NCBI GenBank assembly: GCA_019163335.1
Contig: JAFLKM010000046.1
Location: 1 to 53,693 of the forward strand
Origin: Desulfobulbaceae bacterium
GTDB lineage: Bacteria > Desulfobacterota > Desulfobulbia > Desulfobulbales > Desulfocapsaceae
Reading direction: 5' to 3'
DNA length: 53,693 nt
Shown here: positions 1-53,693 of the stretch, piece by piece
Layout of the letters: each line of letters opens with the position of its first letter
How positions within the stretch are numbered: position 1 is the stretch's first letter
The notes under the pieces: generated by a model
Databases searched by the model: none
What the model was told of the DNA's origin: nothing
Seen by the model: the letters and a program-made list of their open reading frames with translations, nothing else
Translations under genes and position numbers: made by a program

Positions 1-77
1 TGGTGGCGATGCAGGGAATCGAACCCCGGACACTACGGATATGAGCCGTATGCTCTAACCATCTGAGCTACATCGCC
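1..77 (-). tRNA. tRNA-Met (anticodon CAU)
   Basis: The reverse complement folds as a complete cloverleaf: acceptor GGCGATG pairs with CATCGCC, the D-stem is GCTC/GAGC, the anticodon stem is TACGG/CCGTA around the loop CTCATAT, and the T-arm is CGGGG TTCGATT CCCTG. The CCA tail is encoded and touches the first base of the window. The CAU anticodon could be elongator Met or the lysidine-modified Ile2 tRNA. The acceptor and D-arm resemble elongator Met, but sequence alone does not settle it. It lies downstream of groEL, separated by a terminator and with its own promoter. Confidence 0.93.
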
Positions 78-95
78 TTTAATTTTGAGAAAAAT

Positions 96-124
96 TTAAT
101 ACCCTATCCCTGCTCTACTGTCAA
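96..124 (-). promoter_or_regulatory. sigma-70 promoter of tRNA-Met
   Basis: On the minus strand a perfect -35 TTGACA (119-124) is followed by a 17-base spacer and TATTAA (96-101). The predicted start lies about 10-15 bases before the mature tRNA 5' end at 77, which fits a short trimmed leader. Confidence 0.75.
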
Positions 125-179
125 CTGTTTTCCCTACATACTCTCTACAGCAAGGCAAAAAAAGCTTCCAAACAATATC

Positions 180-219
180 AAAAAGGAAAGGGCCTCTACT
201 TGAGACCCTTTCCTTTTTT
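180..219 (-). terminator. rho-independent terminator after groEL
   Basis: Thirteen-base complementary arms at 180-192 and 206-218 (core AAGGAAAGGG / CCCTTTCCTT) with a 13-base loop. A/T runs at both edges would give a U-tract in either direction. It lies 45 bases past the groEL stop and before the tRNA promoter. Confidence 0.8.
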
Positions 220-263
220 ACTTCGTATTTTTCTATCAGACGAACAAGACAGAAAAAAGATTA

Positions 264-1919
<1,656 letters not shown>

Positions 1920-1988
1920 TTATCTCCTTTTATCATTCGCATCTCGCATCTTACGAGACAGTAAGCTTCCACAGCTCTAACTCCATTT

Positions 1989-2276
1989 TTATTCGATAAT
2001 ACCCATGATATCATCTTCACGCATGATCAGGTAATCCACACCGTCAAGTTTAACTTCTGTGCCGCCGTATTTTGAAAAAAGAACGCGATCCCCATTCTTT
2101 ACCTGCAAGGCTATACGATCGCCCTTCTCATTCACCTTTCCAGGCCCAACGGCAATCACTTCACCCTCGGCTGGTTTTTCCTTGGCACTGTCAGGAATAA
2201 TAATTCCCCCTGCGGTCTTGGTTATTTCTTCCAGTCTTTTTACCAGAAGACGATCATTCAATGGACGAATTTTCAT
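1989..2276 (-). CDS. groES: co-chaperonin GroES
   Basis: Heptameric 10-kDa lid that closes the GroEL cage. The 95 residues match the family from [12 protein letters not shown] to the C-terminal DDIMGIIE. The segment after residue 20 ([14 protein letters not shown]) is the mobile loop that binds GroEL. The start has a strong AGGAGG about 6 bases before the ATG. It is the first gene of groESL. The 230-base upstream spacer holds the terminator of the aminotransferase gene but no HrcA-type CIRCE palindrome, and I could not pick a convincing sigma-32 promoter. Confidence 0.98.
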
Positions 2277-2399
2277 GTATTTCCTCCTACACGATTTTAA
2301 TTTATAGATTGGGCATCCGCCCCCTGCACATTAATAAAGGGAATATTGCCGAAAAAACAATACCCCCAAAACTTGGCGAAACTATAGGCCGGCTTTTCC

Positions 2400-2444
2400 A
2401 AAAATCAAGGGGCGAATGCCAAAAAAACATTCGCCCCTTGATTT
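2400..2444 (-). terminator. terminator of the aminotransferase gene
   Basis: Perfect 17-base arms (2402-2418 and 2428-2444, core AAGGGGCGAATG on the plus strand) enclose a 9-base loop. On the minus strand the hairpin ends in five T. It separates ilvE from groES. Confidence 0.85.
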
Positions 2445-2508
2445 ACACCCAGCACTCTTTTTCACGAGAACAACTATAAGCAAAGCATCCTGGGGCCTGC
2501 TTTAAACT

Positions 2509-3591
2509 TTACCCAACCCGAGTCATCCACTTGAAGGGGTCTTCCAGCTGGCCGCTCTGAATTGCCTGAAGCTCATCAAAAAGTCGCTGCGAAAGTGTGC
2601 CGGTCTGACCGCCATTAATCACATATGTTTGATTCTGATAACAAAACTCTCCCACCGGCGAGATAACCGCGGCCGTCCCCGTCCCAAAGGCCTCGGACAA
2701 CGTGCCGTTGCTGCTGGATTCGATCACCTCATCAATGGTGATGGGTTTTTCCACGACCTTCAGTCCCCATTTCCGGGCAAGCTGAATAACCGAATCCCGG
2801 GTAATCCCAGGGAGGATAGAACCGCCAAGGGGTGGAGTTACCAGTTCATCATTGATCATGAAAAAGATATTCGAGGTCCCGACCTCTTCCACATACTTGT
2901 GCTCACAGGCATCAAGCCAGAGCACCTGGGTATATCCAGCCTGATGGGCCTCCTGGGCCGCCATAATGCTGGCCGCGTAATTCCCGGATGTCTTCACATC
3001 ACCCACCCCGCCCTTCACCGCCCGCGCATACTTATCAGTGACATAAATTTTTGTGGGACCGAACCCTTCCGGATAATACGATCCAACAGGACACATAATA
3101 ATGAAAAAATAATATTGCCCGGATGGTCGCACACCAAGGGCAGGCTCCACGGCAATCATCGTAGGGCGAATGTACAGGGTGGCCCCTGGCACCGTAGGAA
3201 TCCAGTCACGATCAAGATAGACAAGGGCCTTTAAACCTTTAAAAACCTTTTCCACCGGCAAGCGGGGCATGCACAGCCGGAGGGCTGAAACATTCATTCG
3301 CTCGATGTTATCCTGAGGGCGAAAAAGATAGACCTGCTCCTTGTTCCCCTTATACGCCTTCATACCCTCAAAGATTGCCTGGCCATAATGAAAGACCATG
3401 GCCGCCGGGTCCAGCATGAATTTATGATACGGACAGATCTTGGCGTCATGCCAGCCTCGCTCTCGATCCCACTTCATCAAAAACATATGATCCGTAAAAT
3501 GCGCACCAAAACCAAGACCATCCTGAGAAGGCTTTTCCTTCAGCTGCTCCTGACTCGCCTTTTCCAGCCCTATTTCCAGATTTTCCCACAT
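2509..3591 (-). CDS. ilvE: branched-chain amino-acid aminotransferase (type II)
   Basis: PLP-dependent enzyme that interconverts Leu, Ile and Val with their 2-keto acids, the last step of branched-chain amino-acid synthesis. The 360-residue length and motifs fit the class IV type II (eukaryotic-like) subfamily rather than the roughly 300-residue enterobacterial type: FHYGQAIFEGMKAY near residue 95, the PLP-lysine region GDVKTSGNYAAS near 200, EEVGTSNIFF, and PLGGSILPGITRDSV near 258. The start has an AAAGGAGG site. It is monocistronic: a terminator follows and a 350-base spacer with no gene precedes it. The assignment is firm. Confidence 0.96.
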   Translation of the reverse strand: MWENLEIGLEKASQEQLKEKPSQDGLGFGAHFTDHMFLMKWDRERGWHDAKICPYHKFMLDPAAMVFHYGQAIFEGMKAYKGNKEQVYLFRPQDNIERMNVSALRLCMPRLPVEKVFKGLKALVYLDRDWIPTVPGATLYIRPTMIAVEPALGVRPSGQYYFFIIMCPVGSYYPEGFGPTKIYVTDKYARAVKGGVGDVKTSGNYAASIMAAQEAHQAGYTQVLWLDACEHKYVEEVGTSNIFFMINDELVTPPLGGSILPGITRDSVIQLARKWGLKVVEKPITIDEVIESSSNGTLSEAFGTGTAAVISPVGEFCYQNQTYVINGGQTGTLSQRLFDELQAIQSGQLEDPFKWMTRVG

Positions 3592-3943
3592 GGCAACTGC
3601 CTCCTTTCAAAAACCTTTACAAAACGACCCAAACCATTTCAAACCATTCCATTGCAAAAATGAAGACCCGCGATAAATCACGCCCGACCAAGACAGCTCA
3701 AGCCAGACTGTGAAAAAGTACACCCTTCTTGGCGCCAGCCTTGGGATTTTTGCCTTGGCGCAGAAAAGCCCGCTTATTTTATTTCTCTTTTCTTCACGGA
3801 AGTTAAACTATATACTAAAAAATCTTTATATTTACAAAGTGAATAGCTCGCTCTTGAAAAGAGTAACGAAATACCCATCTCCATGAGAGATTGCAACTTT
3901 ATTTCTCATTTCCCAACCACCAACCAGGCCTGTTTGATCTACC
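3592..3943. other. divergent spacer without a gene
   Basis: The 352 bases lie between the divergent aminotransferase and AI-2E genes. They are AT-rich toward the plus-strand gene and contain direct repeats of CTTGGCGC (about 3729 and 3753) and of AACCATT (about 3630-3650). Promoters for both genes must lie here, but no box pair is good enough to name. No open frame in it looks coding. Confidence 0.5.
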
Positions 3944-5071
3944 ATGAATAAGGACCAGTGCTCAAAACTTCCAGCCCCCCAGCATCATGTCAGCCTGGAA
4001 TCACGTTATTTTCTCCTGATTTTTTGTATTTCAGCGGTCTTTCTGGGGCGAATTCTCTGGCCATTCTGGTCCATACTGGTTCTTTCATTTCTCCTCGCCA
4101 GCCTGTTCAGGCCAACCTACTTATTCTTGAAGGACAAAAAGCTATCCGCATCCTTTGCCTCGATCCTTACCTGCATCCTGATTGTTATTCTTGTCTTTAT
4201 TCCCTTGCTTCTTTTCATCGGCGCCCTGTCCAACGAAGCCTTCAGCCTCTATCAATGGGGACGGGACGCCGGACTCGGGCTCAAAATTCATTCTTTTCTT
4301 CAGAATCATCCGATGGCCGCCCAGTTCCAGACCTATCTCCAGGGCCTCGGACTGGAATTTGAACCAACCCAGCTCACTGACAACCTCTCCTCTCTGGTAA
4401 AGAGCGGCGCCCTTTTTCTTTACAGTCAGGCAAGCTCTTGGGCTGCCAACATCCTCAAATTCCTTGCGCTCTTTGTCATTATGATTCTGGTGATCTTTTT
4501 TCTGCTCATTGATCAGGAAAAACTTGTCACTTTTCTTGTCCGCCTTTCACCACTTCCTAACCATGAAGACCGACTTCTTCTCGCACGATTTGAAGAAACT
4601 GCCAATGCCATTCTCAAGGGAACCATAGTCTGTGGACTAATCCAGGGTATCATTGCCGGCGTCGTCTTTGCCATGCTGGGGCTAAACGCTCCCATCCTCT
4701 GGGGCTGCGTCATGGCAGTCGTGGCCTGTCTGCCCATCGTCGGCATCGGCCTGGTGATCATCATCCCGACAGCCCTGATTCTCGCCATAAACGGCCAGCC
4801 GGGAACCGGGTTGTTTCTTTTTCTGTTCTATATGCTCCTCTCTTTTTCCATTGAATACGTTATAAAACCAAAAATGGTGGGAGACCAGGTCAAGATGCAC
4901 ACATTGCTGGTCTTTCTTTCTCTTATGGGCGGACTCGCTGTGTATGGCGTGTTGGGTATCATTTACGGGCCGCTGATTATCACCGCCTTTCTCACCCTGT
5001 CGGATCTCTATTTGGAACGATATGATTTTTCCCTGCAAAAAAAATCTGAAAAATCAGGCCAAATCCTGTAA
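3944..5071 (+). CDS. AI-2E family (PerM/TqsA-like) membrane protein
   Basis: Polytopic inner-membrane protein of the AI-2E exporter family. Members move autoinducer-2, sodium/protons or other small solutes, and the substrate cannot be told from sequence. The 375 residues hold about eight hydrophobic segments: a pair near residues 23-55, one near 70-92, one near 165-188, and a C-terminal cluster from about 225 to 350 that includes the family-typical GLIQGIIAGVVFAMLG and a late YVIKPKMVG followed by LLVFLSLMGG. A charged cytoplasmic tail closes it. It has no functional neighbours; the exonuclease gene follows 81 bases later in the same direction. Confidence 0.9.
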   Translation: MNKDQCSKLPAPQHHVSLESRYFLLIFCISAVFLGRILWPFWSILVLSFLLASLFRPTYLFLKDKKLSASFASILTCILIVILVFIPLLLFIGALSNEAFSLYQWGRDAGLGLKIHSFLQNHPMAAQFQTYLQGLGLEFEPTQLTDNLSSLVKSGALFLYSQASSWAANILKFLALFVIMILVIFFLLIDQEKLVTFLVRLSPLPNHEDRLLLARFEETANAILKGTIVCGLIQGIIAGVVFAMLGLNAPILWGCVMAVVACLPIVGIGLVIIIPTALILAINGQPGTGLFLFLFYMLLSFSIEYVIKPKMVGDQVKMHTLLVFLSLMGGLAVYGVLGIIYGPLIITAFLTLSDLYLERYDFSLQKKSEKSGQIL

Positions 5072-5152
5072 ATATTTCCCTGCCTTGATGGCCCCATCAG
5101 ATTCAAAAGCTTTATTACCCATTAAAACCAGTTTGAACAGCACAACTCATTT

Positions 5153-7195
5153 ATGACAACACCTGGAAAGCTCATCGAATACCTGGACGGTGGCAAGTTT
5201 ATCTGCGCCTTTGTCACCGAGGCTCAGGATAAACGGCTGCGGCTGTTCAATCAAACCGGCCGGGAGGTCAACCTGCCGAGCTCCCGCGTCCTCCATACCT
5301 CCAAACGTACCTCCTCCGTAACCGGTAACCGGGAAGAGCTGTTAAAACAGCTGCAGGAGACCGCAGACAGGCGCAAGGGACTGATGGAGACCATTAATCT
5401 CGAAGAGATTTGGGAGCTCACCGCCGATGAGACAACGCCAGTCTTTGATCCGCAATTTCTGGCAGAGCTGGCCTTTGGCAGCGAGGTGGACGACGACATG
5501 GTGGCCGCCTGTATCCGTCGCACCTTCTCCGACCGTTTCTACTTTAAGTTCAAGGAAGGGGAGATTTACGCTCACTCCCGGGAGCAGGTTGAACAGCTCC
5601 GGCTCCAGCAGGAAAAGGAGCAAAGCAAGCAGGCCCTGCTGGCCAGCGGGGCCGCAGCCCTCATTAGACTGATGCAGGATGAACCGATCGACGCCACACT
5701 GTGCGCCGAGCTCAAACCCGTCCTTGATCAGTGCCTGCCCGTGCTTCAGGACTTTTATCTTTTTGCAGGCGAGGCTCCGCAGGCCGCCATGGCCCGGGAG
5801 CTGCTCAAAACAGCCGGCCTGAGCGACCCTCACGCCCCCTTTCGTCTCCTGGTGAAGGCCGGGATCTGGGATCGCAACGAGAACATCCCCCTGCTGCGTC
5901 AGGAGATCTCCACCACCTTTCCCCATGCAGCCAGGCAACAGGCAGAGATGCTCCTGCAACGGGGAACCTCTGAATTATATACCGATCCTGGCCGGGTCGA
6001 CCTCACTGCCCTGGCTCCGATGACCATTGACGGCGCAACCACCCTGGATTTTGACGATGCCCTGAGTATCAGCGAAGAAGACGGCAACTATCTGGTGGGC
6101 GTCCACATCTCCGATGTAGCCCATTATGTTCAGCCGGAAGATCCGCTCTTTCAGGAGGCCCTGCAGCGCGGCACCTCCCTCTATTTCCCGGAGGGACAAA
6201 TTCCCATGCTGCCGCGCCACCTGTCCCAGGGAATCTGTAGCCTGATTCAGGACGAGGTCCGGGCCACCCTCAGCCTTATGATCCTGCTGTCACCCGAAGC
6301 CGAGGTCCTGCGGGTGCGGATTAAACCATCCATTATCAAGGTGGCCAGACGCCTCACCTATGAAGAGGCCGACCGACTGATTGCAGAAGACGCCGTCAAT
6401 GAGACCACACTCGGAGACTGGGAACTCAAGACCTTGAACATGCTGCGGATCAAGCTCCGTGCTAAGCGGGTGGCAGCAGGCGCGCTGCTCCTCCCCTTTC
6501 CTGATGTCAATATCTCAGTCAACGGCAACGGTAACAACGTCCAGGTCTCCCTGAGTGACACCGATACCCCCGCCCGTACCCTCGTCTCCGAGTTGATGAT
6601 TCTGGCCAATACCGAGGCTGCACGATTTGTTGCCGATCGCATGGCGCCGGGACTCTTCCGGGCCCAAGGGCCGCCCCGCAAACGGATCGTTCAGGGGCAG
6701 GATAACGACCTCTTCCTGAACAGCCTGCAACGCAAGCAGCTCTCCCGCGGCGAGCTGCTGACTTCTGCGAAAACCCACAGCGGCCTGGGAGTGGAGCACT
6801 ACACCACCATCACCTCGCCGATCAGAAGGCTCCTTGACCTTTTAATGCAGCACCAGCTCCACTCTCTGGTCAGACGGGAAGATCTGCGATTCAACGAAAA
6901 GAGCTGCAAGGATTTCACCGCCGTCATCACCCGCACCATAACGGCTGCCAATGCGGTCAAACAGCAGCGCCACCGCTACTGGCTGCTGAGATACCTGGAG
7001 GCAAGAAAAGGCACCCGCATCCCCGCATTGATCCTCGAATCCACCCCCAGACGAATTTTTCTCCTGCTCACCGACATCCTCATGGACATCGATCTTCCCG
7101 CTCCCAATGGGCCGGCGCCGGAACCAGGTATTACGGTTAACGTTACTGTTGCCAAAGTGGACGCCCTGGACAACAGCGTCCGGTTTGAATGGTAA
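5153..7195 (+). CDS. RNase II/R family 3'-5' exoribonuclease (RNB domain)
   Basis: Processive hydrolytic 3'-5' exoribonuclease of the cytoplasm, acting in mRNA decay. The RNB catalytic core starts near residue 285. The metal-binding signature TLDFDDALS (about 297-305) carries the aspartates that hold Mg2+, followed by GVHISDVAHYV and later FRAQGPPRKR and HYTTITSPIRR. The 680-residue length and the divergent N-terminus, which has no clear cold-shock pair, fit the RNase II-like branch common in Desulfobacterota rather than classical RNase R. The C-terminus is short and may be a reduced S1/OB fold. The ATG has no clear Shine-Dalgarno. It is convergent with umuC, 39 bases apart. Confidence 0.93.
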   Translation: MTTPGKLIEYLDGGKFICAFVTEAQDKRLRLFNQTGREVNLPSSRVLHTSKRTSSVTGNREELLKQLQETADRRKGLMETINLEEIWELTADETTPVFDPQFLAELAFGSEVDDDMVAACIRRTFSDRFYFKFKEGEIYAHSREQVEQLRLQQEKEQSKQALLASGAAALIRLMQDEPIDATLCAELKPVLDQCLPVLQDFYLFAGEAPQAAMARELLKTAGLSDPHAPFRLLVKAGIWDRNENIPLLRQEISTTFPHAARQQAEMLLQRGTSELYTDPGRVDLTALAPMTIDGATTLDFDDALSISEEDGNYLVGVHISDVAHYVQPEDPLFQEALQRGTSLYFPEGQIPMLPRHLSQGICSLIQDEVRATLSLMILLSPEAEVLRVRIKPSIIKVARRLTYEEADRLIAEDAVNETTLGDWELKTLNMLRIKLRAKRVAAGALLLPFPDVNISVNGNGNNVQVSLSDTDTPARTLVSELMILANTEAARFVADRMAPGLFRAQGPPRKRIVQGQDNDLFLNSLQRKQLSRGELLTSAKTHSGLGVEHYTTITSPIRRLLDLLMQHQLHSLVRREDLRFNEKSCKDFTAVITRTITAANAVKQQRHRYWLLRYLEARKGTRIPALILESTPRRIFLLLTDILMDIDLPAPNGPAPEPGITVNVTVAKVDALDNSVRFEW

Positions 7196-7234
7196 CTCTC
7201 TAAGAACCCCTGGCAGCATCAAGCTTCCTTCTTT

Positions 7235-8527
7235 TTATTTGTCGAAAGAGGCCTTGACCACTGGCAATTCCTGCCAATTGGTGGTGTACGCAGGTGATTT
7301 GTAAGACTGCCGCATCTCCCAGGATTTTCCGGCCCCGGTTACCCCGTAACGAATGGTGTCTGCTCCCCATCTGCTGTTAATTTGATCCAGGGCACTCATC
7401 AGCGGCTTATTCTCTGCCGTTTCCAAGAAAAACAAACTCTGCTGGCGATGCCCCTGCGGCACCAAGCCGGTCAGCAAAACTCCGGCCTTCTGATATCGAT
7501 ATCCCGACTTATAGATTCCTTGCAGACAGTGCAGGGCGGTGGCGATCAATGCCGGGGTACTGGATGTGGGATCCGCCAGGGACATGGTCTGGCCGTTGGA
7601 ATACACGTTAGATGGTTCGCCGAAACGACTGGTGGCGAGAAAAAGATGCAGGGCTCCGGCCTCAAGCTGCTGTTCACGGAGCTTGACTGCCGCCCGTGAG
7701 GCAAAGGTGATGACGGCCTCCCGGAGATCGCTGATGGCCGTGACCGGTTGCCCGAAGGATCTGGAGGTGACAATGGATTTCTTACTGGTGGGCGCTTTTT
7801 CCAGCGGGAGACAGGAGATCCCGTTCAACTCGAAGACAACCCGCGCCCCCACCACGGTCAAATATTTGCGCACCCAGTCCGCGTCAGCCTTCTTTAACGC
7901 CAGCCCGTTATAAATCCCCTGCCTGTTCAGCCTTGCCGTAAACCGGCTGCCAATCCCCCAGATATCCTGAACATCCGTCTGCTCAAGGACAGCATCTGTT
8001 TGTCCCTCGCAGGCAAGCTCAAAAACCCCCTGAGAGCCGGAACCTGCGGGAACTTCTTTCTTGGCCACCCGGGCCGCAATCTTGGCCAGGGTTTTCGTTG
8101 GTCCAATACCAATGGAGACGGGAATCCCCACCTCTTTTCTGATCCGCTCTCTGAGCTCTGCCCCATAGTCCAGGCGGTTCCAGCTATCGCCACCCGGCAA
8201 AGACAGGAAGGCCTCATCGATGGAGTAGACCTCAAGCTCCGCCTCCATCCGGTGCAAGACATCCATCACCCGGGCAGAAAGATCGCCGTACAAGGCATAG
8301 TTGGAAGAAAAAATATGGACGTTTCGCCGGAGGGCAAAGGACCTGAGCTTGAAATAGGGTTCGCCCATGGGAATCCCCATGGCCTTGGCCTCATTGGAAC
8401 GGGAGATGACACAGCCGTCGTTATTGGATAGCACCACCACCGGCTGGCCGTTCAGGGCTGGGCGAAAGAGGCGCTCACAGGAGACATAGAAGTTATTGCA
8501 GTCTACCAGGGCAAAGACTTTTTTCAC
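7235..8527 (-). CDS. umuC: Y-family DNA polymerase, UmuC-like (Pol V catalytic subunit)
   Basis: Error-prone translesion polymerase, active as a complex with processed UmuD. The N-terminal catalytic palm shows FALVDCNNFYVSCERLF with the metal aspartate, SSNYALYGDLSARVM, and the second acidic motif YSIDEAF. Helix-hairpin-helix and little-finger regions follow, with a C-terminal UmuC-type DUF4113-like tail. I chose the GTG at 8527, giving 430 residues, because GGGAGG lies just upstream and Y-family proteins begin close to FALVDC; a longer frame would need a TTG at 8566. It starts 51 bases after umuD, so the two form an operon. SOS control is expected for the family. Confidence 0.94.
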   Translation of the reverse strand: MKKVFALVDCNNFYVSCERLFRPALNGQPVVVLSNNDGCVISRSNEAKAMGIPMGEPYFKLRSFALRRNVHIFSSNYALYGDLSARVMDVLHRMEAELEVYSIDEAFLSLPGGDSWNRLDYGAELRERIRKEVGIPVSIGIGPTKTLAKIAARVAKKEVPAGSGSQGVFELACEGQTDAVLEQTDVQDIWGIGSRFTARLNRQGIYNGLALKKADADWVRKYLTVVGARVVFELNGISCLPLEKAPTSKKSIVTSRSFGQPVTAISDLREAVITFASRAAVKLREQQLEAGALHLFLATSRFGEPSNVYSNGQTMSLADPTSSTPALIATALHCLQGIYKSGYRYQKAGVLLTGLVPQGHRQQSLFFLETAENKPLMSALDQINSRWGADTIRYGVTGAGKSWEMRQSYKSPAYTTNWQELPVVKASFDK

Positions 8528-8578
8528 CGCACCCTCCCCCCCAAATGGCCCGACCGGAAATACCAACGGGAAAAGAGG

Positions 8579-9019
8579 TCAGAACTGATGAATAACACTG
8601 GTAACAACTCCCCACACCTCACAGCCGGAGTCTTCGGTGATTGCAACCGCCGGATAAGCGACATTGGCCGGCACCAGCCACCACGCGGAATCGCGTTGCA
8701 CCAGCTGCTTAATGGTCAACTCACCACGAATAATGGCAATCACCATCTTGCCGTGGGCTCCCTGCACAGACCTGTCCACCACCAGGATATCCCCATGATT
8801 AATCCCGGCTCCGGTCATGGAATCCCCTGCCACCCGCACAAAAAAAGTAGCCGCCGGGTTTTGAATCAGCAGCTCATTAAGATCAAGTTTCCGGTCAATA
8901 TGATCTTCGGCAGGGGAAGGAAACCCGGCAGAGACGCCACTGGAGAAGAGTGAACACACCACCCTGGCCTTTTGTTCCAGGCCATAGATGGCGGCAATTG
9001 TTGCATCTGATTTGATCAT
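8579..9019 (-). CDS. umuD: UmuD-like S24 family mutagenesis protein
   Basis: LexA-like self-cleaving subunit of the Pol V mutasome. RecA filaments trigger cleavage and the product UmuD' binds UmuC. From the ATG at 9019 (146 residues) the visible features are the Ala31-Gly32 cleavage bond in VSAGFPSP, the nucleophile Ser67 in GDSM, the general base Lys91 in HGKMVIA, and the dimer-forming beta core to the end. An earlier in-frame ATG at 9061 is possible, but it lies inside a 12-bp palindrome (9051-9088) that looks like a regulatory or termination element, so I prefer 9019. No canonical CTGT-N8-ACAG LexA box is present. Confidence 0.93.
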   Translation of the reverse strand: MIKSDATIAAIYGLEQKARVVCSLFSSGVSAGFPSPAEDHIDRKLDLNELLIQNPAATFFVRVAGDSMTGAGINHGDILVVDRSVQGAHGKMVIAIIRGELTIKQLVQRDSAWWLVPANVAYPAVAITEDSGCEVWGVVTSVIHQF

Positions 9020-9050
9020 ACTTTCTTTAAAAAAGGCTCCAGAATCGCAG

Positions 9051-9088
9051 CCCCCTGCCATTAAGGATCTTACGAAAATGGCAGGGGG
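9051..9088. promoter_or_regulatory. 12-bp perfect inverted repeat upstream of umuDC
   Basis: CCCCCTGCCATT at 9051-9062 is exactly complementary to AATGGCAGGGGG at 9077-9088, with a 14-base loop. It lies 40 bases after the fadL stop and 32 bases before the umuD start used here. The minus strand has no U-tract directly after it (a T7 run comes about 15 bases later), so it could be the fadL terminator or an operator for umuDC. Confidence 0.6.
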
Positions 9089-9128
9089 AAGAGTGCAAAA
9101 GTTTGCGGAAAAACAGAATCAAAAAACA

Positions 9129-10361
9129 TCAAAAGGTATAGGTCAGTCCCACGCTCAAGAGATGGGCGGAAGAGTCGGTAAAGGTACCATCCACACCCAT
9201 GCCGTTGGTCGCTGACCGGCTTTTTTTGTCATCATAGAGATATCCGGCTCCAACCTCCATCTGCTTGCTCACCTGATAGCGTACGCCCACCGAGTAGAGA
9301 TAGGCATCGGAGTCTGGGAGATCAAACAGCAGTGTGCTGTCCGGCACAGGGGTTTTATCATAGGCAAAACCCGCCATCAGGGTCCATAGATCATTGAGAA
9401 CATAGGAAAGCCCCAGACGATAGGCATCGCTGTCGTCCCAGTTTTTGGCCTTGGGAACACCAAAAGCCCTAATGAGGACCGGATTGGTCAGAACAGTATC
9501 ATACTGAAAGACGATATTTTCATAGTCCGACCAAAAGGTTCGCTCCCAGGTCAGCTCTACAGTCAACCGGTCAAGGGTATAGGCGCCGGACAGGGCCAGA
9601 ACCGCCGGGGCCGGAACAGACACACTGCCGCCGGTGTCAATGGAAGCCGCCTGCGTATTGGTGCTGAGAAGGGCATCACCATCCAGATCAATATCGACCT
9701 TGGAGCGATAGGTCACAGCCAGGTTCATATCCTTTGTTGGCCTGGCCGACAGGGCGGCATTCCATCCCAGCTCGATGGTATCCCCTTCCATATTACGAGC
9801 CGCCGTATACCCTTGAGGGGTGACAACACCATTACTGCTCACCTGGGCCGAGCTGTAAAGTAGGCGGGGGCCGGCAGCAACAGAGAAATATTCACAGAAC
9901 TTGTAGGCAACAGTGGGATTGATATCAAAGACCTTGAGGCTGTACTCTTCGGCAAAGGTCCGGGGATAGGGCTGTTCCCAGCGCTTGGCCAGGCCATAGG
10001 GTGCGGTCACCGAAAAACCAAAGCGAAAATTATTCACCTCGGGCGACACCATAAACACGGTGGGCAGCAGAAAATTTTCCTTCTTGGACTCCCCATCATA
10101 TCCGAGCCGACTATCATCATAGCTGATCGAGGGCAGATGGATATAGGTCAGATCACCCTCGACCTGCCATTTGTCCGCCGCCATCCAGGCCATATTGGCC
10201 GGATTGAAGTAACTGGCATCAGCGCCACTGGCAGAGGCAATATTTGCGCCCGCCTTGGCGGTGGAATCCACCGACTGTTCAGGAACCCGGTAACCGGCGG
10301 CCGAGGCAGACCCGGCGGCCCAGAGAACTGCCAAGGCAGCCACAGCAATTGTCTTCTTCAT
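9129..10361 (-). CDS. FadL/OmpP1 family outer-membrane transporter
   Basis: Outer-membrane beta-barrel channel for hydrophobic substrates such as long-chain fatty acids or hydrocarbons. The 410 residues begin with a Sec signal peptide (MKKTIAVAALAVLWAAGSASA), then the mature N-terminus GYRVPEQSVDSTAKAGA, the OmpP1 signature that plugs the barrel, and SYFNPANMAWM. Alternating barrel strands run to a C-terminal phenylalanine (LTYTF). The start has AAAGGAG 7 bases upstream. It follows an acyl-CoA synthetase gene on the same strand (166 bases, with a palindromic repeat between), which suggests uptake coupled to activation. The substrate is not determinable. Confidence 0.93.
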   Translation of the reverse strand: MKKTIAVAALAVLWAAGSASAAGYRVPEQSVDSTAKAGANIASASGADASYFNPANMAWMAADKWQVEGDLTYIHLPSISYDDSRLGYDGESKKENFLLPTVFMVSPEVNNFRFGFSVTAPYGLAKRWEQPYPRTFAEEYSLKVFDINPTVAYKFCEYFSVAAGPRLLYSSAQVSSNGVVTPQGYTAARNMEGDTIELGWNAALSARPTKDMNLAVTYRSKVDIDLDGDALLSTNTQAASIDTGGSVSVPAPAVLALSGAYTLDRLTVELTWERTFWSDYENIVFQYDTVLTNPVLIRAFGVPKAKNWDDSDAYRLGLSYVLNDLWTLMAGFAYDKTPVPDSTLLFDLPDSDAYLYSVGVRYQVSKQMEVGAGYLYDDKKSRSATNGMGVDGTFTDSSAHLLSVGLTYTF

Positions 10362-10382
10362 TTCTACTCCTTTAAGAAAAGT

Positions 10383-10461
10383 AGTGCCTTACAGATTATT
10401 TTCTTGTTTTTTTTTACAGGGAAATAATCTACGAAAGGCACTTATCCCGTTTATCGGGGTT
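10383..10461. repeat. dispersed palindromic repeat, copy A
   Basis: The left arm AGTGCCTTACAGATTAT starts at 10383 and is mirrored, with a small bulge, by ATAATCTACGAAAGGCACT ending at 10442. It is followed directly by a second module TTATCCCGTTTATCGGGGTT (10442-10461), itself a small palindrome. Both modules recur elsewhere in the window. It lies in the fadL leader. Confidence 0.8.
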
Positions 10462-10527
10462 CGTTCTCAGCCAGCCGGGGCATCCAGCCAGCCATTGCAA
10501 TTTCACAGATCGACAGAGCTTCTGGAG

Positions 10528-12231
10528 TCACAACTTCATATTCCCACCGCAATACAAATAGCGTTTGATCTTATGGGTGGCGGTCTTGATGAAGGGTTCT
10601 TGACGTTCAAGCACCCTCGCCAGTCGTGCCGCCGGCGACACCTGTTCATTTATCTTTGTCCGCATCTCGGCCAGCAGCCCCTCGATATATTTATGCCGCT
10701 GAGAGCGCCCCTGGCCCACGGTTGCTGCGTCAATATACTCATAATCGGGATAGACCCAAGCCTCCAGACGGCCATTATTCTCAACCACCAGCGACTCTAC
10801 CACCCAAGGAGTCACATTGATCTTATGCTCAATGGCCTCGGGATAAACATTTTCACCATTCGACATGACAATGACATTTTTTGATCGGCCCCGGATGTGG
10901 AGGTTCCCGAAGTCGTCAATAAATCCCAAATCACCGGTGGCAAGCCAGCCATCAGCAGTAATGGCCTCCGCCGTTGCATCCGGATCATTATAGTACCCCT
11001 GCATAACATTGGGGCCCTGCCCATAAATCTCACCAATCCCGGTGACGGGATCAGGGTGGACAATCTTGACCCGAACCCCGGGAACCGGCCTGCCGGTAGA
11101 GCCAACCACAATACTTTTGTCACCGGGCGGCCCGCCGGCCAGAAGCGGAGCACATTCGGTCAGGCCATAGCCGATGAGATAGGGAAAATCGGCATTGTAA
11201 AGAAACTGCTCAACCTCAGGATTCAAGGCTGCCCCGCCTATCCCCATAATCTGTAGATTGCCGCCGAAAAATTCGAGAAGCTTGGCGCCGATGCGTTTAT
11301 GAACAAACCTTTTCCCCACCTCAACCTTGCACAGCAGGGATAAGGCGAAACTCTCGTTAATTTTAGGAAGCACCCTTTTTTTATAAATCTTTTCCATCAC
11401 CAGGGGCACCACGAAGATGGCATAGGGTTTTTCCTGGCGGCAAAGTTTCTGCAAAATGGCAGGCGTCGGCGTCTTTCCGGCATAGGCTATCCTTGCCCCC
11501 CGCAGCAAGGGAAGGATAAACCCCACAGTAAACTCATAGGTATGGGACATGGGCAGAATAGAGAGGAAAACAGCGCCGGGTTCAACATCAATCATGGACG
11601 AGGCCGACTGGGCGTTGGCCGCCAGATTGCGGTGACTGAGCATCACCGCTTTGGAGTATCCGGAGGTTCCCGATGTGTATAAAATAGAGGCCAGATCGTC
11701 GGCTGTGACCGTCTCAAAAACAAGGGGCCCTTTTCTTTCCGCCTCGTCCCGCATCTCCATGGCCCTGTCCAGATAGTCGGAAAAAGGCTCCACCGCCAGG
11801 GCATTGAAGCTTGCCACAGAGTCATCCAGGGTGATAATCCGGCGCAGATTCTTTTGCTTGAGCTCATATATTTTTTCTATCTGCCGCTCCGTGGTAAAAA
11901 GAACCGGAACCCGCATCTCGGTCAAGATATGATGGACATCCGCCTCCGGCAAATCCGGCAGAATAGGCACAGCTACCGCCCCCAGGCGAACAATGGAAAA
12001 ATAGGCCGTTCCCCAGTTAGGGGAGTTTTCGGCAAGGATGGCAACATGGTCCCCTTTCTTGACCCCTTCCCGAGATAAACGCAGGGCCAGTGCAATAATC
12101 CGTTGATAAAACTCCTGGTACGTCAACGGAACAGCAAGGGCCATCCCTACGGCCGGCAGAGCGGAAAATTTTTCCTGACTGGCGTCAATAATATCATTCA
12201 GGGACATGTTCACCCTGATCTGCTTCTCCAT
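10528..12231 (-). CDS. AMP-binding long-chain acyl-CoA synthetase
   Basis: Adenylate-forming enzyme that activates a carboxylic (probably fatty) acid with ATP and CoA. The 567 residues show the P-loop SILYTSGTSGYSKAVMLSH (about 182-200), the substrate/adenylate motif YGLTECAPLL near 353, the hinge DLGFIDDFGNLHIRGRSKN near 443-461 with the conserved aspartate and arginine, and GENVYPEAIE near 468. The catalytic lysine region is near the C-terminus (IKTATHKIKR). A second ATG at codon 9 is possible. It precedes fadL on the same strand. The chain-length preference is unknown, and an acyl-ACP synthetase is an alternative. Confidence 0.93.
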   Translation of the reverse strand: MEKQIRVNMSLNDIIDASQEKFSALPAVGMALAVPLTYQEFYQRIIALALRLSREGVKKGDHVAILAENSPNWGTAYFSIVRLGAVAVPILPDLPEADVHHILTEMRVPVLFTTERQIEKIYELKQKNLRRIITLDDSVASFNALAVEPFSDYLDRAMEMRDEAERKGPLVFETVTADDLASILYTSGTSGYSKAVMLSHRNLAANAQSASSMIDVEPGAVFLSILPMSHTYEFTVGFILPLLRGARIAYAGKTPTPAILQKLCRQEKPYAIFVVPLVMEKIYKKRVLPKINESFALSLLCKVEVGKRFVHKRIGAKLLEFFGGNLQIMGIGGAALNPEVEQFLYNADFPYLIGYGLTECAPLLAGGPPGDKSIVVGSTGRPVPGVRVKIVHPDPVTGIGEIYGQGPNVMQGYYNDPDATAEAITADGWLATGDLGFIDDFGNLHIRGRSKNVIVMSNGENVYPEAIEHKINVTPWVVESLVVENNGRLEAWVYPDYEYIDAATVGQGRSQRHKYIEGLLAEMRTKINEQVSPAARLARVLERQEPFIKTATHKIKRYLYCGGNMKL

Positions 12232-12534
12232 GCAAGGCCCTCTTTCTATTGTATTGATATTTAAAGCAATAGCTGCTTAACAAAAGAACGACATGAACCG
12301 CTGGCGGATACTTCTTATGCACGCGTCCGATATTACCCTGAAACCTTTTTTCTGGTCAACCAAGAAGACATTAGAAAAGGGGAATGGGGAGATTAATTTT
12401 GTTTCTTCAAAAAGAATCCTTTAAATTCTTGACAACAAACATCGTATTATATAGAAATAATTAATAGTTATAATCTGTTATCGTGAGAGCTTACCCATCT
12501 GTACCCAGTTTCCTCCTCCAATAAGGTCTCCTCT
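12232..12534. other. divergent spacer
   Basis: The 303 bases lie between the divergent acyl-CoA synthetase and carboxypeptidase genes. They hold the carboxypeptidase promoter described separately. No other feature is seen. Confidence 0.5.
12429..12457 (+). promoter_or_regulatory. sigma-70-like promoter of the carboxypeptidase gene
   Basis: A perfect TTGACA at 12429-12434 is followed by TATAGA after 15 bases or TAGAAA after 17 bases. A start near 12464 would give a leader of about 70 bases to the ATG at 12535. Confidence 0.6.
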
Positions 12535-13701
12535 ATGAAACACTCTCTGCTTTTTCTACTGCTGACAACCGTGTTACTCTCTCTGGTTTCAGCCGGAATG
12601 TTCGTTGCTCCGGCGGCGGCAGCCCCTCTGTTACGTGATGATAAGGCCAAACAGGTGGTCGTACCCGAGCGGAAGCAGGCTCCAGCAAAGAGTGCCATCA
12701 AAAGTAATACCTCCAAGAAGCCAAAGGCCATCGCAAAGAACCAGGACATCTCGCCAGCTAAAAAGAAGGCCGGCGCCGCACGGCCTCAATCCGTTGCCTC
12801 GGCAGCAGCGAAAAAAGTCACTCCAAAGAAAAAGGTTGCTGCAAAAAAAGCTGCCCCCAAGATTGAAACGGTTATGGCGGACATCCAAGACAACAACGAA
12901 CAACTCAGCAAACAGATCTCAGCAAAAAGTGCCATCATCATGGATGCAGACAATGGTCACACCCTTTTTGCGGTATCTCCCGACGCACCTCGCCAACCGG
13001 CCAGCACCATCAAGATTCTCACCGGCCTGATTGCGATCAAATCCCTTGATTTCAACGAGTCTGTGGCGGTAAGTCATAAGGCTGCCGAACAACCAAGCTC
13101 CAAAGTTCACCTTCAAACACAGAAACGGTACAAGGCCGATGACCTGATCAATGCCGTGCTCCTCTCCTCCGCCAATGATGCCAGCGTCGCCCTCGCCGAG
13201 AAAATTGCCGGATCTGAACAATCCTTTGCCCGGATGATGACCCTGCGGGCCAAGTTCTGCGGCGCCCAGAATACAGTATGCAAGACTGCCAACGGCTTGA
13301 CCGCAGCGGGACAGAGCAGCACGGCCAGAGACCTGGCCACCATCTTCAGGCATGCCATGCAGGATGAGGAATTTTCACAGAGGATGAAACAAGTTCAGAC
13401 CCATACCACTGAGGGCAAACTGCTCAAGAATCATAACAAGGCCCTCTGGCAGATCCAAGGAGCGGAAGGCGGCAAGACCGGCTTTACCAATGCGGCCGGC
13501 CAGACCTATGTGGGAAAATTTAAACGGGGTGAGAAAGAGATCATTGTCGCGATCATGGGCAGCCACACCATGTGGGCGGATCTCAAGACCCTGGTGGAAT
13601 ACGGATTCGCCCAGCCGCCATCAACGATTGCCAGGACTTCGGAACTGCGCGAGAAGTCAAACATTGTCGCTGCCGTCCCCGGGATCACCCGTCAGCAGTA
13701 A
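12535..13701 (+). CDS. D-alanyl-D-alanine carboxypeptidase (peptidase S11) with Lys/Ala-rich linker
   Basis: Periplasmic penicillin-binding enzyme that trims the terminal D-Ala of peptidoglycan stem peptides. The order is: signal peptide (residues 1-29, cleavage near AAAA-P), an unusual Lys/Ala/Pro-rich stretch (about 37-110), then the S11 domain. That domain carries the catalytic SxxK Ser157-Thr-Ile-Lys160, the SxN triad Ser212-Ala-Asn214, and Lys314-Thr-Gly. The 388 residues lack the C-terminal PBP5 domain and any clear membrane-anchoring helix, so the enzyme may be soluble or held to the wall by the basic linker. It is monocistronic, with its own promoter. Confidence 0.93.
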   Translation: MKHSLLFLLLTTVLLSLVSAGMFVAPAAAAPLLRDDKAKQVVVPERKQAPAKSAIKSNTSKKPKAIAKNQDISPAKKKAGAARPQSVASAAAKKVTPKKKVAAKKAAPKIETVMADIQDNNEQLSKQISAKSAIIMDADNGHTLFAVSPDAPRQPASTIKILTGLIAIKSLDFNESVAVSHKAAEQPSSKVHLQTQKRYKADDLINAVLLSSANDASVALAEKIAGSEQSFARMMTLRAKFCGAQNTVCKTANGLTAAGQSSTARDLATIFRHAMQDEEFSQRMKQVQTHTTEGKLLKNHNKALWQIQGAEGGKTGFTNAAGQTYVGKFKRGEKEIIVAIMGSHTMWADLKTLVEYGFAQPPSTIARTSELREKSNIVAAVPGITRQQ

Positions 13702-13727
13702 GACACATAGATAGTTAAGGAACTCCC

Positions 13728-14171
13728 CTAGGCCCGTTGCGCCTTTCGCCAGCCCTCTGCCTTCAAACGGGCGATCCTGGCAACCGCCCACTCCGTAATG
13801 GCCGTAAGATACTCCTGGGGGTCTCGATCTTTAATGGCGATAATTCGCCGGCGCTCTTCGGCAATATCCCTGCTCTCTCCGGGATACATCTCCCGCCAGG
13901 CAACATAGCCCTCATCAAAAATAAAACCGGGCTGCACCTGCGCCGGTTCCAGCCCTAATCTGGCAATGGCATACATCCGGGCCAGATCCATATCGTATTC
14001 AATCACCCAGCCGTTATCCACAACCATCCGCTCTTCCTCAAGGGCCACCGTCCCGGAACAGGCGGGACAGAACAGACGCTCAATAACCTCCTGACTCATC
14101 ACGTTGTCACGCAGATGAAAGGAGACCTTTTCCTTGCCGCAACTGCAATTCCGCTGTACTTCCTGACACAT
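13728..14171 (-). CDS. conserved small protein with two cysteine pairs
   Basis: I do not recognise a named family. The 147 residues start with a Cys-rich N-terminus (Cys2, then CSCGKEK), followed by a CPAC knuckle near residue 35. Four of these cysteines could form a zinc ribbon joining the two pairs. The remainder is acidic to mixed, mainly helical by composition, with no signal peptide or membrane segment and a basic C-terminus. The ATG has a strong GGAGG site. It starts 18 bases after the ygiQ stop on the same strand, so the two are probably co-transcribed; no link in function can be inferred. Deleting it in silico from that operon leaves ygiQ intact. Confidence 0.75.
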   Translation of the reverse strand: MCQEVQRNCSCGKEKVSFHLRDNVMSQEVIERLFCPACSGTVALEEERMVVDNGWVIEYDMDLARMYAIARLGLEPAQVQPGFIFDEGYVAWREMYPGESRDIAEERRRIIAIKDRDPQEYLTAITEWAVARIARLKAEGWRKAQRA

Positions 14172-14189
14172 ATCACATCCTCCAGCATC

Positions 14190-16109
14190 TCAAGTTTTGT
14201 TTTTCTTTCCCTTCACAAAATCCTTGCGGACCGCCGTTTTCTCCCTCCCGGGCCGGCCCGATGGCTTCATCTGTTTTTCCAGCAGACCACGCTGCTCTTT
14301 TCTCTCCGACTGGTTGCGGGCAACCGGGATGGGCTGATTTGTGTCCCGATCGAGGCCGGTGACATACATCGCCGTCGACAAGGTGCCGGGGGTCGGGGTG
14401 AAATCCTGAAACTGCTTGACCGGCAGGTCAAGGGCACGCAGCTTCCCGGTCATGGCCTCCGTAGCAGCGGCTGTGCAGCCGGGATGGGAGGCAATCAGAT
14501 ACGGGGTAAAAATGATTCGTTTTCCCAACTCTTTTGCCAGCTGCCGGCAATGCTTAAGAAATTCAATCAACAGTTGATGCGACTCCTTGTGCATCAGCCT
14601 CAGCACCGCATCCTCGGTATGTTCCGGAGCAATCTTCATCGCCCCCGGGGTATGACTGCGGATAAGCTCTCTGAGCAGGCGCGGGGTCTTGAGCAGCAGC
14701 CCCATGCGCAGTCCAGACGAGATAAAGACATGCTTCACCCCTTCTATCCCTTCAATATCTGCCAGAAGCTTGAGGAAGGCATCCTCATCCACCTGCAGAT
14801 TAGGACAGAGTTTGGGGTAAAGACAATCATGGCGGGGACAGGAACCGATCTTGCAACTGGTTTGGTAGAGATTGGCGGTGGGCCCGCCCAGATCAGTGAT
14901 CACACCGGTGAAATTCTCCATTCCACTGACCAGCCTTACCTCGCGCAGGATCGACTCCGGGCTGCGGCTGCTGATGATGGGTCCTTGATGGCGGGTAATC
15001 GAGCAAAAAGAACAGTTCCCGGAACAGCCGCGGACAATGGTCAACGAGTGACAGATCATCCGGTAGGCCGGCACATCGACACTTGTCGGGTGCGGCTTGC
15101 GGCTGTAGGGCAGCTCGTACATGTGATCCAGCTCAGCCGTAGATAAAGGCTCCGCTGCCGGATACTGAACAACCCAGGCACTCTGCTGATGCTGGGCAAG
15201 CAGAGTGGACAGACGCCCTCGGGCATGGACATCAATCATCTGCTCCGCCGCCATAAACCTCTGCGAATCCAGCTGGATGTCCTCCCAGGAGGGCAGGATA
15301 GAGCAGGTGTCATCGCCCCTGGCCGAAAGACCTGGAAGTCGTGCCACAAATTGGGCCGGACTCAGCCGTTCACAGCTCCCGACAATCCCGTCTAACCCCA
15401 GGCCTGCCTTTAAACGACCGGCAGCCTCCACCACTGCCCGTTCCCCCATGCCATAAATCAGCAGATCGGCCTTGGCATCGGTCAACAGTGAACCGCGCAG
15501 CATCTTCTGCTGATAATCATAATGAACAAAACGGCGCAGTGAGGCCTCCACCCCGCCCAGAACAATGGGCACATCCTTACAGGCGGCACGGGCAAGGTTG
15601 GCATACATAAGAGTGGCCCGATCAGGCCGGTAGCGATTCTTCCGACCCTGCTCACCATCACGCCAGGGACTGCCGTGCGGCGAATAGGCATCCTCAGCAC
15701 GCACCTTGCCGTTACCGGTATAATTGGCGACGATGGAATCCAGGTTGCCGGCGCTGATCCCGAAAAAAAGGCGGGGCGGGCCGAACTGAAGAAAATCATC
15801 CAGGCGATCATAACGTGGCTGGGCGAGGATGGCCACTCGATAGCCATGACTCTCCAGCAGCCTGCCGATAAGGGCAATGCCAAAGGAGGGATGATCAATG
15901 TAGGCATCCCCTGTGACAAGCACCACATCCACAGACTCCCAACCGCGACTGATGCACTCAGCCTTTGAGCAGGGCAAGGGAAGAATCGGGCTACTGAGGC
16001 AAGAAGCGCCCTGGGGATGCTGATTGGAGCGGTTTAAAAGAGGGAAGTGCTGATGTGCCAAGATTTTTCTTTTAAGGGGAAAATGTTTTATGAAAGGTGA
16101 AACGTACAA
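14190..16109 (-). CDS. ygiQ: YgiQ family radical SAM protein
   Basis: Radical S-adenosylmethionine protein with a B12-binding-like N-terminal region; the cellular role of YgiQ is not established. The signature is clear: VDVVLVTGDAYIDHPSFG (the conserved N-terminal block), GGVEASLRRFVHYDYQ, the SAM cluster RGCSGNCSFCSI (CxxxCxxC), and the late GRKxxFTPYLI-like RIIFTPYLIASHPGC. A basic Lys-rich tail closes it. The start is uncertain: no in-frame ATG precedes the conserved block, only TTG codons (16109, 16061) without a convincing Shine-Dalgarno. A 122-bp mobile element ends 19 bases upstream of 16109, so the native 5' region may have been displaced. Confidence 0.92.
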   Translation of the reverse strand: MYVSPFIKHFPLKRKILAHQHFPLLNRSNQHPQGASCLSSPILPLPCSKAECISRGWESVDVVLVTGDAYIDHPSFGIALIGRLLESHGYRVAILAQPRYDRLDDFLQFGPPRLFFGISAGNLDSIVANYTGNGKVRAEDAYSPHGSPWRDGEQGRKNRYRPDRATLMYANLARAACKDVPIVLGGVEASLRRFVHYDYQQKMLRGSLLTDAKADLLIYGMGERAVVEAAGRLKAGLGLDGIVGSCERLSPAQFVARLPGLSARGDDTCSILPSWEDIQLDSQRFMAAEQMIDVHARGRLSTLLAQHQQSAWVVQYPAAEPLSTAELDHMYELPYSRKPHPTSVDVPAYRMICHSLTIVRGCSGNCSFCSITRHQGPIISSRSPESILREVRLVSGMENFTGVITDLGGPTANLYQTSCKIGSCPRHDCLYPKLCPNLQVDEDAFLKLLADIEGIEGVKHVFISSGLRMGLLLKTPRLLRELIRSHTPGAMKIAPEHTEDAVLRLMHKESHQLLIEFLKHCRQLAKELGKRIIFTPYLIASHPGCTAAATEAMTGKLRALDLPVKQFQDFTPTPGTLSTAMYVTGLDRDTNQPIPVARNQSERKEQRGLLEKQMKPSGRPGREKTAVRKDFVKGKKNKT

Positions 16110-16128
16110 ATCTTTGCCGGCAACCTAA

Positions 16129-16250
16129 TTCCATTTCTAAATCAAAATGTACACGAGGAGAAAAGCGAGCCGCGACGAAGCAGTACAGCGAGTACGGTGA
16201 GGAGCGGCGTAGCGCATTCGACGAAGTGAACGTTTGATTTAGAAATGGAA
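16129..16250. mobile_element. 122-bp MITE, copy 1
   Basis: The ends carry an 18-base perfect terminal inverted repeat, TTCCATTTCTAAATCAAA, and the same trinucleotide TAA lies directly outside both ends (16126-16128 and 16251-16253), as expected of a target duplication. The interior is GC-rich and has no reading frame of its own. It matches the copy at 32078 with about five differences, and its end matches the left end of the insertion sequence at 53251. It sits just upstream of ygiQ. Confidence 0.88.
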
Positions 16251-16601
16251 TAACCCATATTTTTACAAGCAAGGCAAGAAAGCCCGGATAACACTCCATT
16301 CATACCATGAACCCAACAATGGGGGACAGCAGTTTTTTTTGATTCTTCGTTCTTTTCCACGGGCCAACACCAAGAATCAACAGCACTCATTCATCCTGAC
16401 TGAGAAACCAGATCTGAAAAATTTCCGCCCAACAACAGTCCCAACTCCTAACTGCCGGGAGCCCATGCATTATAATTATCCGCAACATTCATCTATGGCA
16501 CAAACCCGCACCCTGTATTATATTTGTTGAAAAATACGGGCCTTCTCCTGCTCTCTCAGGAGAAGGTTTTTTTAGAAATCTTAACGGATACCTTTTTATT
16601 T
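16251..16601. other. spacer upstream of def
   Basis: About 350 bases with no gene. They contain TATAAT at about 16472 and TATTAT at about 16517 as possible -10 boxes, without good -35 partners, and the strong terminator hairpin described separately. Confidence 0.45.
16541..16573 (+). terminator. intrinsic terminator in the def leader
   Basis: CCTTCTCCTG (16541-16550) pairs perfectly with CAGGAGAAGG (16557-16566) around a 6-base loop and is followed by seven T. It ends 28 bases before the def ATG, with no plus-strand gene upstream for 2.8 kb. It therefore terminates either a short RNA or the def leader itself, which would make it an attenuator. Confidence 0.8.
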
Positions 16602-17126
16602 ATGACCATTCGGACAATTTTAGAATTCCCCGACCCCATCCTTCGTCAGCAGGCAAAACCGATTACTGATTTCAATGCCGGCCTTGAAGAACTGGTCAAG
16701 GACATGACCGAGACCATGTATGACGCCCCCGGCATCGGGCTTGCCGCGCCCCAGGTGGGCGAATCCATCCAGTTGATCATTGTCGATGTGAGTAAAATTG
16801 AGCATGCTCAAAAGACCCTGGCCATGATCAATCCTCGCATAATCGGCCACGAAGGACACCAGGTCGACGAAGAAGGCTGCCTGAGCGTCGTGGATCTGAC
16901 GGCCAACGTCAAACGTTTCAAAAAAGTCACGGTGTCATTTCAGAACCTTGCCGGAGAGGCAAAGGAAATCACCGCTGAAGACCGCTTTGCCGTTGTCCTT
17001 CAGCATGAAATTGATCATCTGAACGGCATCCTCTTTATTGATCATCTAAGCATGTTGAAACGCGCCCTGTACAAAAAAAAGGTCCATAAGATGCTGGCCG
17101 AAAAAGAAATCCCAGCCGAGGCATAG
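16602..17126 (+). CDS. def: peptide deformylase
   Basis: Fe2+/Zn2+ metallo-hydrolase that removes the formyl group from nascent N-formylmethionine. All three family motifs are present: GIGLAAPQVG (motif 1), EEGCLSV (motif 2, metal-ligand Cys) and QHEIDHLNG (motif 3, HExxH). From the ATG at 16602 the product has 174 residues, the usual length. A longer frame from 16524 would run through the terminator hairpin and is rejected. The RBS is weak. The stop is 2 bases before fmt, giving the classic def-fmt pair that runs the formylation cycle. Confidence 0.97.
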   Translation: MTIRTILEFPDPILRQQAKPITDFNAGLEELVKDMTETMYDAPGIGLAAPQVGESIQLIIVDVSKIEHAQKTLAMINPRIIGHEGHQVDEEGCLSVVDLTANVKRFKKVTVSFQNLAGEAKEITAEDRFAVVLQHEIDHLNGILFIDHLSMLKRALYKKKVHKMLAEKEIPAEA

Positions 17127-17128
17127 AG

Positions 17129-18079
17129 ATGCCAAACAAGAGATTTCGCATCATCTTCATGGGCACGCCCGACTTTGCCGTACCGGCCTTGCACAAACTG
17201 CTGAATGGACCCGATCAGGTCGTCGCCGTCATCACCCAGCCTGATCGCCCCAAGGGCCGAGGGAAAAAGCTGAGTTCGCCCCCGGTGAAGCTGGCAGCAG
17301 AGCAGGCCGGCATTCCGGTACTGCAGCCGGCCAAGATCCGCACGGAGGAGTTTCTCGACACACTCAAGGGTTACAACCCGGATTTGATTGTCGTTGCCGC
17401 CTATGGCCGCATCCTTCCCAGCAGCATTCTCGCACTTCCCCCTTTAGGCTGCATCAACATCCATGGGTCGCTTTTGCCCAGACACAGGGGGGCCGCCCCC
17501 ATCCAGTGGGCCATCATCAATGGTGACAGCGAGGCGGGCGTCACTATCATGCAGATGGATGCAGACATGGATACCGGTGACATCCTGCTGTCGGCAGCCA
17601 TTCCGCTCACCGATGACGAAACAGCAGGCAGCCTTTTTGACAAACTTGCCGATCTGGGAGGAACCACCTTGGCCCAGGCCCTTGACCTGCTTCGGCTAGA
17701 TCAGCTTTTCCCCATTGAGCAGAACCATGACCTGGCCACCTCTTCCCCACCACTGTCCAAAGAGGATGGCTGCCTTAACTGGAACAAGCCTGCCCTTGAA
17801 CTGCATCGTCTGATTCGCGGCCTTGACCCCTGGCCTGCGGCCTACAGCTTTATCGACGGCCAGCGTTTCCGGCTTTTTGCACCGGAGCTTGTCCACAGAG
17901 AATGCGAACGCCCTGCCGGCACCCTTATTCTGGCCGACCAGCAGGGCCTGCTCATCGCCACCGCGAAAGACTGTCTGCAGATCAAAGAGATCCAGCCGGA
18001 GGGAAAAAAACGGATGACGGTTGAGGCCTACCTCTGCGGCCACCCCCTGACACCAGGCCTCATCCTCACCAGCCAATAG
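17129..18079 (+). CDS. fmt: methionyl-tRNA formyltransferase
   Basis: Transfers a formyl group from 10-formyltetrahydrofolate to initiator Met-tRNA. The 316 residues carry the N-terminal Rossmann-like domain (FMGTPDFAVPAL), the folate-site signature INIHGSLLPRHRGAAPIQWAI near 110-130 with catalytic Asn/His, DTGDILL near 147, and a C-terminal tRNA-binding OB domain. It begins 2 bases after def and is surely co-translated with it. larC follows 76 bases later. Confidence 0.98.
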   Translation: MPNKRFRIIFMGTPDFAVPALHKLLNGPDQVVAVITQPDRPKGRGKKLSSPPVKLAAEQAGIPVLQPAKIRTEEFLDTLKGYNPDLIVVAAYGRILPSSILALPPLGCINIHGSLLPRHRGAAPIQWAIINGDSEAGVTIMQMDADMDTGDILLSAAIPLTDDETAGSLFDKLADLGGTTLAQALDLLRLDQLFPIEQNHDLATSSPPLSKEDGCLNWNKPALELHRLIRGLDPWPAAYSFIDGQRFRLFAPELVHRECERPAGTLILADQQGLLIATAKDCLQIKEIQPEGKKRMTVEAYLCGHPLTPGLILTSQ

Positions 18080-18155
18080 AGATCCGGCTCTTTGATTCAG
18101 TGGAGAAATCCTCCCCCCACTCCAACTCCAACTCCAGCTAAACTCACAAAAAACC

Positions 18156-19352
18156 ATGAAGATTGCCTACACCGACTGTTTTTCCGGCATCAGCGGAGAC
18201 ATGTTTCTGGCCGCCCTGCTCGATGCAGGCCTTGACGAACATCTTCTCCGCCAGGAACTGGACAAACTCGATATCGGCCCCTTTCTTCTCACCATCTCCA
18301 CCACCAGACCCTCCGGCATGAAAGCGACCAAGGTCGAGATCAGCGCCGGGGCCAATCAGCAGTTTCGCAACCTTGCCGCCATTCTTGACATCCTGCACGC
18401 CAGCACCCTTCTGCCAGCCATCGTTGACCGGGCAAGCACAGTATTCCAAAATCTGGCCGAAGCCGAAGCCAAGGTTCATGGCTTGCCCGTGGACGCCATC
18501 CACTTTCATGAAATCGGGGCAATCGACACCATCATCGACGTGGTGGGGGTTGTGGCCGGTCTCCATCACCTGGGAATAGATCGCCTGGTCAGCTCACCAC
18601 TGCCCTGGGGACAGGGCTTTATCGACTGCGACCATGGCCGTCTGCCACTGCCCGCCCCCGCCGTCTGTGAGCTGCTGGCTGGCATACCGGTGTACGCGGT
18701 GGATATATCTCAAGAACTGGTCACTCCAACCGGAGCAGCCCTGCTCACCAGCCTCTGTCAAAATTTCGGGCCACTGCCGAACATGACCATCGCCAGCACC
18801 AGCTATGGCGCCGGGAGTCACAAGCTTGCCAACCGACAGCCCAACCTGCTCCGCCTGATCATTGGCGAAGAAACAACCCAGTGCAAAGAGGCCCGAAGCG
18901 TTGAAGTCATCGAGACCCACCTTGACGACTGGAACAGCGAAGGCTTTCCCTATCTCTGTGAACTCCTGCTGAAACAAGGGGCCCTCGATGTCAGCCTGAC
19001 CCCGATGCTGATGAAGAAAGGACGGCCCGGTCAGCTGCTGCGCGTCATCTGCCACCCGGCCCAAGGGGTGCCGCTAAAACAGACCATCCTGACGGAGACC
19101 ACAGCCATTGGCCTGCGCTTTCGCACCGAATCCCGCCTGACCCTCCAACGGGAACAAGTGCTGGTGGACACTCCCTGGGGAGAGATTGTCGCCAAGAAGG
19201 TCCATACGCCGGCCGGCCCAAGGATCTATCCGGAGTATGAGGCATGCCGACAAATAGCCGAGTCCGCGCAGGTTCCGCTGCAGGCGGTGTACAATGCAGT
19301 TACTGGAGCTCGGAAGGAAGCAGACGGAAGGCAGAAATCAGACGACAGATGA
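18156..19352 (+). CDS. larC: LarC, nickel-pincer cofactor biosynthesis protein
   Basis: CTP-dependent nickel insertase (former DUF111) that puts nickel into the pyridinium dithiocarboxylic acid mononucleotide cofactor of lactate racemase-type enzymes. The 398 residues match from the N-terminal YTDCFSGISGDMFLAALLDAG through VHFHEIGAIDTIIDV and the PTGAAL segment to the C-terminal nickel-binding region (MLMKKGRPGQLLRV). No larA, larB or larE lies in the window, so the client enzyme is either elsewhere or a different LarA homologue. It sits in the def-fmt-larC-pgpA run; 101 bases separate it from pgpA. Confidence 0.94.
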   Translation: MKIAYTDCFSGISGDMFLAALLDAGLDEHLLRQELDKLDIGPFLLTISTTRPSGMKATKVEISAGANQQFRNLAAILDILHASTLLPAIVDRASTVFQNLAEAEAKVHGLPVDAIHFHEIGAIDTIIDVVGVVAGLHHLGIDRLVSSPLPWGQGFIDCDHGRLPLPAPAVCELLAGIPVYAVDISQELVTPTGAALLTSLCQNFGPLPNMTIASTSYGAGSHKLANRQPNLLRLIIGEETTQCKEARSVEVIETHLDDWNSEGFPYLCELLLKQGALDVSLTPMLMKKGRPGQLLRVICHPAQGVPLKQTILTETTAIGLRFRTESRLTLQREQVLVDTPWGEIVAKKVHTPAGPRIYPEYEACRQIAESAQVPLQAVYNAVTGARKEADGRQKSDDR

Positions 19353-19453
19353 AACACCGTTGCCCAATCCTAATGACGGCGTTAGAAGCTGAACAGCAGC
19401 TTTGCACTCCATCCATGGCGGGACTTAGGGGATAGACAAAGCAAGGAGAGAGG

Positions 19454-19906
19454 ATGGATCGTGTAATTATTGCCCTGGCGACAGGATTGTATACCGGCAG
19501 GCTGCCGATCTGCCCTGGCACCTGGGGCTCCCTTGCCGCCATTATCCCCTGGCTTTTTCTCCGCAATCTCAGTATGCCCGGCTATCTATTAATGCTGGCC
19601 CTGGTTTTCGTGCTTGGTTTTTTTGTCTCCGGCTCGGCGGAAAAAATCCTTGATCAACCCGATGCCGGCCCCATCGTTATTGACGAGTTCCTGGGCATGT
19701 TCATCACCCTGACCCTGGCCCCCGACCATTGGGCGGCATGGCTCCTGGGTTTCTTCCTGTTCCGCGCCTTCGACATCGTCAAGCCCTTTCCCTGCTCCTG
19801 GTTTGACCGCCGCATCCACGGCGGAATCGGCATCATGATGGACGATGTCGTCGCAGGCATCTACGCCCTGACCAGTCTGCAGCTTATCTGGTTGATAGTC
19901 ACATAG
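19454..19906 (+). CDS. pgpA: phosphatidylglycerophosphatase A
   Basis: Membrane enzyme that dephosphorylates phosphatidylglycerol phosphate to phosphatidylglycerol. The 150 residues contain the family motifs CPGTWGSLAA near residue 20, IDEFLGM near 77 and LFRAFDIVKPFP near 102, with about three transmembrane helices. The ATG has GGAGAG upstream. It is the last gene of the plus-strand run and is convergent with the DUF4405 gene, 62 bases apart. Confidence 0.96.
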   Translation: MDRVIIALATGLYTGRLPICPGTWGSLAAIIPWLFLRNLSMPGYLLMLALVFVLGFFVSGSAEKILDQPDAGPIVIDEFLGMFITLTLAPDHWAAWLLGFFLFRAFDIVKPFPCSWFDRRIHGGIGIMMDDVVAGIYALTSLQLIWLIVT

Positions 19907-19968
19907 TCCCGGCAAGCAGGCACCATTGAGTACCAATCTGATCCCATCTGCTTCCAGCCGGAAATCAC

Positions 19969-20811
19969 TCAGGGAGTGCGTTCAGTGGCGACACGATGGA
20001 GGATGGCAAAAAAGGCGGAAGGTTCCATTTTGGCAGCCCCGGCAATCTCGCGAATGGTCTGATCCGGCCGGGCAGGGATATTTTCCCTGGCCAGCCCCTG
20101 AATAATCCTTGCCGGCTGAAGGGTGTAGGTGGTGCAGATCTCCTGCAGGGTCTTGTTGCCGAACCCGGGCATCGGCGCATCCGGGAAGGTGAGAGCAGCA
20201 GCTTCCACCACCTTTGAGGCAGGCTTGATAATGTCAAACAGGGCCTTGGGGGTCATCTTGTTTTGGGCTGCAATGGCAGCCACGGTATCCTTCTCATCCT
20301 TCACAACAATCCCGGCCTTCCCCATAAGCTCCCTGGCCTTCACCGGATCAAGCTCGGTTTTCCGGTAAAAAGAAGCCAAGAGAGACAACTCAGCATGCCC
20401 ATAGGGCGGCTCACCATATTTTTTGGCTGCGGCATCCTTGAAAGAATGGCCAAAGTTTAGCACCAGGGACATGGGAGGAATCTTCCAGTATGTGCCAAAC
20501 CCCACCACCAGAATCAGGATCAGGGCGACATTAAAGCTGCCAGTGAAAACCTTGACCTCTCTGGCCCTGTTTTTCAGATAGGCAGCAACCGCATTCCAGT
20601 TATAGAAGAGGTGCAGCAGGCCGGCAAAGAGGAAGAGAAACCCCAGATTAATGTGCAAGTTGCCCCACTCGTTCTTGCTCAGGCCCCACAAGCGCCAATC
20701 CGCCCAATAGGCAACCCGCCCCTCCGGAACAATATAGAGGATGACGCTGGTGAGAATACAGAGGAAAAAAGAGAGCAGCATGGTCAATGAAAGGATTTTC
20801 CGGAGTGTCAT
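19969..20811 (-). CDS. DUF4405-type membrane protein with long soluble C-terminal region
   Basis: The N-terminus has three to four membrane helices (about residues 7-28, 50-67, 95-115). The second contains His residues (HINLGF, LLHLFYNW) typical of DUF4405/cytochrome b-like quinol-associated proteins, so b-type heme binding is possible but unproven. The second half (from about 130) is hydrophilic and seems to hold two or three helix-turn units (MTPKALFDII, TLQEICTTY, TIREIAGAA). I use the ATG at 20811 (280 residues) because AAGGA lies upstream; a longer frame to 20880 lacks one. The neighbours give no functional hint. Confidence 0.78.
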   Translation of the reverse strand: MTLRKILSLTMLLSFFLCILTSVILYIVPEGRVAYWADWRLWGLSKNEWGNLHINLGFLFLFAGLLHLFYNWNAVAAYLKNRAREVKVFTGSFNVALILILVVGFGTYWKIPPMSLVLNFGHSFKDAAAKKYGEPPYGHAELSLLASFYRKTELDPVKARELMGKAGIVVKDEKDTVAAIAAQNKMTPKALFDIIKPASKVVEAAALTFPDAPMPGFGNKTLQEICTTYTLQPARIIQGLARENIPARPDQTIREIAGAAKMEPSAFFAILHRVATERTP

Positions 20812-20948
20812 GGCGTTTTCCTTGTCGGGATAAAGGGTTGGGACCCGCATAATTTGCGCAAAAAAATGCGCAAAAGACACTGTCCACTCAGTTTGTTATC
20901 AGGAGCCTGAAGTCAAAGAGTCAGAAGACAAAACCACTCCTTCAATTT

Positions 20949-23783
20949 TCAACCTATCTCCCTGTTTTTTTCCCTGTCCAGTGCCTGTCGTACCTTTTCA
21001 GCCAGCTCCTTGAGAGAAAAGGGTTTCTGGAGAAAGCTCATTTGTGCGTCCAATATTCCCTGTTCAGCCATGATGTCTGAGGTATAGCCCGACATGAACA
21101 GGATTTTGAAATGGGGATATAAGGGAACCAGCCTTTCGGTCAAATCCTGACCACTCATCTCAGGCATGACCACGTCCGTCATGAGCAGATGAATCTCAGA
21201 TGCGTGTTCGCCAGCCAATCGCATGGCCTCCTGGGCGCCGCCAGCCGACATGACCCGATAGCCAAGCGCCCCCAACATCATCGCAGTCATCTGCAAAAGG
21301 GCCGGCTCGTCTTCCACCAGCAGAATAACCTCCTGACCCTGCATCTCCGTTTTTGCTCTGTCGTCCACAAACTTCTCCTCAACAAACTCCTCCACATTCC
21401 GTGGCAGATAAATCGTGAACAGTGTTCCTTCGCCCAACACACTGGAAACTTGAATGTGGCCGTTGTTCTGACGAACAGCCCCTTCCACTGTCGCCAGGCC
21501 AAGACCGGTTCCCTGGCCGATACCCTTGGTGGTAAAGAAGGGTTCAAAAATATGGTCCAGCGTTTCTTTGTCGATACCGCAGCCGGTATCACGCACGGCA
21601 AGGCATACATACTCACCGGGTGTGATATTAGGATAATTGGCACAGAAGGCCTGGTCCAGGACAATATTCGCGGTTCTGATACCAAGCTTACCGACACCCG
21701 AGATGGCATCACGGGCATTGACACAGAGGTTGGCAAGAATTTGATCAATCTGTGAGGGATCCATCTTGACTGCCCATAGGTCTTCCGCGGGCTCCCAGCT
21801 TAACTGGATGTTCTCACCGATGAGTCGTTGCAGCATTCTGAGCATCCCTTCGACAATTTCATTCAGATTCAGCGACTTGCGGACAATAATCTGTTTACGG
21901 GCAAAGGCGAGAAGTTGCCGGGTGAGGTCGGCTGAACGAAGGGCCGCCTTCTGAATTTCCAGAAGAGACGCATAAATCGGCTGAGCCATATCCACCTGGC
22001 CCAGCGCGATATCGGTGTATCCGATAATAACCCCCAGCATATTGTTAAAATCGTGGGCCACACCACCGGCCAGACGACCCACCGACTCCATCCTCTGGGC
22101 CTGCTGAAGCTGTTTTTCCAGGGATATTTTTTCGTCCATTTCTCGACGAATGATACTGAGATCATGGAGGCTCGTAAAAATACTGGTCGGCAGTCCTTCT
22201 TGATCATAAATAATTTTTACCGTCACCTCAAGGGGGTGCCCGGAAAAAGGGTTATCTGGATGATCCGGCTCCATTATCATCTGAAAATCACGCCTTTCTT
22301 TCTGCGCGCAACAGATCGGGCAGCAGCCTGTTATCCCCAGAGGATGCATAATTTCATCCGCCGGACGGCCAACGACGGAATTCGGACTCGTGCCCATGAC
22401 CTGATAAAAGGACTTGTTGGCTCGAACGAGCCGGCACTCGAGGTCCAGCAGATAAATAATATCATCAAAGGAGTCCATGGCGGCAGACCACTCCCGAAAG
22501 GACTGCTTAAGGGCTTGTGCCGCAATTTTTCGTTCAACCAGCCTCCATACCGCATCCATAAGGAGTATCAATTCATTAATATCGCTCTGACGATAATCCT
22601 CGTCCTTGTTAGCCACACCCACCACCGCCACAACGTCCCCCTGCTGAAAGATCGGGATGGCGAGAAAATTCTGCAGCACCACATGCCCTTGGGGGCAGCC
22701 ATTTTTTGAGGGATTTTCAGCCTGATAGTCATTCACAAGGACGGGCTGCCCCAGTCGCACCGCCTCTCCCAGCAGCCCGATACGATCCAGCTGAAAACAG
22801 TTCTGCGTTCCTTCCATGGCACACTGCTGCATAACCTCCCGCGACCAGCTGACAAGAATAAGTTCACGTGTTTTTGGAACATAATTACAAATAAAACCGA
22901 TCCTGCTCCCGGTGAGAAGAAGCGCCTGTTCCAGGGCATAATCGAAAAGTTCCTGTTGACTGGCGGCCTGGAATTGAAAGATATCGGCAAGACTTTGCAA
23001 GCGCTGCTGACCGAGCAGGAGCTGTTTTTGCTTCACTGCCAGGGCGTCAAGCATTCGGTTAAACCCAGACCCAAGAGTAGCAATCTCGTCATGACCGGCG
23101 ACATCCATCCGCAAATCCCGCTGCCCCTCTTCAATCTGCCTCGAAACAGCAAGGAGCTGATTCAAGCCGACAGTCAGCCGCCTGCCGAGGAACACCGCAA
23201 AAAGTGTCCCGATGACAATGGCCAACACGGTGTAAAGAATTCCATTACGGGAAATGATCCCCAGATTATCTTCGATCGTTTTCCGACCCTGCCCTACCCT
23301 GGCCCAGCCAATCCCTGTTCCAGTGCTGGTCAGGATGGGTGCGGCAATATCGAGGAGATCCTTGTCGTCATGCAGAACCTGAAGCTCCTGCTGCTGGTCA
23401 TGGACAGCCCTGAGCAGCCGGCTTTTGGGATCGACAAGATATTGGCCAATGCGGGATTTATCGCTATGGGCCAGCACCTTACCGTCAGTGCCATGAACCA
23501 TGACATATCGAATATCCGGGTAATGCGCCACAGAGGTGACAATCTCTTCCAGCCCCACGACATCATTGGCAAGAATCCAGGAGCTGCTGTTAATGGCCAG
23601 GTTCTGGGCCAGACTTTTCGTCTGTTCGAGACTCTGTCTGCTGAGAAAATCGCGCTGCCGCATCACCAGATCAAAAACAAAACTGGTCATCAGCAACAGA
23701 TGCACAAGGGCTACTCCCCAAATTAATCGGGAGCGTATTGTTGACGGCCAGACTCTGGCAATGGTGGCAGGCAGAGAGAGCAT
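20949..23783 (-). CDS. hybrid sensor histidine kinase (HAMP-GAF-PAS-HisKA-HATPase-REC)
   Basis: Membrane sensor kinase of 944 residues. Order: TM1 about 20-42, a periplasmic sensor of about 130 residues, TM2 about 181-200, HAMP about 201-255, GAF about 265-420, PAS about 430-545, HisKA with the phospho-acceptor His577 in [12 protein letters not shown], HATPase with NARDAIS, DTGCGID and [11 protein letters not shown], and a C-terminal receiver (VEDEPALL, phospho-Asp in [13 protein letters not shown], then LQKPFS). The PAS domain carries a tight cysteine cluster CCPICC (487-492). The gene starts 18 bases after a PhnD-like lipoprotein gene on the same strand, so the lipoprotein probably feeds it. 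No separate output regulator is adjacent. Confidence 0.95.
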
Positions 23784-23801
23784 TAAGCGCCTTATGATAT
23801 T

Positions 23802-24776
23802 TTATGGGATGTCATGGATGGCCTTGCCATATTCTTTCATGAAATCTTGCACCGGCTGATAGGTGGCATCGTTGCCATCCTCGAAACAGACAAGGGGAAG
23901 AAGGGCCAGGAGCTTGCGGCCCTCTTCGTGGGTGTGCAGGGCAAGCAAGATGGATTTAATCTCGCTCACCACCTTCGGCGGCACATCATCACGGGCGACC
24001 AGGCTATTATTGATAAGAGACGCAGTCTCCCACCTCACCTCCAGCTCGTCTGCTATCGCCGGGTTGGCCTCGATAAAGGCCTGCCAGGGAGGTGGCCAGG
24101 TTGCCCCGGCAGCGCTTTTGCCCAGATAGACATTCATGATCGATGACTCCTGAGAACCGGAAAAAAGCCTGGTGATATCCTGATTTACATCCAGGCCATG
24201 GGTGTGCAGATACTCCAGGGGCATCATGGTTGCGGCCAGGGCAGTGGGGGCAGGGAAGCTTACGGTCTTGCCTTTCAAATCAGCAACCGTATTGATTCCA
24301 CTGTCCTTTCTCACCAGGATGATGCCGCGAAATTTCTCATCGTCACCCATCTTGGCAAAAACGTGATACCCATGCTGCATGGCTTGAATGGTCTGATACG
24401 GATTGGGCAGGGCAAAATGAAAGTGGCGACTGTAGAGTTTTTTATCAAACTCGTCATAGGAGCGAGAGGCCTCAAGCTGAATGGTGAACTCAGGACACTC
24501 CTGGTTCAGATATTCAATCAACGGGCCGTATGTTGCAAAAAGACGCTGGGGATTATGGAGCGGATGCACCCCAAAGGTCAAAACCATCTGTTTGACATCC
24601 GGGGTACTGGTATAGGCAGGGGCGTAACTCTCTTTCTGAGGGGAATCGCAGGAAATAACAAGCAGGGAAAACAAGGAAAAAACAAGCCAGACCGACATAG
24701 ATCCGGCCTTGAACCAGAGGATTCGACTTATTCGGCTGCAGGCCGTTCTGTTGCAGAGAGCTTTCATAGCATCCAT
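23802..24776 (-). CDS. PhnD-like periplasmic substrate-binding lipoprotein
   Basis: Type II periplasmic binding protein of the phosphate/phosphonate (PhnD/TAXI-like) family. Features: a hydrophobic segment ending in the lipobox LVISC (the Cys to be lipidated), then the LTFGVHPLHNPQRLFATYGPLIEYL block, HFALPNPYQTIQAM, DLKGKTVSFPAPTALAA and GSQESSIMNVYLGKSAAGA, the usual ligand-cleft segments. It contains no ABC permease or ATPase partner and is followed within 18 bases by a hybrid kinase, so it probably acts as a ligand sensor rather than a transporter. ATGs at 24767 and 24698 are alternative starts, the latter with a better ribosome site. Confidence 0.9.
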   Translation of the reverse strand: MDAMKALCNRTACSRISRILWFKAGSMSVWLVFSLFSLLVISCDSPQKESYAPAYTSTPDVKQMVLTFGVHPLHNPQRLFATYGPLIEYLNQECPEFTIQLEASRSYDEFDKKLYSRHFHFALPNPYQTIQAMQHGYHVFAKMGDDEKFRGIILVRKDSGINTVADLKGKTVSFPAPTALAATMMPLEYLHTHGLDVNQDITRLFSGSQESSIMNVYLGKSAAGATWPPPWQAFIEANPAIADELEVRWETASLINNSLVARDDVPPKVVSEIKSILLALHTHEEGRKLLALLPLVCFEDGNDATYQPVQDFMKEYGKAIHDIP

Positions 24777-24873
24777 AATGCGCTACAAATTTTTCGACAT
24801 TCTTCACCCCTATGGCAGGCCGACGCCTTCTATCCACCTTTCTTCAAGCTCTGACCCCGATGCATGGGGGATG

Positions 24874-24928
24874 AGTGCCTTACAGATTATTCTCTTGCAA
24901 AAAAGAAGAAAATAATCTGCAAGGCACT
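24874..24928. repeat. dispersed palindromic repeat, copy B (best preserved)
   Basis: A 55-base near-perfect palindrome. AGTGCCTTACAGATTATTC on the left mirrors AATAATCTGCAAGGCACT on the right with about two mismatches over 24 base pairs, and the loop is A-rich. The pairing extends outward by ATG/CAT. It lies between the aroG-type stop and the phnD-like start on the minus strand and could also act as a weak terminator. Confidence 0.85.
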
Positions 24929-24975
24929 CATTCAGCACAAGCGCGCTCAATATTTATTCACGCGTCCCCCCCCCT

Positions 24976-26346
24976 TCAGCTCCTGATCATATCGGCAATC
25001 TGAAAGGCAACCTCCAGACTCTGCTCGGCATTCAAGCGAGGATCACAGGTAGTCATATAGTTATTTGCAAGTTCCGCATCAACAATATTACGAGCCCCGC
25101 CGGTGCACTCCGTGACGTTGTCACCGGTCATCTCCAGATGGATACCGCCGGGAATCGTCCCCTCGGCCCAGTGGGTCTCGAAAAAGCAGGTGATTTCAGA
25201 AAGGATATCATTAAAATTTCGGGTTTTGTGACCGGACTCAGCGGTATAGGTGTTGGCATGCATGGGATCGCAGCTCCAGACGATATTAAAGCCCTCTTTT
25301 TTCATCTCACGAAGCAACGGAGGCAGCACCTTTTCAACCTTTTTCATCCCCAGACGGGTAATCAGAGTCAGCCTGCCCGCCTCGTTTTCAGGATTCAAGG
25401 CGGTAATCAGCCGCTTAACATTCTCCAGGTCATAATCAGGGCCGATCTTGACCCCGATGGGATTCAAGACCCCGCGCAGAAACTCCACATGGGCGCCATC
25501 TATCTGTCGGGTCCGTTCACCAATCCACAGCATGTGGGCGGAACAGTCATACCAGCCGCCGCTGGTGGAATCCTCACGGGTCAAGGCCTCTTCATAGCCA
25601 AGGAGCAGGGCCTCATGGGAGGTGAAGAACTGGGCCTGATTGATCTGGGGATTGTCAGTGGCAATGCCGATGGTCTCCATAAACTGAATGGCCTGGCTGA
25701 TCTGCTTGGCCAGACGTTCATAGGAACGGCCCATGGGCGACTGCACGACAAATTCCTGATTCCAGGCATGCACCCGATGCAAGGCGGCAAACCCTCCACG
25801 GGTATAGGCCCGCAACAGATTCAAGGTGGAGGCGGCCATATTATAACCCTGTAAAATTCGGTTCGGGTCGGGGATACGTGCCTCCATAATTGGATCCGGG
25901 CTGTTGACCATATCTCCACGATAGGAGGAAAGCTCCACCCCGTTTACCATCTCGGTATCCGCCGAACGAGGTTTGGCAAACTGACCGGCAATGCGGCCCA
26001 GCTTGATCACCGGTTTTCCGCCCGCATAGGTGAGGATTACAGCCATCTGCAGGAGCACCTTCAGGGTTTCCCTGATCTTGGGAGCCGTCACCTGTGAAAA
26101 ATCTTCGGAGCAATCGCCGCCCTGGAGTAAGAATGCATCCCCAACCACAGCCTTGGCCAGCATCGCCTTCAACTCACGAATCTCGCCGGCAAAAACCAGC
26201 GGCGGCAAACGAGAGAGGTTGGCCAGCACCTTGTCATAGACCTCCCTATCCGGCCATTTCGGCTGCTGCAGGGCCGTGAAATTGTGCCAACTTGTTTTCG
26301 TCCAGTCTATCGGGCTCTGCTTTGCTGTTCCCATTGTTGTTTTCAT
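24976..26346 (-). CDS. class II (plant-type) DAHP synthase
   Basis: 3-deoxy-D-arabino-heptulosonate-7-phosphate synthase, the first step of the shikimate pathway, from phosphoenolpyruvate and erythrose 4-phosphate. The 456 residues match the class II (AroA-II) family: DAFLLQGGDCSEDF, the RIAGQFAKPRS loop, SHEALLLGYEEALTR, SAHMLWIGERTRQIDGAHVEFLRG, PIGVKIGP, and the metal-binding MHANT in CDPMHANTYTAESG. The start at 26346 has GGAAGGAA; a longer frame to 26568 begins upstream of the predicted promoter. No fused regulatory domain is visible. The gene has a strong promoter with a leader of about 190 bases. Confidence 0.96.
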   Translation of the reverse strand: MKTTMGTAKQSPIDWTKTSWHNFTALQQPKWPDREVYDKVLANLSRLPPLVFAGEIRELKAMLAKAVVGDAFLLQGGDCSEDFSQVTAPKIRETLKVLLQMAVILTYAGGKPVIKLGRIAGQFAKPRSADTEMVNGVELSSYRGDMVNSPDPIMEARIPDPNRILQGYNMAASTLNLLRAYTRGGFAALHRVHAWNQEFVVQSPMGRSYERLAKQISQAIQFMETIGIATDNPQINQAQFFTSHEALLLGYEEALTREDSTSGGWYDCSAHMLWIGERTRQIDGAHVEFLRGVLNPIGVKIGPDYDLENVKRLITALNPENEAGRLTLITRLGMKKVEKVLPPLLREMKKEGFNIVWSCDPMHANTYTAESGHKTRNFNDILSEITCFFETHWAEGTIPGGIHLEMTGDNVTECTGGARNIVDAELANNYMTTCDPRLNAEQSLEVAFQIADMIRS

Positions 26347-26540
26347 TGCTGTTCCTTCCGATGAAATATAAAAAAAACTGTTTCGTTGTCGATTATCCTC
26401 CGCAGAGGCCTTCCATAAAAAACTCGGTGCCTGAAAGATACCTCCATGCGGGTCATTTTTGCTGTTTCTGATCCAACTTCGGCGGCCGGCATTTCCGTTA
26501 CGAACTCTTGGCCTATTTTTTTCTGTAAGCCAAAGGAAAC

Positions 26541-26568
26541 ATTTTACCATGAACCGTTTTATTGTCAA
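26541..26568 (-). promoter_or_regulatory. sigma-70 promoter of the DAHP synthase gene
   Basis: On the minus strand TTGACA (26563-26568), a 16-base spacer and TAAAAT (26541-26546). Initiation near 26534 leaves about 190 bases of leader before the ATG at 26346. This placement also argues against any start of that gene upstream of the promoter. Confidence 0.7.
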
Positions 26569-26772
26569 TTAGTTACAACAAATCAACACGAACGATCCCT
26601 TCTGCCGGTGAATACGGTCATCGATTGCCTCCAGATATCGTTCACCGACAATATTTACTGGGAGTGCTGCAGAGGCAGATGTTTGCTGCGCCAACCCGTC
26701 AATCTCCATGCGCTGGATCAATCCAGTCATGCGAGCCAGTTCTATATTCAGCACATCAAACGTCAATGGCAA
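26569..26772 (-). CDS. possible 67-residue small protein
   Basis: A TTG start at 26772 preceded by AGGAGAGG opens a 67-codon frame ending next to the DAHP synthase promoter. The product looks amphipathic and mildly acidic (VLNIELARMTGLIQRMEIDG, GERYLEAIDDRIH). I recognise no family, and it could be a chance frame. The evidence is only the ribosome-binding site and protein-like composition. Confidence 0.3.
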   Translation of the reverse strand: MPLTFDVLNIELARMTGLIQRMEIDGLAQQTSASAALPVNIVGERYLEAIDDRIHRQKGSFVLICCN

Positions 26773-27030
26773 GACCTCTCCTGTAATGGTCTTGCCGGCA
26801 ACCTGCGAATAAAAAAAGATGATGGAAGGAATCGGGTTGCAATGAACTGGGTTTTAAAAATTAAATCTCACAGGATAATGAAGACGTCAGGCTTGAATAT
26901 TCCGGTCATGTCCCGTATATTGCCGAAAATCCTTCCAATACAAAAAGAGAATACGCCGCAGGGGAAGGTTTCATGCAGTGGCGTTTCATGTCCAACACCG
27001 ATATTTTCAAGAAAGAGGCACGGGGCTTTA

Positions 27031-28032
27031 ATGTTGCTATCCGTTTCACGGCAGAACTATTTTGCGAAGGTCGGCGGGCTTATCAAGCTCCCCGTACTTT
27101 TAGGAATGCTGCTGCTCCTCTCTTCCTGCGCAGGAAGCTATCGCGGCCCGGATCAACTTCACGGAGAGCTGGCAACATATCAGGCCGCTGTCGACACCTC
27201 CCGTGCCAGTCGTTTTGCACCGCTTTTTCTGGTGGAAGAAAATCAATCCCCCTATAATCGTCCAGGCACTCCCCAACTCTACCGAAGTGACGACGACAAA
27301 ACAGCGGCCCTGGTGAATCCGGCCCAGCCGACACTCTATTGGCAGGAGACTGATTTCCAAGGCCGGTATGGAACCTACCACAATCTTATCTACCGTCTTC
27401 ATTTCAGCGAGGTTCCTCCCGGTCACCTGACCAGCGGTAAAAATGTCGGACTGCTGGTCATCGTGACACTGGATTCTCAGGAGCGCCCCTTGCTTTACAC
27501 CCTGGTTCACACCTGCGGCTGCTATCTGGCCATTATCCCAACCTCTCATCTGCCAAAACATGCTTTTCCGGAGGGATGGAACACGGGGACAGGGGATGTT
27601 TATGGCGAATTGCTGCCGGGACTGCTCCCCCTCCCCGCACAGGACCAGCCTGTTCATCTGCTGGTCACCCTTCGCTCCGAAACCCATCGAGCCATGGATA
27701 TCCGTCTGGTTCCATCAAGGCCTGCCTCAGACTCCGCCCTGACCCTGCAACCCATGTTGGCCCTGCATCAATTGCCGCTGGAGGGAGCAACGAGTTCTTT
27801 TTTTGAGAACACCGGTGCAAGAAAAGGCTATGTCAGAAACAGTCAGAAACTCTGGGAACAGCTGTTTATGAGCTGGTGGGCCCTGGATGGGAAAGTGGGG
27901 GAAGACAAGGCTTTAGGACCGGCCCAGGAGACAGGCGTTATCTTCTATACCAGCCTGAAACCCTGGGCCCGCGAGGAATCCAACCTCTGGGAGTTCCATG
28001 ATTTCCTGACCTACTGGGGCTGGGATCTTTGA
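27031..28032 (+). CDS. uncharacterised lipoprotein
   Basis: I do not recognise the family. From the ATG at 27031 the product has 333 residues. The first 33 form a lipoprotein signal peptide: a hydrophobic run LPVLLGMLLLLSSC with a lipobox Cys at residue 33. The mature part contains a compact CGC motif (HTCGCYLAIIP) and several aromatic-rich strands (YWQETDFQGRYGTYHNLIYRLHF), and no membrane segment. The frame stays open upstream to 26446, but the lipoprotein signal fixes the start. A weak GAGG precedes it. It lies downstream of a 685-base spacer and 113 bases before the phosphate pair, with no clear link to it. Confidence 0.8.
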   Translation: MLLSVSRQNYFAKVGGLIKLPVLLGMLLLLSSCAGSYRGPDQLHGELATYQAAVDTSRASRFAPLFLVEENQSPYNRPGTPQLYRSDDDKTAALVNPAQPTLYWQETDFQGRYGTYHNLIYRLHFSEVPPGHLTSGKNVGLLVIVTLDSQERPLLYTLVHTCGCYLAIIPTSHLPKHAFPEGWNTGTGDVYGELLPGLLPLPAQDQPVHLLVTLRSETHRAMDIRLVPSRPASDSALTLQPMLALHQLPLEGATSSFFENTGARKGYVRNSQKLWEQLFMSWWALDGKVGEDKALGPAQETGVIFYTSLKPWAREESNLWEFHDFLTYWGWDL

Positions 28033-28145
28033 TCTGAGAGGAGCTTGCGAATATAAATTTGTCCCCAGTTTTATGTTTTTTTTCATATATGAATTATCCC
28101 AGCGGTGGACCCATTTCCGCTCACTGTATCAAAGGAGGTAACGTT

Positions 28146-28778
28146 TTGCGTTTCCCAGGATCAAGCAAGAAAAAAAATGTCTTCTACGAATTACTGGAAA
28201 AACAGGCTAAGGCTGCATTGTTTGCGGCCCGGACTTTTCAAGAGTTGATAAACGATTTCGACAATCGTGGTCAATATGCCAAAAAAATCAAGGAAATCGA
28301 AATCGAGGCCGATCAAGTCGCACGGAGTCTTGCCAATCTGGTCGACGCCACCTTTGTCACCCCGCTGGACAAGGAAGATCTGCATGCCCTGTCCAGTGAA
28401 CTGAATGATGTCACCGAATCCATTGAGGCCTGCACCGGTCGCCTGGCCCTTTATCAGTTCGCCAATGTCCGACCGGACATGGAACTCTTGGTGAGCCATC
28501 TGGTGCGGATCACCGAGGCCACCCTGGACGCTGTCAGGGTGTTACGAACTCAGCCAAGCCTGGAAAACATCCAGGGAATTTATAAACATATTCATCAGAT
28601 CGAAAAAGAACACGATGGAGCCTTTCGTCGGGCATTGGCCAACCTGATCAACGCTCCGAACGCAGACCCGATCAGGGTGATCAAGTGGAAAGAGATTTAT
28701 GACCGGATCGAAGCCGCCGTGGACAGATGTGAAGATGTTGCCCACACCATCGAGAGCGTCGTCGTGAAATATGCATAG
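28146..28778 (+). CDS. DUF47 (PhoU-like) phosphate transport regulator
   Basis: Helical PhoU-related protein that usually partners Pit-type phosphate permeases. The TTG at 28146 is chosen because a perfect AAAGGAGGT (28131-28139) lies 6-7 bases upstream; from there the product has 210 residues, the family length. Charged heptad-like helices run throughout (FYELLEKQAKAALFAARTF, LVDATFVTPLDKEDLHALSS near 60-80), with conserved acidic residues D/E that in PhoU relatives bind metal. Its 3' end overlaps the Pit gene by 8 bases, which indicates translational coupling. Confidence 0.93.
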   Translation: MRFPGSSKKKNVFYELLEKQAKAALFAARTFQELINDFDNRGQYAKKIKEIEIEADQVARSLANLVDATFVTPLDKEDLHALSSELNDVTESIEACTGRLALYQFANVRPDMELLVSHLVRITEATLDAVRVLRTQPSLENIQGIYKHIHQIEKEHDGAFRRALANLINAPNADPIRVIKWKEIYDRIEAAVDRCEDVAHTIESVVVKYA

Positions 28779-30135
28779 CCTGACACTTCTTCTTGTCCTG
28801 GTGGTCGTCTTCACCCTGCTCTTCGACTACATTAACGGCTTTCACGATACGGCCAACGCCATCGCCACCGTGGTTTCCACCAGGGTGCTTTCTCCGCGAA
28901 ACGCCATTATCATGGCGGCCTGTCTGAACTTTGTGGGGGCATTGTTTTCCACCCATGTCGCCGTCACCGTAGCCAGCGGCCTCGTCGATACCGCCCGTTT
29001 TCAGAAGACAGATCTTCAACAACCGGCGTCCTTCGCCGCTAAACTGAAAAGCCAGGCTGATCCGGTCTCCCGTTTTCTGGTCGAGCAAAGCTCGCAGGAA
29101 ACCAAAAAACTCCTTGCGGACTACGCCACAGACTCCACTCCCACGCCCGCCTTGCAGGCTGCTCTCCTGGACAACCTGAACCATATCATCACCCGCACGG
29201 ATTTATACTCGGAAGAGCGGTTCACCGGGATTAGCCTCCCTGAAAAAACTGTCGAAAATGCCCAGAAAATCGCCGCACTGAAACCGGCTGAGCAGGCTAA
29301 CACCAATCGAGCCCTGCTGGAACATGCCTATGCACAGGAACTCGGTTCAAACCAGCACGGCTTTCAGGTAGTCATTCTATCCGCCATTGTCGGGGCCATA
29401 ATCTGGAATCTGATTACCTGGTACTTCGGCATCCCCAGCAGTTCCTCCCATGCCCTGATTGGTGGGCTGTGCGGGGCAGCCATTATCCATGGCGGCCTGC
29501 ATGCCGTCCTCTGGGACGGGATTATCCGCAAGGTGCTGATCCCCTTGGTGGGCTCGCCGACCATGGGCTTTATTCTCGGTTTTCTGATTATGAGCCTCAT
29601 CTACAAAACCCTTTCCAATGTGCACCCAGGCCGGGTAAGCGCCACCTTCCGCCATCTGCAGATTCTTTCCGCTGCCGCCATGGCCTTTACACACGGCCTC
29701 AATGATGCCCAGAAAAGTATGGGGATCATCACCATGGCCCTGGTAAGCGGTCGAATCCTCTCTGAACCTGTCGTTCCCACCTGGGTGGTGCTGTCCTGCT
29801 CCACCGTCATGGCTTTGGGGACTTCCGTGGGTGGTTGGCGCATCATCAAGACCATGGGCCACAAGATTATCCGGCTCGAACCTGTCCACGGATTCGCTGC
29901 TGAAACGACATCCGCCATCGTCCTCTTTGTGACCAGCCATTTTGGAATGCCGGTGAGCACCACCCATACCATCTCAGGCAGCATCTTTGGCGTAGGCGCC
30001 AGCAAACGCCTGTCCGCCGTGCGATGGGGAGTGGCCCAGACCATGCTGGTGGCCTGGGTTCTGACGCTCCCGGCGGCGGGACTTGTGGCCGCGCTTGCCT
30101 ACAAACTCTTCATGTTCATCGGCCTTGGCGGATAA
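28771..30135 (+). CDS. Pit-type inorganic phosphate permease with extra loop
   Basis: Low-affinity phosphate/cation symporter. Signature repeats are present: DYINGFHDTANAIATVV at the N-terminus, AIIWNLITWYFGIPSSSSHALIG midway, THGLNDAQKSMGIITMA, and FGMPVSTTHTISGSIFGVGA in the second half. About 10 helices fit the 454-residue length. Unusual is a hydrophilic insertion of some 120 residues (about 70-190) between helices 2 and 3, where typical Pit proteins have a short loop. Overlap with the DUF47 gene gives the classic two-gene unit. Sulfate uptake is an alternative for Pit relatives. Confidence 0.92.
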   Translation: MHSLTLLLVLVVVFTLLFDYINGFHDTANAIATVVSTRVLSPRNAIIMAACLNFVGALFSTHVAVTVASGLVDTARFQKTDLQQPASFAAKLKSQADPVSRFLVEQSSQETKKLLADYATDSTPTPALQAALLDNLNHIITRTDLYSEERFTGISLPEKTVENAQKIAALKPAEQANTNRALLEHAYAQELGSNQHGFQVVILSAIVGAIIWNLITWYFGIPSSSSHALIGGLCGAAIIHGGLHAVLWDGIIRKVLIPLVGSPTMGFILGFLIMSLIYKTLSNVHPGRVSATFRHLQILSAAAMAFTHGLNDAQKSMGIITMALVSGRILSEPVVPTWVVLSCSTVMALGTSVGGWRIIKTMGHKIIRLEPVHGFAAETTSAIVLFVTSHFGMPVSTTHTISGSIFGVGASKRLSAVRWGVAQTMLVAWVLTLPAAGLVAALAYKLFMFIGLGG

Positions 30136-30241
30136 AACACTGGCCTGCTCAGATCAAAGAGGGGGGCACGACAATACTCTCAGAATAACAGCGCGGCCCA
30201 TTTTTTCGTCCCCCTATTTGCTTTGCTATCTCTAACATTCA

Positions 30242-30652
30242 ATGGAACAGAAAAAACCGATCCAGACTGAAACTGATGTCACCGAGGAAGATATCAGCAA
30301 ACTGGTGCGAGAATTTTACGCACGAGCCCTTGCCAACGAAACCCTGCGAGAAATTTTAAAGGGGGCGATCCATGACTGGCCGACACATCACCAGGCAGTG
30401 GAAAACTTCTGGTCAAATACGCTCTTGCAGACCGATCGATACCAGGGCAACATGTTTGACCTGCATGCGGCATTGCCGTTGCGTCTGGAGCATTTCGACA
30501 TATGGTTGACCCTGTTTCGTCAAACAGCCTGCGACGTGTTACCGGCGTCAGCGGCTGAAAAGGTGATCAATCGCGCCGAGCATGTTTCTAAGCGGTTCAA
30601 GTCCGCCATGTTTCATAATGGTGTCCCCTTGCCGAAACTCTCTCGGCTATAA
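30242..30652 (+). CDS. group III truncated hemoglobin
   Basis: Small heme protein of the trHb III type, binding O2, NO or sulfide-related ligands in the cytoplasm. The 136 residues show LVREFYARALANETLREI (helices A-B), FWSNTLLQTDRYQGN, the proximal histidine in LRLEHFDIWLTLFR (family His), and a C-terminal helix. Group III is supported by the length and the FW pattern. No cytochrome or reductase neighbour is present. A short spacer separates it from the Pit gene (106 bases), so co-transcription is uncertain. Confidence 0.85.
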   Translation: MEQKKPIQTETDVTEEDISKLVREFYARALANETLREILKGAIHDWPTHHQAVENFWSNTLLQTDRYQGNMFDLHAALPLRLEHFDIWLTLFRQTACDVLPASAAEKVINRAEHVSKRFKSAMFHNGVPLPKLSRL

Positions 30653-30976
30653 CCAACCCCATCGCATGGTACTTTGGCAATGTGCCCCCTTGCCTGCGGC
30701 TTCGGAGCTGCGGTCGGTATGGTTGAAGCGGTGGAGAACACAGGAGAGACAAGGGCGAAACGCCCAAGCTCTCTCGCCACATCCAGCAATTCTGCTGAAT
30801 GCGAATATTTCCCCTTCCCCTTTTTCTTCTTTTCCCTGACAAACGACAACACCGGGCCTTTTTGTTTTCTACAATAAGTTAGTCTGGTCATGGGTTAAAA
30901 AAAGGTGTAAATTAGTTAAATATTTCCAACAAACTTAAAAAAATAGACCCTCTTCTCCCCCGACAGGAAAATAAAA
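30653..30976. other. spacer with structured GC-rich segment
   Basis: The 324 bases contain no convincing gene. Bases 30685-30780 are GC-rich with stems (GGGCG AAA CGCCC at 30753-30765 inside GAGAG/CTCTC, and a GGCTTCGGAGC hairpin near 30700). This could be a structured RNA or a decayed repeat. The 150 bases before the stress-protein gene are AT-rich. Confidence 0.35.
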
Positions 30977-31828
30977 ATGGAACAAGATTCAATAAGTCTG
31001 TTTGGTGAAGCCAGGATTTTGCTGCTGGCAACAGATGGTTCGAGTTTCAGCGATGGAGCCATCCAGGAAGCAATCTTTATCTGTCAGGCCCGTAACGCCC
31101 GACTCATTGTCTTACATGTGTTCAAGATTGACGCAGAAGCAGTGAGCGCGGCGCACTCGCTGCTTCTGCGTCAGCAAGAGATAGAGCCGCACATTTCGCA
31201 GCTTCGCAAGATGGCCGATGATAGCGGTATCACCATTGAAGTTCTGTTTATAAGTGCCAGCGATCCGGCAAAGGCCATTGTTGAACAGGCACGGCTCCAT
31301 CATGCAGATGTGATTATCATGGGACGGCATGGCAAGGCTGCCCGTATGTCACTCCTGGTGGGAAGCATGACTGCGAAAGTCATTAGTCAGGGATTTCCTC
31401 AGGTATTGGTTGTTCCCAAAGATTTTATGATCTCGGGCAAGCATGTGCTTCTAGCCGTTGATGATTCTCCCAACAGTGCGATGGCTGCCCGTGAACTCTT
31501 GAGCATCGGCCAACGATGTCAGACCTTGCAGCGAGTAACGGTTATGTCCGTGGTTAAACATCCAGCGGATCTGCCACAAGCACAAAAATTAGTCAATGAA
31601 GTCTGCCAACGGAATCGTGAAGAAGGCTTAAAGGCGTCCTGTGAACCACTGGCCCTCGTGGGGAACGTTGTTGACTCCATTGTTCAATTCGCGGACGATG
31701 AAAAGGTGGACATGATTCTGGTTGGCGGCCGAGGAAGAAAAAACAGCATGGCAAAGATGCTCATGGGACATGTGACGGAGAATGTCATTGGGCTGTCACC
31801 TTGCGCGGTATTGGTGGTCACGGCCTGA
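30977..31828 (+). CDS. tandem universal stress protein (two UspA domains)
   Basis: Cytoplasmic stress-survival protein made of two Usp folds in one chain (283 residues). Domain 1 runs about 10-150 (ILLATDGSSFSDGA at the start; nucleotide loop GRHGKAARMSLLVGSMTAKV near 115), and domain 2 about 155-283 (HVLLAVDDSPNSAMAAREL; GGRGRKNSMAKMLMG near 250). Both have the G-x2-G-x9-G[ST]-type ATP-binding loop, though in domain 2 it is GRGRKNSMAKMLMGH with the final Gly-His variant. It stands alone, with a pseudogene downstream. Confidence 0.93.
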   Translation: MEQDSISLFGEARILLLATDGSSFSDGAIQEAIFICQARNARLIVLHVFKIDAEAVSAAHSLLLRQQEIEPHISQLRKMADDSGITIEVLFISASDPAKAIVEQARLHHADVIIMGRHGKAARMSLLVGSMTAKVISQGFPQVLVVPKDFMISGKHVLLAVDDSPNSAMAARELLSIGQRCQTLQRVTVMSVVKHPADLPQAQKLVNEVCQRNREEGLKASCEPLALVGNVVDSIVQFADDEKVDMILVGGRGRKNSMAKMLMGHVTENVIGLSPCAVLVVTA

Positions 31829-31903
31829 GAGTACACGGGAATGTTCGTTACTCTCTATCTTCGTTGTGCAGATGGTTCATTTTATAAGCAGGACAACTAG
31901 CAT

Positions 31904-32477
31904 TTGAAGAATAAACTGATCGTGCGATTCGTTCCTTTTCTTGCCTGGTTTCCGGTTTCTTGTATTATTCTGTTTAGCGATCTCATTGCCGGCATCACCA
32001 GAGCCCCATATCCCCCGCCCCCAAAGATTATGGCCTACGCCCAACGTTCCAGCCTGCCCCCTGTATTTTGGTCTTTATTCCATTTCTAAATCAAGATGTA
32101 CACGAGGAGAAACGCGAGCCGCGACGAAGCAGTACAGCGAGTAGGTGAGGAGCGGCGTAGCGCATTCGACGAAGTGAACGCTTGATGTAGAAATGGAATT
32201 ACACCGTCTTTATCCCTGCAGTAATGAATACGCTTTGGGGTTCATCCCAGCAAGCTGACCACTGGACCTGTCGCCATTCCTGGACGCCATGGAGATGGAG
32301 CCTTGCGTAACATTCAGGTCAATCCCCCCTCTGGACATCTCCACCCAGTTCACGGCCATACGTTTTGATGGCTCGCTCTATTTCGCCAACGTCACCCATT
32401 CTGAAGACGCGGTGCTGGCCGCAGTGGCTGGATCACAAAAAGGCGAAATATCTCTGTCACAGAAGATCAGGCCATAG
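31904..32477 (+). pseudogene. SulP-type anion permease remnant, interrupted by a MITE
   Basis: Pieces of a SulP (sulfate/bicarbonate) permease survive in order but not in frame. The N-terminus (31904-32077) reads DLIAGIT...MAYAQRSSLPPVFWSL, matching the first helices. After the MITE, FIPAVMNTLWGSSQQ and KLTTGPVA follow in shifted frames (32205-32270). Next comes the linker GDGALRNIQVN and then the STAS start FTAIRFDGSLYFANVTHSEDAVLAAVA, ending at 32477. Roughly 330 residues of the transmembrane domain between TGPVA and the linker are missing. The MITE supplies a stop (FHF-TAA) after the first piece. It is certainly non-functional. Confidence 0.85.
32078..32198. mobile_element. 121-bp MITE, copy 2, inside the sulP remnant
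   Basis: Same architecture and orientation as copy 1, with ends TTCCATTTCTAAATC and GTAGAAATGGAA and the trinucleotide TTA on both sides (32075-32077, 32199-32201). It differs from copy 1 by one deleted C and four substitutions, so the two are recent relatives. It lies between the first and second surviving pieces of the permease. Confidence 0.9.
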
Positions 32478-32540
32478 CCTCCAGTATGCAACGGCTGGGG
32501 CAGAGCATCATCAAGCCGTTATCATGGTTTCTCATTAAGT

Positions 32541-32969
32541 TCAGTTAGCCGCCTCATCATTCTTTCTCTCTTTGGATTCCCTGTAATGTGACAACTCGAT
32601 AAGATTCCCGTCCGGATCGCGAAGGTAAATTGAGACTATCACCCCTTGCGCTCCAGTCCTTTGCACGGGCCCTTCCAGGATATCAATTCCGCATGCTTGA
32701 ATATGCTGAGCCACAGCCTCCAGGGGAGTCGAGGTGATAAAACAGAGATCAGCCGAGCCCGGCATCGGACACTGCGCTTTTGGTTCAACTTCTCTTCCGT
32801 ATTCGTGCAGGTTTATTTTATACTTCCCAAACTGCAAAGCCTTTCTGCCTGCACCGAAGGTTACCTCCTGCATGCCAAGGACTTGCGTGTAAAAGAAACA
32901 GGTCCTGACAATATCGGCGACTGTCAAGACCAGATGATCAAGTGATTCGATTTTGATTTTTTCTGTCAT
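32541..32969 (-). CDS. VOC family (glyoxalase/bleomycin-resistance fold) protein
   Basis: Small metal-dependent-fold protein of the vicinal oxygen chelate superfamily. Two beta-alpha-beta modules are visible: DHLVLTVADIVRTCFFYTQVLGMQ at the start and a second module ending IYLRDPDGNLIELSHY, with His and Glu at the expected metal positions (SLDHLVL; NLIELS). From the ATG at 32969 it has 142 residues; the longer frame has no better support. Substrate and enzyme class (glyoxalase I, fosfomycin-type transferase or extradiol dioxygenase) are undetermined. It lies on the minus strand, downstream of the cupin gene (133 bases), possibly unlinked. Confidence 0.88.
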   Translation of the reverse strand: MTEKIKIESLDHLVLTVADIVRTCFFYTQVLGMQEVTFGAGRKALQFGKYKINLHEYGREVEPKAQCPMPGSADLCFITSTPLEAVAQHIQACGIDILEGPVQRTGAQGVIVSIYLRDPDGNLIELSHYRESKERKNDEAAN

Positions 32970-33102
32970 TTCATTTTCATACCGGTTTTTTTTGAACACC
33001 CCCAAGACCTGATTAGCAAAAAACACTGGAAATCATCCAAGGGCACCAGGGCAAGCCGTTTCTTCTTCTCTTTTAGCCGCTTTTCCGTGGATGACAAATG
33101 GA

Positions 33103-33468
33103 TTACTCAAGAGACACATAGCACTTTTGGTTAAACGGAGGCGTGCAGATGCAGTAGAAAACAAGATCGTCAGCCCCGATGTTGGTGATGCGCTGAGCAG
33201 TCTCCGGTGGAATTCTTACCACATCGCCAACAGAAACTTCGACAAGCTCATTCCCCCCGAGCTCTGCACGGCCAACTCCAGCAACAATCAGATATCTCTC
33301 GGAGATCCCCTTCAAGCAGTGTAACGCGGTCGTCATTCCCACCGCAACCGTAGCAAGAGCAATGGACACAAACTCGTCACCAGCGTCATTGGCAACCTCC
33401 AGAATGCGGCAACGTTCCTCTGTCACGACCTCTTTCCCTGCTGTCACTTTTCGGACTTCTGCACGCAT
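33103..33468 (-). CDS. cupin-fold protein
   Basis: Single small beta-barrel of 121 residues from the ATG at 33468, chosen for the perfect GGAGGAG site; a longer frame overlaps the preceding gene. It reads as a cupin: SIALATVAVGMTTALHCLKGISERYLIVAGVGRAEL followed by VEVSVGDVVRIPPETAQRITNIG. Metal ligands are thin in motif 1 (one His), so catalysis is doubtful and sensing or binding is as likely. It starts 28 bases after the pseudo-nuclease gene and forms a pair with it. Confidence 0.82.
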   Translation of the reverse strand: MRAEVRKVTAGKEVVTEERCRILEVANDAGDEFVSIALATVAVGMTTALHCLKGISERYLIVAGVGRAELGGNELVEVSVGDVVRIPPETAQRITNIGADDLVFYCICTPPFNQKCYVSLE

Positions 33469-33496
33469 AAGCTCCTCCCCCGACACTCCCAATGCT

Positions 33497-34042
33497 TTAA
33501 CTTCGGCAGCAGATCTCGACATCAAAGGCATTCAAGATTCGCAGCTCCCTTTCCCGTTTTTTATCATCCAGAGGCTCACGAAAGACCAGGGAGGGCAAGA
33601 GGTCGCGTGCTTTCTGACAATCCGGGATGGCTGCCATGCCCGTGGCCAGGATTTTACCCGTGGCACTATCAAGAAGTTCGGCATCCCGGCCATTGGTGAC
33701 CACGGCCAGCGGAATCTGATAGGCCTCCTCCAGCACCCTGGCGGCTGCAATGGCCGAACGCTCGCGACTGACCAGAGAACCGGGGGCATAGCGGATTACC
33801 ATGACCCGCTTCCCCTCCAGACTGACCGTCAAGGTGATATTCGATTGCACAAACTGGGAGGAAAACAGGGTCTCGATACAGCGACGGGCCGCAAGATCCT
33901 CCCTGGCATACCCCTTTTCCTCCACCATCAGCCGCGCCAGTTCCTGCCGGGTACGCTCGTCATCGGTGTCCACCAGCTCCTCACCGGTCAAATAATCGCA
34001 CAGCGTTCCATACACCAGATGATGTGTTGGGGGGTGCCGCAT
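33497..34042 (-). CDS. HsdR N-terminal domain (HSDR_N)-like protein, nuclease residues lost
   Basis: Stand-alone relative of the N-terminal domain of type I restriction R subunits. The 181 residues keep the layout of the domain (RTRQELARLMVEEKGYAREDL, the core strand, and LAVVTNGRDAELL near the end). At the expected PD-(D/E)xK site, the D is an N (NITLTV) and the ExK is IRY in VMVIRYAPG, so it cannot cut DNA by that mechanism. No HsdM, HsdS, or helicase part exists here. It begins at the ATG 34042 (AAGGAG 8 bases upstream) and is followed by a cupin gene. Confidence 0.75.
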   Translation of the reverse strand: MRHPPTHHLVYGTLCDYLTGEELVDTDDERTRQELARLMVEEKGYAREDLAARRCIETLFSSQFVQSNITLTVSLEGKRVMVIRYAPGSLVSRERSAIAAARVLEEAYQIPLAVVTNGRDAELLDSATGKILATGMAAIPDCQKARDLLPSLVFREPLDDKKRERELRILNAFDVEICCRS

Positions 34043-34078
34043 GGTCACAGCTCCTTATCTTGGATGATCTTGTCTTTT

Positions 34079-34092
34079 ATCTGTAAGGCACT
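34079..34092. repeat. dispersed repeat, half copy
   Basis: ATCTGTAAGGCACT, the reverse of AGTGCCTTACAGAT, is one arm of the palindromic family. It lies next to the acsE terminator. Confidence 0.55.
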
Positions 34093-34098
34093 CAAAAG

Positions 34099-34134
34099 CC
34101 AAAAACCCCTTGGCACAGGCGAAGGGGTTTTTGG
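34099..34134 (-). terminator. terminator of the acsE operon
   Basis: Perfect 13-base arms (34099-34111, 34122-34134; core AAAAACCCCTT / AAGGGGTTTTT) around a 10-base loop. The minus strand has a run of T after the G-rich arm. It lies 30 bases after the acsE stop and before the pseudo-nuclease gene. Confidence 0.85.
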
Positions 34135-34163
34135 TACACAACAGAAGTAAAGTCAGATATTTC

Positions 34164-35060
34164 CTACAGGTCAAGCCAGGACTCAGAGAAAACCGCCTGA
34201 CCAGACAGTACCTTATAGGTCTTATAGTGCTGCAAGGCCTCATCTTTCAGAGTTGATGGATCTGGATCATCGCCGTCCATCATCGCGTGCACCATATCCA
34301 CGTGGTTCTGCCGCTCGCCCTTACAGATGGCCATGAGCTCGGTATCGTAGGCATTGACGATGGCGGTGCTGATACCGTACTTCATCAGCATGATCAGATA
34401 GGTTCGATCCAGATACTTGCGCAGATGCTCGGCAACTCCATTGGAGACATTGGAAAGGCCAACGGTGGAACCAGCTCCCGGAGCAATATCGGCCAGCATC
34501 ATCATGAACTCGAGTCCGGACGCGATCTGATCGGCACCAAGAGTAATGGGGGTCCCGATGGGATCAAAGAGCATCTTCTCATTGGGAATCCCAGCCTCGC
34601 TCAAGGCCATCATCAAATCCACGGCCATGGCGGCGCGCTCATTGGAATCACGCGGCATGCCATCAGGTCCCCAGAGCAGGGCGATGACATTGCATCCAGC
34701 CTCGGCCGCCACCGGAATCAGGTTCTTCATCCGCTCGGGCTGGGCGGAAATGGAGTTCATAATCGCCAGCTCTCTGTTCTTCACCACCTTGAAACCGGCG
34801 GTCATGGCATCCATATTGGTGGTGTCCAGACAGAGGGGAATATCGACCACAGACTGAACCGTCTCCACAATCCAGGGCATCAGCTCAACCCCATCTTTGC
34901 GGGCGGGGCCGATGTTGAGATCAAGGTAGGACGCACCAGCAGCAGCCTCTTCCTTTGCCATCTCCTGAACCGGGCCGGCAATCCGCTCTTTCATGGCTGT
35001 GCCGCTGCGTTTCCCCATGATATTAATACTTTCGGCAATCGCCATTACTTTTTGTGACAT
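34164..35060 (-). CDS. acsE: methyltetrahydrofolate:corrinoid methyltransferase (AcsE-like)
   Basis: Pterin-binding TIM-barrel methyltransferase that moves a methyl group from methyl-tetrahydrofolate to the corrinoid iron-sulfur protein, the branch point of the Wood-Ljungdahl pathway. The 298 residues contain SINIMGKRSGTAMKERI, the phosphate/pterin strands GASYLDLNIGPARKD, PLCLDTTNMDAM, NSISAQPERMKN, IALLWGPDGMP, FDPIGTPITLGADQ and TVGLSNVSNGV. I chose the ATG at 35060 because AAGGAG precedes it. It follows the corrinoid activator on the same strand, fitting one methyl-transfer unit. No CODH/ACS or CFeSP subunit is in this window. Confidence 0.93.
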   Translation of the reverse strand: MSQKVMAIAESINIMGKRSGTAMKERIAGPVQEMAKEEAAAGASYLDLNIGPARKDGVELMPWIVETVQSVVDIPLCLDTTNMDAMTAGFKVVKNRELAIMNSISAQPERMKNLIPVAAEAGCNVIALLWGPDGMPRDSNERAAMAVDLMMALSEAGIPNEKMLFDPIGTPITLGADQIASGLEFMMMLADIAPGAGSTVGLSNVSNGVAEHLRKYLDRTYLIMLMKYGISTAIVNAYDTELMAICKGERQNHVDMVHAMMDGDDPDPSTLKDEALQHYKTYKVLSGQAVFSESWLDL

Positions 35061-35198
35061 GCTGTTCTCCTTATCGCTTCCGGTGAATTTTTTATAAACA
35101 ATAATAACTATCCACAAAACCTCTATTTCCTACCCATTATTCAGGGCTCTGTCAATGACAGGACCCTCGCACCTCCCCACGACCAGTATTGACCACCC

Positions 35199-37118
35199 TT
35201 ATCTCTGCTTCACCGACGGAAAAAGACTCATATCGGTATGCGGCAAAAACAGCGCCGCCACATAATGATTCATAAAATCAGGGCTTTCTGACAGCTCAAT
35301 ATTGGTCATGAGTTTCCGCACCTCAACTCGCCCCCGAAAACGGTGATGATCGAGCAGGCTGATCTGGCAGCCAAGCAGGGAGGCGTTGCCGAGATAGTAA
35401 AAACGCTCCCGATCTATATCCGGCAGCAGACCGATGCGGATGGCCCGCTCAAGGTCGATATAAGCCCCAAAGTTTCCGGCCAGAATAATCCGGTCCAAAT
35501 CGCCAAAACTTAAGCCCACAGACTCAAGCAGGGTCTGATATCCGGCATACATCGCCCCTTTGGCGCGCATCAGGTTATCCAAATCAACCTCGGTGATGAC
35601 GACATCCTCACCGGTCATGGAATCCCGTCCCCAGGCCAGGACATACTCCCAGCGGTCGGCGCCCTCACGGATGCGGGGATGACTCAGCTCACGGTTGAAT
35701 TTTCCCTGCTGGTCAATGACGCCTGCCTCCAGCAGCTCGGAGACAATGGAAATAAGGCCCGAGCCGCAGATACCCCGTGGTTTTGTCTGACCGATGGTGA
35801 CAATCATCGGGTCATAGGTCTCGGGATGAATATGAAAATTCTCAATGGCGCCCTGGCTGGCCCGCATTCCGTGCTTGATACCGCCGCCTTCAAAGGCCGG
35901 ACCGGCAGAACAGGCGGCGCAGACCATCCAGTCCTGGTTGCCAACGACAATCTCACCATTGGTGCCGATATCAATGAACAAGGAAATCTGCTCGCTCTTG
36001 TGCATCTGGCAGGCATGGGCGCCGGCAACAATGTCGCCGCCCACATAGGAGGAGATGCAGGGATAGAGAAAGAGCCGCACCGAAGGATGGGCCATGATAC
36101 CAAGATCTGCCGCCTTGGTCAGCGGGAACTGGCTGACACTTGGCACATACGGGGCCTCGCGGATATAGCGGGGGTTAATGCCGAGCAGCAGATGGGCCAT
36201 GACGGTGTTGCCGGCAGTCATGATATAGCTGATATCACTGGGGCTGATGATCATCTTGCGGCACATCTCCTCAATGATCCCGTTGATGGTATATACCACC
36301 TTTTCCTGGAGGCCCTTCAGCCCGCCGGGCCGGGCGGCATAGATCATCCGGGAGATGACGTCCTCGCCGTAGCCGATCTGGGAATTGTACCCTGATCCTT
36401 CGGCGATGACCTCGCCGCTGTTCAGATCAATGAGAACCCCGTTCACCGTGGTGGTGCCGATATCAACGGCAAGACCATACAGGCGGTCGGTGCTGTCTCC
36501 CGGTTCAACCGCGATAATCCGGTCCGGCTCACTGGAGCCCTTACCGTGCAGGAGGATAACCGTGACATTCCAGGCCGCCTCGCGCAGAAGTCCGGACAGC
36601 TCTCGAATCAGCTGGGGATGGTCGTAGCTGGGCTCAGGACTCTCCGGCATGGCAATCTTGATGGCCCGCATCAACCGCTGCATGTCTGAAATATTGTCAT
36701 CGATGGTTGGCGGCGGCAGCTTGAGAAACAATTTCCGCACCGGCGGATCAATCTTCCAGGTGCCGACCAGAGTCTCCATGGAGCGGGCCGAGATGGCTCT
36801 CGTGGTCTTGGGCTCCCGTTTCAGGGCCTTGCCGTCTGACTTGATGGTGTCGGGAATACGCACCGTTACATCCGAGAGCACCCTGGTTTTACAGGCCAGA
36901 CGAATACCATTGTCATAGTCGGCCTGCTTGAGGGTGGCAGCAGGATCGCACTCCACTTCTCCCTGTTCGAGGTGCACCTTACACTTCCCGCAGACCCCTT
37001 CTCCGCCGCAATAGGCATGGATGTAAATTCCGGCCGCAGCAGCAGCGGTGAGTAAATTTTCCCCAGGCGTTACTTTGACACGGATATCATCGGGTAAAAA
37101 GTGTATGGTATGTTCCAT
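35199..37118 (-). CDS. acsV: ASKHA-type reductive activator of corrinoid proteins (RACo/AcsV-like)
   Basis: ATP-dependent activator that reduces inactivated Co(II) corrinoid back to Co(I). The 639 residues start with a plant-type [2Fe-2S] domain: Cys37, Cys43, Cys46 and Cys76 in CGGEGVCGKC...ACK. A linker follows, then an actin-like ATPase fold (AVDIGTTTVNGVLIDL near 230, SLFIDIGTNGEIVVG near 385, ICGSGLISIVSELLEAG near 455, IILAGNFGAYID near 555). This is the fused ferredoxin-ASKHA form of RACo. It stands immediately upstream of acsE, so the two form a corrinoid methyl-transfer operon. The start is fixed by GAAGG, 9 bases upstream. Confidence 0.94.
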   Translation of the reverse strand: MEHTIHFLPDDIRVKVTPGENLLTAAAAAGIYIHAYCGGEGVCGKCKVHLEQGEVECDPAATLKQADYDNGIRLACKTRVLSDVTVRIPDTIKSDGKALKREPKTTRAISARSMETLVGTWKIDPPVRKLFLKLPPPTIDDNISDMQRLMRAIKIAMPESPEPSYDHPQLIRELSGLLREAAWNVTVILLHGKGSSEPDRIIAVEPGDSTDRLYGLAVDIGTTTVNGVLIDLNSGEVIAEGSGYNSQIGYGEDVISRMIYAARPGGLKGLQEKVVYTINGIIEEMCRKMIISPSDISYIMTAGNTVMAHLLLGINPRYIREAPYVPSVSQFPLTKAADLGIMAHPSVRLFLYPCISSYVGGDIVAGAHACQMHKSEQISLFIDIGTNGEIVVGNQDWMVCAACSAGPAFEGGGIKHGMRASQGAIENFHIHPETYDPMIVTIGQTKPRGICGSGLISIVSELLEAGVIDQQGKFNRELSHPRIREGADRWEYVLAWGRDSMTGEDVVITEVDLDNLMRAKGAMYAGYQTLLESVGLSFGDLDRIILAGNFGAYIDLERAIRIGLLPDIDRERFYYLGNASLLGCQISLLDHHRFRGRVEVRKLMTNIELSESPDFMNHYVAALFLPHTDMSLFPSVKQR

Positions 37119-37174
37119 GAAATCTGCCTTCTTTAAAATTCAGGGTTCTTTTCATATGTTATTATGATAACGAA

Positions 37175-37202
37175 AAAATAACAGGTAGCAAGACCTTGTC
37201 AA
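37175..37202 (-). promoter_or_regulatory. candidate promoter of the acsV-acsE operon
   Basis: On the minus strand TTGACA (37197-37202), a 16-base spacer and TATTTT (37175-37180), which would start transcription about 50 bases before the acsV ATG. Confidence 0.5.
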
Positions 37203-37240
37203 GAAATATCACTGATAGTATTAATAAAAAATTTTGATCT

Positions 37241-37260
37241 AACCCCGATAAACGGAATAA
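37241..37260. repeat. dispersed repeat, second-module copy
   Basis: AACCCCGATAAACGGAATAA is the reverse complement of TTATTCCGTTTATCGGGGTT, one mismatch from the second module of repeat copy A at 10442-10461. It lies in the divergent spacer before prmA. Confidence 0.6.
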
Positions 37261-37292
37261 AAATCAGCCCCTCAACGCAGGAGAACCACCCC

Positions 37293-38204
37293 ATGACCTC
37301 ATCGCCAACCCAGCCCCGTCAGTGGCTCAAGATTACCATTCACACCGATCCGGTCCTCACCGATGCGATTGAAGATTTTATGATGGGAATAAGCGATGCA
37401 GGAGTGGAGCTAACCGTGGATCAACCGGGAGAGACGACTCTGATCAACGGCTATTTTGACAAAAGTCGGGCCGATCAGGCGGAGACTGAGGGGATCATTA
37501 AGCAGCTCTCCGGCTATTTGCAGGAACTGGCCGAGATCTTTGAGGTCGCGGTGCCTATTATGACCAGCACCTTTATCGAGGACGAGGACTGGTCGGCAAC
37601 CTGGAAGGAACACTTCAAGCCCTTCGCCATTATTCCGGGACTGGTCATCGCCCCCACCTGGGAAGAGTATCATGGCAAGGAAAATGAAAAGGTGATCGTC
37701 ATGGATCCGGGCATGGCCTTTGGTACCGGGCATCACGCCACCACCTGCCTGTCCCTGCAGCTTCTGCAGGATGCCTTGGCCAAGTGCTCCGCCATAAGCG
37801 TTCTTGACGTGGGCACCGGCACCGGCATCCTGGGCATGGCCGCTGCCCTTTTTGGCGCAACTTCGGTCATGGCCATTGACAACGACCCTGAGGCCGTCTC
37901 GGCAGCATCGGACAATTGTGCCCGCAACAACCTGCAGGGGATCATGGAGGTGGCAGGCACCCCGCTGAGTTCTCTATCAGACCCCTTTTCTCTGGTAATC
38001 GCCAATATCGTCCATGACGTCCTGCTGGAACTGGCCCCTGATCTTGCCAGGCTGACCGCAGAGGGCGGCCAGTTGATCCTCTCCGGCATCCTTTCCGGAC
38101 CACAGGTGGCAAGTATCGTCTCCTGTTTCACCCACCTGGGATTTTCCCTGAACCGGCAGGAGCAGCAAAAGGAATGGGCAGCCCTGCTGTTCAGCAAAGG
38201 ATAA
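37293..38204 (+). CDS. prmA: ribosomal protein L11 methyltransferase
   Basis: SAM-dependent methyltransferase that trimethylates ribosomal protein L11. The 303 residues show the N-terminal L11-binding region, then the linker DEDWSATWKEHFKPF, the SAM-binding glycine loop VLDVGTGTGILGMAA, AIDNDPEAV, and the substrate motif NIVHDVLLELAPDL. The GGAG site precedes the ATG. It stands alone between divergent and convergent neighbours (PilZ stop 22 bases later). Confidence 0.95.
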   Translation: MTSSPTQPRQWLKITIHTDPVLTDAIEDFMMGISDAGVELTVDQPGETTLINGYFDKSRADQAETEGIIKQLSGYLQELAEIFEVAVPIMTSTFIEDEDWSATWKEHFKPFAIIPGLVIAPTWEEYHGKENEKVIVMDPGMAFGTGHHATTCLSLQLLQDALAKCSAISVLDVGTGTGILGMAAALFGATSVMAIDNDPEAVSAASDNCARNNLQGIMEVAGTPLSSLSDPFSLVIANIVHDVLLELAPDLARLTAEGGQLILSGILSGPQVASIVSCFTHLGFSLNRQEQQKEWAALLFSKG

Positions 38205-38226
38205 TCCTGATAAAAAAATATTCCGG

Positions 38227-38619
38227 CTATTCTGTCCCGCCGGCAGAGAGTGTATCCGTGCGTTTAATGGGGGAGACCTGGTAATTCTGATCAAAAATCA
38301 CCGCCACCCCTTTTTCTTCCACCCGAATAACCACCCCGGAGGCGGTCACCCAGGCCCGTTCGCTCTGCCACACTTTGAGACTCTCCCTGGCCAGGATAAA
38401 CCGCAGCTTGGCCAGCTCATCGAGGGATAGAAAAAACTCCAGTCGGACCTTGCTGGCCATGGGCAAAGGACGGCTGGTTTCAATGAAGGCGCCGCCTGCA
38501 CTGATGTCGGCCGTGACAAACTCAAGCAAAGGAGTGGTTCCTGTGCCGGATTCAGCCATGATCTTGGTCTGCAAGTGGAGAGAAAAACGTTCCTGTTCTC
38601 TGCGGTCTTGTTCTGCCAT
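38227..38619 (-). CDS. PilZ domain protein
   Basis: Small cyclic di-GMP-binding-fold protein. The 130 residues contain a PilZ-like barrel with RREQERFSL near the N-terminus and ADISAGGAFIETSRPLP, matching the RxxxR and D/NxSxxG motifs, and a final beta strand GVAVIFD. The arginine motif is RREQERFS, with the spacing altered from canonical RxxxR, so c-di-GMP affinity is uncertain. The start at 38619 follows an AAGGA site within the tail of the dnaJ-like gene. It is the last gene of plsY-dnaJ-pilZ. Confidence 0.83.
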   Translation of the reverse strand: MAEQDRREQERFSLHLQTKIMAESGTGTTPLLEFVTADISAGGAFIETSRPLPMASKVRLEFFLSLDELAKLRFILARESLKVWQSERAWVTASGVVIRVEEKGVAVIFDQNYQVSPIKRTDTLSAGGTE

Positions 38620-38624
38620 CCTGT

Positions 38625-38957
38625 TCATCCTTTCTTTTGAGATTTCCCTTCTTTTTTGCCCCACAAAGGATCGCGGCCAAAACGATCCATCCACCAGTCT
38701 TCGGGATCAATACTTTCTCCATCGGTGGGCACCAGAGGAATGCGAAACTGATCGCAGTAGCGCATAATCAGATCATAGCCCCGCGTCAGTTCACGAATAA
38801 GAACGGCATCCTGTACCGATTCGTCACCGGCGGTGTCGGGATGATGCTGCTTGCACATCTTGCGGTAGGCCCGTTTAATCTCCCCCAGGGTGGCGCGCTC
38901 CTCCAGATTCAATAACTGCCGGGCCGCATCAATGGCCTGCCATTCATCCCTGGTCAT
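38625..38957 (-). CDS. J-domain (DnaJ-like) protein
   Basis: Small co-chaperone-like protein of 110 residues. The N-terminal J-domain, about residues 10-60, has the HPD motif in CKQHHPDTAG, with LGEIKRAYRKM (helix II) ahead. No zinc or C-terminal DnaJ domain follows; the rest is a short charged tail. Such proteins may stimulate an Hsp70 at a specific site. Its ATG overlaps the plsY stop by 4 bases (ATGA), so it is co-translated with plsY. Confidence 0.88.
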   Translation of the reverse strand: MTRDEWQAIDAARQLLNLEERATLGEIKRAYRKMCKQHHPDTAGDESVQDAVLIRELTRGYDLIMRYCDQFRIPLVPTDGESIDPEDWWMDRFGRDPLWGKKEGKSQKKG

Positions 38958-39562
38958 ACCTTTCCCTTCCTCCAGGTTTTCTCCTCACCCCGCAGCAGTC
39001 GACCGATATTGGAGCAATGCTTGCACCAGATGAGAAAGACTATGGCAACAGCCACCACCAGTACGGGAGAAGACGCACCCATGATCCAGAGCCAGAGAGG
39101 AATCAGTCCCGAGGCAGCAAGGGAGCCCACCGACACATAGCCGGAACCGGCCACCGCAACAACAAAGACAAGCACACTGATCAGGATGCTCCAGGGAGAA
39201 AGGGCCAGGAAAACCCCCAGGGCGGTGGCCACGCCTTTGCCGCCCTTGAATCTGAGATAGAGAGGAAACATATGGCCAACGACAGCGGCCAGACCGCACG
39301 ACACCACGATCAGTTCCCGGTTCGCGGCTGCGGTGGGGAATAGATGGGCCGCAGCCCACACCGGCACAAAGCCCTTGGTCACATCGCAGAGCAGAGTGAG
39401 GATTCCCAGTTTTTTCCCCAAGACCCGCCCCACATTGGTCGCGCCGATATTGCCGCTTCCAGCCAGACGCACATCAGCGCCAACAAGCCGGCCGATGAGC
39501 AGCCCAAAAGGGACGGCCCCAATCAGATAACTGGCCAGGATAAATGCTATTTCCATAATCAT
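38954..39562 (-). CDS. plsY: glycerol-3-phosphate acyltransferase PlsY
   Basis: Inner-membrane enzyme that transfers an acyl group from acyl-phosphate to glycerol-3-phosphate, the first phospholipid step. The 202 residues carry the PlsY blocks: IGAVPFGLLIGRL, SGNIGATNVGRVLGKK (the glycerol-phosphate site), FKGGKGVATALGVFL near 105, and about five transmembrane helices. ATG codons at 39562 and 39556 both fit, and neither has a clear ribosome site. It starts the minus-strand plsY-dnaJ-pilZ unit. Confidence 0.96.
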   Translation of the reverse strand: MIMEIAFILASYLIGAVPFGLLIGRLVGADVRLAGSGNIGATNVGRVLGKKLGILTLLCDVTKGFVPVWAAAHLFPTAAANRELIVVSCGLAAVVGHMFPLYLRFKGGKGVATALGVFLALSPWSILISVLVFVVAVAGSGYVSVGSLAASGLIPLWLWIMGASSPVLVVAVAIVFLIWCKHCSNIGRLLRGEEKTWRKGKV

Positions 39563-39664
39563 TGTATTAATTTTTGGTCTTTTTTAAAAAAATACGGTGA
39601 TGCCACCCACGACTCTGTCCGCAGGTTCCTTTCAGCCTACCGCACTTTTTCCCTATTGGCAATT

Positions 39665-39683
39665 AGTGCCTTACATCGGGGTT
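39665..39683. repeat. dispersed repeat, hybrid copy
   Basis: AGTGCCTTAC is joined directly to ATCGGGGTT, as if the middle of a longer AGTGCCTTACAGATTATCCCGTTCATCGGGTT unit was deleted. It lies between the RND gene end and plsY. Confidence 0.55.
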
Positions 39684-39728
39684 CAGAACGAAATTCCAAG
39701 GGAGTACCGGAGAAAAAGAACTGACAGC

Positions 39729-42700
39729 TCAGACCTTTTTCTCCCCTGCCGGAGACAATCCTGAAAAAAATCCACGACACCAGGACTGGAACCGATCCAG
39801 ATAATAATAAATTACCGGGGTGATATAGAGAGTCAGAAGCTGCGACAGCAGCAGACCGCCCACCACAGCCAGGCCCAGAGGACGACGGGCCTCGGCCCCG
39901 GCACCGATGCCAAGGGCAATGGGCAGGGTTCCCATGAGGGCCGCGAAGGTGGTCATCATGATCGGCCGGAAACGCACCAGACAGCCTTGGAAGATGGCCT
40001 CCAGCGGTGTTTTCCCCTCCTTGCGCTGCACCTCAAGGGCAAAGTCAATCATCATGATGGCATTTTTCTTGACGATGCCCACCAGCATGATGATACCGAC
40101 AAAGGAATAGAGGTTCAGCTCCTTGCCGAAGACGAGCAGAGTCAGCAGAGCCCCGATGGCAGCGGAAGGCAGGCCCGAGAGGATGGTCAAGGGGTGGATG
40201 TAGCTCTCATAGAGGATACCAAGGATGATATAGATCACCAGGATGGTCAGCGCCAGAAGTAGCGCCAACCCCTTGGTGGACTGCTGATAGGCCTGAGCCG
40301 TGCCCTGAAAACTGGTACTGATTTCATCCGGCAGCCCCCGCGCCTCCTCTTCAATGGCGGCCACCGCATCCCCCAACGGTGTTCCCGGCTTGAGATTGAA
40401 GGAGAGGGTCACGGATGTGATCTGGCCGAGATGGTTAACCGTCAGCGGCCCAAGCCCTTGTGTCATCTTCCCAAGAGAGGAAAGCGGCACCATCCTGCCT
40501 TTGTCCGAGCGCACAAAAAGCGCCGCCAGCACCGCCGGATCCTTCTGATACTGGGGATCAAGCTCCATCACCACCTTGTACTGATTAGTGGGCGCATAGA
40601 TGGTGGAGACCTGTCGGGCGCCGTAGGCCAGATAGAGGGTATCCTCAATCTGCTGGGCGGTGACCCCGAGGCTTGCCGCCCGGTCACGGTCGATCTCCAG
40701 GGTCAGCTCCGGGTTCTTGATCTGTAGGTCGCTGGTCACATCCTGGAGCATGGGCAAATGGCGGATCTGCATCTCAAAGGCGGTGGCCTGCCGGTAGAGC
40801 TCCTCGGTATCAGGACTTTGCAAAACAAACTGGTACTGGGCCTTGGACGAAGTGGTATCGAGCTGGATGGGCGGCGGGTTCTGCAGAAACAAAGTGATTC
40901 CCGGCACACTCATGACCTTGGGCCGGAGTTTCTGGATGATCTGGTCAGCACTGAGTTCACGTTCATGGCGCGGTTTCAGCTTAATGAACATGAAGCCGGT
41001 GTTGGAGCCGACCCGGGTGCCGCCACTGGCCCCCACCGAGGCCATAAAGGCTTCAACATTGGGCTCCTGCAGGACGATATCCACCAGCTTCAACTGGTTA
41101 CGCTTCATCTCTTCAAAGGAGGCCCCCTGAGCGCCCTCGGAAATGCCGCGGAGGGCGCCGATATCATCGGGTGGCAGGAGCCCCATGGGCATCCGGGTAA
41201 AGAGCCAGACCGCGACAAAGGTGGTCGCCACGGTAAAAAGGAGGGTTGCCCGGCGATATCGAAGCACTGCCGAAAGCGATCTTTCATAGAGACGCAGCCA
41301 GCCGTCGAAAAAACGCTCCATAAAATTATATACGGCGCCATGTTGCTCTTTTTTCGGCGAACGGAGAAAACGGCTGCACAGCATTGGGGTCAGGGTCAAC
41401 GACACCACCCCTGAAATCAGGATGGCCACGCTGATGGTAACGGCAAATTCATGGAGCAGTCGGCCCAGCATCCCCCCCATGAACAGCACCGGGATAAAGA
41501 CGGCCACAAGCGAGATGGTCATGGAGAGAATAGTAAAACCAATCTCCCGCGCGCCCCGCAGGGAGGCCGTATGCGGATCTTCTCCCTGTTCCATGTGGCG
41601 AACGATATTCTCGAGCATGACGATGGCATCATCAACGACAAATCCCACCGCCAGGGTGAGGGCCATAAGGGTAATATTATTGACCGAAAACCCCATGGAA
41701 TACATGGCGGCAAAGGTGCCAATGAGGGAAATAGGCAGGGCAAGACTGGGGATAATGGTCGCTGAGAGCTTCCGTAAAAAGAGAAAGATGACCAGAACCA
41801 CCAGGGCGATGGTCAGCAGCAGGGTGAACTTGACATCGGCCACCGATTCCCGAATGGTTTCGGAACGGTCAAAAAGAACCGCCAGTTCCACCGCCCCGGG
41901 CAGCTGGGCCCGGAAGGCGGGAATCTGGGCGCGAATCCGGTCCACCACCTCGATGGTGTTGGTCCCGGGCTGCCGCTCGATGGCCAGAACAATGGCACGG
42001 GTGGAGGTGCCCTTGGTATTGTACCAGGCAGCAATCTTGTCGTTTTCCACGCTATCAGAGATGGTGGCCACCTCTGATAGACGCACCGGGGCATTGCCAC
42101 GCCACGCCACCACCATGGACCGATACGCCTCAGCATTCAATAGCTGCCCGCTGGCAAGCAGGGTAAAACTCTGTTTATTTCCCTGCAATCCGCCGGTGGG
42201 CAGGTTGACATTCCACTTGGCAATGGCCGCCGACACCTCTTCCAGGCCAATGCCGCGGCTGTTGAGAGCCTGGGGGTTGACCTGCACCCGCACTGCGTAC
42301 TTCTGCATCCCAAAGACCGAGACCTGGGCCACCCCATTGATCATGGAGATGCGCGGCGAGATAAGGGTCTCGGCCAGTTCGTTGATCTCGGACAGGGGAG
42401 TGGTCTGCGAACGGAGAGCCAGATAGAGCACCGGCGAATCGGCCGGGTTCACCTTTTTATAGGAGGGTGGGCTGGGCATGTCGTCCGGCAACTGACGCGC
42501 CGCCTTGGATATGGCGGCCTGAACATCCTGAGCGGCCGCATCAATATCCTTTTCCAGCGCAAACTTGAGCACAATGCTGGAGAGTCCCTGCCCGTTAATG
42601 GAACTCATGGTATCCAGGCCGGCAATGGTGGAAAACTGCTTCTCCAGCGGAGTGGCCACCGCCGAGGCCATGGTCTCCGGGCTGGCCCCGGGCAAGGAGG

Positions 42701-42845
42701 AAGACACCTGAATCGTGGGGTAATCAATGCTCGGCAGGTCATTGACCGGCAGCAGCCGGTAGGAGAAAATACCGAAGACCACCACCGCCAGCATGACCAG
42801 ACTGGTCATCACCGGCCGCCGGATAAACAGTTCAGAGATGTTCAT
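39729..42845 (-). CDS. RND multidrug efflux permease (HAE1/MdtB-like)
   Basis: Proton-driven inner-membrane pump subunit of a tripartite efflux system. The 1038 residues have the RND layout: two large periplasmic halves between 12 helices. N-terminal FIRRPVMTSLVMLAVVVFG, VNDLPSIDYP, the TM4 proton-relay pair GFVVDDAIVMLEN near 400, and GIVKKNAIMMIDFALEV near 920 match the family. The N-terminal blocks fit the MdtB/MuxB branch. It overlaps the adaptor gene by 4 bases. No outer-membrane factor gene follows, so a shared one must exist elsewhere. Substrates are unknown. Confidence 0.95.
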   Translation of the reverse strand: MNISELFIRRPVMTSLVMLAVVVFGIFSYRLLPVNDLPSIDYPTIQVSSSLPGASPETMASAVATPLEKQFSTIAGLDTMSSINGQGLSSIVLKFALEKDIDAAAQDVQAAISKAARQLPDDMPSPPSYKKVNPADSPVLYLALRSQTTPLSEINELAETLISPRISMINGVAQVSVFGMQKYAVRVQVNPQALNSRGIGLEEVSAAIAKWNVNLPTGGLQGNKQSFTLLASGQLLNAEAYRSMVVAWRGNAPVRLSEVATISDSVENDKIAAWYNTKGTSTRAIVLAIERQPGTNTIEVVDRIRAQIPAFRAQLPGAVELAVLFDRSETIRESVADVKFTLLLTIALVVLVIFLFLRKLSATIIPSLALPISLIGTFAAMYSMGFSVNNITLMALTLAVGFVVDDAIVMLENIVRHMEQGEDPHTASLRGAREIGFTILSMTISLVAVFIPVLFMGGMLGRLLHEFAVTISVAILISGVVSLTLTPMLCSRFLRSPKKEQHGAVYNFMERFFDGWLRLYERSLSAVLRYRRATLLFTVATTFVAVWLFTRMPMGLLPPDDIGALRGISEGAQGASFEEMKRNQLKLVDIVLQEPNVEAFMASVGASGGTRVGSNTGFMFIKLKPRHERELSADQIIQKLRPKVMSVPGITLFLQNPPPIQLDTTSSKAQYQFVLQSPDTEELYRQATAFEMQIRHLPMLQDVTSDLQIKNPELTLEIDRDRAASLGVTAQQIEDTLYLAYGARQVSTIYAPTNQYKVVMELDPQYQKDPAVLAALFVRSDKGRMVPLSSLGKMTQGLGPLTVNHLGQITSVTLSFNLKPGTPLGDAVAAIEEEARGLPDEISTSFQGTAQAYQQSTKGLALLLALTILVIYIILGILYESYIHPLTILSGLPSAAIGALLTLLVFGKELNLYSFVGIIMLVGIVKKNAIMMIDFALEVQRKEGKTPLEAIFQGCLVRFRPIMMTTFAALMGTLPIALGIGAGAEARRPLGLAVVGGLLLSQLLTLYITPVIYYYLDRFQSWCRGFFSGLSPAGEKKV

Positions 42846-44032
42846 TTTCCAGGCCCCATTTGAGAGGCAGGAGCAGGAGACGGGGCAGACTCAGGCGCCT
42901 TGCCCTTGCCGCCCTGGTCCGCTTTCTTTTCTGTCTTGATCTCGACTTTGCCCCCGGGGATCACCCGCATGTGGCCATCAATGACCACCACTTCTCCTGC
43001 CTGCAGACCCTCTAAAATCACCATGATCTCGCCGTGCATCGGGCCCGGCACAACAGCTCTGACCTCGGCGTTGCTGTCAGGGGAAACGACAAAGACAAAC
43101 TGGCCCTTCTGCCCGGTCTGCACAGCCTGAGAGGGTACCACCACCGCCTGCTTCTTCACATCCAGCAGCAGCGACAAAGTGACAAACTGGCCCGGCCATA
43201 AACGCTTTTGCTCATTGGCAAACTGCCCCTTCAGCCGGATACTGCCGGTTGCGGAATCCACCGCATTATCCACAAATGAAACCACTCCCCGTTCTGTAAA
43301 TCCGGCTGGACCGGATACTTCCGCCACCACCGTCATCTCACCTGCGGCCAGTCGCTGCTGCACAAAAGAAAGGCTTTGCTCGGGGATGGTAAAGGTGGCG
43401 CGAATGGGCGTCAACCGGTTGATCGTGACAAGATCCGTCTCATTGGCTTTGACCACATTGCCCCGATCCGCAGTCAAGCTCCCCAGACGTCCGCCGATGG
43501 GGGCCTTGATGGTACAATAGGAAAGCTGGGCTCGGGCGTTGTCCACCGCCGCCTGATCCGCGGCAAAATCGGCAGCCGCGGCCTCAGCCTTGGTCCGATA
43601 GCCCTCCGCCTGCTCCTGACTGACCAGGCCTGCCACGGCAAGCTGCTGGTAACGTTCAAAATCCTGACGAGCATTGTCCTTGATCACCCGATTGCGGGCC
43701 TCACTGGCCAGGGCCTTATTGAGTGCCGCCTGGGAGGGACGGGAATCGATGGTGAAAAGCAGTTCCCCTTTGTTCACATCCTGGCCCTCCACAAAGCCCA
43801 CCGTCTCCAACTCGCCACTGATCATCGGCTTGATGGTCACACTCTCCGAGGCCTCCATGGTGCCAAAGGTCTTGAGCTCAATGGGCACATCCTGCAGGCG
43901 GGCCTCCGTCGTCACCACCAGGGCCTTCGGCATGGTTCGTTTTTTTTCTTCTTTCCCGGGTGAACAGGCGGAGAAGGTCAGACTGAATAGACAGAGAACA
44001 GACAACCAGTAACAATAACGGCGAAGACCCAT
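42842..44032 (-). CDS. RND membrane-fusion (adaptor) lipoprotein
   Basis: Periplasmic adaptor linking the RND pump to an outer-membrane channel. From the ATG at 44032 (AAGGAAG upstream) the 396 residues start with a lipoprotein signal ending SLTFSAC. Then come a beta-barrel and hairpin (about 50-100), the lipoyl half-motif GELLFTIDSRP, a helical hairpin (about 100-170), and a second lipoyl piece APIGGRLGSL near 175. The tail is Lys/Pro-rich and disordered. It overlaps the permease gene (ATGA), giving translational coupling. Confidence 0.93.
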   Translation of the reverse strand: MGLRRYCYWLSVLCLFSLTFSACSPGKEEKKRTMPKALVVTTEARLQDVPIELKTFGTMEASESVTIKPMISGELETVGFVEGQDVNKGELLFTIDSRPSQAALNKALASEARNRVIKDNARQDFERYQQLAVAGLVSQEQAEGYRTKAEAAAADFAADQAAVDNARAQLSYCTIKAPIGGRLGSLTADRGNVVKANETDLVTINRLTPIRATFTIPEQSLSFVQQRLAAGEMTVVAEVSGPAGFTERGVVSFVDNAVDSATGSIRLKGQFANEQKRLWPGQFVTLSLLLDVKKQAVVVPSQAVQTGQKGQFVFVVSPDSNAEVRAVVPGPMHGEIMVILEGLQAGEVVVIDGHMRVIPGGKVEIKTEKKADQGGKGKAPESAPSPAPASQMGPGK

Positions 44033-44348
44033 AACACTTCCTTTACAATAAAACGGCAGACATTCTGTACAGAATGCACGGCGACATGTTTTCATGAAAA
44101 AACTGACCAAGACTCCCCTTAATCAGATCAGAACCACGACCTGAAATGTATCCTGAACTTACCGGAAGCACCAAGAATATTCAACGACAGAGACAAACAT
44201 GGCCGGATTATTGCCTCAAGACACATACCAGGATGCGACCCGATTTTGTTATCAGTCTGCTGGATGCTTCTTCGTCATCCCTGCCAGGCTTATGTAGTGC
44301 AGAGAATGGCTAAAGTCAGGGGCGGCAAAGCTCTACAGGGAGTAGGCT

Positions 44349-44380
44349 AACCCGATGAACGGGATAATCTGTAAGGCACT
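44349..44380. repeat. dispersed repeat, two-module copy
   Basis: On the minus strand AGTGCCTTACAGATTATCCC continues into GTTCATCGGGTT, joining both modules seen separately at 10383, 10442 and 37241. This is the clearest fusion of the two modules. Confidence 0.7.
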
Positions 44381-44451
44381 GAAGGAGTCCTGCAGTGCCG
44401 TCGATAAAGGCATTGATTTGAAGGCGACTTGGAATCGGCACCTTTTATTGA

Positions 44452-44478
44452 TAAAGATTGGCTCAAAATGACCGATTA
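44452..44478 (+). promoter_or_regulatory. sigma-28-like (flagellar) promoter candidate
   Basis: TAAA (44452-44455), 15 bases, then ACCGATTA (44471-44478), which matches the FliA -10 GCCGATAA at six of eight positions with the expected spacing. It would start transcription about 100 bases before the LysM-M23 gene. Confidence 0.4.
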
Positions 44479-44590
44479 TTATAGAATAGAGACAAACTTT
44501 TTGATCTAACTTCTCCTCTCATTCTGTTATTATGAGTAAAAATCTGTACCGGTAAAAGTTCTTTCTCCAGGAAATCAGGAGGCACAACCC

Positions 44591-45469
44591 ATGAGTTCTC
44601 GTATTGCTCCAAAAAACGTCCTTCCGTTGACCAGCCAGCAAACAGTCAAAACGGCAGCTACCGCACGTCAAACCTCCAAAAAGTTTCAGGAAGTACTGAC
44701 AAAAGCCACGGAATTACAGAGCAGCACAAGTACAAAAGCAGCCCAGCCGAATCCTTCAGGGAATACCTATGCCGTCCTTCAAGGTGATACCCTCTCTGAA
44801 ATCGTGGCCTCTGAAACAAAAAAACTTGGCATCAGCCAGACAAGATCGGAGCTGTATGCCATGGTGAATCAGATCGCCGCCCACAACCAGATGGCGGATC
44901 CGGACACCATTCTTCCCGGCCAGCAGATTGATCTCAAACAACTCAGTACTGCCGGCTCTGCACCATTGAACAATATTGTCTTGACGCCTGAAACCGTAAC
45001 CCAACAAGAATTTACCCTGCCGATGGAGACCGAATTGCAATCCCCGCTGACCGGCAAAATCACCTCGCTGTTTGGCATGCGGACCCATCCGGTACTAGGC
45101 GAGACTCTGCACCATGATGGTATTGATATCAGCCAGCCAACCGGGACTCCGGTGAAGCCCCTCTCTTCCGGAGTCGTGACCTTTGCAGGAAACAACGGCG
45201 GCTATGGCCTGATGGTGGAAGTTGCCCATGAAAATGGTCTCACCTCCCGTTACGCCCATCTCTCCGCCCTCTCTGTCCGCAAGGGAGAGCAGATCAGCGA
45301 GGAGCAGATCATCGGCGAGGTCGGCCAGACCGGGATGACCACCGGTCCCCATCTCCACCTGGAAATCCTTCGTCAGAACAGCCCCATCGACCCTCTCACG
45401 GTCCTCAACCGGCGCCGGATTGAGCCCCCGATCCTGGTGGCAGAAGCCCGCAACAGCCTGAGGATGTAA
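44591..45469 (+). CDS. LysM-M23 family metallopeptidase
   Basis: Peptidoglycan DD-endopeptidase-type protein of 292 residues. A disordered N-terminus (1-55) is followed by LysM (about 58-112, YAVLQGDTLSEIV...ILPGQQIDL). The M23 core (about 150-275) carries zinc ligands in HHDGIDISQP and in TGPHLHLEIL. No signal peptide or membrane segment is visible, unusual for a wall hydrolase, so it may leave by a flagellar-type or other non-Sec route. The ATG has AGGAGG. A sigma-28-like promoter lies upstream. Confidence 0.88.
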   Translation: MSSRIAPKNVLPLTSQQTVKTAATARQTSKKFQEVLTKATELQSSTSTKAAQPNPSGNTYAVLQGDTLSEIVASETKKLGISQTRSELYAMVNQIAAHNQMADPDTILPGQQIDLKQLSTAGSAPLNNIVLTPETVTQQEFTLPMETELQSPLTGKITSLFGMRTHPVLGETLHHDGIDISQPTGTPVKPLSSGVVTFAGNNGGYGLMVEVAHENGLTSRYAHLSALSVRKGEQISEEQIIGEVGQTGMTTGPHLHLEILRQNSPIDPLTVLNRRRIEPPILVAEARNSLRM

Positions 45470-45799
45470 CCCGCCTGTTGCCTTAGACTCCTTGCAAACC
45501 GGTACGCCCTCACTCTTCTCATTCCAGGTTGCATTCAGCACAAGACCGGCCAGACAAGCGACCAACGACGATGCCATGCCGGGAGTTAGTTAAAGGAGGT
45601 CGCGCGGTGGAGTCGACGAAGGGATTGGTTTGCCGGCAACCTACAAATCTGTGGAGATCTTCCTTCGGGCCCTGTTCCAGCCCTTATCCCCCTCCTGTCA
45701 AACATTGCATCTGAGAAGCGTGTCGGCTATAATAAAACATTCTCGGGAAAAATTTGCGCCCACTGCCAGACAAACGGTTTCTGCACCCAAAGGAATCTC
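45470..45799. other. spacer with a strong promoter
   Basis: The 330 bases contain no gene. A near-consensus promoter is listed separately. No stable hairpin follows the peptidase stop. Confidence 0.5.
45705..45733 (+). promoter_or_regulatory. strong sigma-70 promoter
   Basis: TTGCAT (45705-45710), 17 bases, then a perfect TATAAT (45728-45733). It would begin a leader of about 60 bases before the ATG at 45800. Confidence 0.75.
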
Positions 45800-46519
45800 A
45801 TGCTCGACCTGAACACGACCCTGGCCTTTGAGGTCAAAAAGGAACTTGCGGATCGATATTTCGGGTTCCGCAAGATCATTGAAGAAGACACCAATGCCTA
45901 TCAAAAAAATGTCATCGCCTCTGCCCTGGAGTTGGAAGAAAAAATTGGCTTCGACCTTATCCGCATCTATGTTCTGTTGCAACATGATGATCTGATTCAA
46001 GATTTTTTCACGCTCACCGGCCTTGGCGAGATTCTTTTTTATGACCAGTACATCAACAAGTCCGCGACCATCAGAAAACAGATGCTGGCGGATATTCGCG
46101 TCCATGGCTTTACCCGGAAGATGCGCTTCTCTAATATGTTTTTTGAGCTTTATGAGATACTGGAACAAGATGTCATAGAGTATCGGCAACGTGTCCTGGA
46201 TCTGGCCATGGATCAGGAGACCATCAAGGAAGAGATCAACCTGTTTTACCAGAAGAATGATATCAGCGGCATCATGTTGTTTTTGCGGGGCATGGACGGC
46301 GCAACAACCGGCAGTTCCGGCCCCATGGCTGGTTCCATTGACACGGTGAGTGCCATCACCATGGAAGAAAAAATGCGTCTTCAGCCACCCCAGCCCATTG
46401 AAAAACTGCTGCCGATCCTCTCCCTGATGCCCCCTGCCAAAGAGATTCGGAAGGAGTTGAAAGAACTCGTGAATACCGCCTTTGCAAGACAACCCGAACT
46501 CGATGTCAGGAAATTATGA
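45800..46519 (+). CDS. conserved unknown protein (239 residues)
   Basis: I do not recognise the family. It has no signal peptide or membrane segment and is rich in charged helices. Residues about 20-150 contain many Phe, Tyr and Ile with heptad-like spacing (FGFRKIIEEDTNAYQKN, DLIRIYVLLQHDDLIQDFF), so a helical bundle is likely. The tail holds a Gly/Ser stretch near 170 and a Pro-rich linker (LQPPQPIEKLLPIL) before a last helix. It has its own strong promoter, AAAGGA ribosome site, and precedes a signalling protein gene by 52 bases. Confidence 0.8.
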   Translation: MLDLNTTLAFEVKKELADRYFGFRKIIEEDTNAYQKNVIASALELEEKIGFDLIRIYVLLQHDDLIQDFFTLTGLGEILFYDQYINKSATIRKQMLADIRVHGFTRKMRFSNMFFELYEILEQDVIEYRQRVLDLAMDQETIKEEINLFYQKNDISGIMLFLRGMDGATTGSSGPMAGSIDTVSAITMEEKMRLQPPQPIEKLLPILSLMPPAKEIRKELKELVNTAFARQPELDVRKL

Positions 46520-46571
46520 TCACGCCCCCCGCCAGAGCTGCCAGGGTCAAAAGAAAGATCCCTGAGATACG

Positions 46572-48305
46572 ATGGGTACCATGATGGACAAAATCCTACT
46601 GGTCGGATTAGATTCGTTAGCCACTTCCGCAGTGACTTCTGCCGCCCCGATACTGAAGGCCCAGATCTTCGAGGCCGCCGATGCGACAGAGATGGCTCAC
46701 CTTACCAGGAAGAATGAGTTTGCCCTGGTAATTCTGGATCAGAACATCGCGGCGACAATCCAGGAATTGGACAAGCAGCTGCAGGCCCTCTCCCTCTCGC
46801 CTGCAACAACACTTCTGATCATAGTCCCGTCAGATCAGAGCCCGGTAAGCTTTCATACCGGAGTGCCGGGTGGGTTTATTGATTCTCTTCCCCGCCCTCT
46901 GACGCCCGCTCTCCTGACCGGTAAAATCCGGCTCTTACTCCATATTCACCGCCTGCAGCAGGAGTTACTTTCCTGCCAAACACTTCTTCAGGATCAGCAG
47001 AACAAAAATCAGCAATGGCAGCAATCCCTGGCGCAACAAAGCCATTATCTGAATATGTTGTCCGTGCGGGACGGCCTGACCGGTCTTTTTAACCGCAGAC
47101 AACTCGGCATCACCCTTGAAGAAAATCTGCAAAAGGCCAGGCAGGAGAACACCGATCTCGCCCTGCTCCTTGTTGACATTGATTATTTCAATGAAACCAA
47201 CAGGGTCGCCGGACAGCATTTTGGGGATTCCATTCTTAACCAGTTTGCGGCACGACTCACCCAGAACAGCCGCGATGAAGATCTCTGCTTTCGCTTTGGC
47301 GGAGCGGATTTTATTGTCCTGCTTCCTGGAATGAATAAGACGGCGGCCAAGGAACAGGCAGAGATAATCCGCCTGGCCTGCTCCGAGCATCCCTTTACCA
47401 GCGGGAATCACAGTCGCACCGTAACCGTCTCCATCTCCATCGTCACCCTGCTCGACAATTGCCCCAAAGATGTGGATGAGTTTCTCACTATGGCGGACAA
47501 GGCCATGTATCAGGCCAAATCCCAGGGACGAAACCGCATCGTTGTCTATGACCTGGATCATACCGGGCAAAGCAGTAAGATCGATTCCATCTCCCTGCTC
47601 CAAGAGACGTTGCGCCGCATCCTGGAAAAGACCAAAGACAGCTCCATCGCCTCGATCCAGATCCTCACCCAAAATGTCACCGGTACCCCCCAGGATGACC
47701 ATGTCCACCTGGCCGCCCAATATATCCACCTGATCTGTGGACGCCTGGGCCTGCCTAATTCCATCCTCGAGACCTTTACCAATGCCCTGATCCTCTACAA
47801 CTGCTTCCGTTCACTGCTCTATCGGGAGCTCCTCACCAAGAAAGAGACGTTCAGCCGCGAGGAACGGAAGGTGCTCCAGGACCTCCCCTACAAACTGGCA
47901 GAGCTCACCCAGCATTTTGACTATTTCGCCAATGAGCGAACCATGCTGCTCTGTCAGGGAGAACACTATGACGGCAGCGGCTATCCGGAAGGCCTGTCAG
48001 GAGATGAGATTCCACTGGCATCAAGAATCTTCAGCCTGGCCGATTCGCTGGCCGCCATGAATGCCGACCGGCCGCACCGCAAGCGTCTCACCCCGCTCGC
48101 GATCATCGATGAGCTCCGCAAAGGGGCTGGAACGCAATGGGATCCATCGCTTGTCTTGCTGGCCCTCGACATTGTGCACGAGCAGCAGCTCATCCCCCTT
48201 GATGAAAAGCTCCTCACCCAGACCAAATTGCAGATCACCCAGCAGATTACCGGCAGCGCTTCGCAGCCCAAGTCCTCTCTCCCTCAAAAAAGTTCCCACT
48301 CCTAG
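46572..48305 (+). CDS. degenerate GGDEF / HD-GYP signalling protein
   Basis: Cyclic di-GMP-type protein of 577 residues. Order: a receiver-like N-terminal fold (about 5-120) in which the phospho-acceptor Asp pocket is poorly kept, a helical linker (125-160), a GGDEF domain (about 165-325), then an HD-GYP-like domain (about 365-560). The GGDEF active loop reads GGADF (243-247), not GG[DE]EF. In the HD-GYP part the metal dyad HD is replaced by YN (409-410), while DGSGYP (467-472) is kept. Neither catalytic activity is therefore expected. The HDOD gene starts 2 bases after its stop. Confidence 0.88.
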   Translation: MGTMMDKILLVGLDSLATSAVTSAAPILKAQIFEAADATEMAHLTRKNEFALVILDQNIAATIQELDKQLQALSLSPATTLLIIVPSDQSPVSFHTGVPGGFIDSLPRPLTPALLTGKIRLLLHIHRLQQELLSCQTLLQDQQNKNQQWQQSLAQQSHYLNMLSVRDGLTGLFNRRQLGITLEENLQKARQENTDLALLLVDIDYFNETNRVAGQHFGDSILNQFAARLTQNSRDEDLCFRFGGADFIVLLPGMNKTAAKEQAEIIRLACSEHPFTSGNHSRTVTVSISIVTLLDNCPKDVDEFLTMADKAMYQAKSQGRNRIVVYDLDHTGQSSKIDSISLLQETLRRILEKTKDSSIASIQILTQNVTGTPQDDHVHLAAQYIHLICGRLGLPNSILETFTNALILYNCFRSLLYRELLTKKETFSREERKVLQDLPYKLAELTQHFDYFANERTMLLCQGEHYDGSGYPEGLSGDEIPLASRIFSLADSLAAMNADRPHRKRLTPLAIIDELRKGAGTQWDPSLVLLALDIVHEQQLIPLDEKLLTQTKLQITQQITGSASQPKSSLPQKSSHS

Positions 48306-48306
48306 C

Positions 48307-49200
48307 ATGATGTCAGCCAACACCACCACCATTCTCAAACAGATCGACTCCTTTCCATCCCTTCCGACCACGGTCAGCCGGGTCATGGAGATTACCGGCA
48401 ACCCGGAAAGTTCGGCCAATGAACTGATGCAGGCCATCCTGCCTGATCTGGCAATGTGTGCCTCCATTCTCAAAACCGCCAACTCTGCTTTTTTTGGCAG
48501 ACCGCGCACCGTTTGTTCCATCCAGGAGGCCATTGTTGTTCTCGGCTTCCAGGAGATCCGCAATATTGTCCTGACCCAGGCAATGTTCAACTCCTTTCAG
48601 AAATTCAGAAACACCAACAAAAAAAATATCGACGCCCTCTGGCAGCACTCCCTGACTTGTGGACTGGCGGCCAGAGTCATCGCCACCCATAATCGACAAA
48701 GCAGGCACCCGCCAAGCCAGCTTTATATCGCCGGGCTCATTCATGATATCGGCAAGTTGATCATGCTTAGCGCCCTGCCCAACAGCTACAATCATGTGTT
48801 TGAGCTCGCTGAAAAATTGCGCTACTCTTTCTTCCCTGAAGAAGAGGAGACCTTCGGCATCAGCCATGATACGGCCGGCATGCGCCTCCTGAACCGCTGG
48901 CTTTTCCCCGAACAGTTCAGCTTTTCGGCCGGCTACCACCATTGCCCCGATCGTGCTCCGGAAGGGGCAACCTTCCCGTTGATCATCCAGATGGCCGATA
49001 TCCTCAGCCATATTCTGCAGTCCGGTGAGAGCCTTGACGGCAAGGAACTTCTGGAACTGATCCGTGATTTCACCCCTGCGGTCACTCAACTCTGGGGCCA
49101 TTACGACCTCAACTGGCAGGCCGAAGATATTGACATCTGGCTGAATGAACTGCGAGCCAGTCTCGAAGACGAATCCATTTTCAGTCTTTTCAACGCCTGA
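48307..49200 (+). CDS. HDOD domain signalling protein
   Basis: HDOD (HD-related output) protein of 297 residues, of a type tied to chemotaxis and c-di-GMP signalling. Features: ILKQIDSFPSLPTTVSRVMEIT at the start, LKTANSAFF near 60, GLIHDIGKLIM near 142 with an intact HD pair, and HHCPDRAP near 220. It starts at one of two consecutive ATGs (48307 or 48310), 2 bases after the degenerate GGDEF/HD-GYP stop, so translation is coupled and the two probably share a signalling task. The domain boundaries are typical. No ribosome site is needed or visible. Confidence 0.9.
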   Translation: MMSANTTTILKQIDSFPSLPTTVSRVMEITGNPESSANELMQAILPDLAMCASILKTANSAFFGRPRTVCSIQEAIVVLGFQEIRNIVLTQAMFNSFQKFRNTNKKNIDALWQHSLTCGLAARVIATHNRQSRHPPSQLYIAGLIHDIGKLIMLSALPNSYNHVFELAEKLRYSFFPEEEETFGISHDTAGMRLLNRWLFPEQFSFSAGYHHCPDRAPEGATFPLIIQMADILSHILQSGESLDGKELLELIRDFTPAVTQLWGHYDLNWQAEDIDIWLNELRASLEDESIFSLFNA

Positions 49201-49226
49201 CAGCAGCAGCTTCTACAAAAACGCCG

Positions 49227-50927
49227 ATGAAAGTCTTGCAACTCAGGCAAACCCTGCGCAGCACCCGCCGACTGGCTGAAATCCTCAAAGTTTTATCCAC
49301 ATTCGGGTTCCGGGAAGTGCTTGTTGATCTGGGACTCTCCGCTGGAACCAAAGGCAACAGGCAAGACGAAGAAAAGCCTGATCTTGCTGAACAGGCAACA
49401 ACAGCCATCCTTTCCCGTCCGGTGCGGTTGCGGCTGGTCCTTGAACAACTGGGCCCCACTTTTATCAAGCTGGGCCAGATTCTGTCCACCCGGCCGGACC
49501 TCATCCCGCCGGATTGGGCGGAAGAATTCAAACAGCTTCAGGATAACTGCCGGCAGGTCTCCTTTGATGAGATCCAGAAAGTTCTGGATGACGAGTTTCC
49601 TGGCCGCCTCACCCTTCTCTTCTCCTCCATTGAACCGGAGGCACTGGCTGCGGCCTCCATGGCCCAGGTTCATCGAGCCAGGCTGACCGATGGAAGCGAG
49701 GTGGTGATCAAGGTTCTGCGACCGGGAAACCGGCAGTTGATCGAGGAGGATATGGCACTGCTGGAAGGCATGGCCCAATTCGTCGAAGAATATTTTTCTG
49801 ATCTTGGCTACAGTCCCGTGGCTGTGGCCAAGGAATTTTCCCGGGAGATCTTCAAAGAAGTCAACCTGATCCACGAAGGACAATCCACAGAGCGGCTACG
49901 TCGTTATTTTCAGGATGACCCCAACATCTGCTTCCCCAAAGTGTACTGGGAGGCAAGTACCAGAAACATCCTGACCCTGGAAGAAATCCACGGCCGTCTG
50001 CTCTCCACCCTGACCCCGGCCCAATTAAGCGCTGATACCCGCCGTGCCATTGTTGCCAATAGCACCGACGCCATCTTCAAGCAGTGCCTGCGTTTTGGTT
50101 TCTTCCATGCCGACCCTCATCCCGGAAATATTTTTCTGCTGCCCGGCGACAAGCTCTGTTTTATCGATTGCGGGATGACCGGTCAACTGGACCGAAAAAC
50201 CACCGACCACCTGATTGATCTGGTGGCAGGTGTCACCACTGGAAATATTGAAAAATTATGCCGCGTGACCATCGATCTGACCGATATCGATCCGGCCCTC
50301 ACCGAAGGACGGGAATTTCGTTCCGACCTCCAACTCTTCACCACCCACTTTCAAGAGTCAGACCTGCAGCATCTGGATATCACCAAACTGCTGTCAGATT
50401 TCTTTGACATGCTCCAACACTATCATGTGCACTGCCCCAGCGACCTGCTTTTTCTGGTTAAGGCCCTGACCACCATCGAGGGAGTCGCCGAGCAGTTCGA
50501 TCCGCAATTTGATGTCCTGGCCCATGTGGAACCGCAGATACGGGAGATTGTCACCAAACGTTACGGCTTTGCGGCAATGCGCCAACGGATTGAGAAAAGC
50601 ATAGGCAACTATCTGACCCTTCTTGAAAACCTGCCCCTGGACATCCAGCGCTTCCTTGACCAGTTCCGATATAATCAGTTCACCCTCAACCTGGAGATGA
50701 AACGCCTGGATCATCTGGCGGAAAAAATGGATAGCTCCAGCCGGCTGATGGGGATCTCCATGATCATCTCGGCACTGATCGTCGGTTCCGCCATCCTTAT
50801 TCTTGCGGACCGGATATCAGGAGCCCCAGGCATCCTGGGCACCCTGGGCGTTATCGGACTGATCATGGCGGGAATCTACTCGGCGGGATTTGTGGCGGCC
50901 TTTCTCTGGCCAAAGAAACGGAAGTGA
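49227..50927 (+). CDS. UbiB/ABC1 family atypical kinase
   Basis: Membrane-anchored ABC1 kinase-like ATPase, usually linked to ubiquinone or menaquinone metabolism and lipid homeostasis. The 566 residues contain the KxGQ-type FIKLGQILSTRPDLIP near 80, the A-rich loop AAASMAQVHRA near 137, LEEIHG, the catalytic-type HADPHPGNIF near 292 and FIDCGMTG near 312, then a helical part and two C-terminal helices (ISMIISALIVGSAILIL, GVIGLIMAGIYSAGF) as anchors. In an anaerobe the quinone would be menaquinone. It follows the HDOD gene by 26 bases. Confidence 0.94.
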   Translation: MKVLQLRQTLRSTRRLAEILKVLSTFGFREVLVDLGLSAGTKGNRQDEEKPDLAEQATTAILSRPVRLRLVLEQLGPTFIKLGQILSTRPDLIPPDWAEEFKQLQDNCRQVSFDEIQKVLDDEFPGRLTLLFSSIEPEALAAASMAQVHRARLTDGSEVVIKVLRPGNRQLIEEDMALLEGMAQFVEEYFSDLGYSPVAVAKEFSREIFKEVNLIHEGQSTERLRRYFQDDPNICFPKVYWEASTRNILTLEEIHGRLLSTLTPAQLSADTRRAIVANSTDAIFKQCLRFGFFHADPHPGNIFLLPGDKLCFIDCGMTGQLDRKTTDHLIDLVAGVTTGNIEKLCRVTIDLTDIDPALTEGREFRSDLQLFTTHFQESDLQHLDITKLLSDFFDMLQHYHVHCPSDLLFLVKALTTIEGVAEQFDPQFDVLAHVEPQIREIVTKRYGFAAMRQRIEKSIGNYLTLLENLPLDIQRFLDQFRYNQFTLNLEMKRLDHLAEKMDSSSRLMGISMIISALIVGSAILILADRISGAPGILGTLGVIGLIMAGIYSAGFVAAFLWPKKRK

Positions 50928-51018
50928 CGAATACGCGGAAGGAGTGGAGCTGAAGACTATTGTTTTATAGCAGAAAACAAGAAAATAATTTGCAAGAGCA
51001 TTAAGTTGCGGGATATTT

Positions 51019-51063
51019 CAGAATAAAGCATCCATCCCCTCCCGGGGTGGATGCTTTATTCTG
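51019..51063. terminator. bidirectional hairpin between ubiB-like and chemoreceptor genes
   Basis: CAGAATAAAGCATCCA (51019-51034) pairs with TGGATGCTTTATTCTG (51048-51063); an inner CCCC/GGGG continues the stem. It lies between two convergent genes. There is an A-run on the plus side (T-run on the minus side only before the stem), so it serves as a junction hairpin more than a textbook terminator. A worn repeat arm (AAGAAAATAATTTGCAAGAG) lies just upstream at about 50980. Confidence 0.65.
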
Positions 51064-51089
51064 AAAAAACTCCGGTGTAAAATCCTTGA

Positions 51090-52757
51090 TCAAACCTTGA
51101 ATTTCTTGACAAGATTTTCGAGCTGGACGGCCAGGTCGGCCAAGCCTTGCGCGCTTACTTGCACGTGGCTGCTCCCTTCTCCCACCTGATTTGATTGCTG
51201 GTTGATGCCGGCAATGTCGCGAGTGATATCGGAAATAACGACCGTGCTCTGTGCTACATTTTCGTTGACCTCGGCAATACCCTGAGAAGCTTGGGAGATG
51301 TTGGTGGCAATCTCTTTGGAAGCCGCCGATTGTTCTTCAACGGCAGTGGCTATGCCGTTGATAACGTTGTTGATCTCAACAATCACCTCGGAAATCTTTT
51401 CAATATCTTCCACGGTTGTGGAGGTTGTTATTTGCATCTCGTTGATCTGATTTTTAATATCAACGGTAGCGGCGGCGGTCTGGCGAGCCAGTTCCTTGAT
51501 CTCGTTTGCCACAACTGCAAATCCTTTTCCCGCTTCTCCGGCTCTTGCGGCTTCAATGGTTGCATTTAAGGCAAGCAGGTTTGTTTGTTCCGAAATCTCG
51601 GTGATGGTCTCGGTAACTCTGCCAATCTTCCGGGCTGAATCACCAAGTATAGCCATTTTCTCGGAAGCAACCCGTGACTGCTGGACAGCGCCCTCAGAGA
51701 TGGCGCGAGCTTTTTCCGCACTCTGAGCAATCTCATTGACGGTGGATGTCATTTCCTCGGTGGCCGAGGCGACCATGTTGACATTGCATGAGGATTGCTC
51801 CATCGCCGCTGATACTGACTGGATATTAACGCTCATCTCTTCAGTGGCCGCAGCAACCGAAGCGGATTGATCCGCTGTGTCCTGGGCAGTGGAGGATAAC
51901 TGTTTGGAAATCGAAGCCAAATCGTTAGACGAGAAGGTGAGACGGCTGGCGTTGTTGATGATATCCTTGATCATGGCACCTAACTGTTCAACCATTGAAT
52001 TGAGCGATTTAGCCATCACCCCGATCTCATCCTCCTGATTGATGTCGATCTTGGTGGTGAAGTCTCCGCCGGCCATGGCCTCAGCCAGGGCAGAAGCCTT
52101 ACCCACAGGGGTAGTGATAGAACGAATGATCACGATTGACAGGACTACACTTAGGATCAGGGCCATGGCCAGCAGGGCGCCGATGATTATCTTCCCGGTG
52201 CCGCTGAGATTGGCCGCCTGTTGCCCGAGTTCATCGGCCATCTTTTTTTGCAAGGTGATAAATTCACCGACGCCTTCCATGTAGTTTCTCTGAGATGTTC
52301 GGACCTCGTGCAGCAGCATTTTTTTGGCCGATTCTGTCTTCATCTCCTTAATCAACACCATATAGGCCTCAGAGTCCTTGACGTAGATTGCCCGCAGATC
52401 AGTCATTTTCTTTAACAGAGCGCCCTCCTCGCTGCCTTTGACGATGACTTTTTCCAACTGTTCGAGAATATCAGCGACTGCCTTGCGGGATTTGGCAATC
52501 CGCGGCATCTCCTCACTCTGCGCCTGCATGTCGTCATCAATGATAATATTGCGCAAGCCCCTGGCGATGATATTGAGGTTATCGTTGATTTGATGCCCCA
52601 GATCAATCTGCGCCATGTTGTCGGTGATGAGCAGATTAATCTCTTCATGGAGCGAGTTGATTAACTTCAGTGAATAGCCTCCCACAATCATCATCAACAG
52701 CATGATGAGCCCAAACCCAAAGCTTAATCGCGATCCAATCTTAAAATTTTTCAGCAT
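51090..52757 (-). CDS. methyl-accepting chemotaxis protein
   Basis: Membrane chemoreceptor of 555 residues. Order: TM1 about 14-34, periplasmic four-helix sensor (about 35-190; repeated heptads, [16 protein letters not shown]-type segment), TM2 about 190-212, HAMP about 213-268, and cytoplasmic signalling coiled coil. The hairpin tip is [21 protein letters not shown], the CheA/CheW-binding signature. The C-terminus ends without a pentapeptide tether. It is a stand-alone gene; no che genes are in the window. Start AAAGGAG upstream. Confidence 0.96.
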
Positions 52758-53250
52758 TGAGACACTCCTTTGTAAAATTGTATAGAAATCACTTCATTCA
52801 TCATTGATATGTGTAATGTAATACCAGATAGCTTGCATCGAAAAAAGCGTATTAACCTTACAATTGAGCACCTTCAGGTTTTCCATGCAGAAGTCAAAGT
52901 ATTTCCAAACACACTATTTTTTGTTACGTATAAAAAATAGGAGATATCAGTTTTTGTTTTGGTTCAGCGTGAATTGGAATTTTTATTCGCTTATGATAAA
53001 CAATCACGAACGGAGAACAGTCTATGCGAAAGAAACGTTAGAACCACAACACAGAAGAAAAAGTGCCCATTTTGCGGCGTCACCTGGTCGTATCCGACCT
53101 ATGTGATGAGCAACAGCTTCTCCGTTAGATAATCCTTTTTAGATGACCAACCGGGCGGCCCGCCTGGGAACGACATTGCCGCAATTCTCTTATAGCAAAT
53201 AGCATGCCTCTCCAAAATTTTGAACAAACCTGTATGATTCAGGCATCTTA
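52758..53250. other. decayed AT-rich spacer left of the insertion sequence
   Basis: The 493 bases hold no complete gene. A short frame ending at 53132 encodes KKKCPFCGVTWSYPTY, a possible zinc-ribbon fragment, one base out of phase with an upstream frame beginning near 52993. This suggests a small frameshifted remnant, at low confidence. Confidence 0.3.
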
Positions 53251-53693
53251 TTCCATTTCTAAATCAAATATGCTATAACGACCTCACCCAACTGGAGGTG
53301 AGACTATGGCACGAACAGCAAGTGGCAAAGATGTCCTCGAAAAAGCAAAAGATTGTTTGTCAAAAGCAAAAACCGCTGAAGAGTTGAGGCAGGCACAAAC
53401 AGTTGTTCTTCCTTTAGAATATGGTTTTTCTATTGAGCAAACGGCTGCAATAACTGGAATTTCAGTGAGATGGGCGAGCCATCTTCGCATTGAGTTTATT
53501 CGTTCTGATGGCTCGCCCAAGAAGTTGCCTAAAGGTGGTCGCCGTCGTGAAAATTTAACGCCTGCCGAAGAGGCCAATTTTCTTGCTCCTTTTTTAGAAA
53601 AGGCGAAAGAAGGCGGCATATTGATTGTCGGTGAAATCAAAGAAGCTCTGGATATGCGACTTGGGCGCAAGGTTTCACTGGCTTCAGTTTACA
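53251..53693 (+). mobile_element. left end of an IS630-like insertion sequence
   Basis: The left terminus TTCCATTTCTAAATCAAA at 53251 is identical to the ends of the two MITEs and is preceded by TTA, as in MITE copy 2. The transposase gene begins 55 bases in. The right end is outside the window. Confidence 0.85.
53306..53693 (+). CDS. IS630-like transposase, N-terminal part (truncated by window edge)
   Basis: DDE-type transposase of which 129 codons lie in the window. The N-terminal part has helix-turn-helix patterns (YGFSIEQTAAITGISVRWAS near 40-60), a basic GGRRREN linker, and a second winged-helix-like segment (GGILIVGEIKEALDMRLGRKV) ending at LASVY. The ATG has GGAGGTG 5 bases upstream. 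The catalytic DDE residues would lie beyond the window. Assignment to the IS630 family rests on the two-HTH layout and general appearance. It is the best candidate to mobilise the two MITEs. Confidence 0.85.
   Translation, partial: MARTASGKDVLEKAKDCLSKAKTAEELRQAQTVVLPLEYGFSIEQTAAITGISVRWASHLRIEFIRSDGSPKKLPKGGRRRENLTPAEEANFLAPFLEKAKEGGILIVGEIKEALDMRLGRKVSLASVY

Follow-up and report, generated by a model that had tools for sequence, protein, structure and literature searches.

MITEs of a Desulfobulbaceae genome share 18-bp ends with an IS630-like insertion sequence, appear to duplicate a 3-bp TNA target and carry a core that can fold

Two MITEs and the left part of an insertion sequence (IS) open with the same 18 bp in a single contig of a Desulfobulbaceae genome, and the locus raises the question of whether the IS moves the MITEs and where the DNA between the shared ends comes from. 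What lies between the ends of a MITE is commonly regarded as passive filler. The window, i.e. the whole stretch of DNA that was analysed (53,693 bp), is the entire contig C17 of a 3.2 Mb assembly of 103 contigs, and contains the following features:

16129..16250, + strand: MITE copy 1, 122 bp, with 18-bp terminal inverted repeats
16126-16128 and 16251-16253: TAA duplication of MITE copy 1
16151..16230, + strand: structured core of MITE copy 1 (covariance model R1, 100.7 bits; the source alignment of R1 contains the MITE of contig C26, which is identical to copy 1)
32078..32198, + strand: MITE copy 2, 121 bp
32075-32077 and 32199-32201: TTA duplication of MITE copy 2
32100..32178, + strand: structured core of MITE copy 2 (R1, 86.9 bits)
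44298..44413, + strand: doubtful core copy, degraded and interrupted (R1, 18.3 bits, E 0.001)
44418-44434: right end of TTCCAAGTCGCCTTCAA type, beside the doubtful core copy
45544..45625, + strand: core copy, degraded; its left end is of TTCCAGGTTGCATTCA type (R1, 25.5 bits, E 3e-6)
53251..53693, + strand: IS630-like IS, left part, the remainder cut off by the contig end; TTA on its left at 53248-53250
53306..53692, + strand: transposase N-terminus, 129 residues that make up the helix-turn-helix half, with the frame still open where the contig stops

An earlier note on this DNA had claimed that all three elements open with one 18-mer and that both small elements close with its inverse, and this is confirmed, positions included. 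Perfect copies of the 18-mer TTCCATTTCTAAATCAAA stand at 16129-16146 (+), 16233-16250 (-) and 53251-53268 (+), a copy with one mismatch at 32078-32095 (+) and one with two at 32181-32198 (-), so that the closing repeat is perfect in copy 1 and carries two mismatches in copy 2; these five matches with at most 3 mismatches compare with 0.04 expected in the window, and 0 of 100 shuffles reach five. The two elements are short (122 and 121 bp), with 18-bp terminal inverted repeats and a target site duplication, and the 122-bp element has no transposase of its own and only its ends in common with the IS. A consensus promoter search of 15900-16500, around copy 1, returned none, and at gathering scores Rfam finds nothing but a tRNA in the window.

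Across its own genome the 18-mer occurs exactly 5 times and, with up to 3 mismatches, 53 times, versus 5 for a reversed-pattern control. BLAST with copy 1 gives 30 matches, 20 of which keep both ends, about 122 bp apart, and these are the facing pairs that the note had proposed to search for; a search of plasmids for copy 1 found none. The further suggestion that the family is active gains indirect support from the identity of copy 1 with the C26 copy and from sites that are empty in congeners; movement itself was not observed.

Because C17 stops within the IS, its right end is out of sight in the window. IS right ends do lie at the ends of contigs C26, C37 and C51, and they carry the inverted 18-mer, TTCCATTTCTAAATCTAA, with 1 mismatch, which is the matching terminus that the link to the MITEs had called for; the one on C51 reads into a transposase C-terminus, where 28 of 43 residues match an IS630 relative (in a translation that is one residue off). 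The transposase part in the window can be aligned with IS630 relatives and gives HTH_23 and HTH_29 matches under the Pfam cut-offs. A relative from Nevskia (L084) is an IS630-type transposase with a DDE domain, its catalytic half scoring 133.4 bits with the IS630 transposase model NF033545 (cut-off 100) and 83.5 bits with DDE_3; the transposase of this clade is divided between two reading frames, with an A-run compatible with a -1 frameshift site at the break. Both TTC-type ends were found in 9 of the 25 transposase loci tried, with identical TNA in 8 of these 9 under an end ranking that favoured TNA and identity; the remaining 16, including those closest to the window's protein, gave no acceptable ends, and a trial of 25 out of 27 other DDE_3 loci of the genus, several of them cut by contig ends, yielded no end pair of TTC/TNA type by the criteria applied. 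The genome also has another pair of IS ends, which fits a second type of MITE; this second IS is known from about 50 bp per end, at contig ends, and its interior was not found. Facing MITE ends and IS right ends together support the claim that the MITEs are a non-autonomous family that the IS would mobilise.

Judged from the flanking sequence, the IS and the MITEs duplicate a 3-bp TNA, unlike the TA reported for IS630. An earlier choice of MITE ends had rewarded target-site identity, so its count of 72/92 is unused and the ends were re-set by the terminal inverted repeat alone; the 3-bp flanks are then identical in 56 of 78 distinct MITEs (22 pairs do not match), as compared with one match in 78 for 2-bp flanks and none for flanks of 4-8 bp. 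The T and A of TNA are present in 71/78 and 77/78 left flanks and in 75/78 and 73/78 right flanks, respectively. TNA likewise precedes 39 of 40 distinct IS ends in a recount that leaves aside the two ends of the C26 MITE, and among IS elements with both ends the flanks match on both sides in 6/7 and are mismatched in 2/16. At least 9 of 13 insertion sites tested are empty in one of two genomes of the same genus (G003 or G005), and the same TNA is present once at 5 of the 9. For window copy 2 (L324), G003 has an empty site with a single TTA; for copy 1 there is no clean empty site in G003, where the flanks are not contiguous, and the sites L009, L018 and L024 are not spanned among the matches listed. 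A 2-bp TA duplication, as in IS630, is seen with neither the IS nor the MITEs, and it is because the target is a 3-bp TNA that we call the element IS630-like and not a canonical IS630. Among the titles and opening lines of abstracts listed in a literature search, with subscription papers mostly outside, there is no report of TNA duplication by an IS630 element.

The likeness stops at the ends. None of the IS loci tested showed the MITE core of about 80 bp, and by sequence comparison the MITE interior is not derived from the IS. This was beyond what the earlier note could see, as were the TNA duplication and the presence of the core in MITEs with other ends. Of 257 genomes from the order, at most 47 have core matches (E <= 1e-9 for 40 of the 47), and the core recurs across eight families, in MITEs whose ends differ from one another and are nevertheless related. 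The figure of 47/257 is an upper bound, and a count of 25/93 was lowered to 22, because three covariance-model matches among 23 loci inspected (L255, L256 and L257, in G087, G031 and G017; 30-36 bits) resemble a different repeat. Core and partner are barely linked in presence among the draft genomes of the order: 8 of the 47 core genomes match an N-terminal transposase profile at E <= 1e-12, where 4.6 are expected if the two are independent. One exact pattern of the core has 0 matches in viral_contigs, Rfam gives 4 matches at E <= 1 in six loci with core copies, all under the family gathering scores, and a literature search of the same scope as above found no report of a covarying MITE core common to end types.

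The core can adopt a rod-like structure in which short helices alternate with internal loops rich in purines. Alignment A1 holds 47 copies less than 95% alike, drawn from 92 with good ends, A2 holds 44 of these (L230, L223 and L227 omitted), and a further set comprises 118 unique cores that cover the model almost completely. The covariation score is 0.319 versus 0.165 for shuffled and at most 0.045 for slid alignments; the core does less well on the measures least inflated by related sequences, namely pairs changed on both sides (11 versus 7.9, reached in 5/500 shuffles) and further pair types (30 versus 27.4, reached in 42/500). Pair covariation lies mostly on internal branches of the tree, where, in two of ten tie-breaks, partner columns change jointly in 16-18% of changes and non-partner columns in 1.5-1.6%, and where 14-17 pair breaks stand against 7-9 compensations; replacing a parsimony that favoured standard pairs at ties had brought internal double changes from 16 to these 7-9. 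In 50 of the 118 cores drawn at random, RNA energies give the plus strand a mean z of -2.29 relative to shuffles (26/50 below -2) and the minus strand -0.29 (2/50 below -2); with DNA energies, folding is no better than in shuffles.

Together, these results point, with a probability that we put at roughly 80%, to MITEs moved in trans at TNA by an IS630-like transposase with which they share their ends, around an interior that would be a separate, fold-bearing module. The transposase would recognise the common ends, cut the MITEs out and insert them at TNA, duplicating 3 bp, and the IS of the window would be one copy of this partner element. Ends common to MITE and IS on both sides, TNA duplications, empty sites and the second pairing of ends can all be read in the sequence itself; since the MITEs carry IS ends, they probably borrow the IS enzyme, and we infer that this enzyme is the mover and that the mode is cut and paste. 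The core, common to MITEs with different ends, is no shrunken IS, and its fold may aid the spread of the element rather than the host, as suggested by pairing that is kept better on branches with descendants than on terminal ones. A bolder version, to which we give a little less than even odds, makes the core a selfish RNA-like rod with conserved purine loops that has lasted across the order by swapping ends among a clade of TNA-targeting IS630-like transposases, and takes its better-kept fold in lineages that are still multiplying as a sign that the fold itself promotes proliferation.

The strongest alternative, unlikely in our estimate yet deserving weight, is a core with no role of its own: a few MITE ancestors would have been passed around, with an interior slower to change than the ends, which have to suit each transposase, and the pairing would be a by-product of quasi-palindrome repair. 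Pairing on terminal branches indeed decays nearly freely (12 compensations versus 105-107 breaks), G-U is no commoner there than A-C (45 versus 46), and arm-templated repair of a hairpin would likewise yield double changes. End types, whose names were coined in this analysis and which 10 of the 118 cores lack, mostly track the core tree (17 changes, with a minimum of 11 and 45 for shuffled labels), and end identity between types is low partly by definition. Repair should, however, erase the mismatches of the internal loops, whose conservation is instead close to that of the stems, with 1.3 changes per column on internal branches versus 1.4 for paired and 7.2 for apical-loop columns.

It is improbable that the core is an RNA of benefit to the host (an attenuator, stabiliser or RNase III site, as in proposals for BOX and NEMIS) selected where it is co-transcribed. 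Among copies with long flanks, 75 of 78 do lie outside called ORFs (a crude calling), and the plus strand, not the minus strand, outfolds its shuffles with RNA energies; against this, orientation to neighbouring genes is unbiased (75 same, 67 opposite), pairing in single copies decays freely, and sites are empty in relatives. That some other transposase moves the MITEs, their likeness to the IS being coincidence or convergence, is least probable: the partner IS is indeed nowhere complete in the assembly, where DDE_3 gives 0 matches, and core and transposase are weakly linked across the order (8/47), yet MITE and IS are identical over 18 bp at both sides, prefer the same TNA flanks, and this genome pairs a second MITE type with a second type of IS end as well.

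Taken as elements that a partner transposase would move in trans, these MITEs can be set beside known systems. RUP of Streptococcus pneumoniae, at about 107 bp, is intergenic, has ends like those of IS630-Spn1 and is proposed to move in trans (PMC2229807, PMC3049150); by description it resembles our MITEs in size, in intergenic position and in the likeness of its ends to an IS630-type IS of the same genome, whereas it is reported to insert at TA and our MITEs duplicate TNA, and the passages on RUP in the two papers do not mention one core common to end types. Correia/NEMIS elements of Neisseria, whose transcripts fold into long stem-loops (PMC2229807), are as described there also small, with terminal repeats and target site duplications, and differ in having TA at their termini. 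BOX elements of S. pneumoniae and S. suis are modular and are predicted to give folded RNA, and in S. suis the same inner boxB modules occur between two kinds of end (PMC3049150); the likeness to our MITEs, an inner module common to different ends, is one of way of working only, as organisms, size and layout differ and the end likeness proposed for BOX is with ISSpn2, according to the account in that paper. IS630/Tc1/mariner elements such as ISY100 duplicate a 2-bp TA (PMC2170065, in its account of the target); the present IS clade has the same combination of helix-turn-helix and DDE transposase and differs in its 3-bp TNA, a difference relevant to how strictly the TA rule applies within this group. 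Since the core recurs with different ends and has covarying pairs, the effect of the interior on MITE spread becomes directly testable. MITEs moved by IS630 elements, and modules found between different ends, thus have precedents in RUP and BOX, respectively, and the TNA target and the structured core that spans the order appear to be new variants.

Two MITEs and an insertion sequence (IS) in the window were claimed in the earlier note to share one 18-bp end:

16129-16250: MITE copy 1
32078-32198: MITE copy 2
53251-53693: left part of the IS

The coordinates are correct, and the 18-mer has five matches (≤3 mismatches) in the window against 0.04 expected. The source genome is a 3.2-Mb draft, and the window is one complete contig of it (C17); this contig terminates within the IS, so only the left end is visible there. 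MITE copy 1 returns 30 BLAST matches in this genome and is identical in sequence to a MITE on contig C26; 20 of the matches retain both ends, with a mean pairwise identity of 0.905 and identical 3-bp flanks in 14 of the 20. Three contigs (C26, C37 and C51) terminate in IS right ends, inverted TTCCATTTCTAAATCTAA with one mismatch to the left 18-mer, which bears out the proposed link between MITEs and IS; the element class assigned at first reading is also right. Translation of the right-end stretch on C51 yields a C-terminus and then a stop; in a translation differing by one residue, this C-terminus matches an IS630 relative from Nevskia, L084, at 28 of 43 residues. At C26:1-180 (L006, L052) the MITE identical to copy 1 adjoins the IS right end, with a single TTA common to both. 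Judged from its right ends, the IS is present in at least three copies, and C64 carries an additional, diverged left end. The DDE_3 profile has no match in the assembly, so the interiors of the IS copies were probably lost during assembly.

The 129-residue transposase frame in the window has relatives at 18 loci in Chlorobiaceae, Nevskia, Syntrophaceae and other MAGs, and in five plasmid records from Paraburkholderia, Caballeronia and Polaromonas. In L084 the N-terminal frame stops and the catalytic half carries on in a different frame; this half scores 133.4 bits against the NCBIfam IS630 transposase (cut-off 100), and 32 residues separate its second D from the E. Two IS copies in Caballeronia have the transposase annotated as two genes, and in four relatives the frame junction bears 7-8 consecutive A and then a C, which would be compatible with -1 frameshifting at A AAA AAC. 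By eye, a short inverted repeat, ACCTCACCCAACTGGAGGTGAG, lies 5' of the transposase start (window 53281-53304) and might mask that start in the transcript.

The target duplication is TNA. With ends defined by the terminal inverted repeat (TIR) alone, the 3-bp flanks agree in 56 of 78 distinct MITEs, a count in which orthologous insertions from several genomes each figure, and the duplications include some without TA (TCA/TCA, n=6; TGA/TGA, n=2). When the joined flanks of 13 MITE sites of the source genome were searched against 17 genomes of the genus, 9 were contiguous in G003 or G005; at five of these, including that of MITE copy 2, the relative has the identical TNA once, and at the remaining four the locality has diverged. 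TNA precedes 39 of 40 distinct IS ends. Among seven IS with both ends, found without reference to the duplication, six have matching flanks, three of them on finished plasmids, the exception being L087 (TTA/TAA); another set gives 8 of 9, although the ranking of ends there favoured matches.

The IS and the MITEs have their ends alone in common, the match to the IS region spanning 21 bp, and a model of the MITE core, the ~80-bp interior that is predicted to fold, finds, at 23 loci that hold parts of an IS or of DDE_3, nothing but the MITE adjoining the C26 IS end. The MITE has BLAST matches in all 17 genomes of the genus searched, frequently just at query positions 29-101, and core copies in the genus are flanked by different ends: TTCTAAGTTGCATTCAA, TTCCAAAAAGCATTCAA, TTCCAAGAAGC, TTCCAGCAAGC and TTCCAATTCGC. 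Two variants of TTCTAAGTTGCATTCAA also occur by themselves at nine contig ends in the source genome. Both variants, one left and one right, bound a complete element in G090 (L341) with TTA on either side, and on that ground we read the lone ends as those of a second IS, left and right; one core thus accompanies two sibling types of IS in this genome. The core covariance model has a hit in 25 of the family's 93 genomes and in 47 of the order's 257 (19 of 69 genera, eight families), counts that are upper bounds since 3 of 23 inspected loci resemble a different repeat; E is ≤1e-9 in 40 of the 47, and additional end types occur among the order-wide matches. These three, weak matches of 30-36 bits (L255 in G087, L256 in G031, L257 in G017), look like another structured repeat, terminating near TTTTTACGAGTCCAT. 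The N-terminal transposase profile has a match in 25 of the 257 genomes, only eight of them among the 47 with the core (4.6 expected under independence). This low co-occurrence runs against a simple pairing of core and transposase, and draft assemblies without IS interiors may account for it.

Between copies of different end type (3,751 pairs) identity is 0.787 in the core and 0.620 in the ends, the latter being low partly by definition; between copies of the same type it is 0.824 and 0.936. Core similarity across end types thus almost equals that within them. On a core tree that is weak, being built on some 80 columns, end type changes 17 times (minimum 11; shuffled labels 45), so core and ends have for the most part moved as a unit, apart from some exchange or parallel change.

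An unguided RNAalifold run on 47 MITE copies less than 95% alike, from 92 with good ends, predicts 20 pairs, 13 of them within the core. In 44 of these copies pairing holds in 92.3% of cells, and 106 cells are changed on both sides, compared with 41.8 in shuffles. The covariation score reaches 0.319, with 0.165 for shuffled and ≤0.045 for slid controls, the slid controls flattering the core structure because it was taken from the minimum-energy fold of a single copy (L121). The measures least inflated by relatedness are both weaker: there are 11 double-change pairs versus 7.9 in shuffles (reached by 5 of 500), and for further pair types the counts are 30 versus 27.4 (42 of 500). Changes were therefore counted on a tree of 118 cores. 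In the two tie-breaks listed out of ten, partner columns change jointly in 16-18% of the changes on internal branches (1.5-1.6% for other column pairs) and in 8-9% of those on terminal ones (4.5-4.7%). Breaks outnumber compensations on both, much less so on internal branches (7-9 compensations to 14-17 breaks) than on terminal ones (12 to 105-107; Fisher p 0.002-0.017 across ten tie-breaks), which we read as decay of lone copies after insertion and better retention of the fold in multiplying lineages.

The pairing may be of neutral origin. The core may act either as RNA or as DNA. Under RNA energies its plus strand is more stable than shuffles, with a mean z of -2.29 and 26 of 50 values below -2, whereas the minus strand is not (-0.29, with 2 of 50); under DNA energies neither strand is (0.33 and 0.62). 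Against RNA, G-U barely exceeds A-C on internal branches (14 versus 10 and 12 in the two tie-break runs listed), and neighbouring genes have no orientation preference: by crude ORF calls around 78 copies, 75 point the same way and 67 the opposite way. The core is a candidate functional element.

Longer core forms carry additional hairpin-like inserts (L166, L170, L179, L184, L186, L188, L168, L178 in G009 and L228 in G002), for example GTGGGTGGGCGTAGACCC on the left and both AAGCATGGACGCTT and TCGCAC..GTGCGA on the right; the identical left insert in TIR1-type (L188) and TIR4-type elements suggests an exchange of parts. L219 (G009:C70) combines a left end of TTCCAAAAAGCATT type with a right end of TIR1 type, and its flanks differ (TCA/TTA), the outcome expected of a recombination or deletion between two MITEs. 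By eye, one insertion site (L104 in G004, L119 in G008, L154 in G015) is occupied by TIR1-type elements in two of the genomes and by one of TTCCAAAAAGCATT type in the third, either by exchange in place or by separate insertions at one TAA. In L025 (C84) and L032 (C56), near contig ends, the core is interrupted at almost the same point by sequence starting TC[AC]A/CTAGTGTCCCAACGTTT-like, probably the end of another IS. A short CCCGATgAACGGGATAA-like repeat recurs beside or inside several elements (window 44350-44366; flanks of L027, L088 and L137).

The TNA target and the core are of specialist interest; as far as the literature was searched, two features are novel: an IS630-like clade that duplicates a 3-bp TNA target, and a core with covarying pairs that extends across an order between differing ends. 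The IS630 elements of earlier studies insert at TA and duplicate those 2 bp (PMC2170065), in contrast to the 3-bp TNA of the clade described here. RUP, a MITE whose mobilisation by the IS630-type element IS630-Spn1 has been proposed (PMC2229807, PMC3049150), is a precedent for the IS630-moved MITEs proposed here, and the S. suis BOX elements (PMC3049150) are a precedent for a single interior between two kinds of end.
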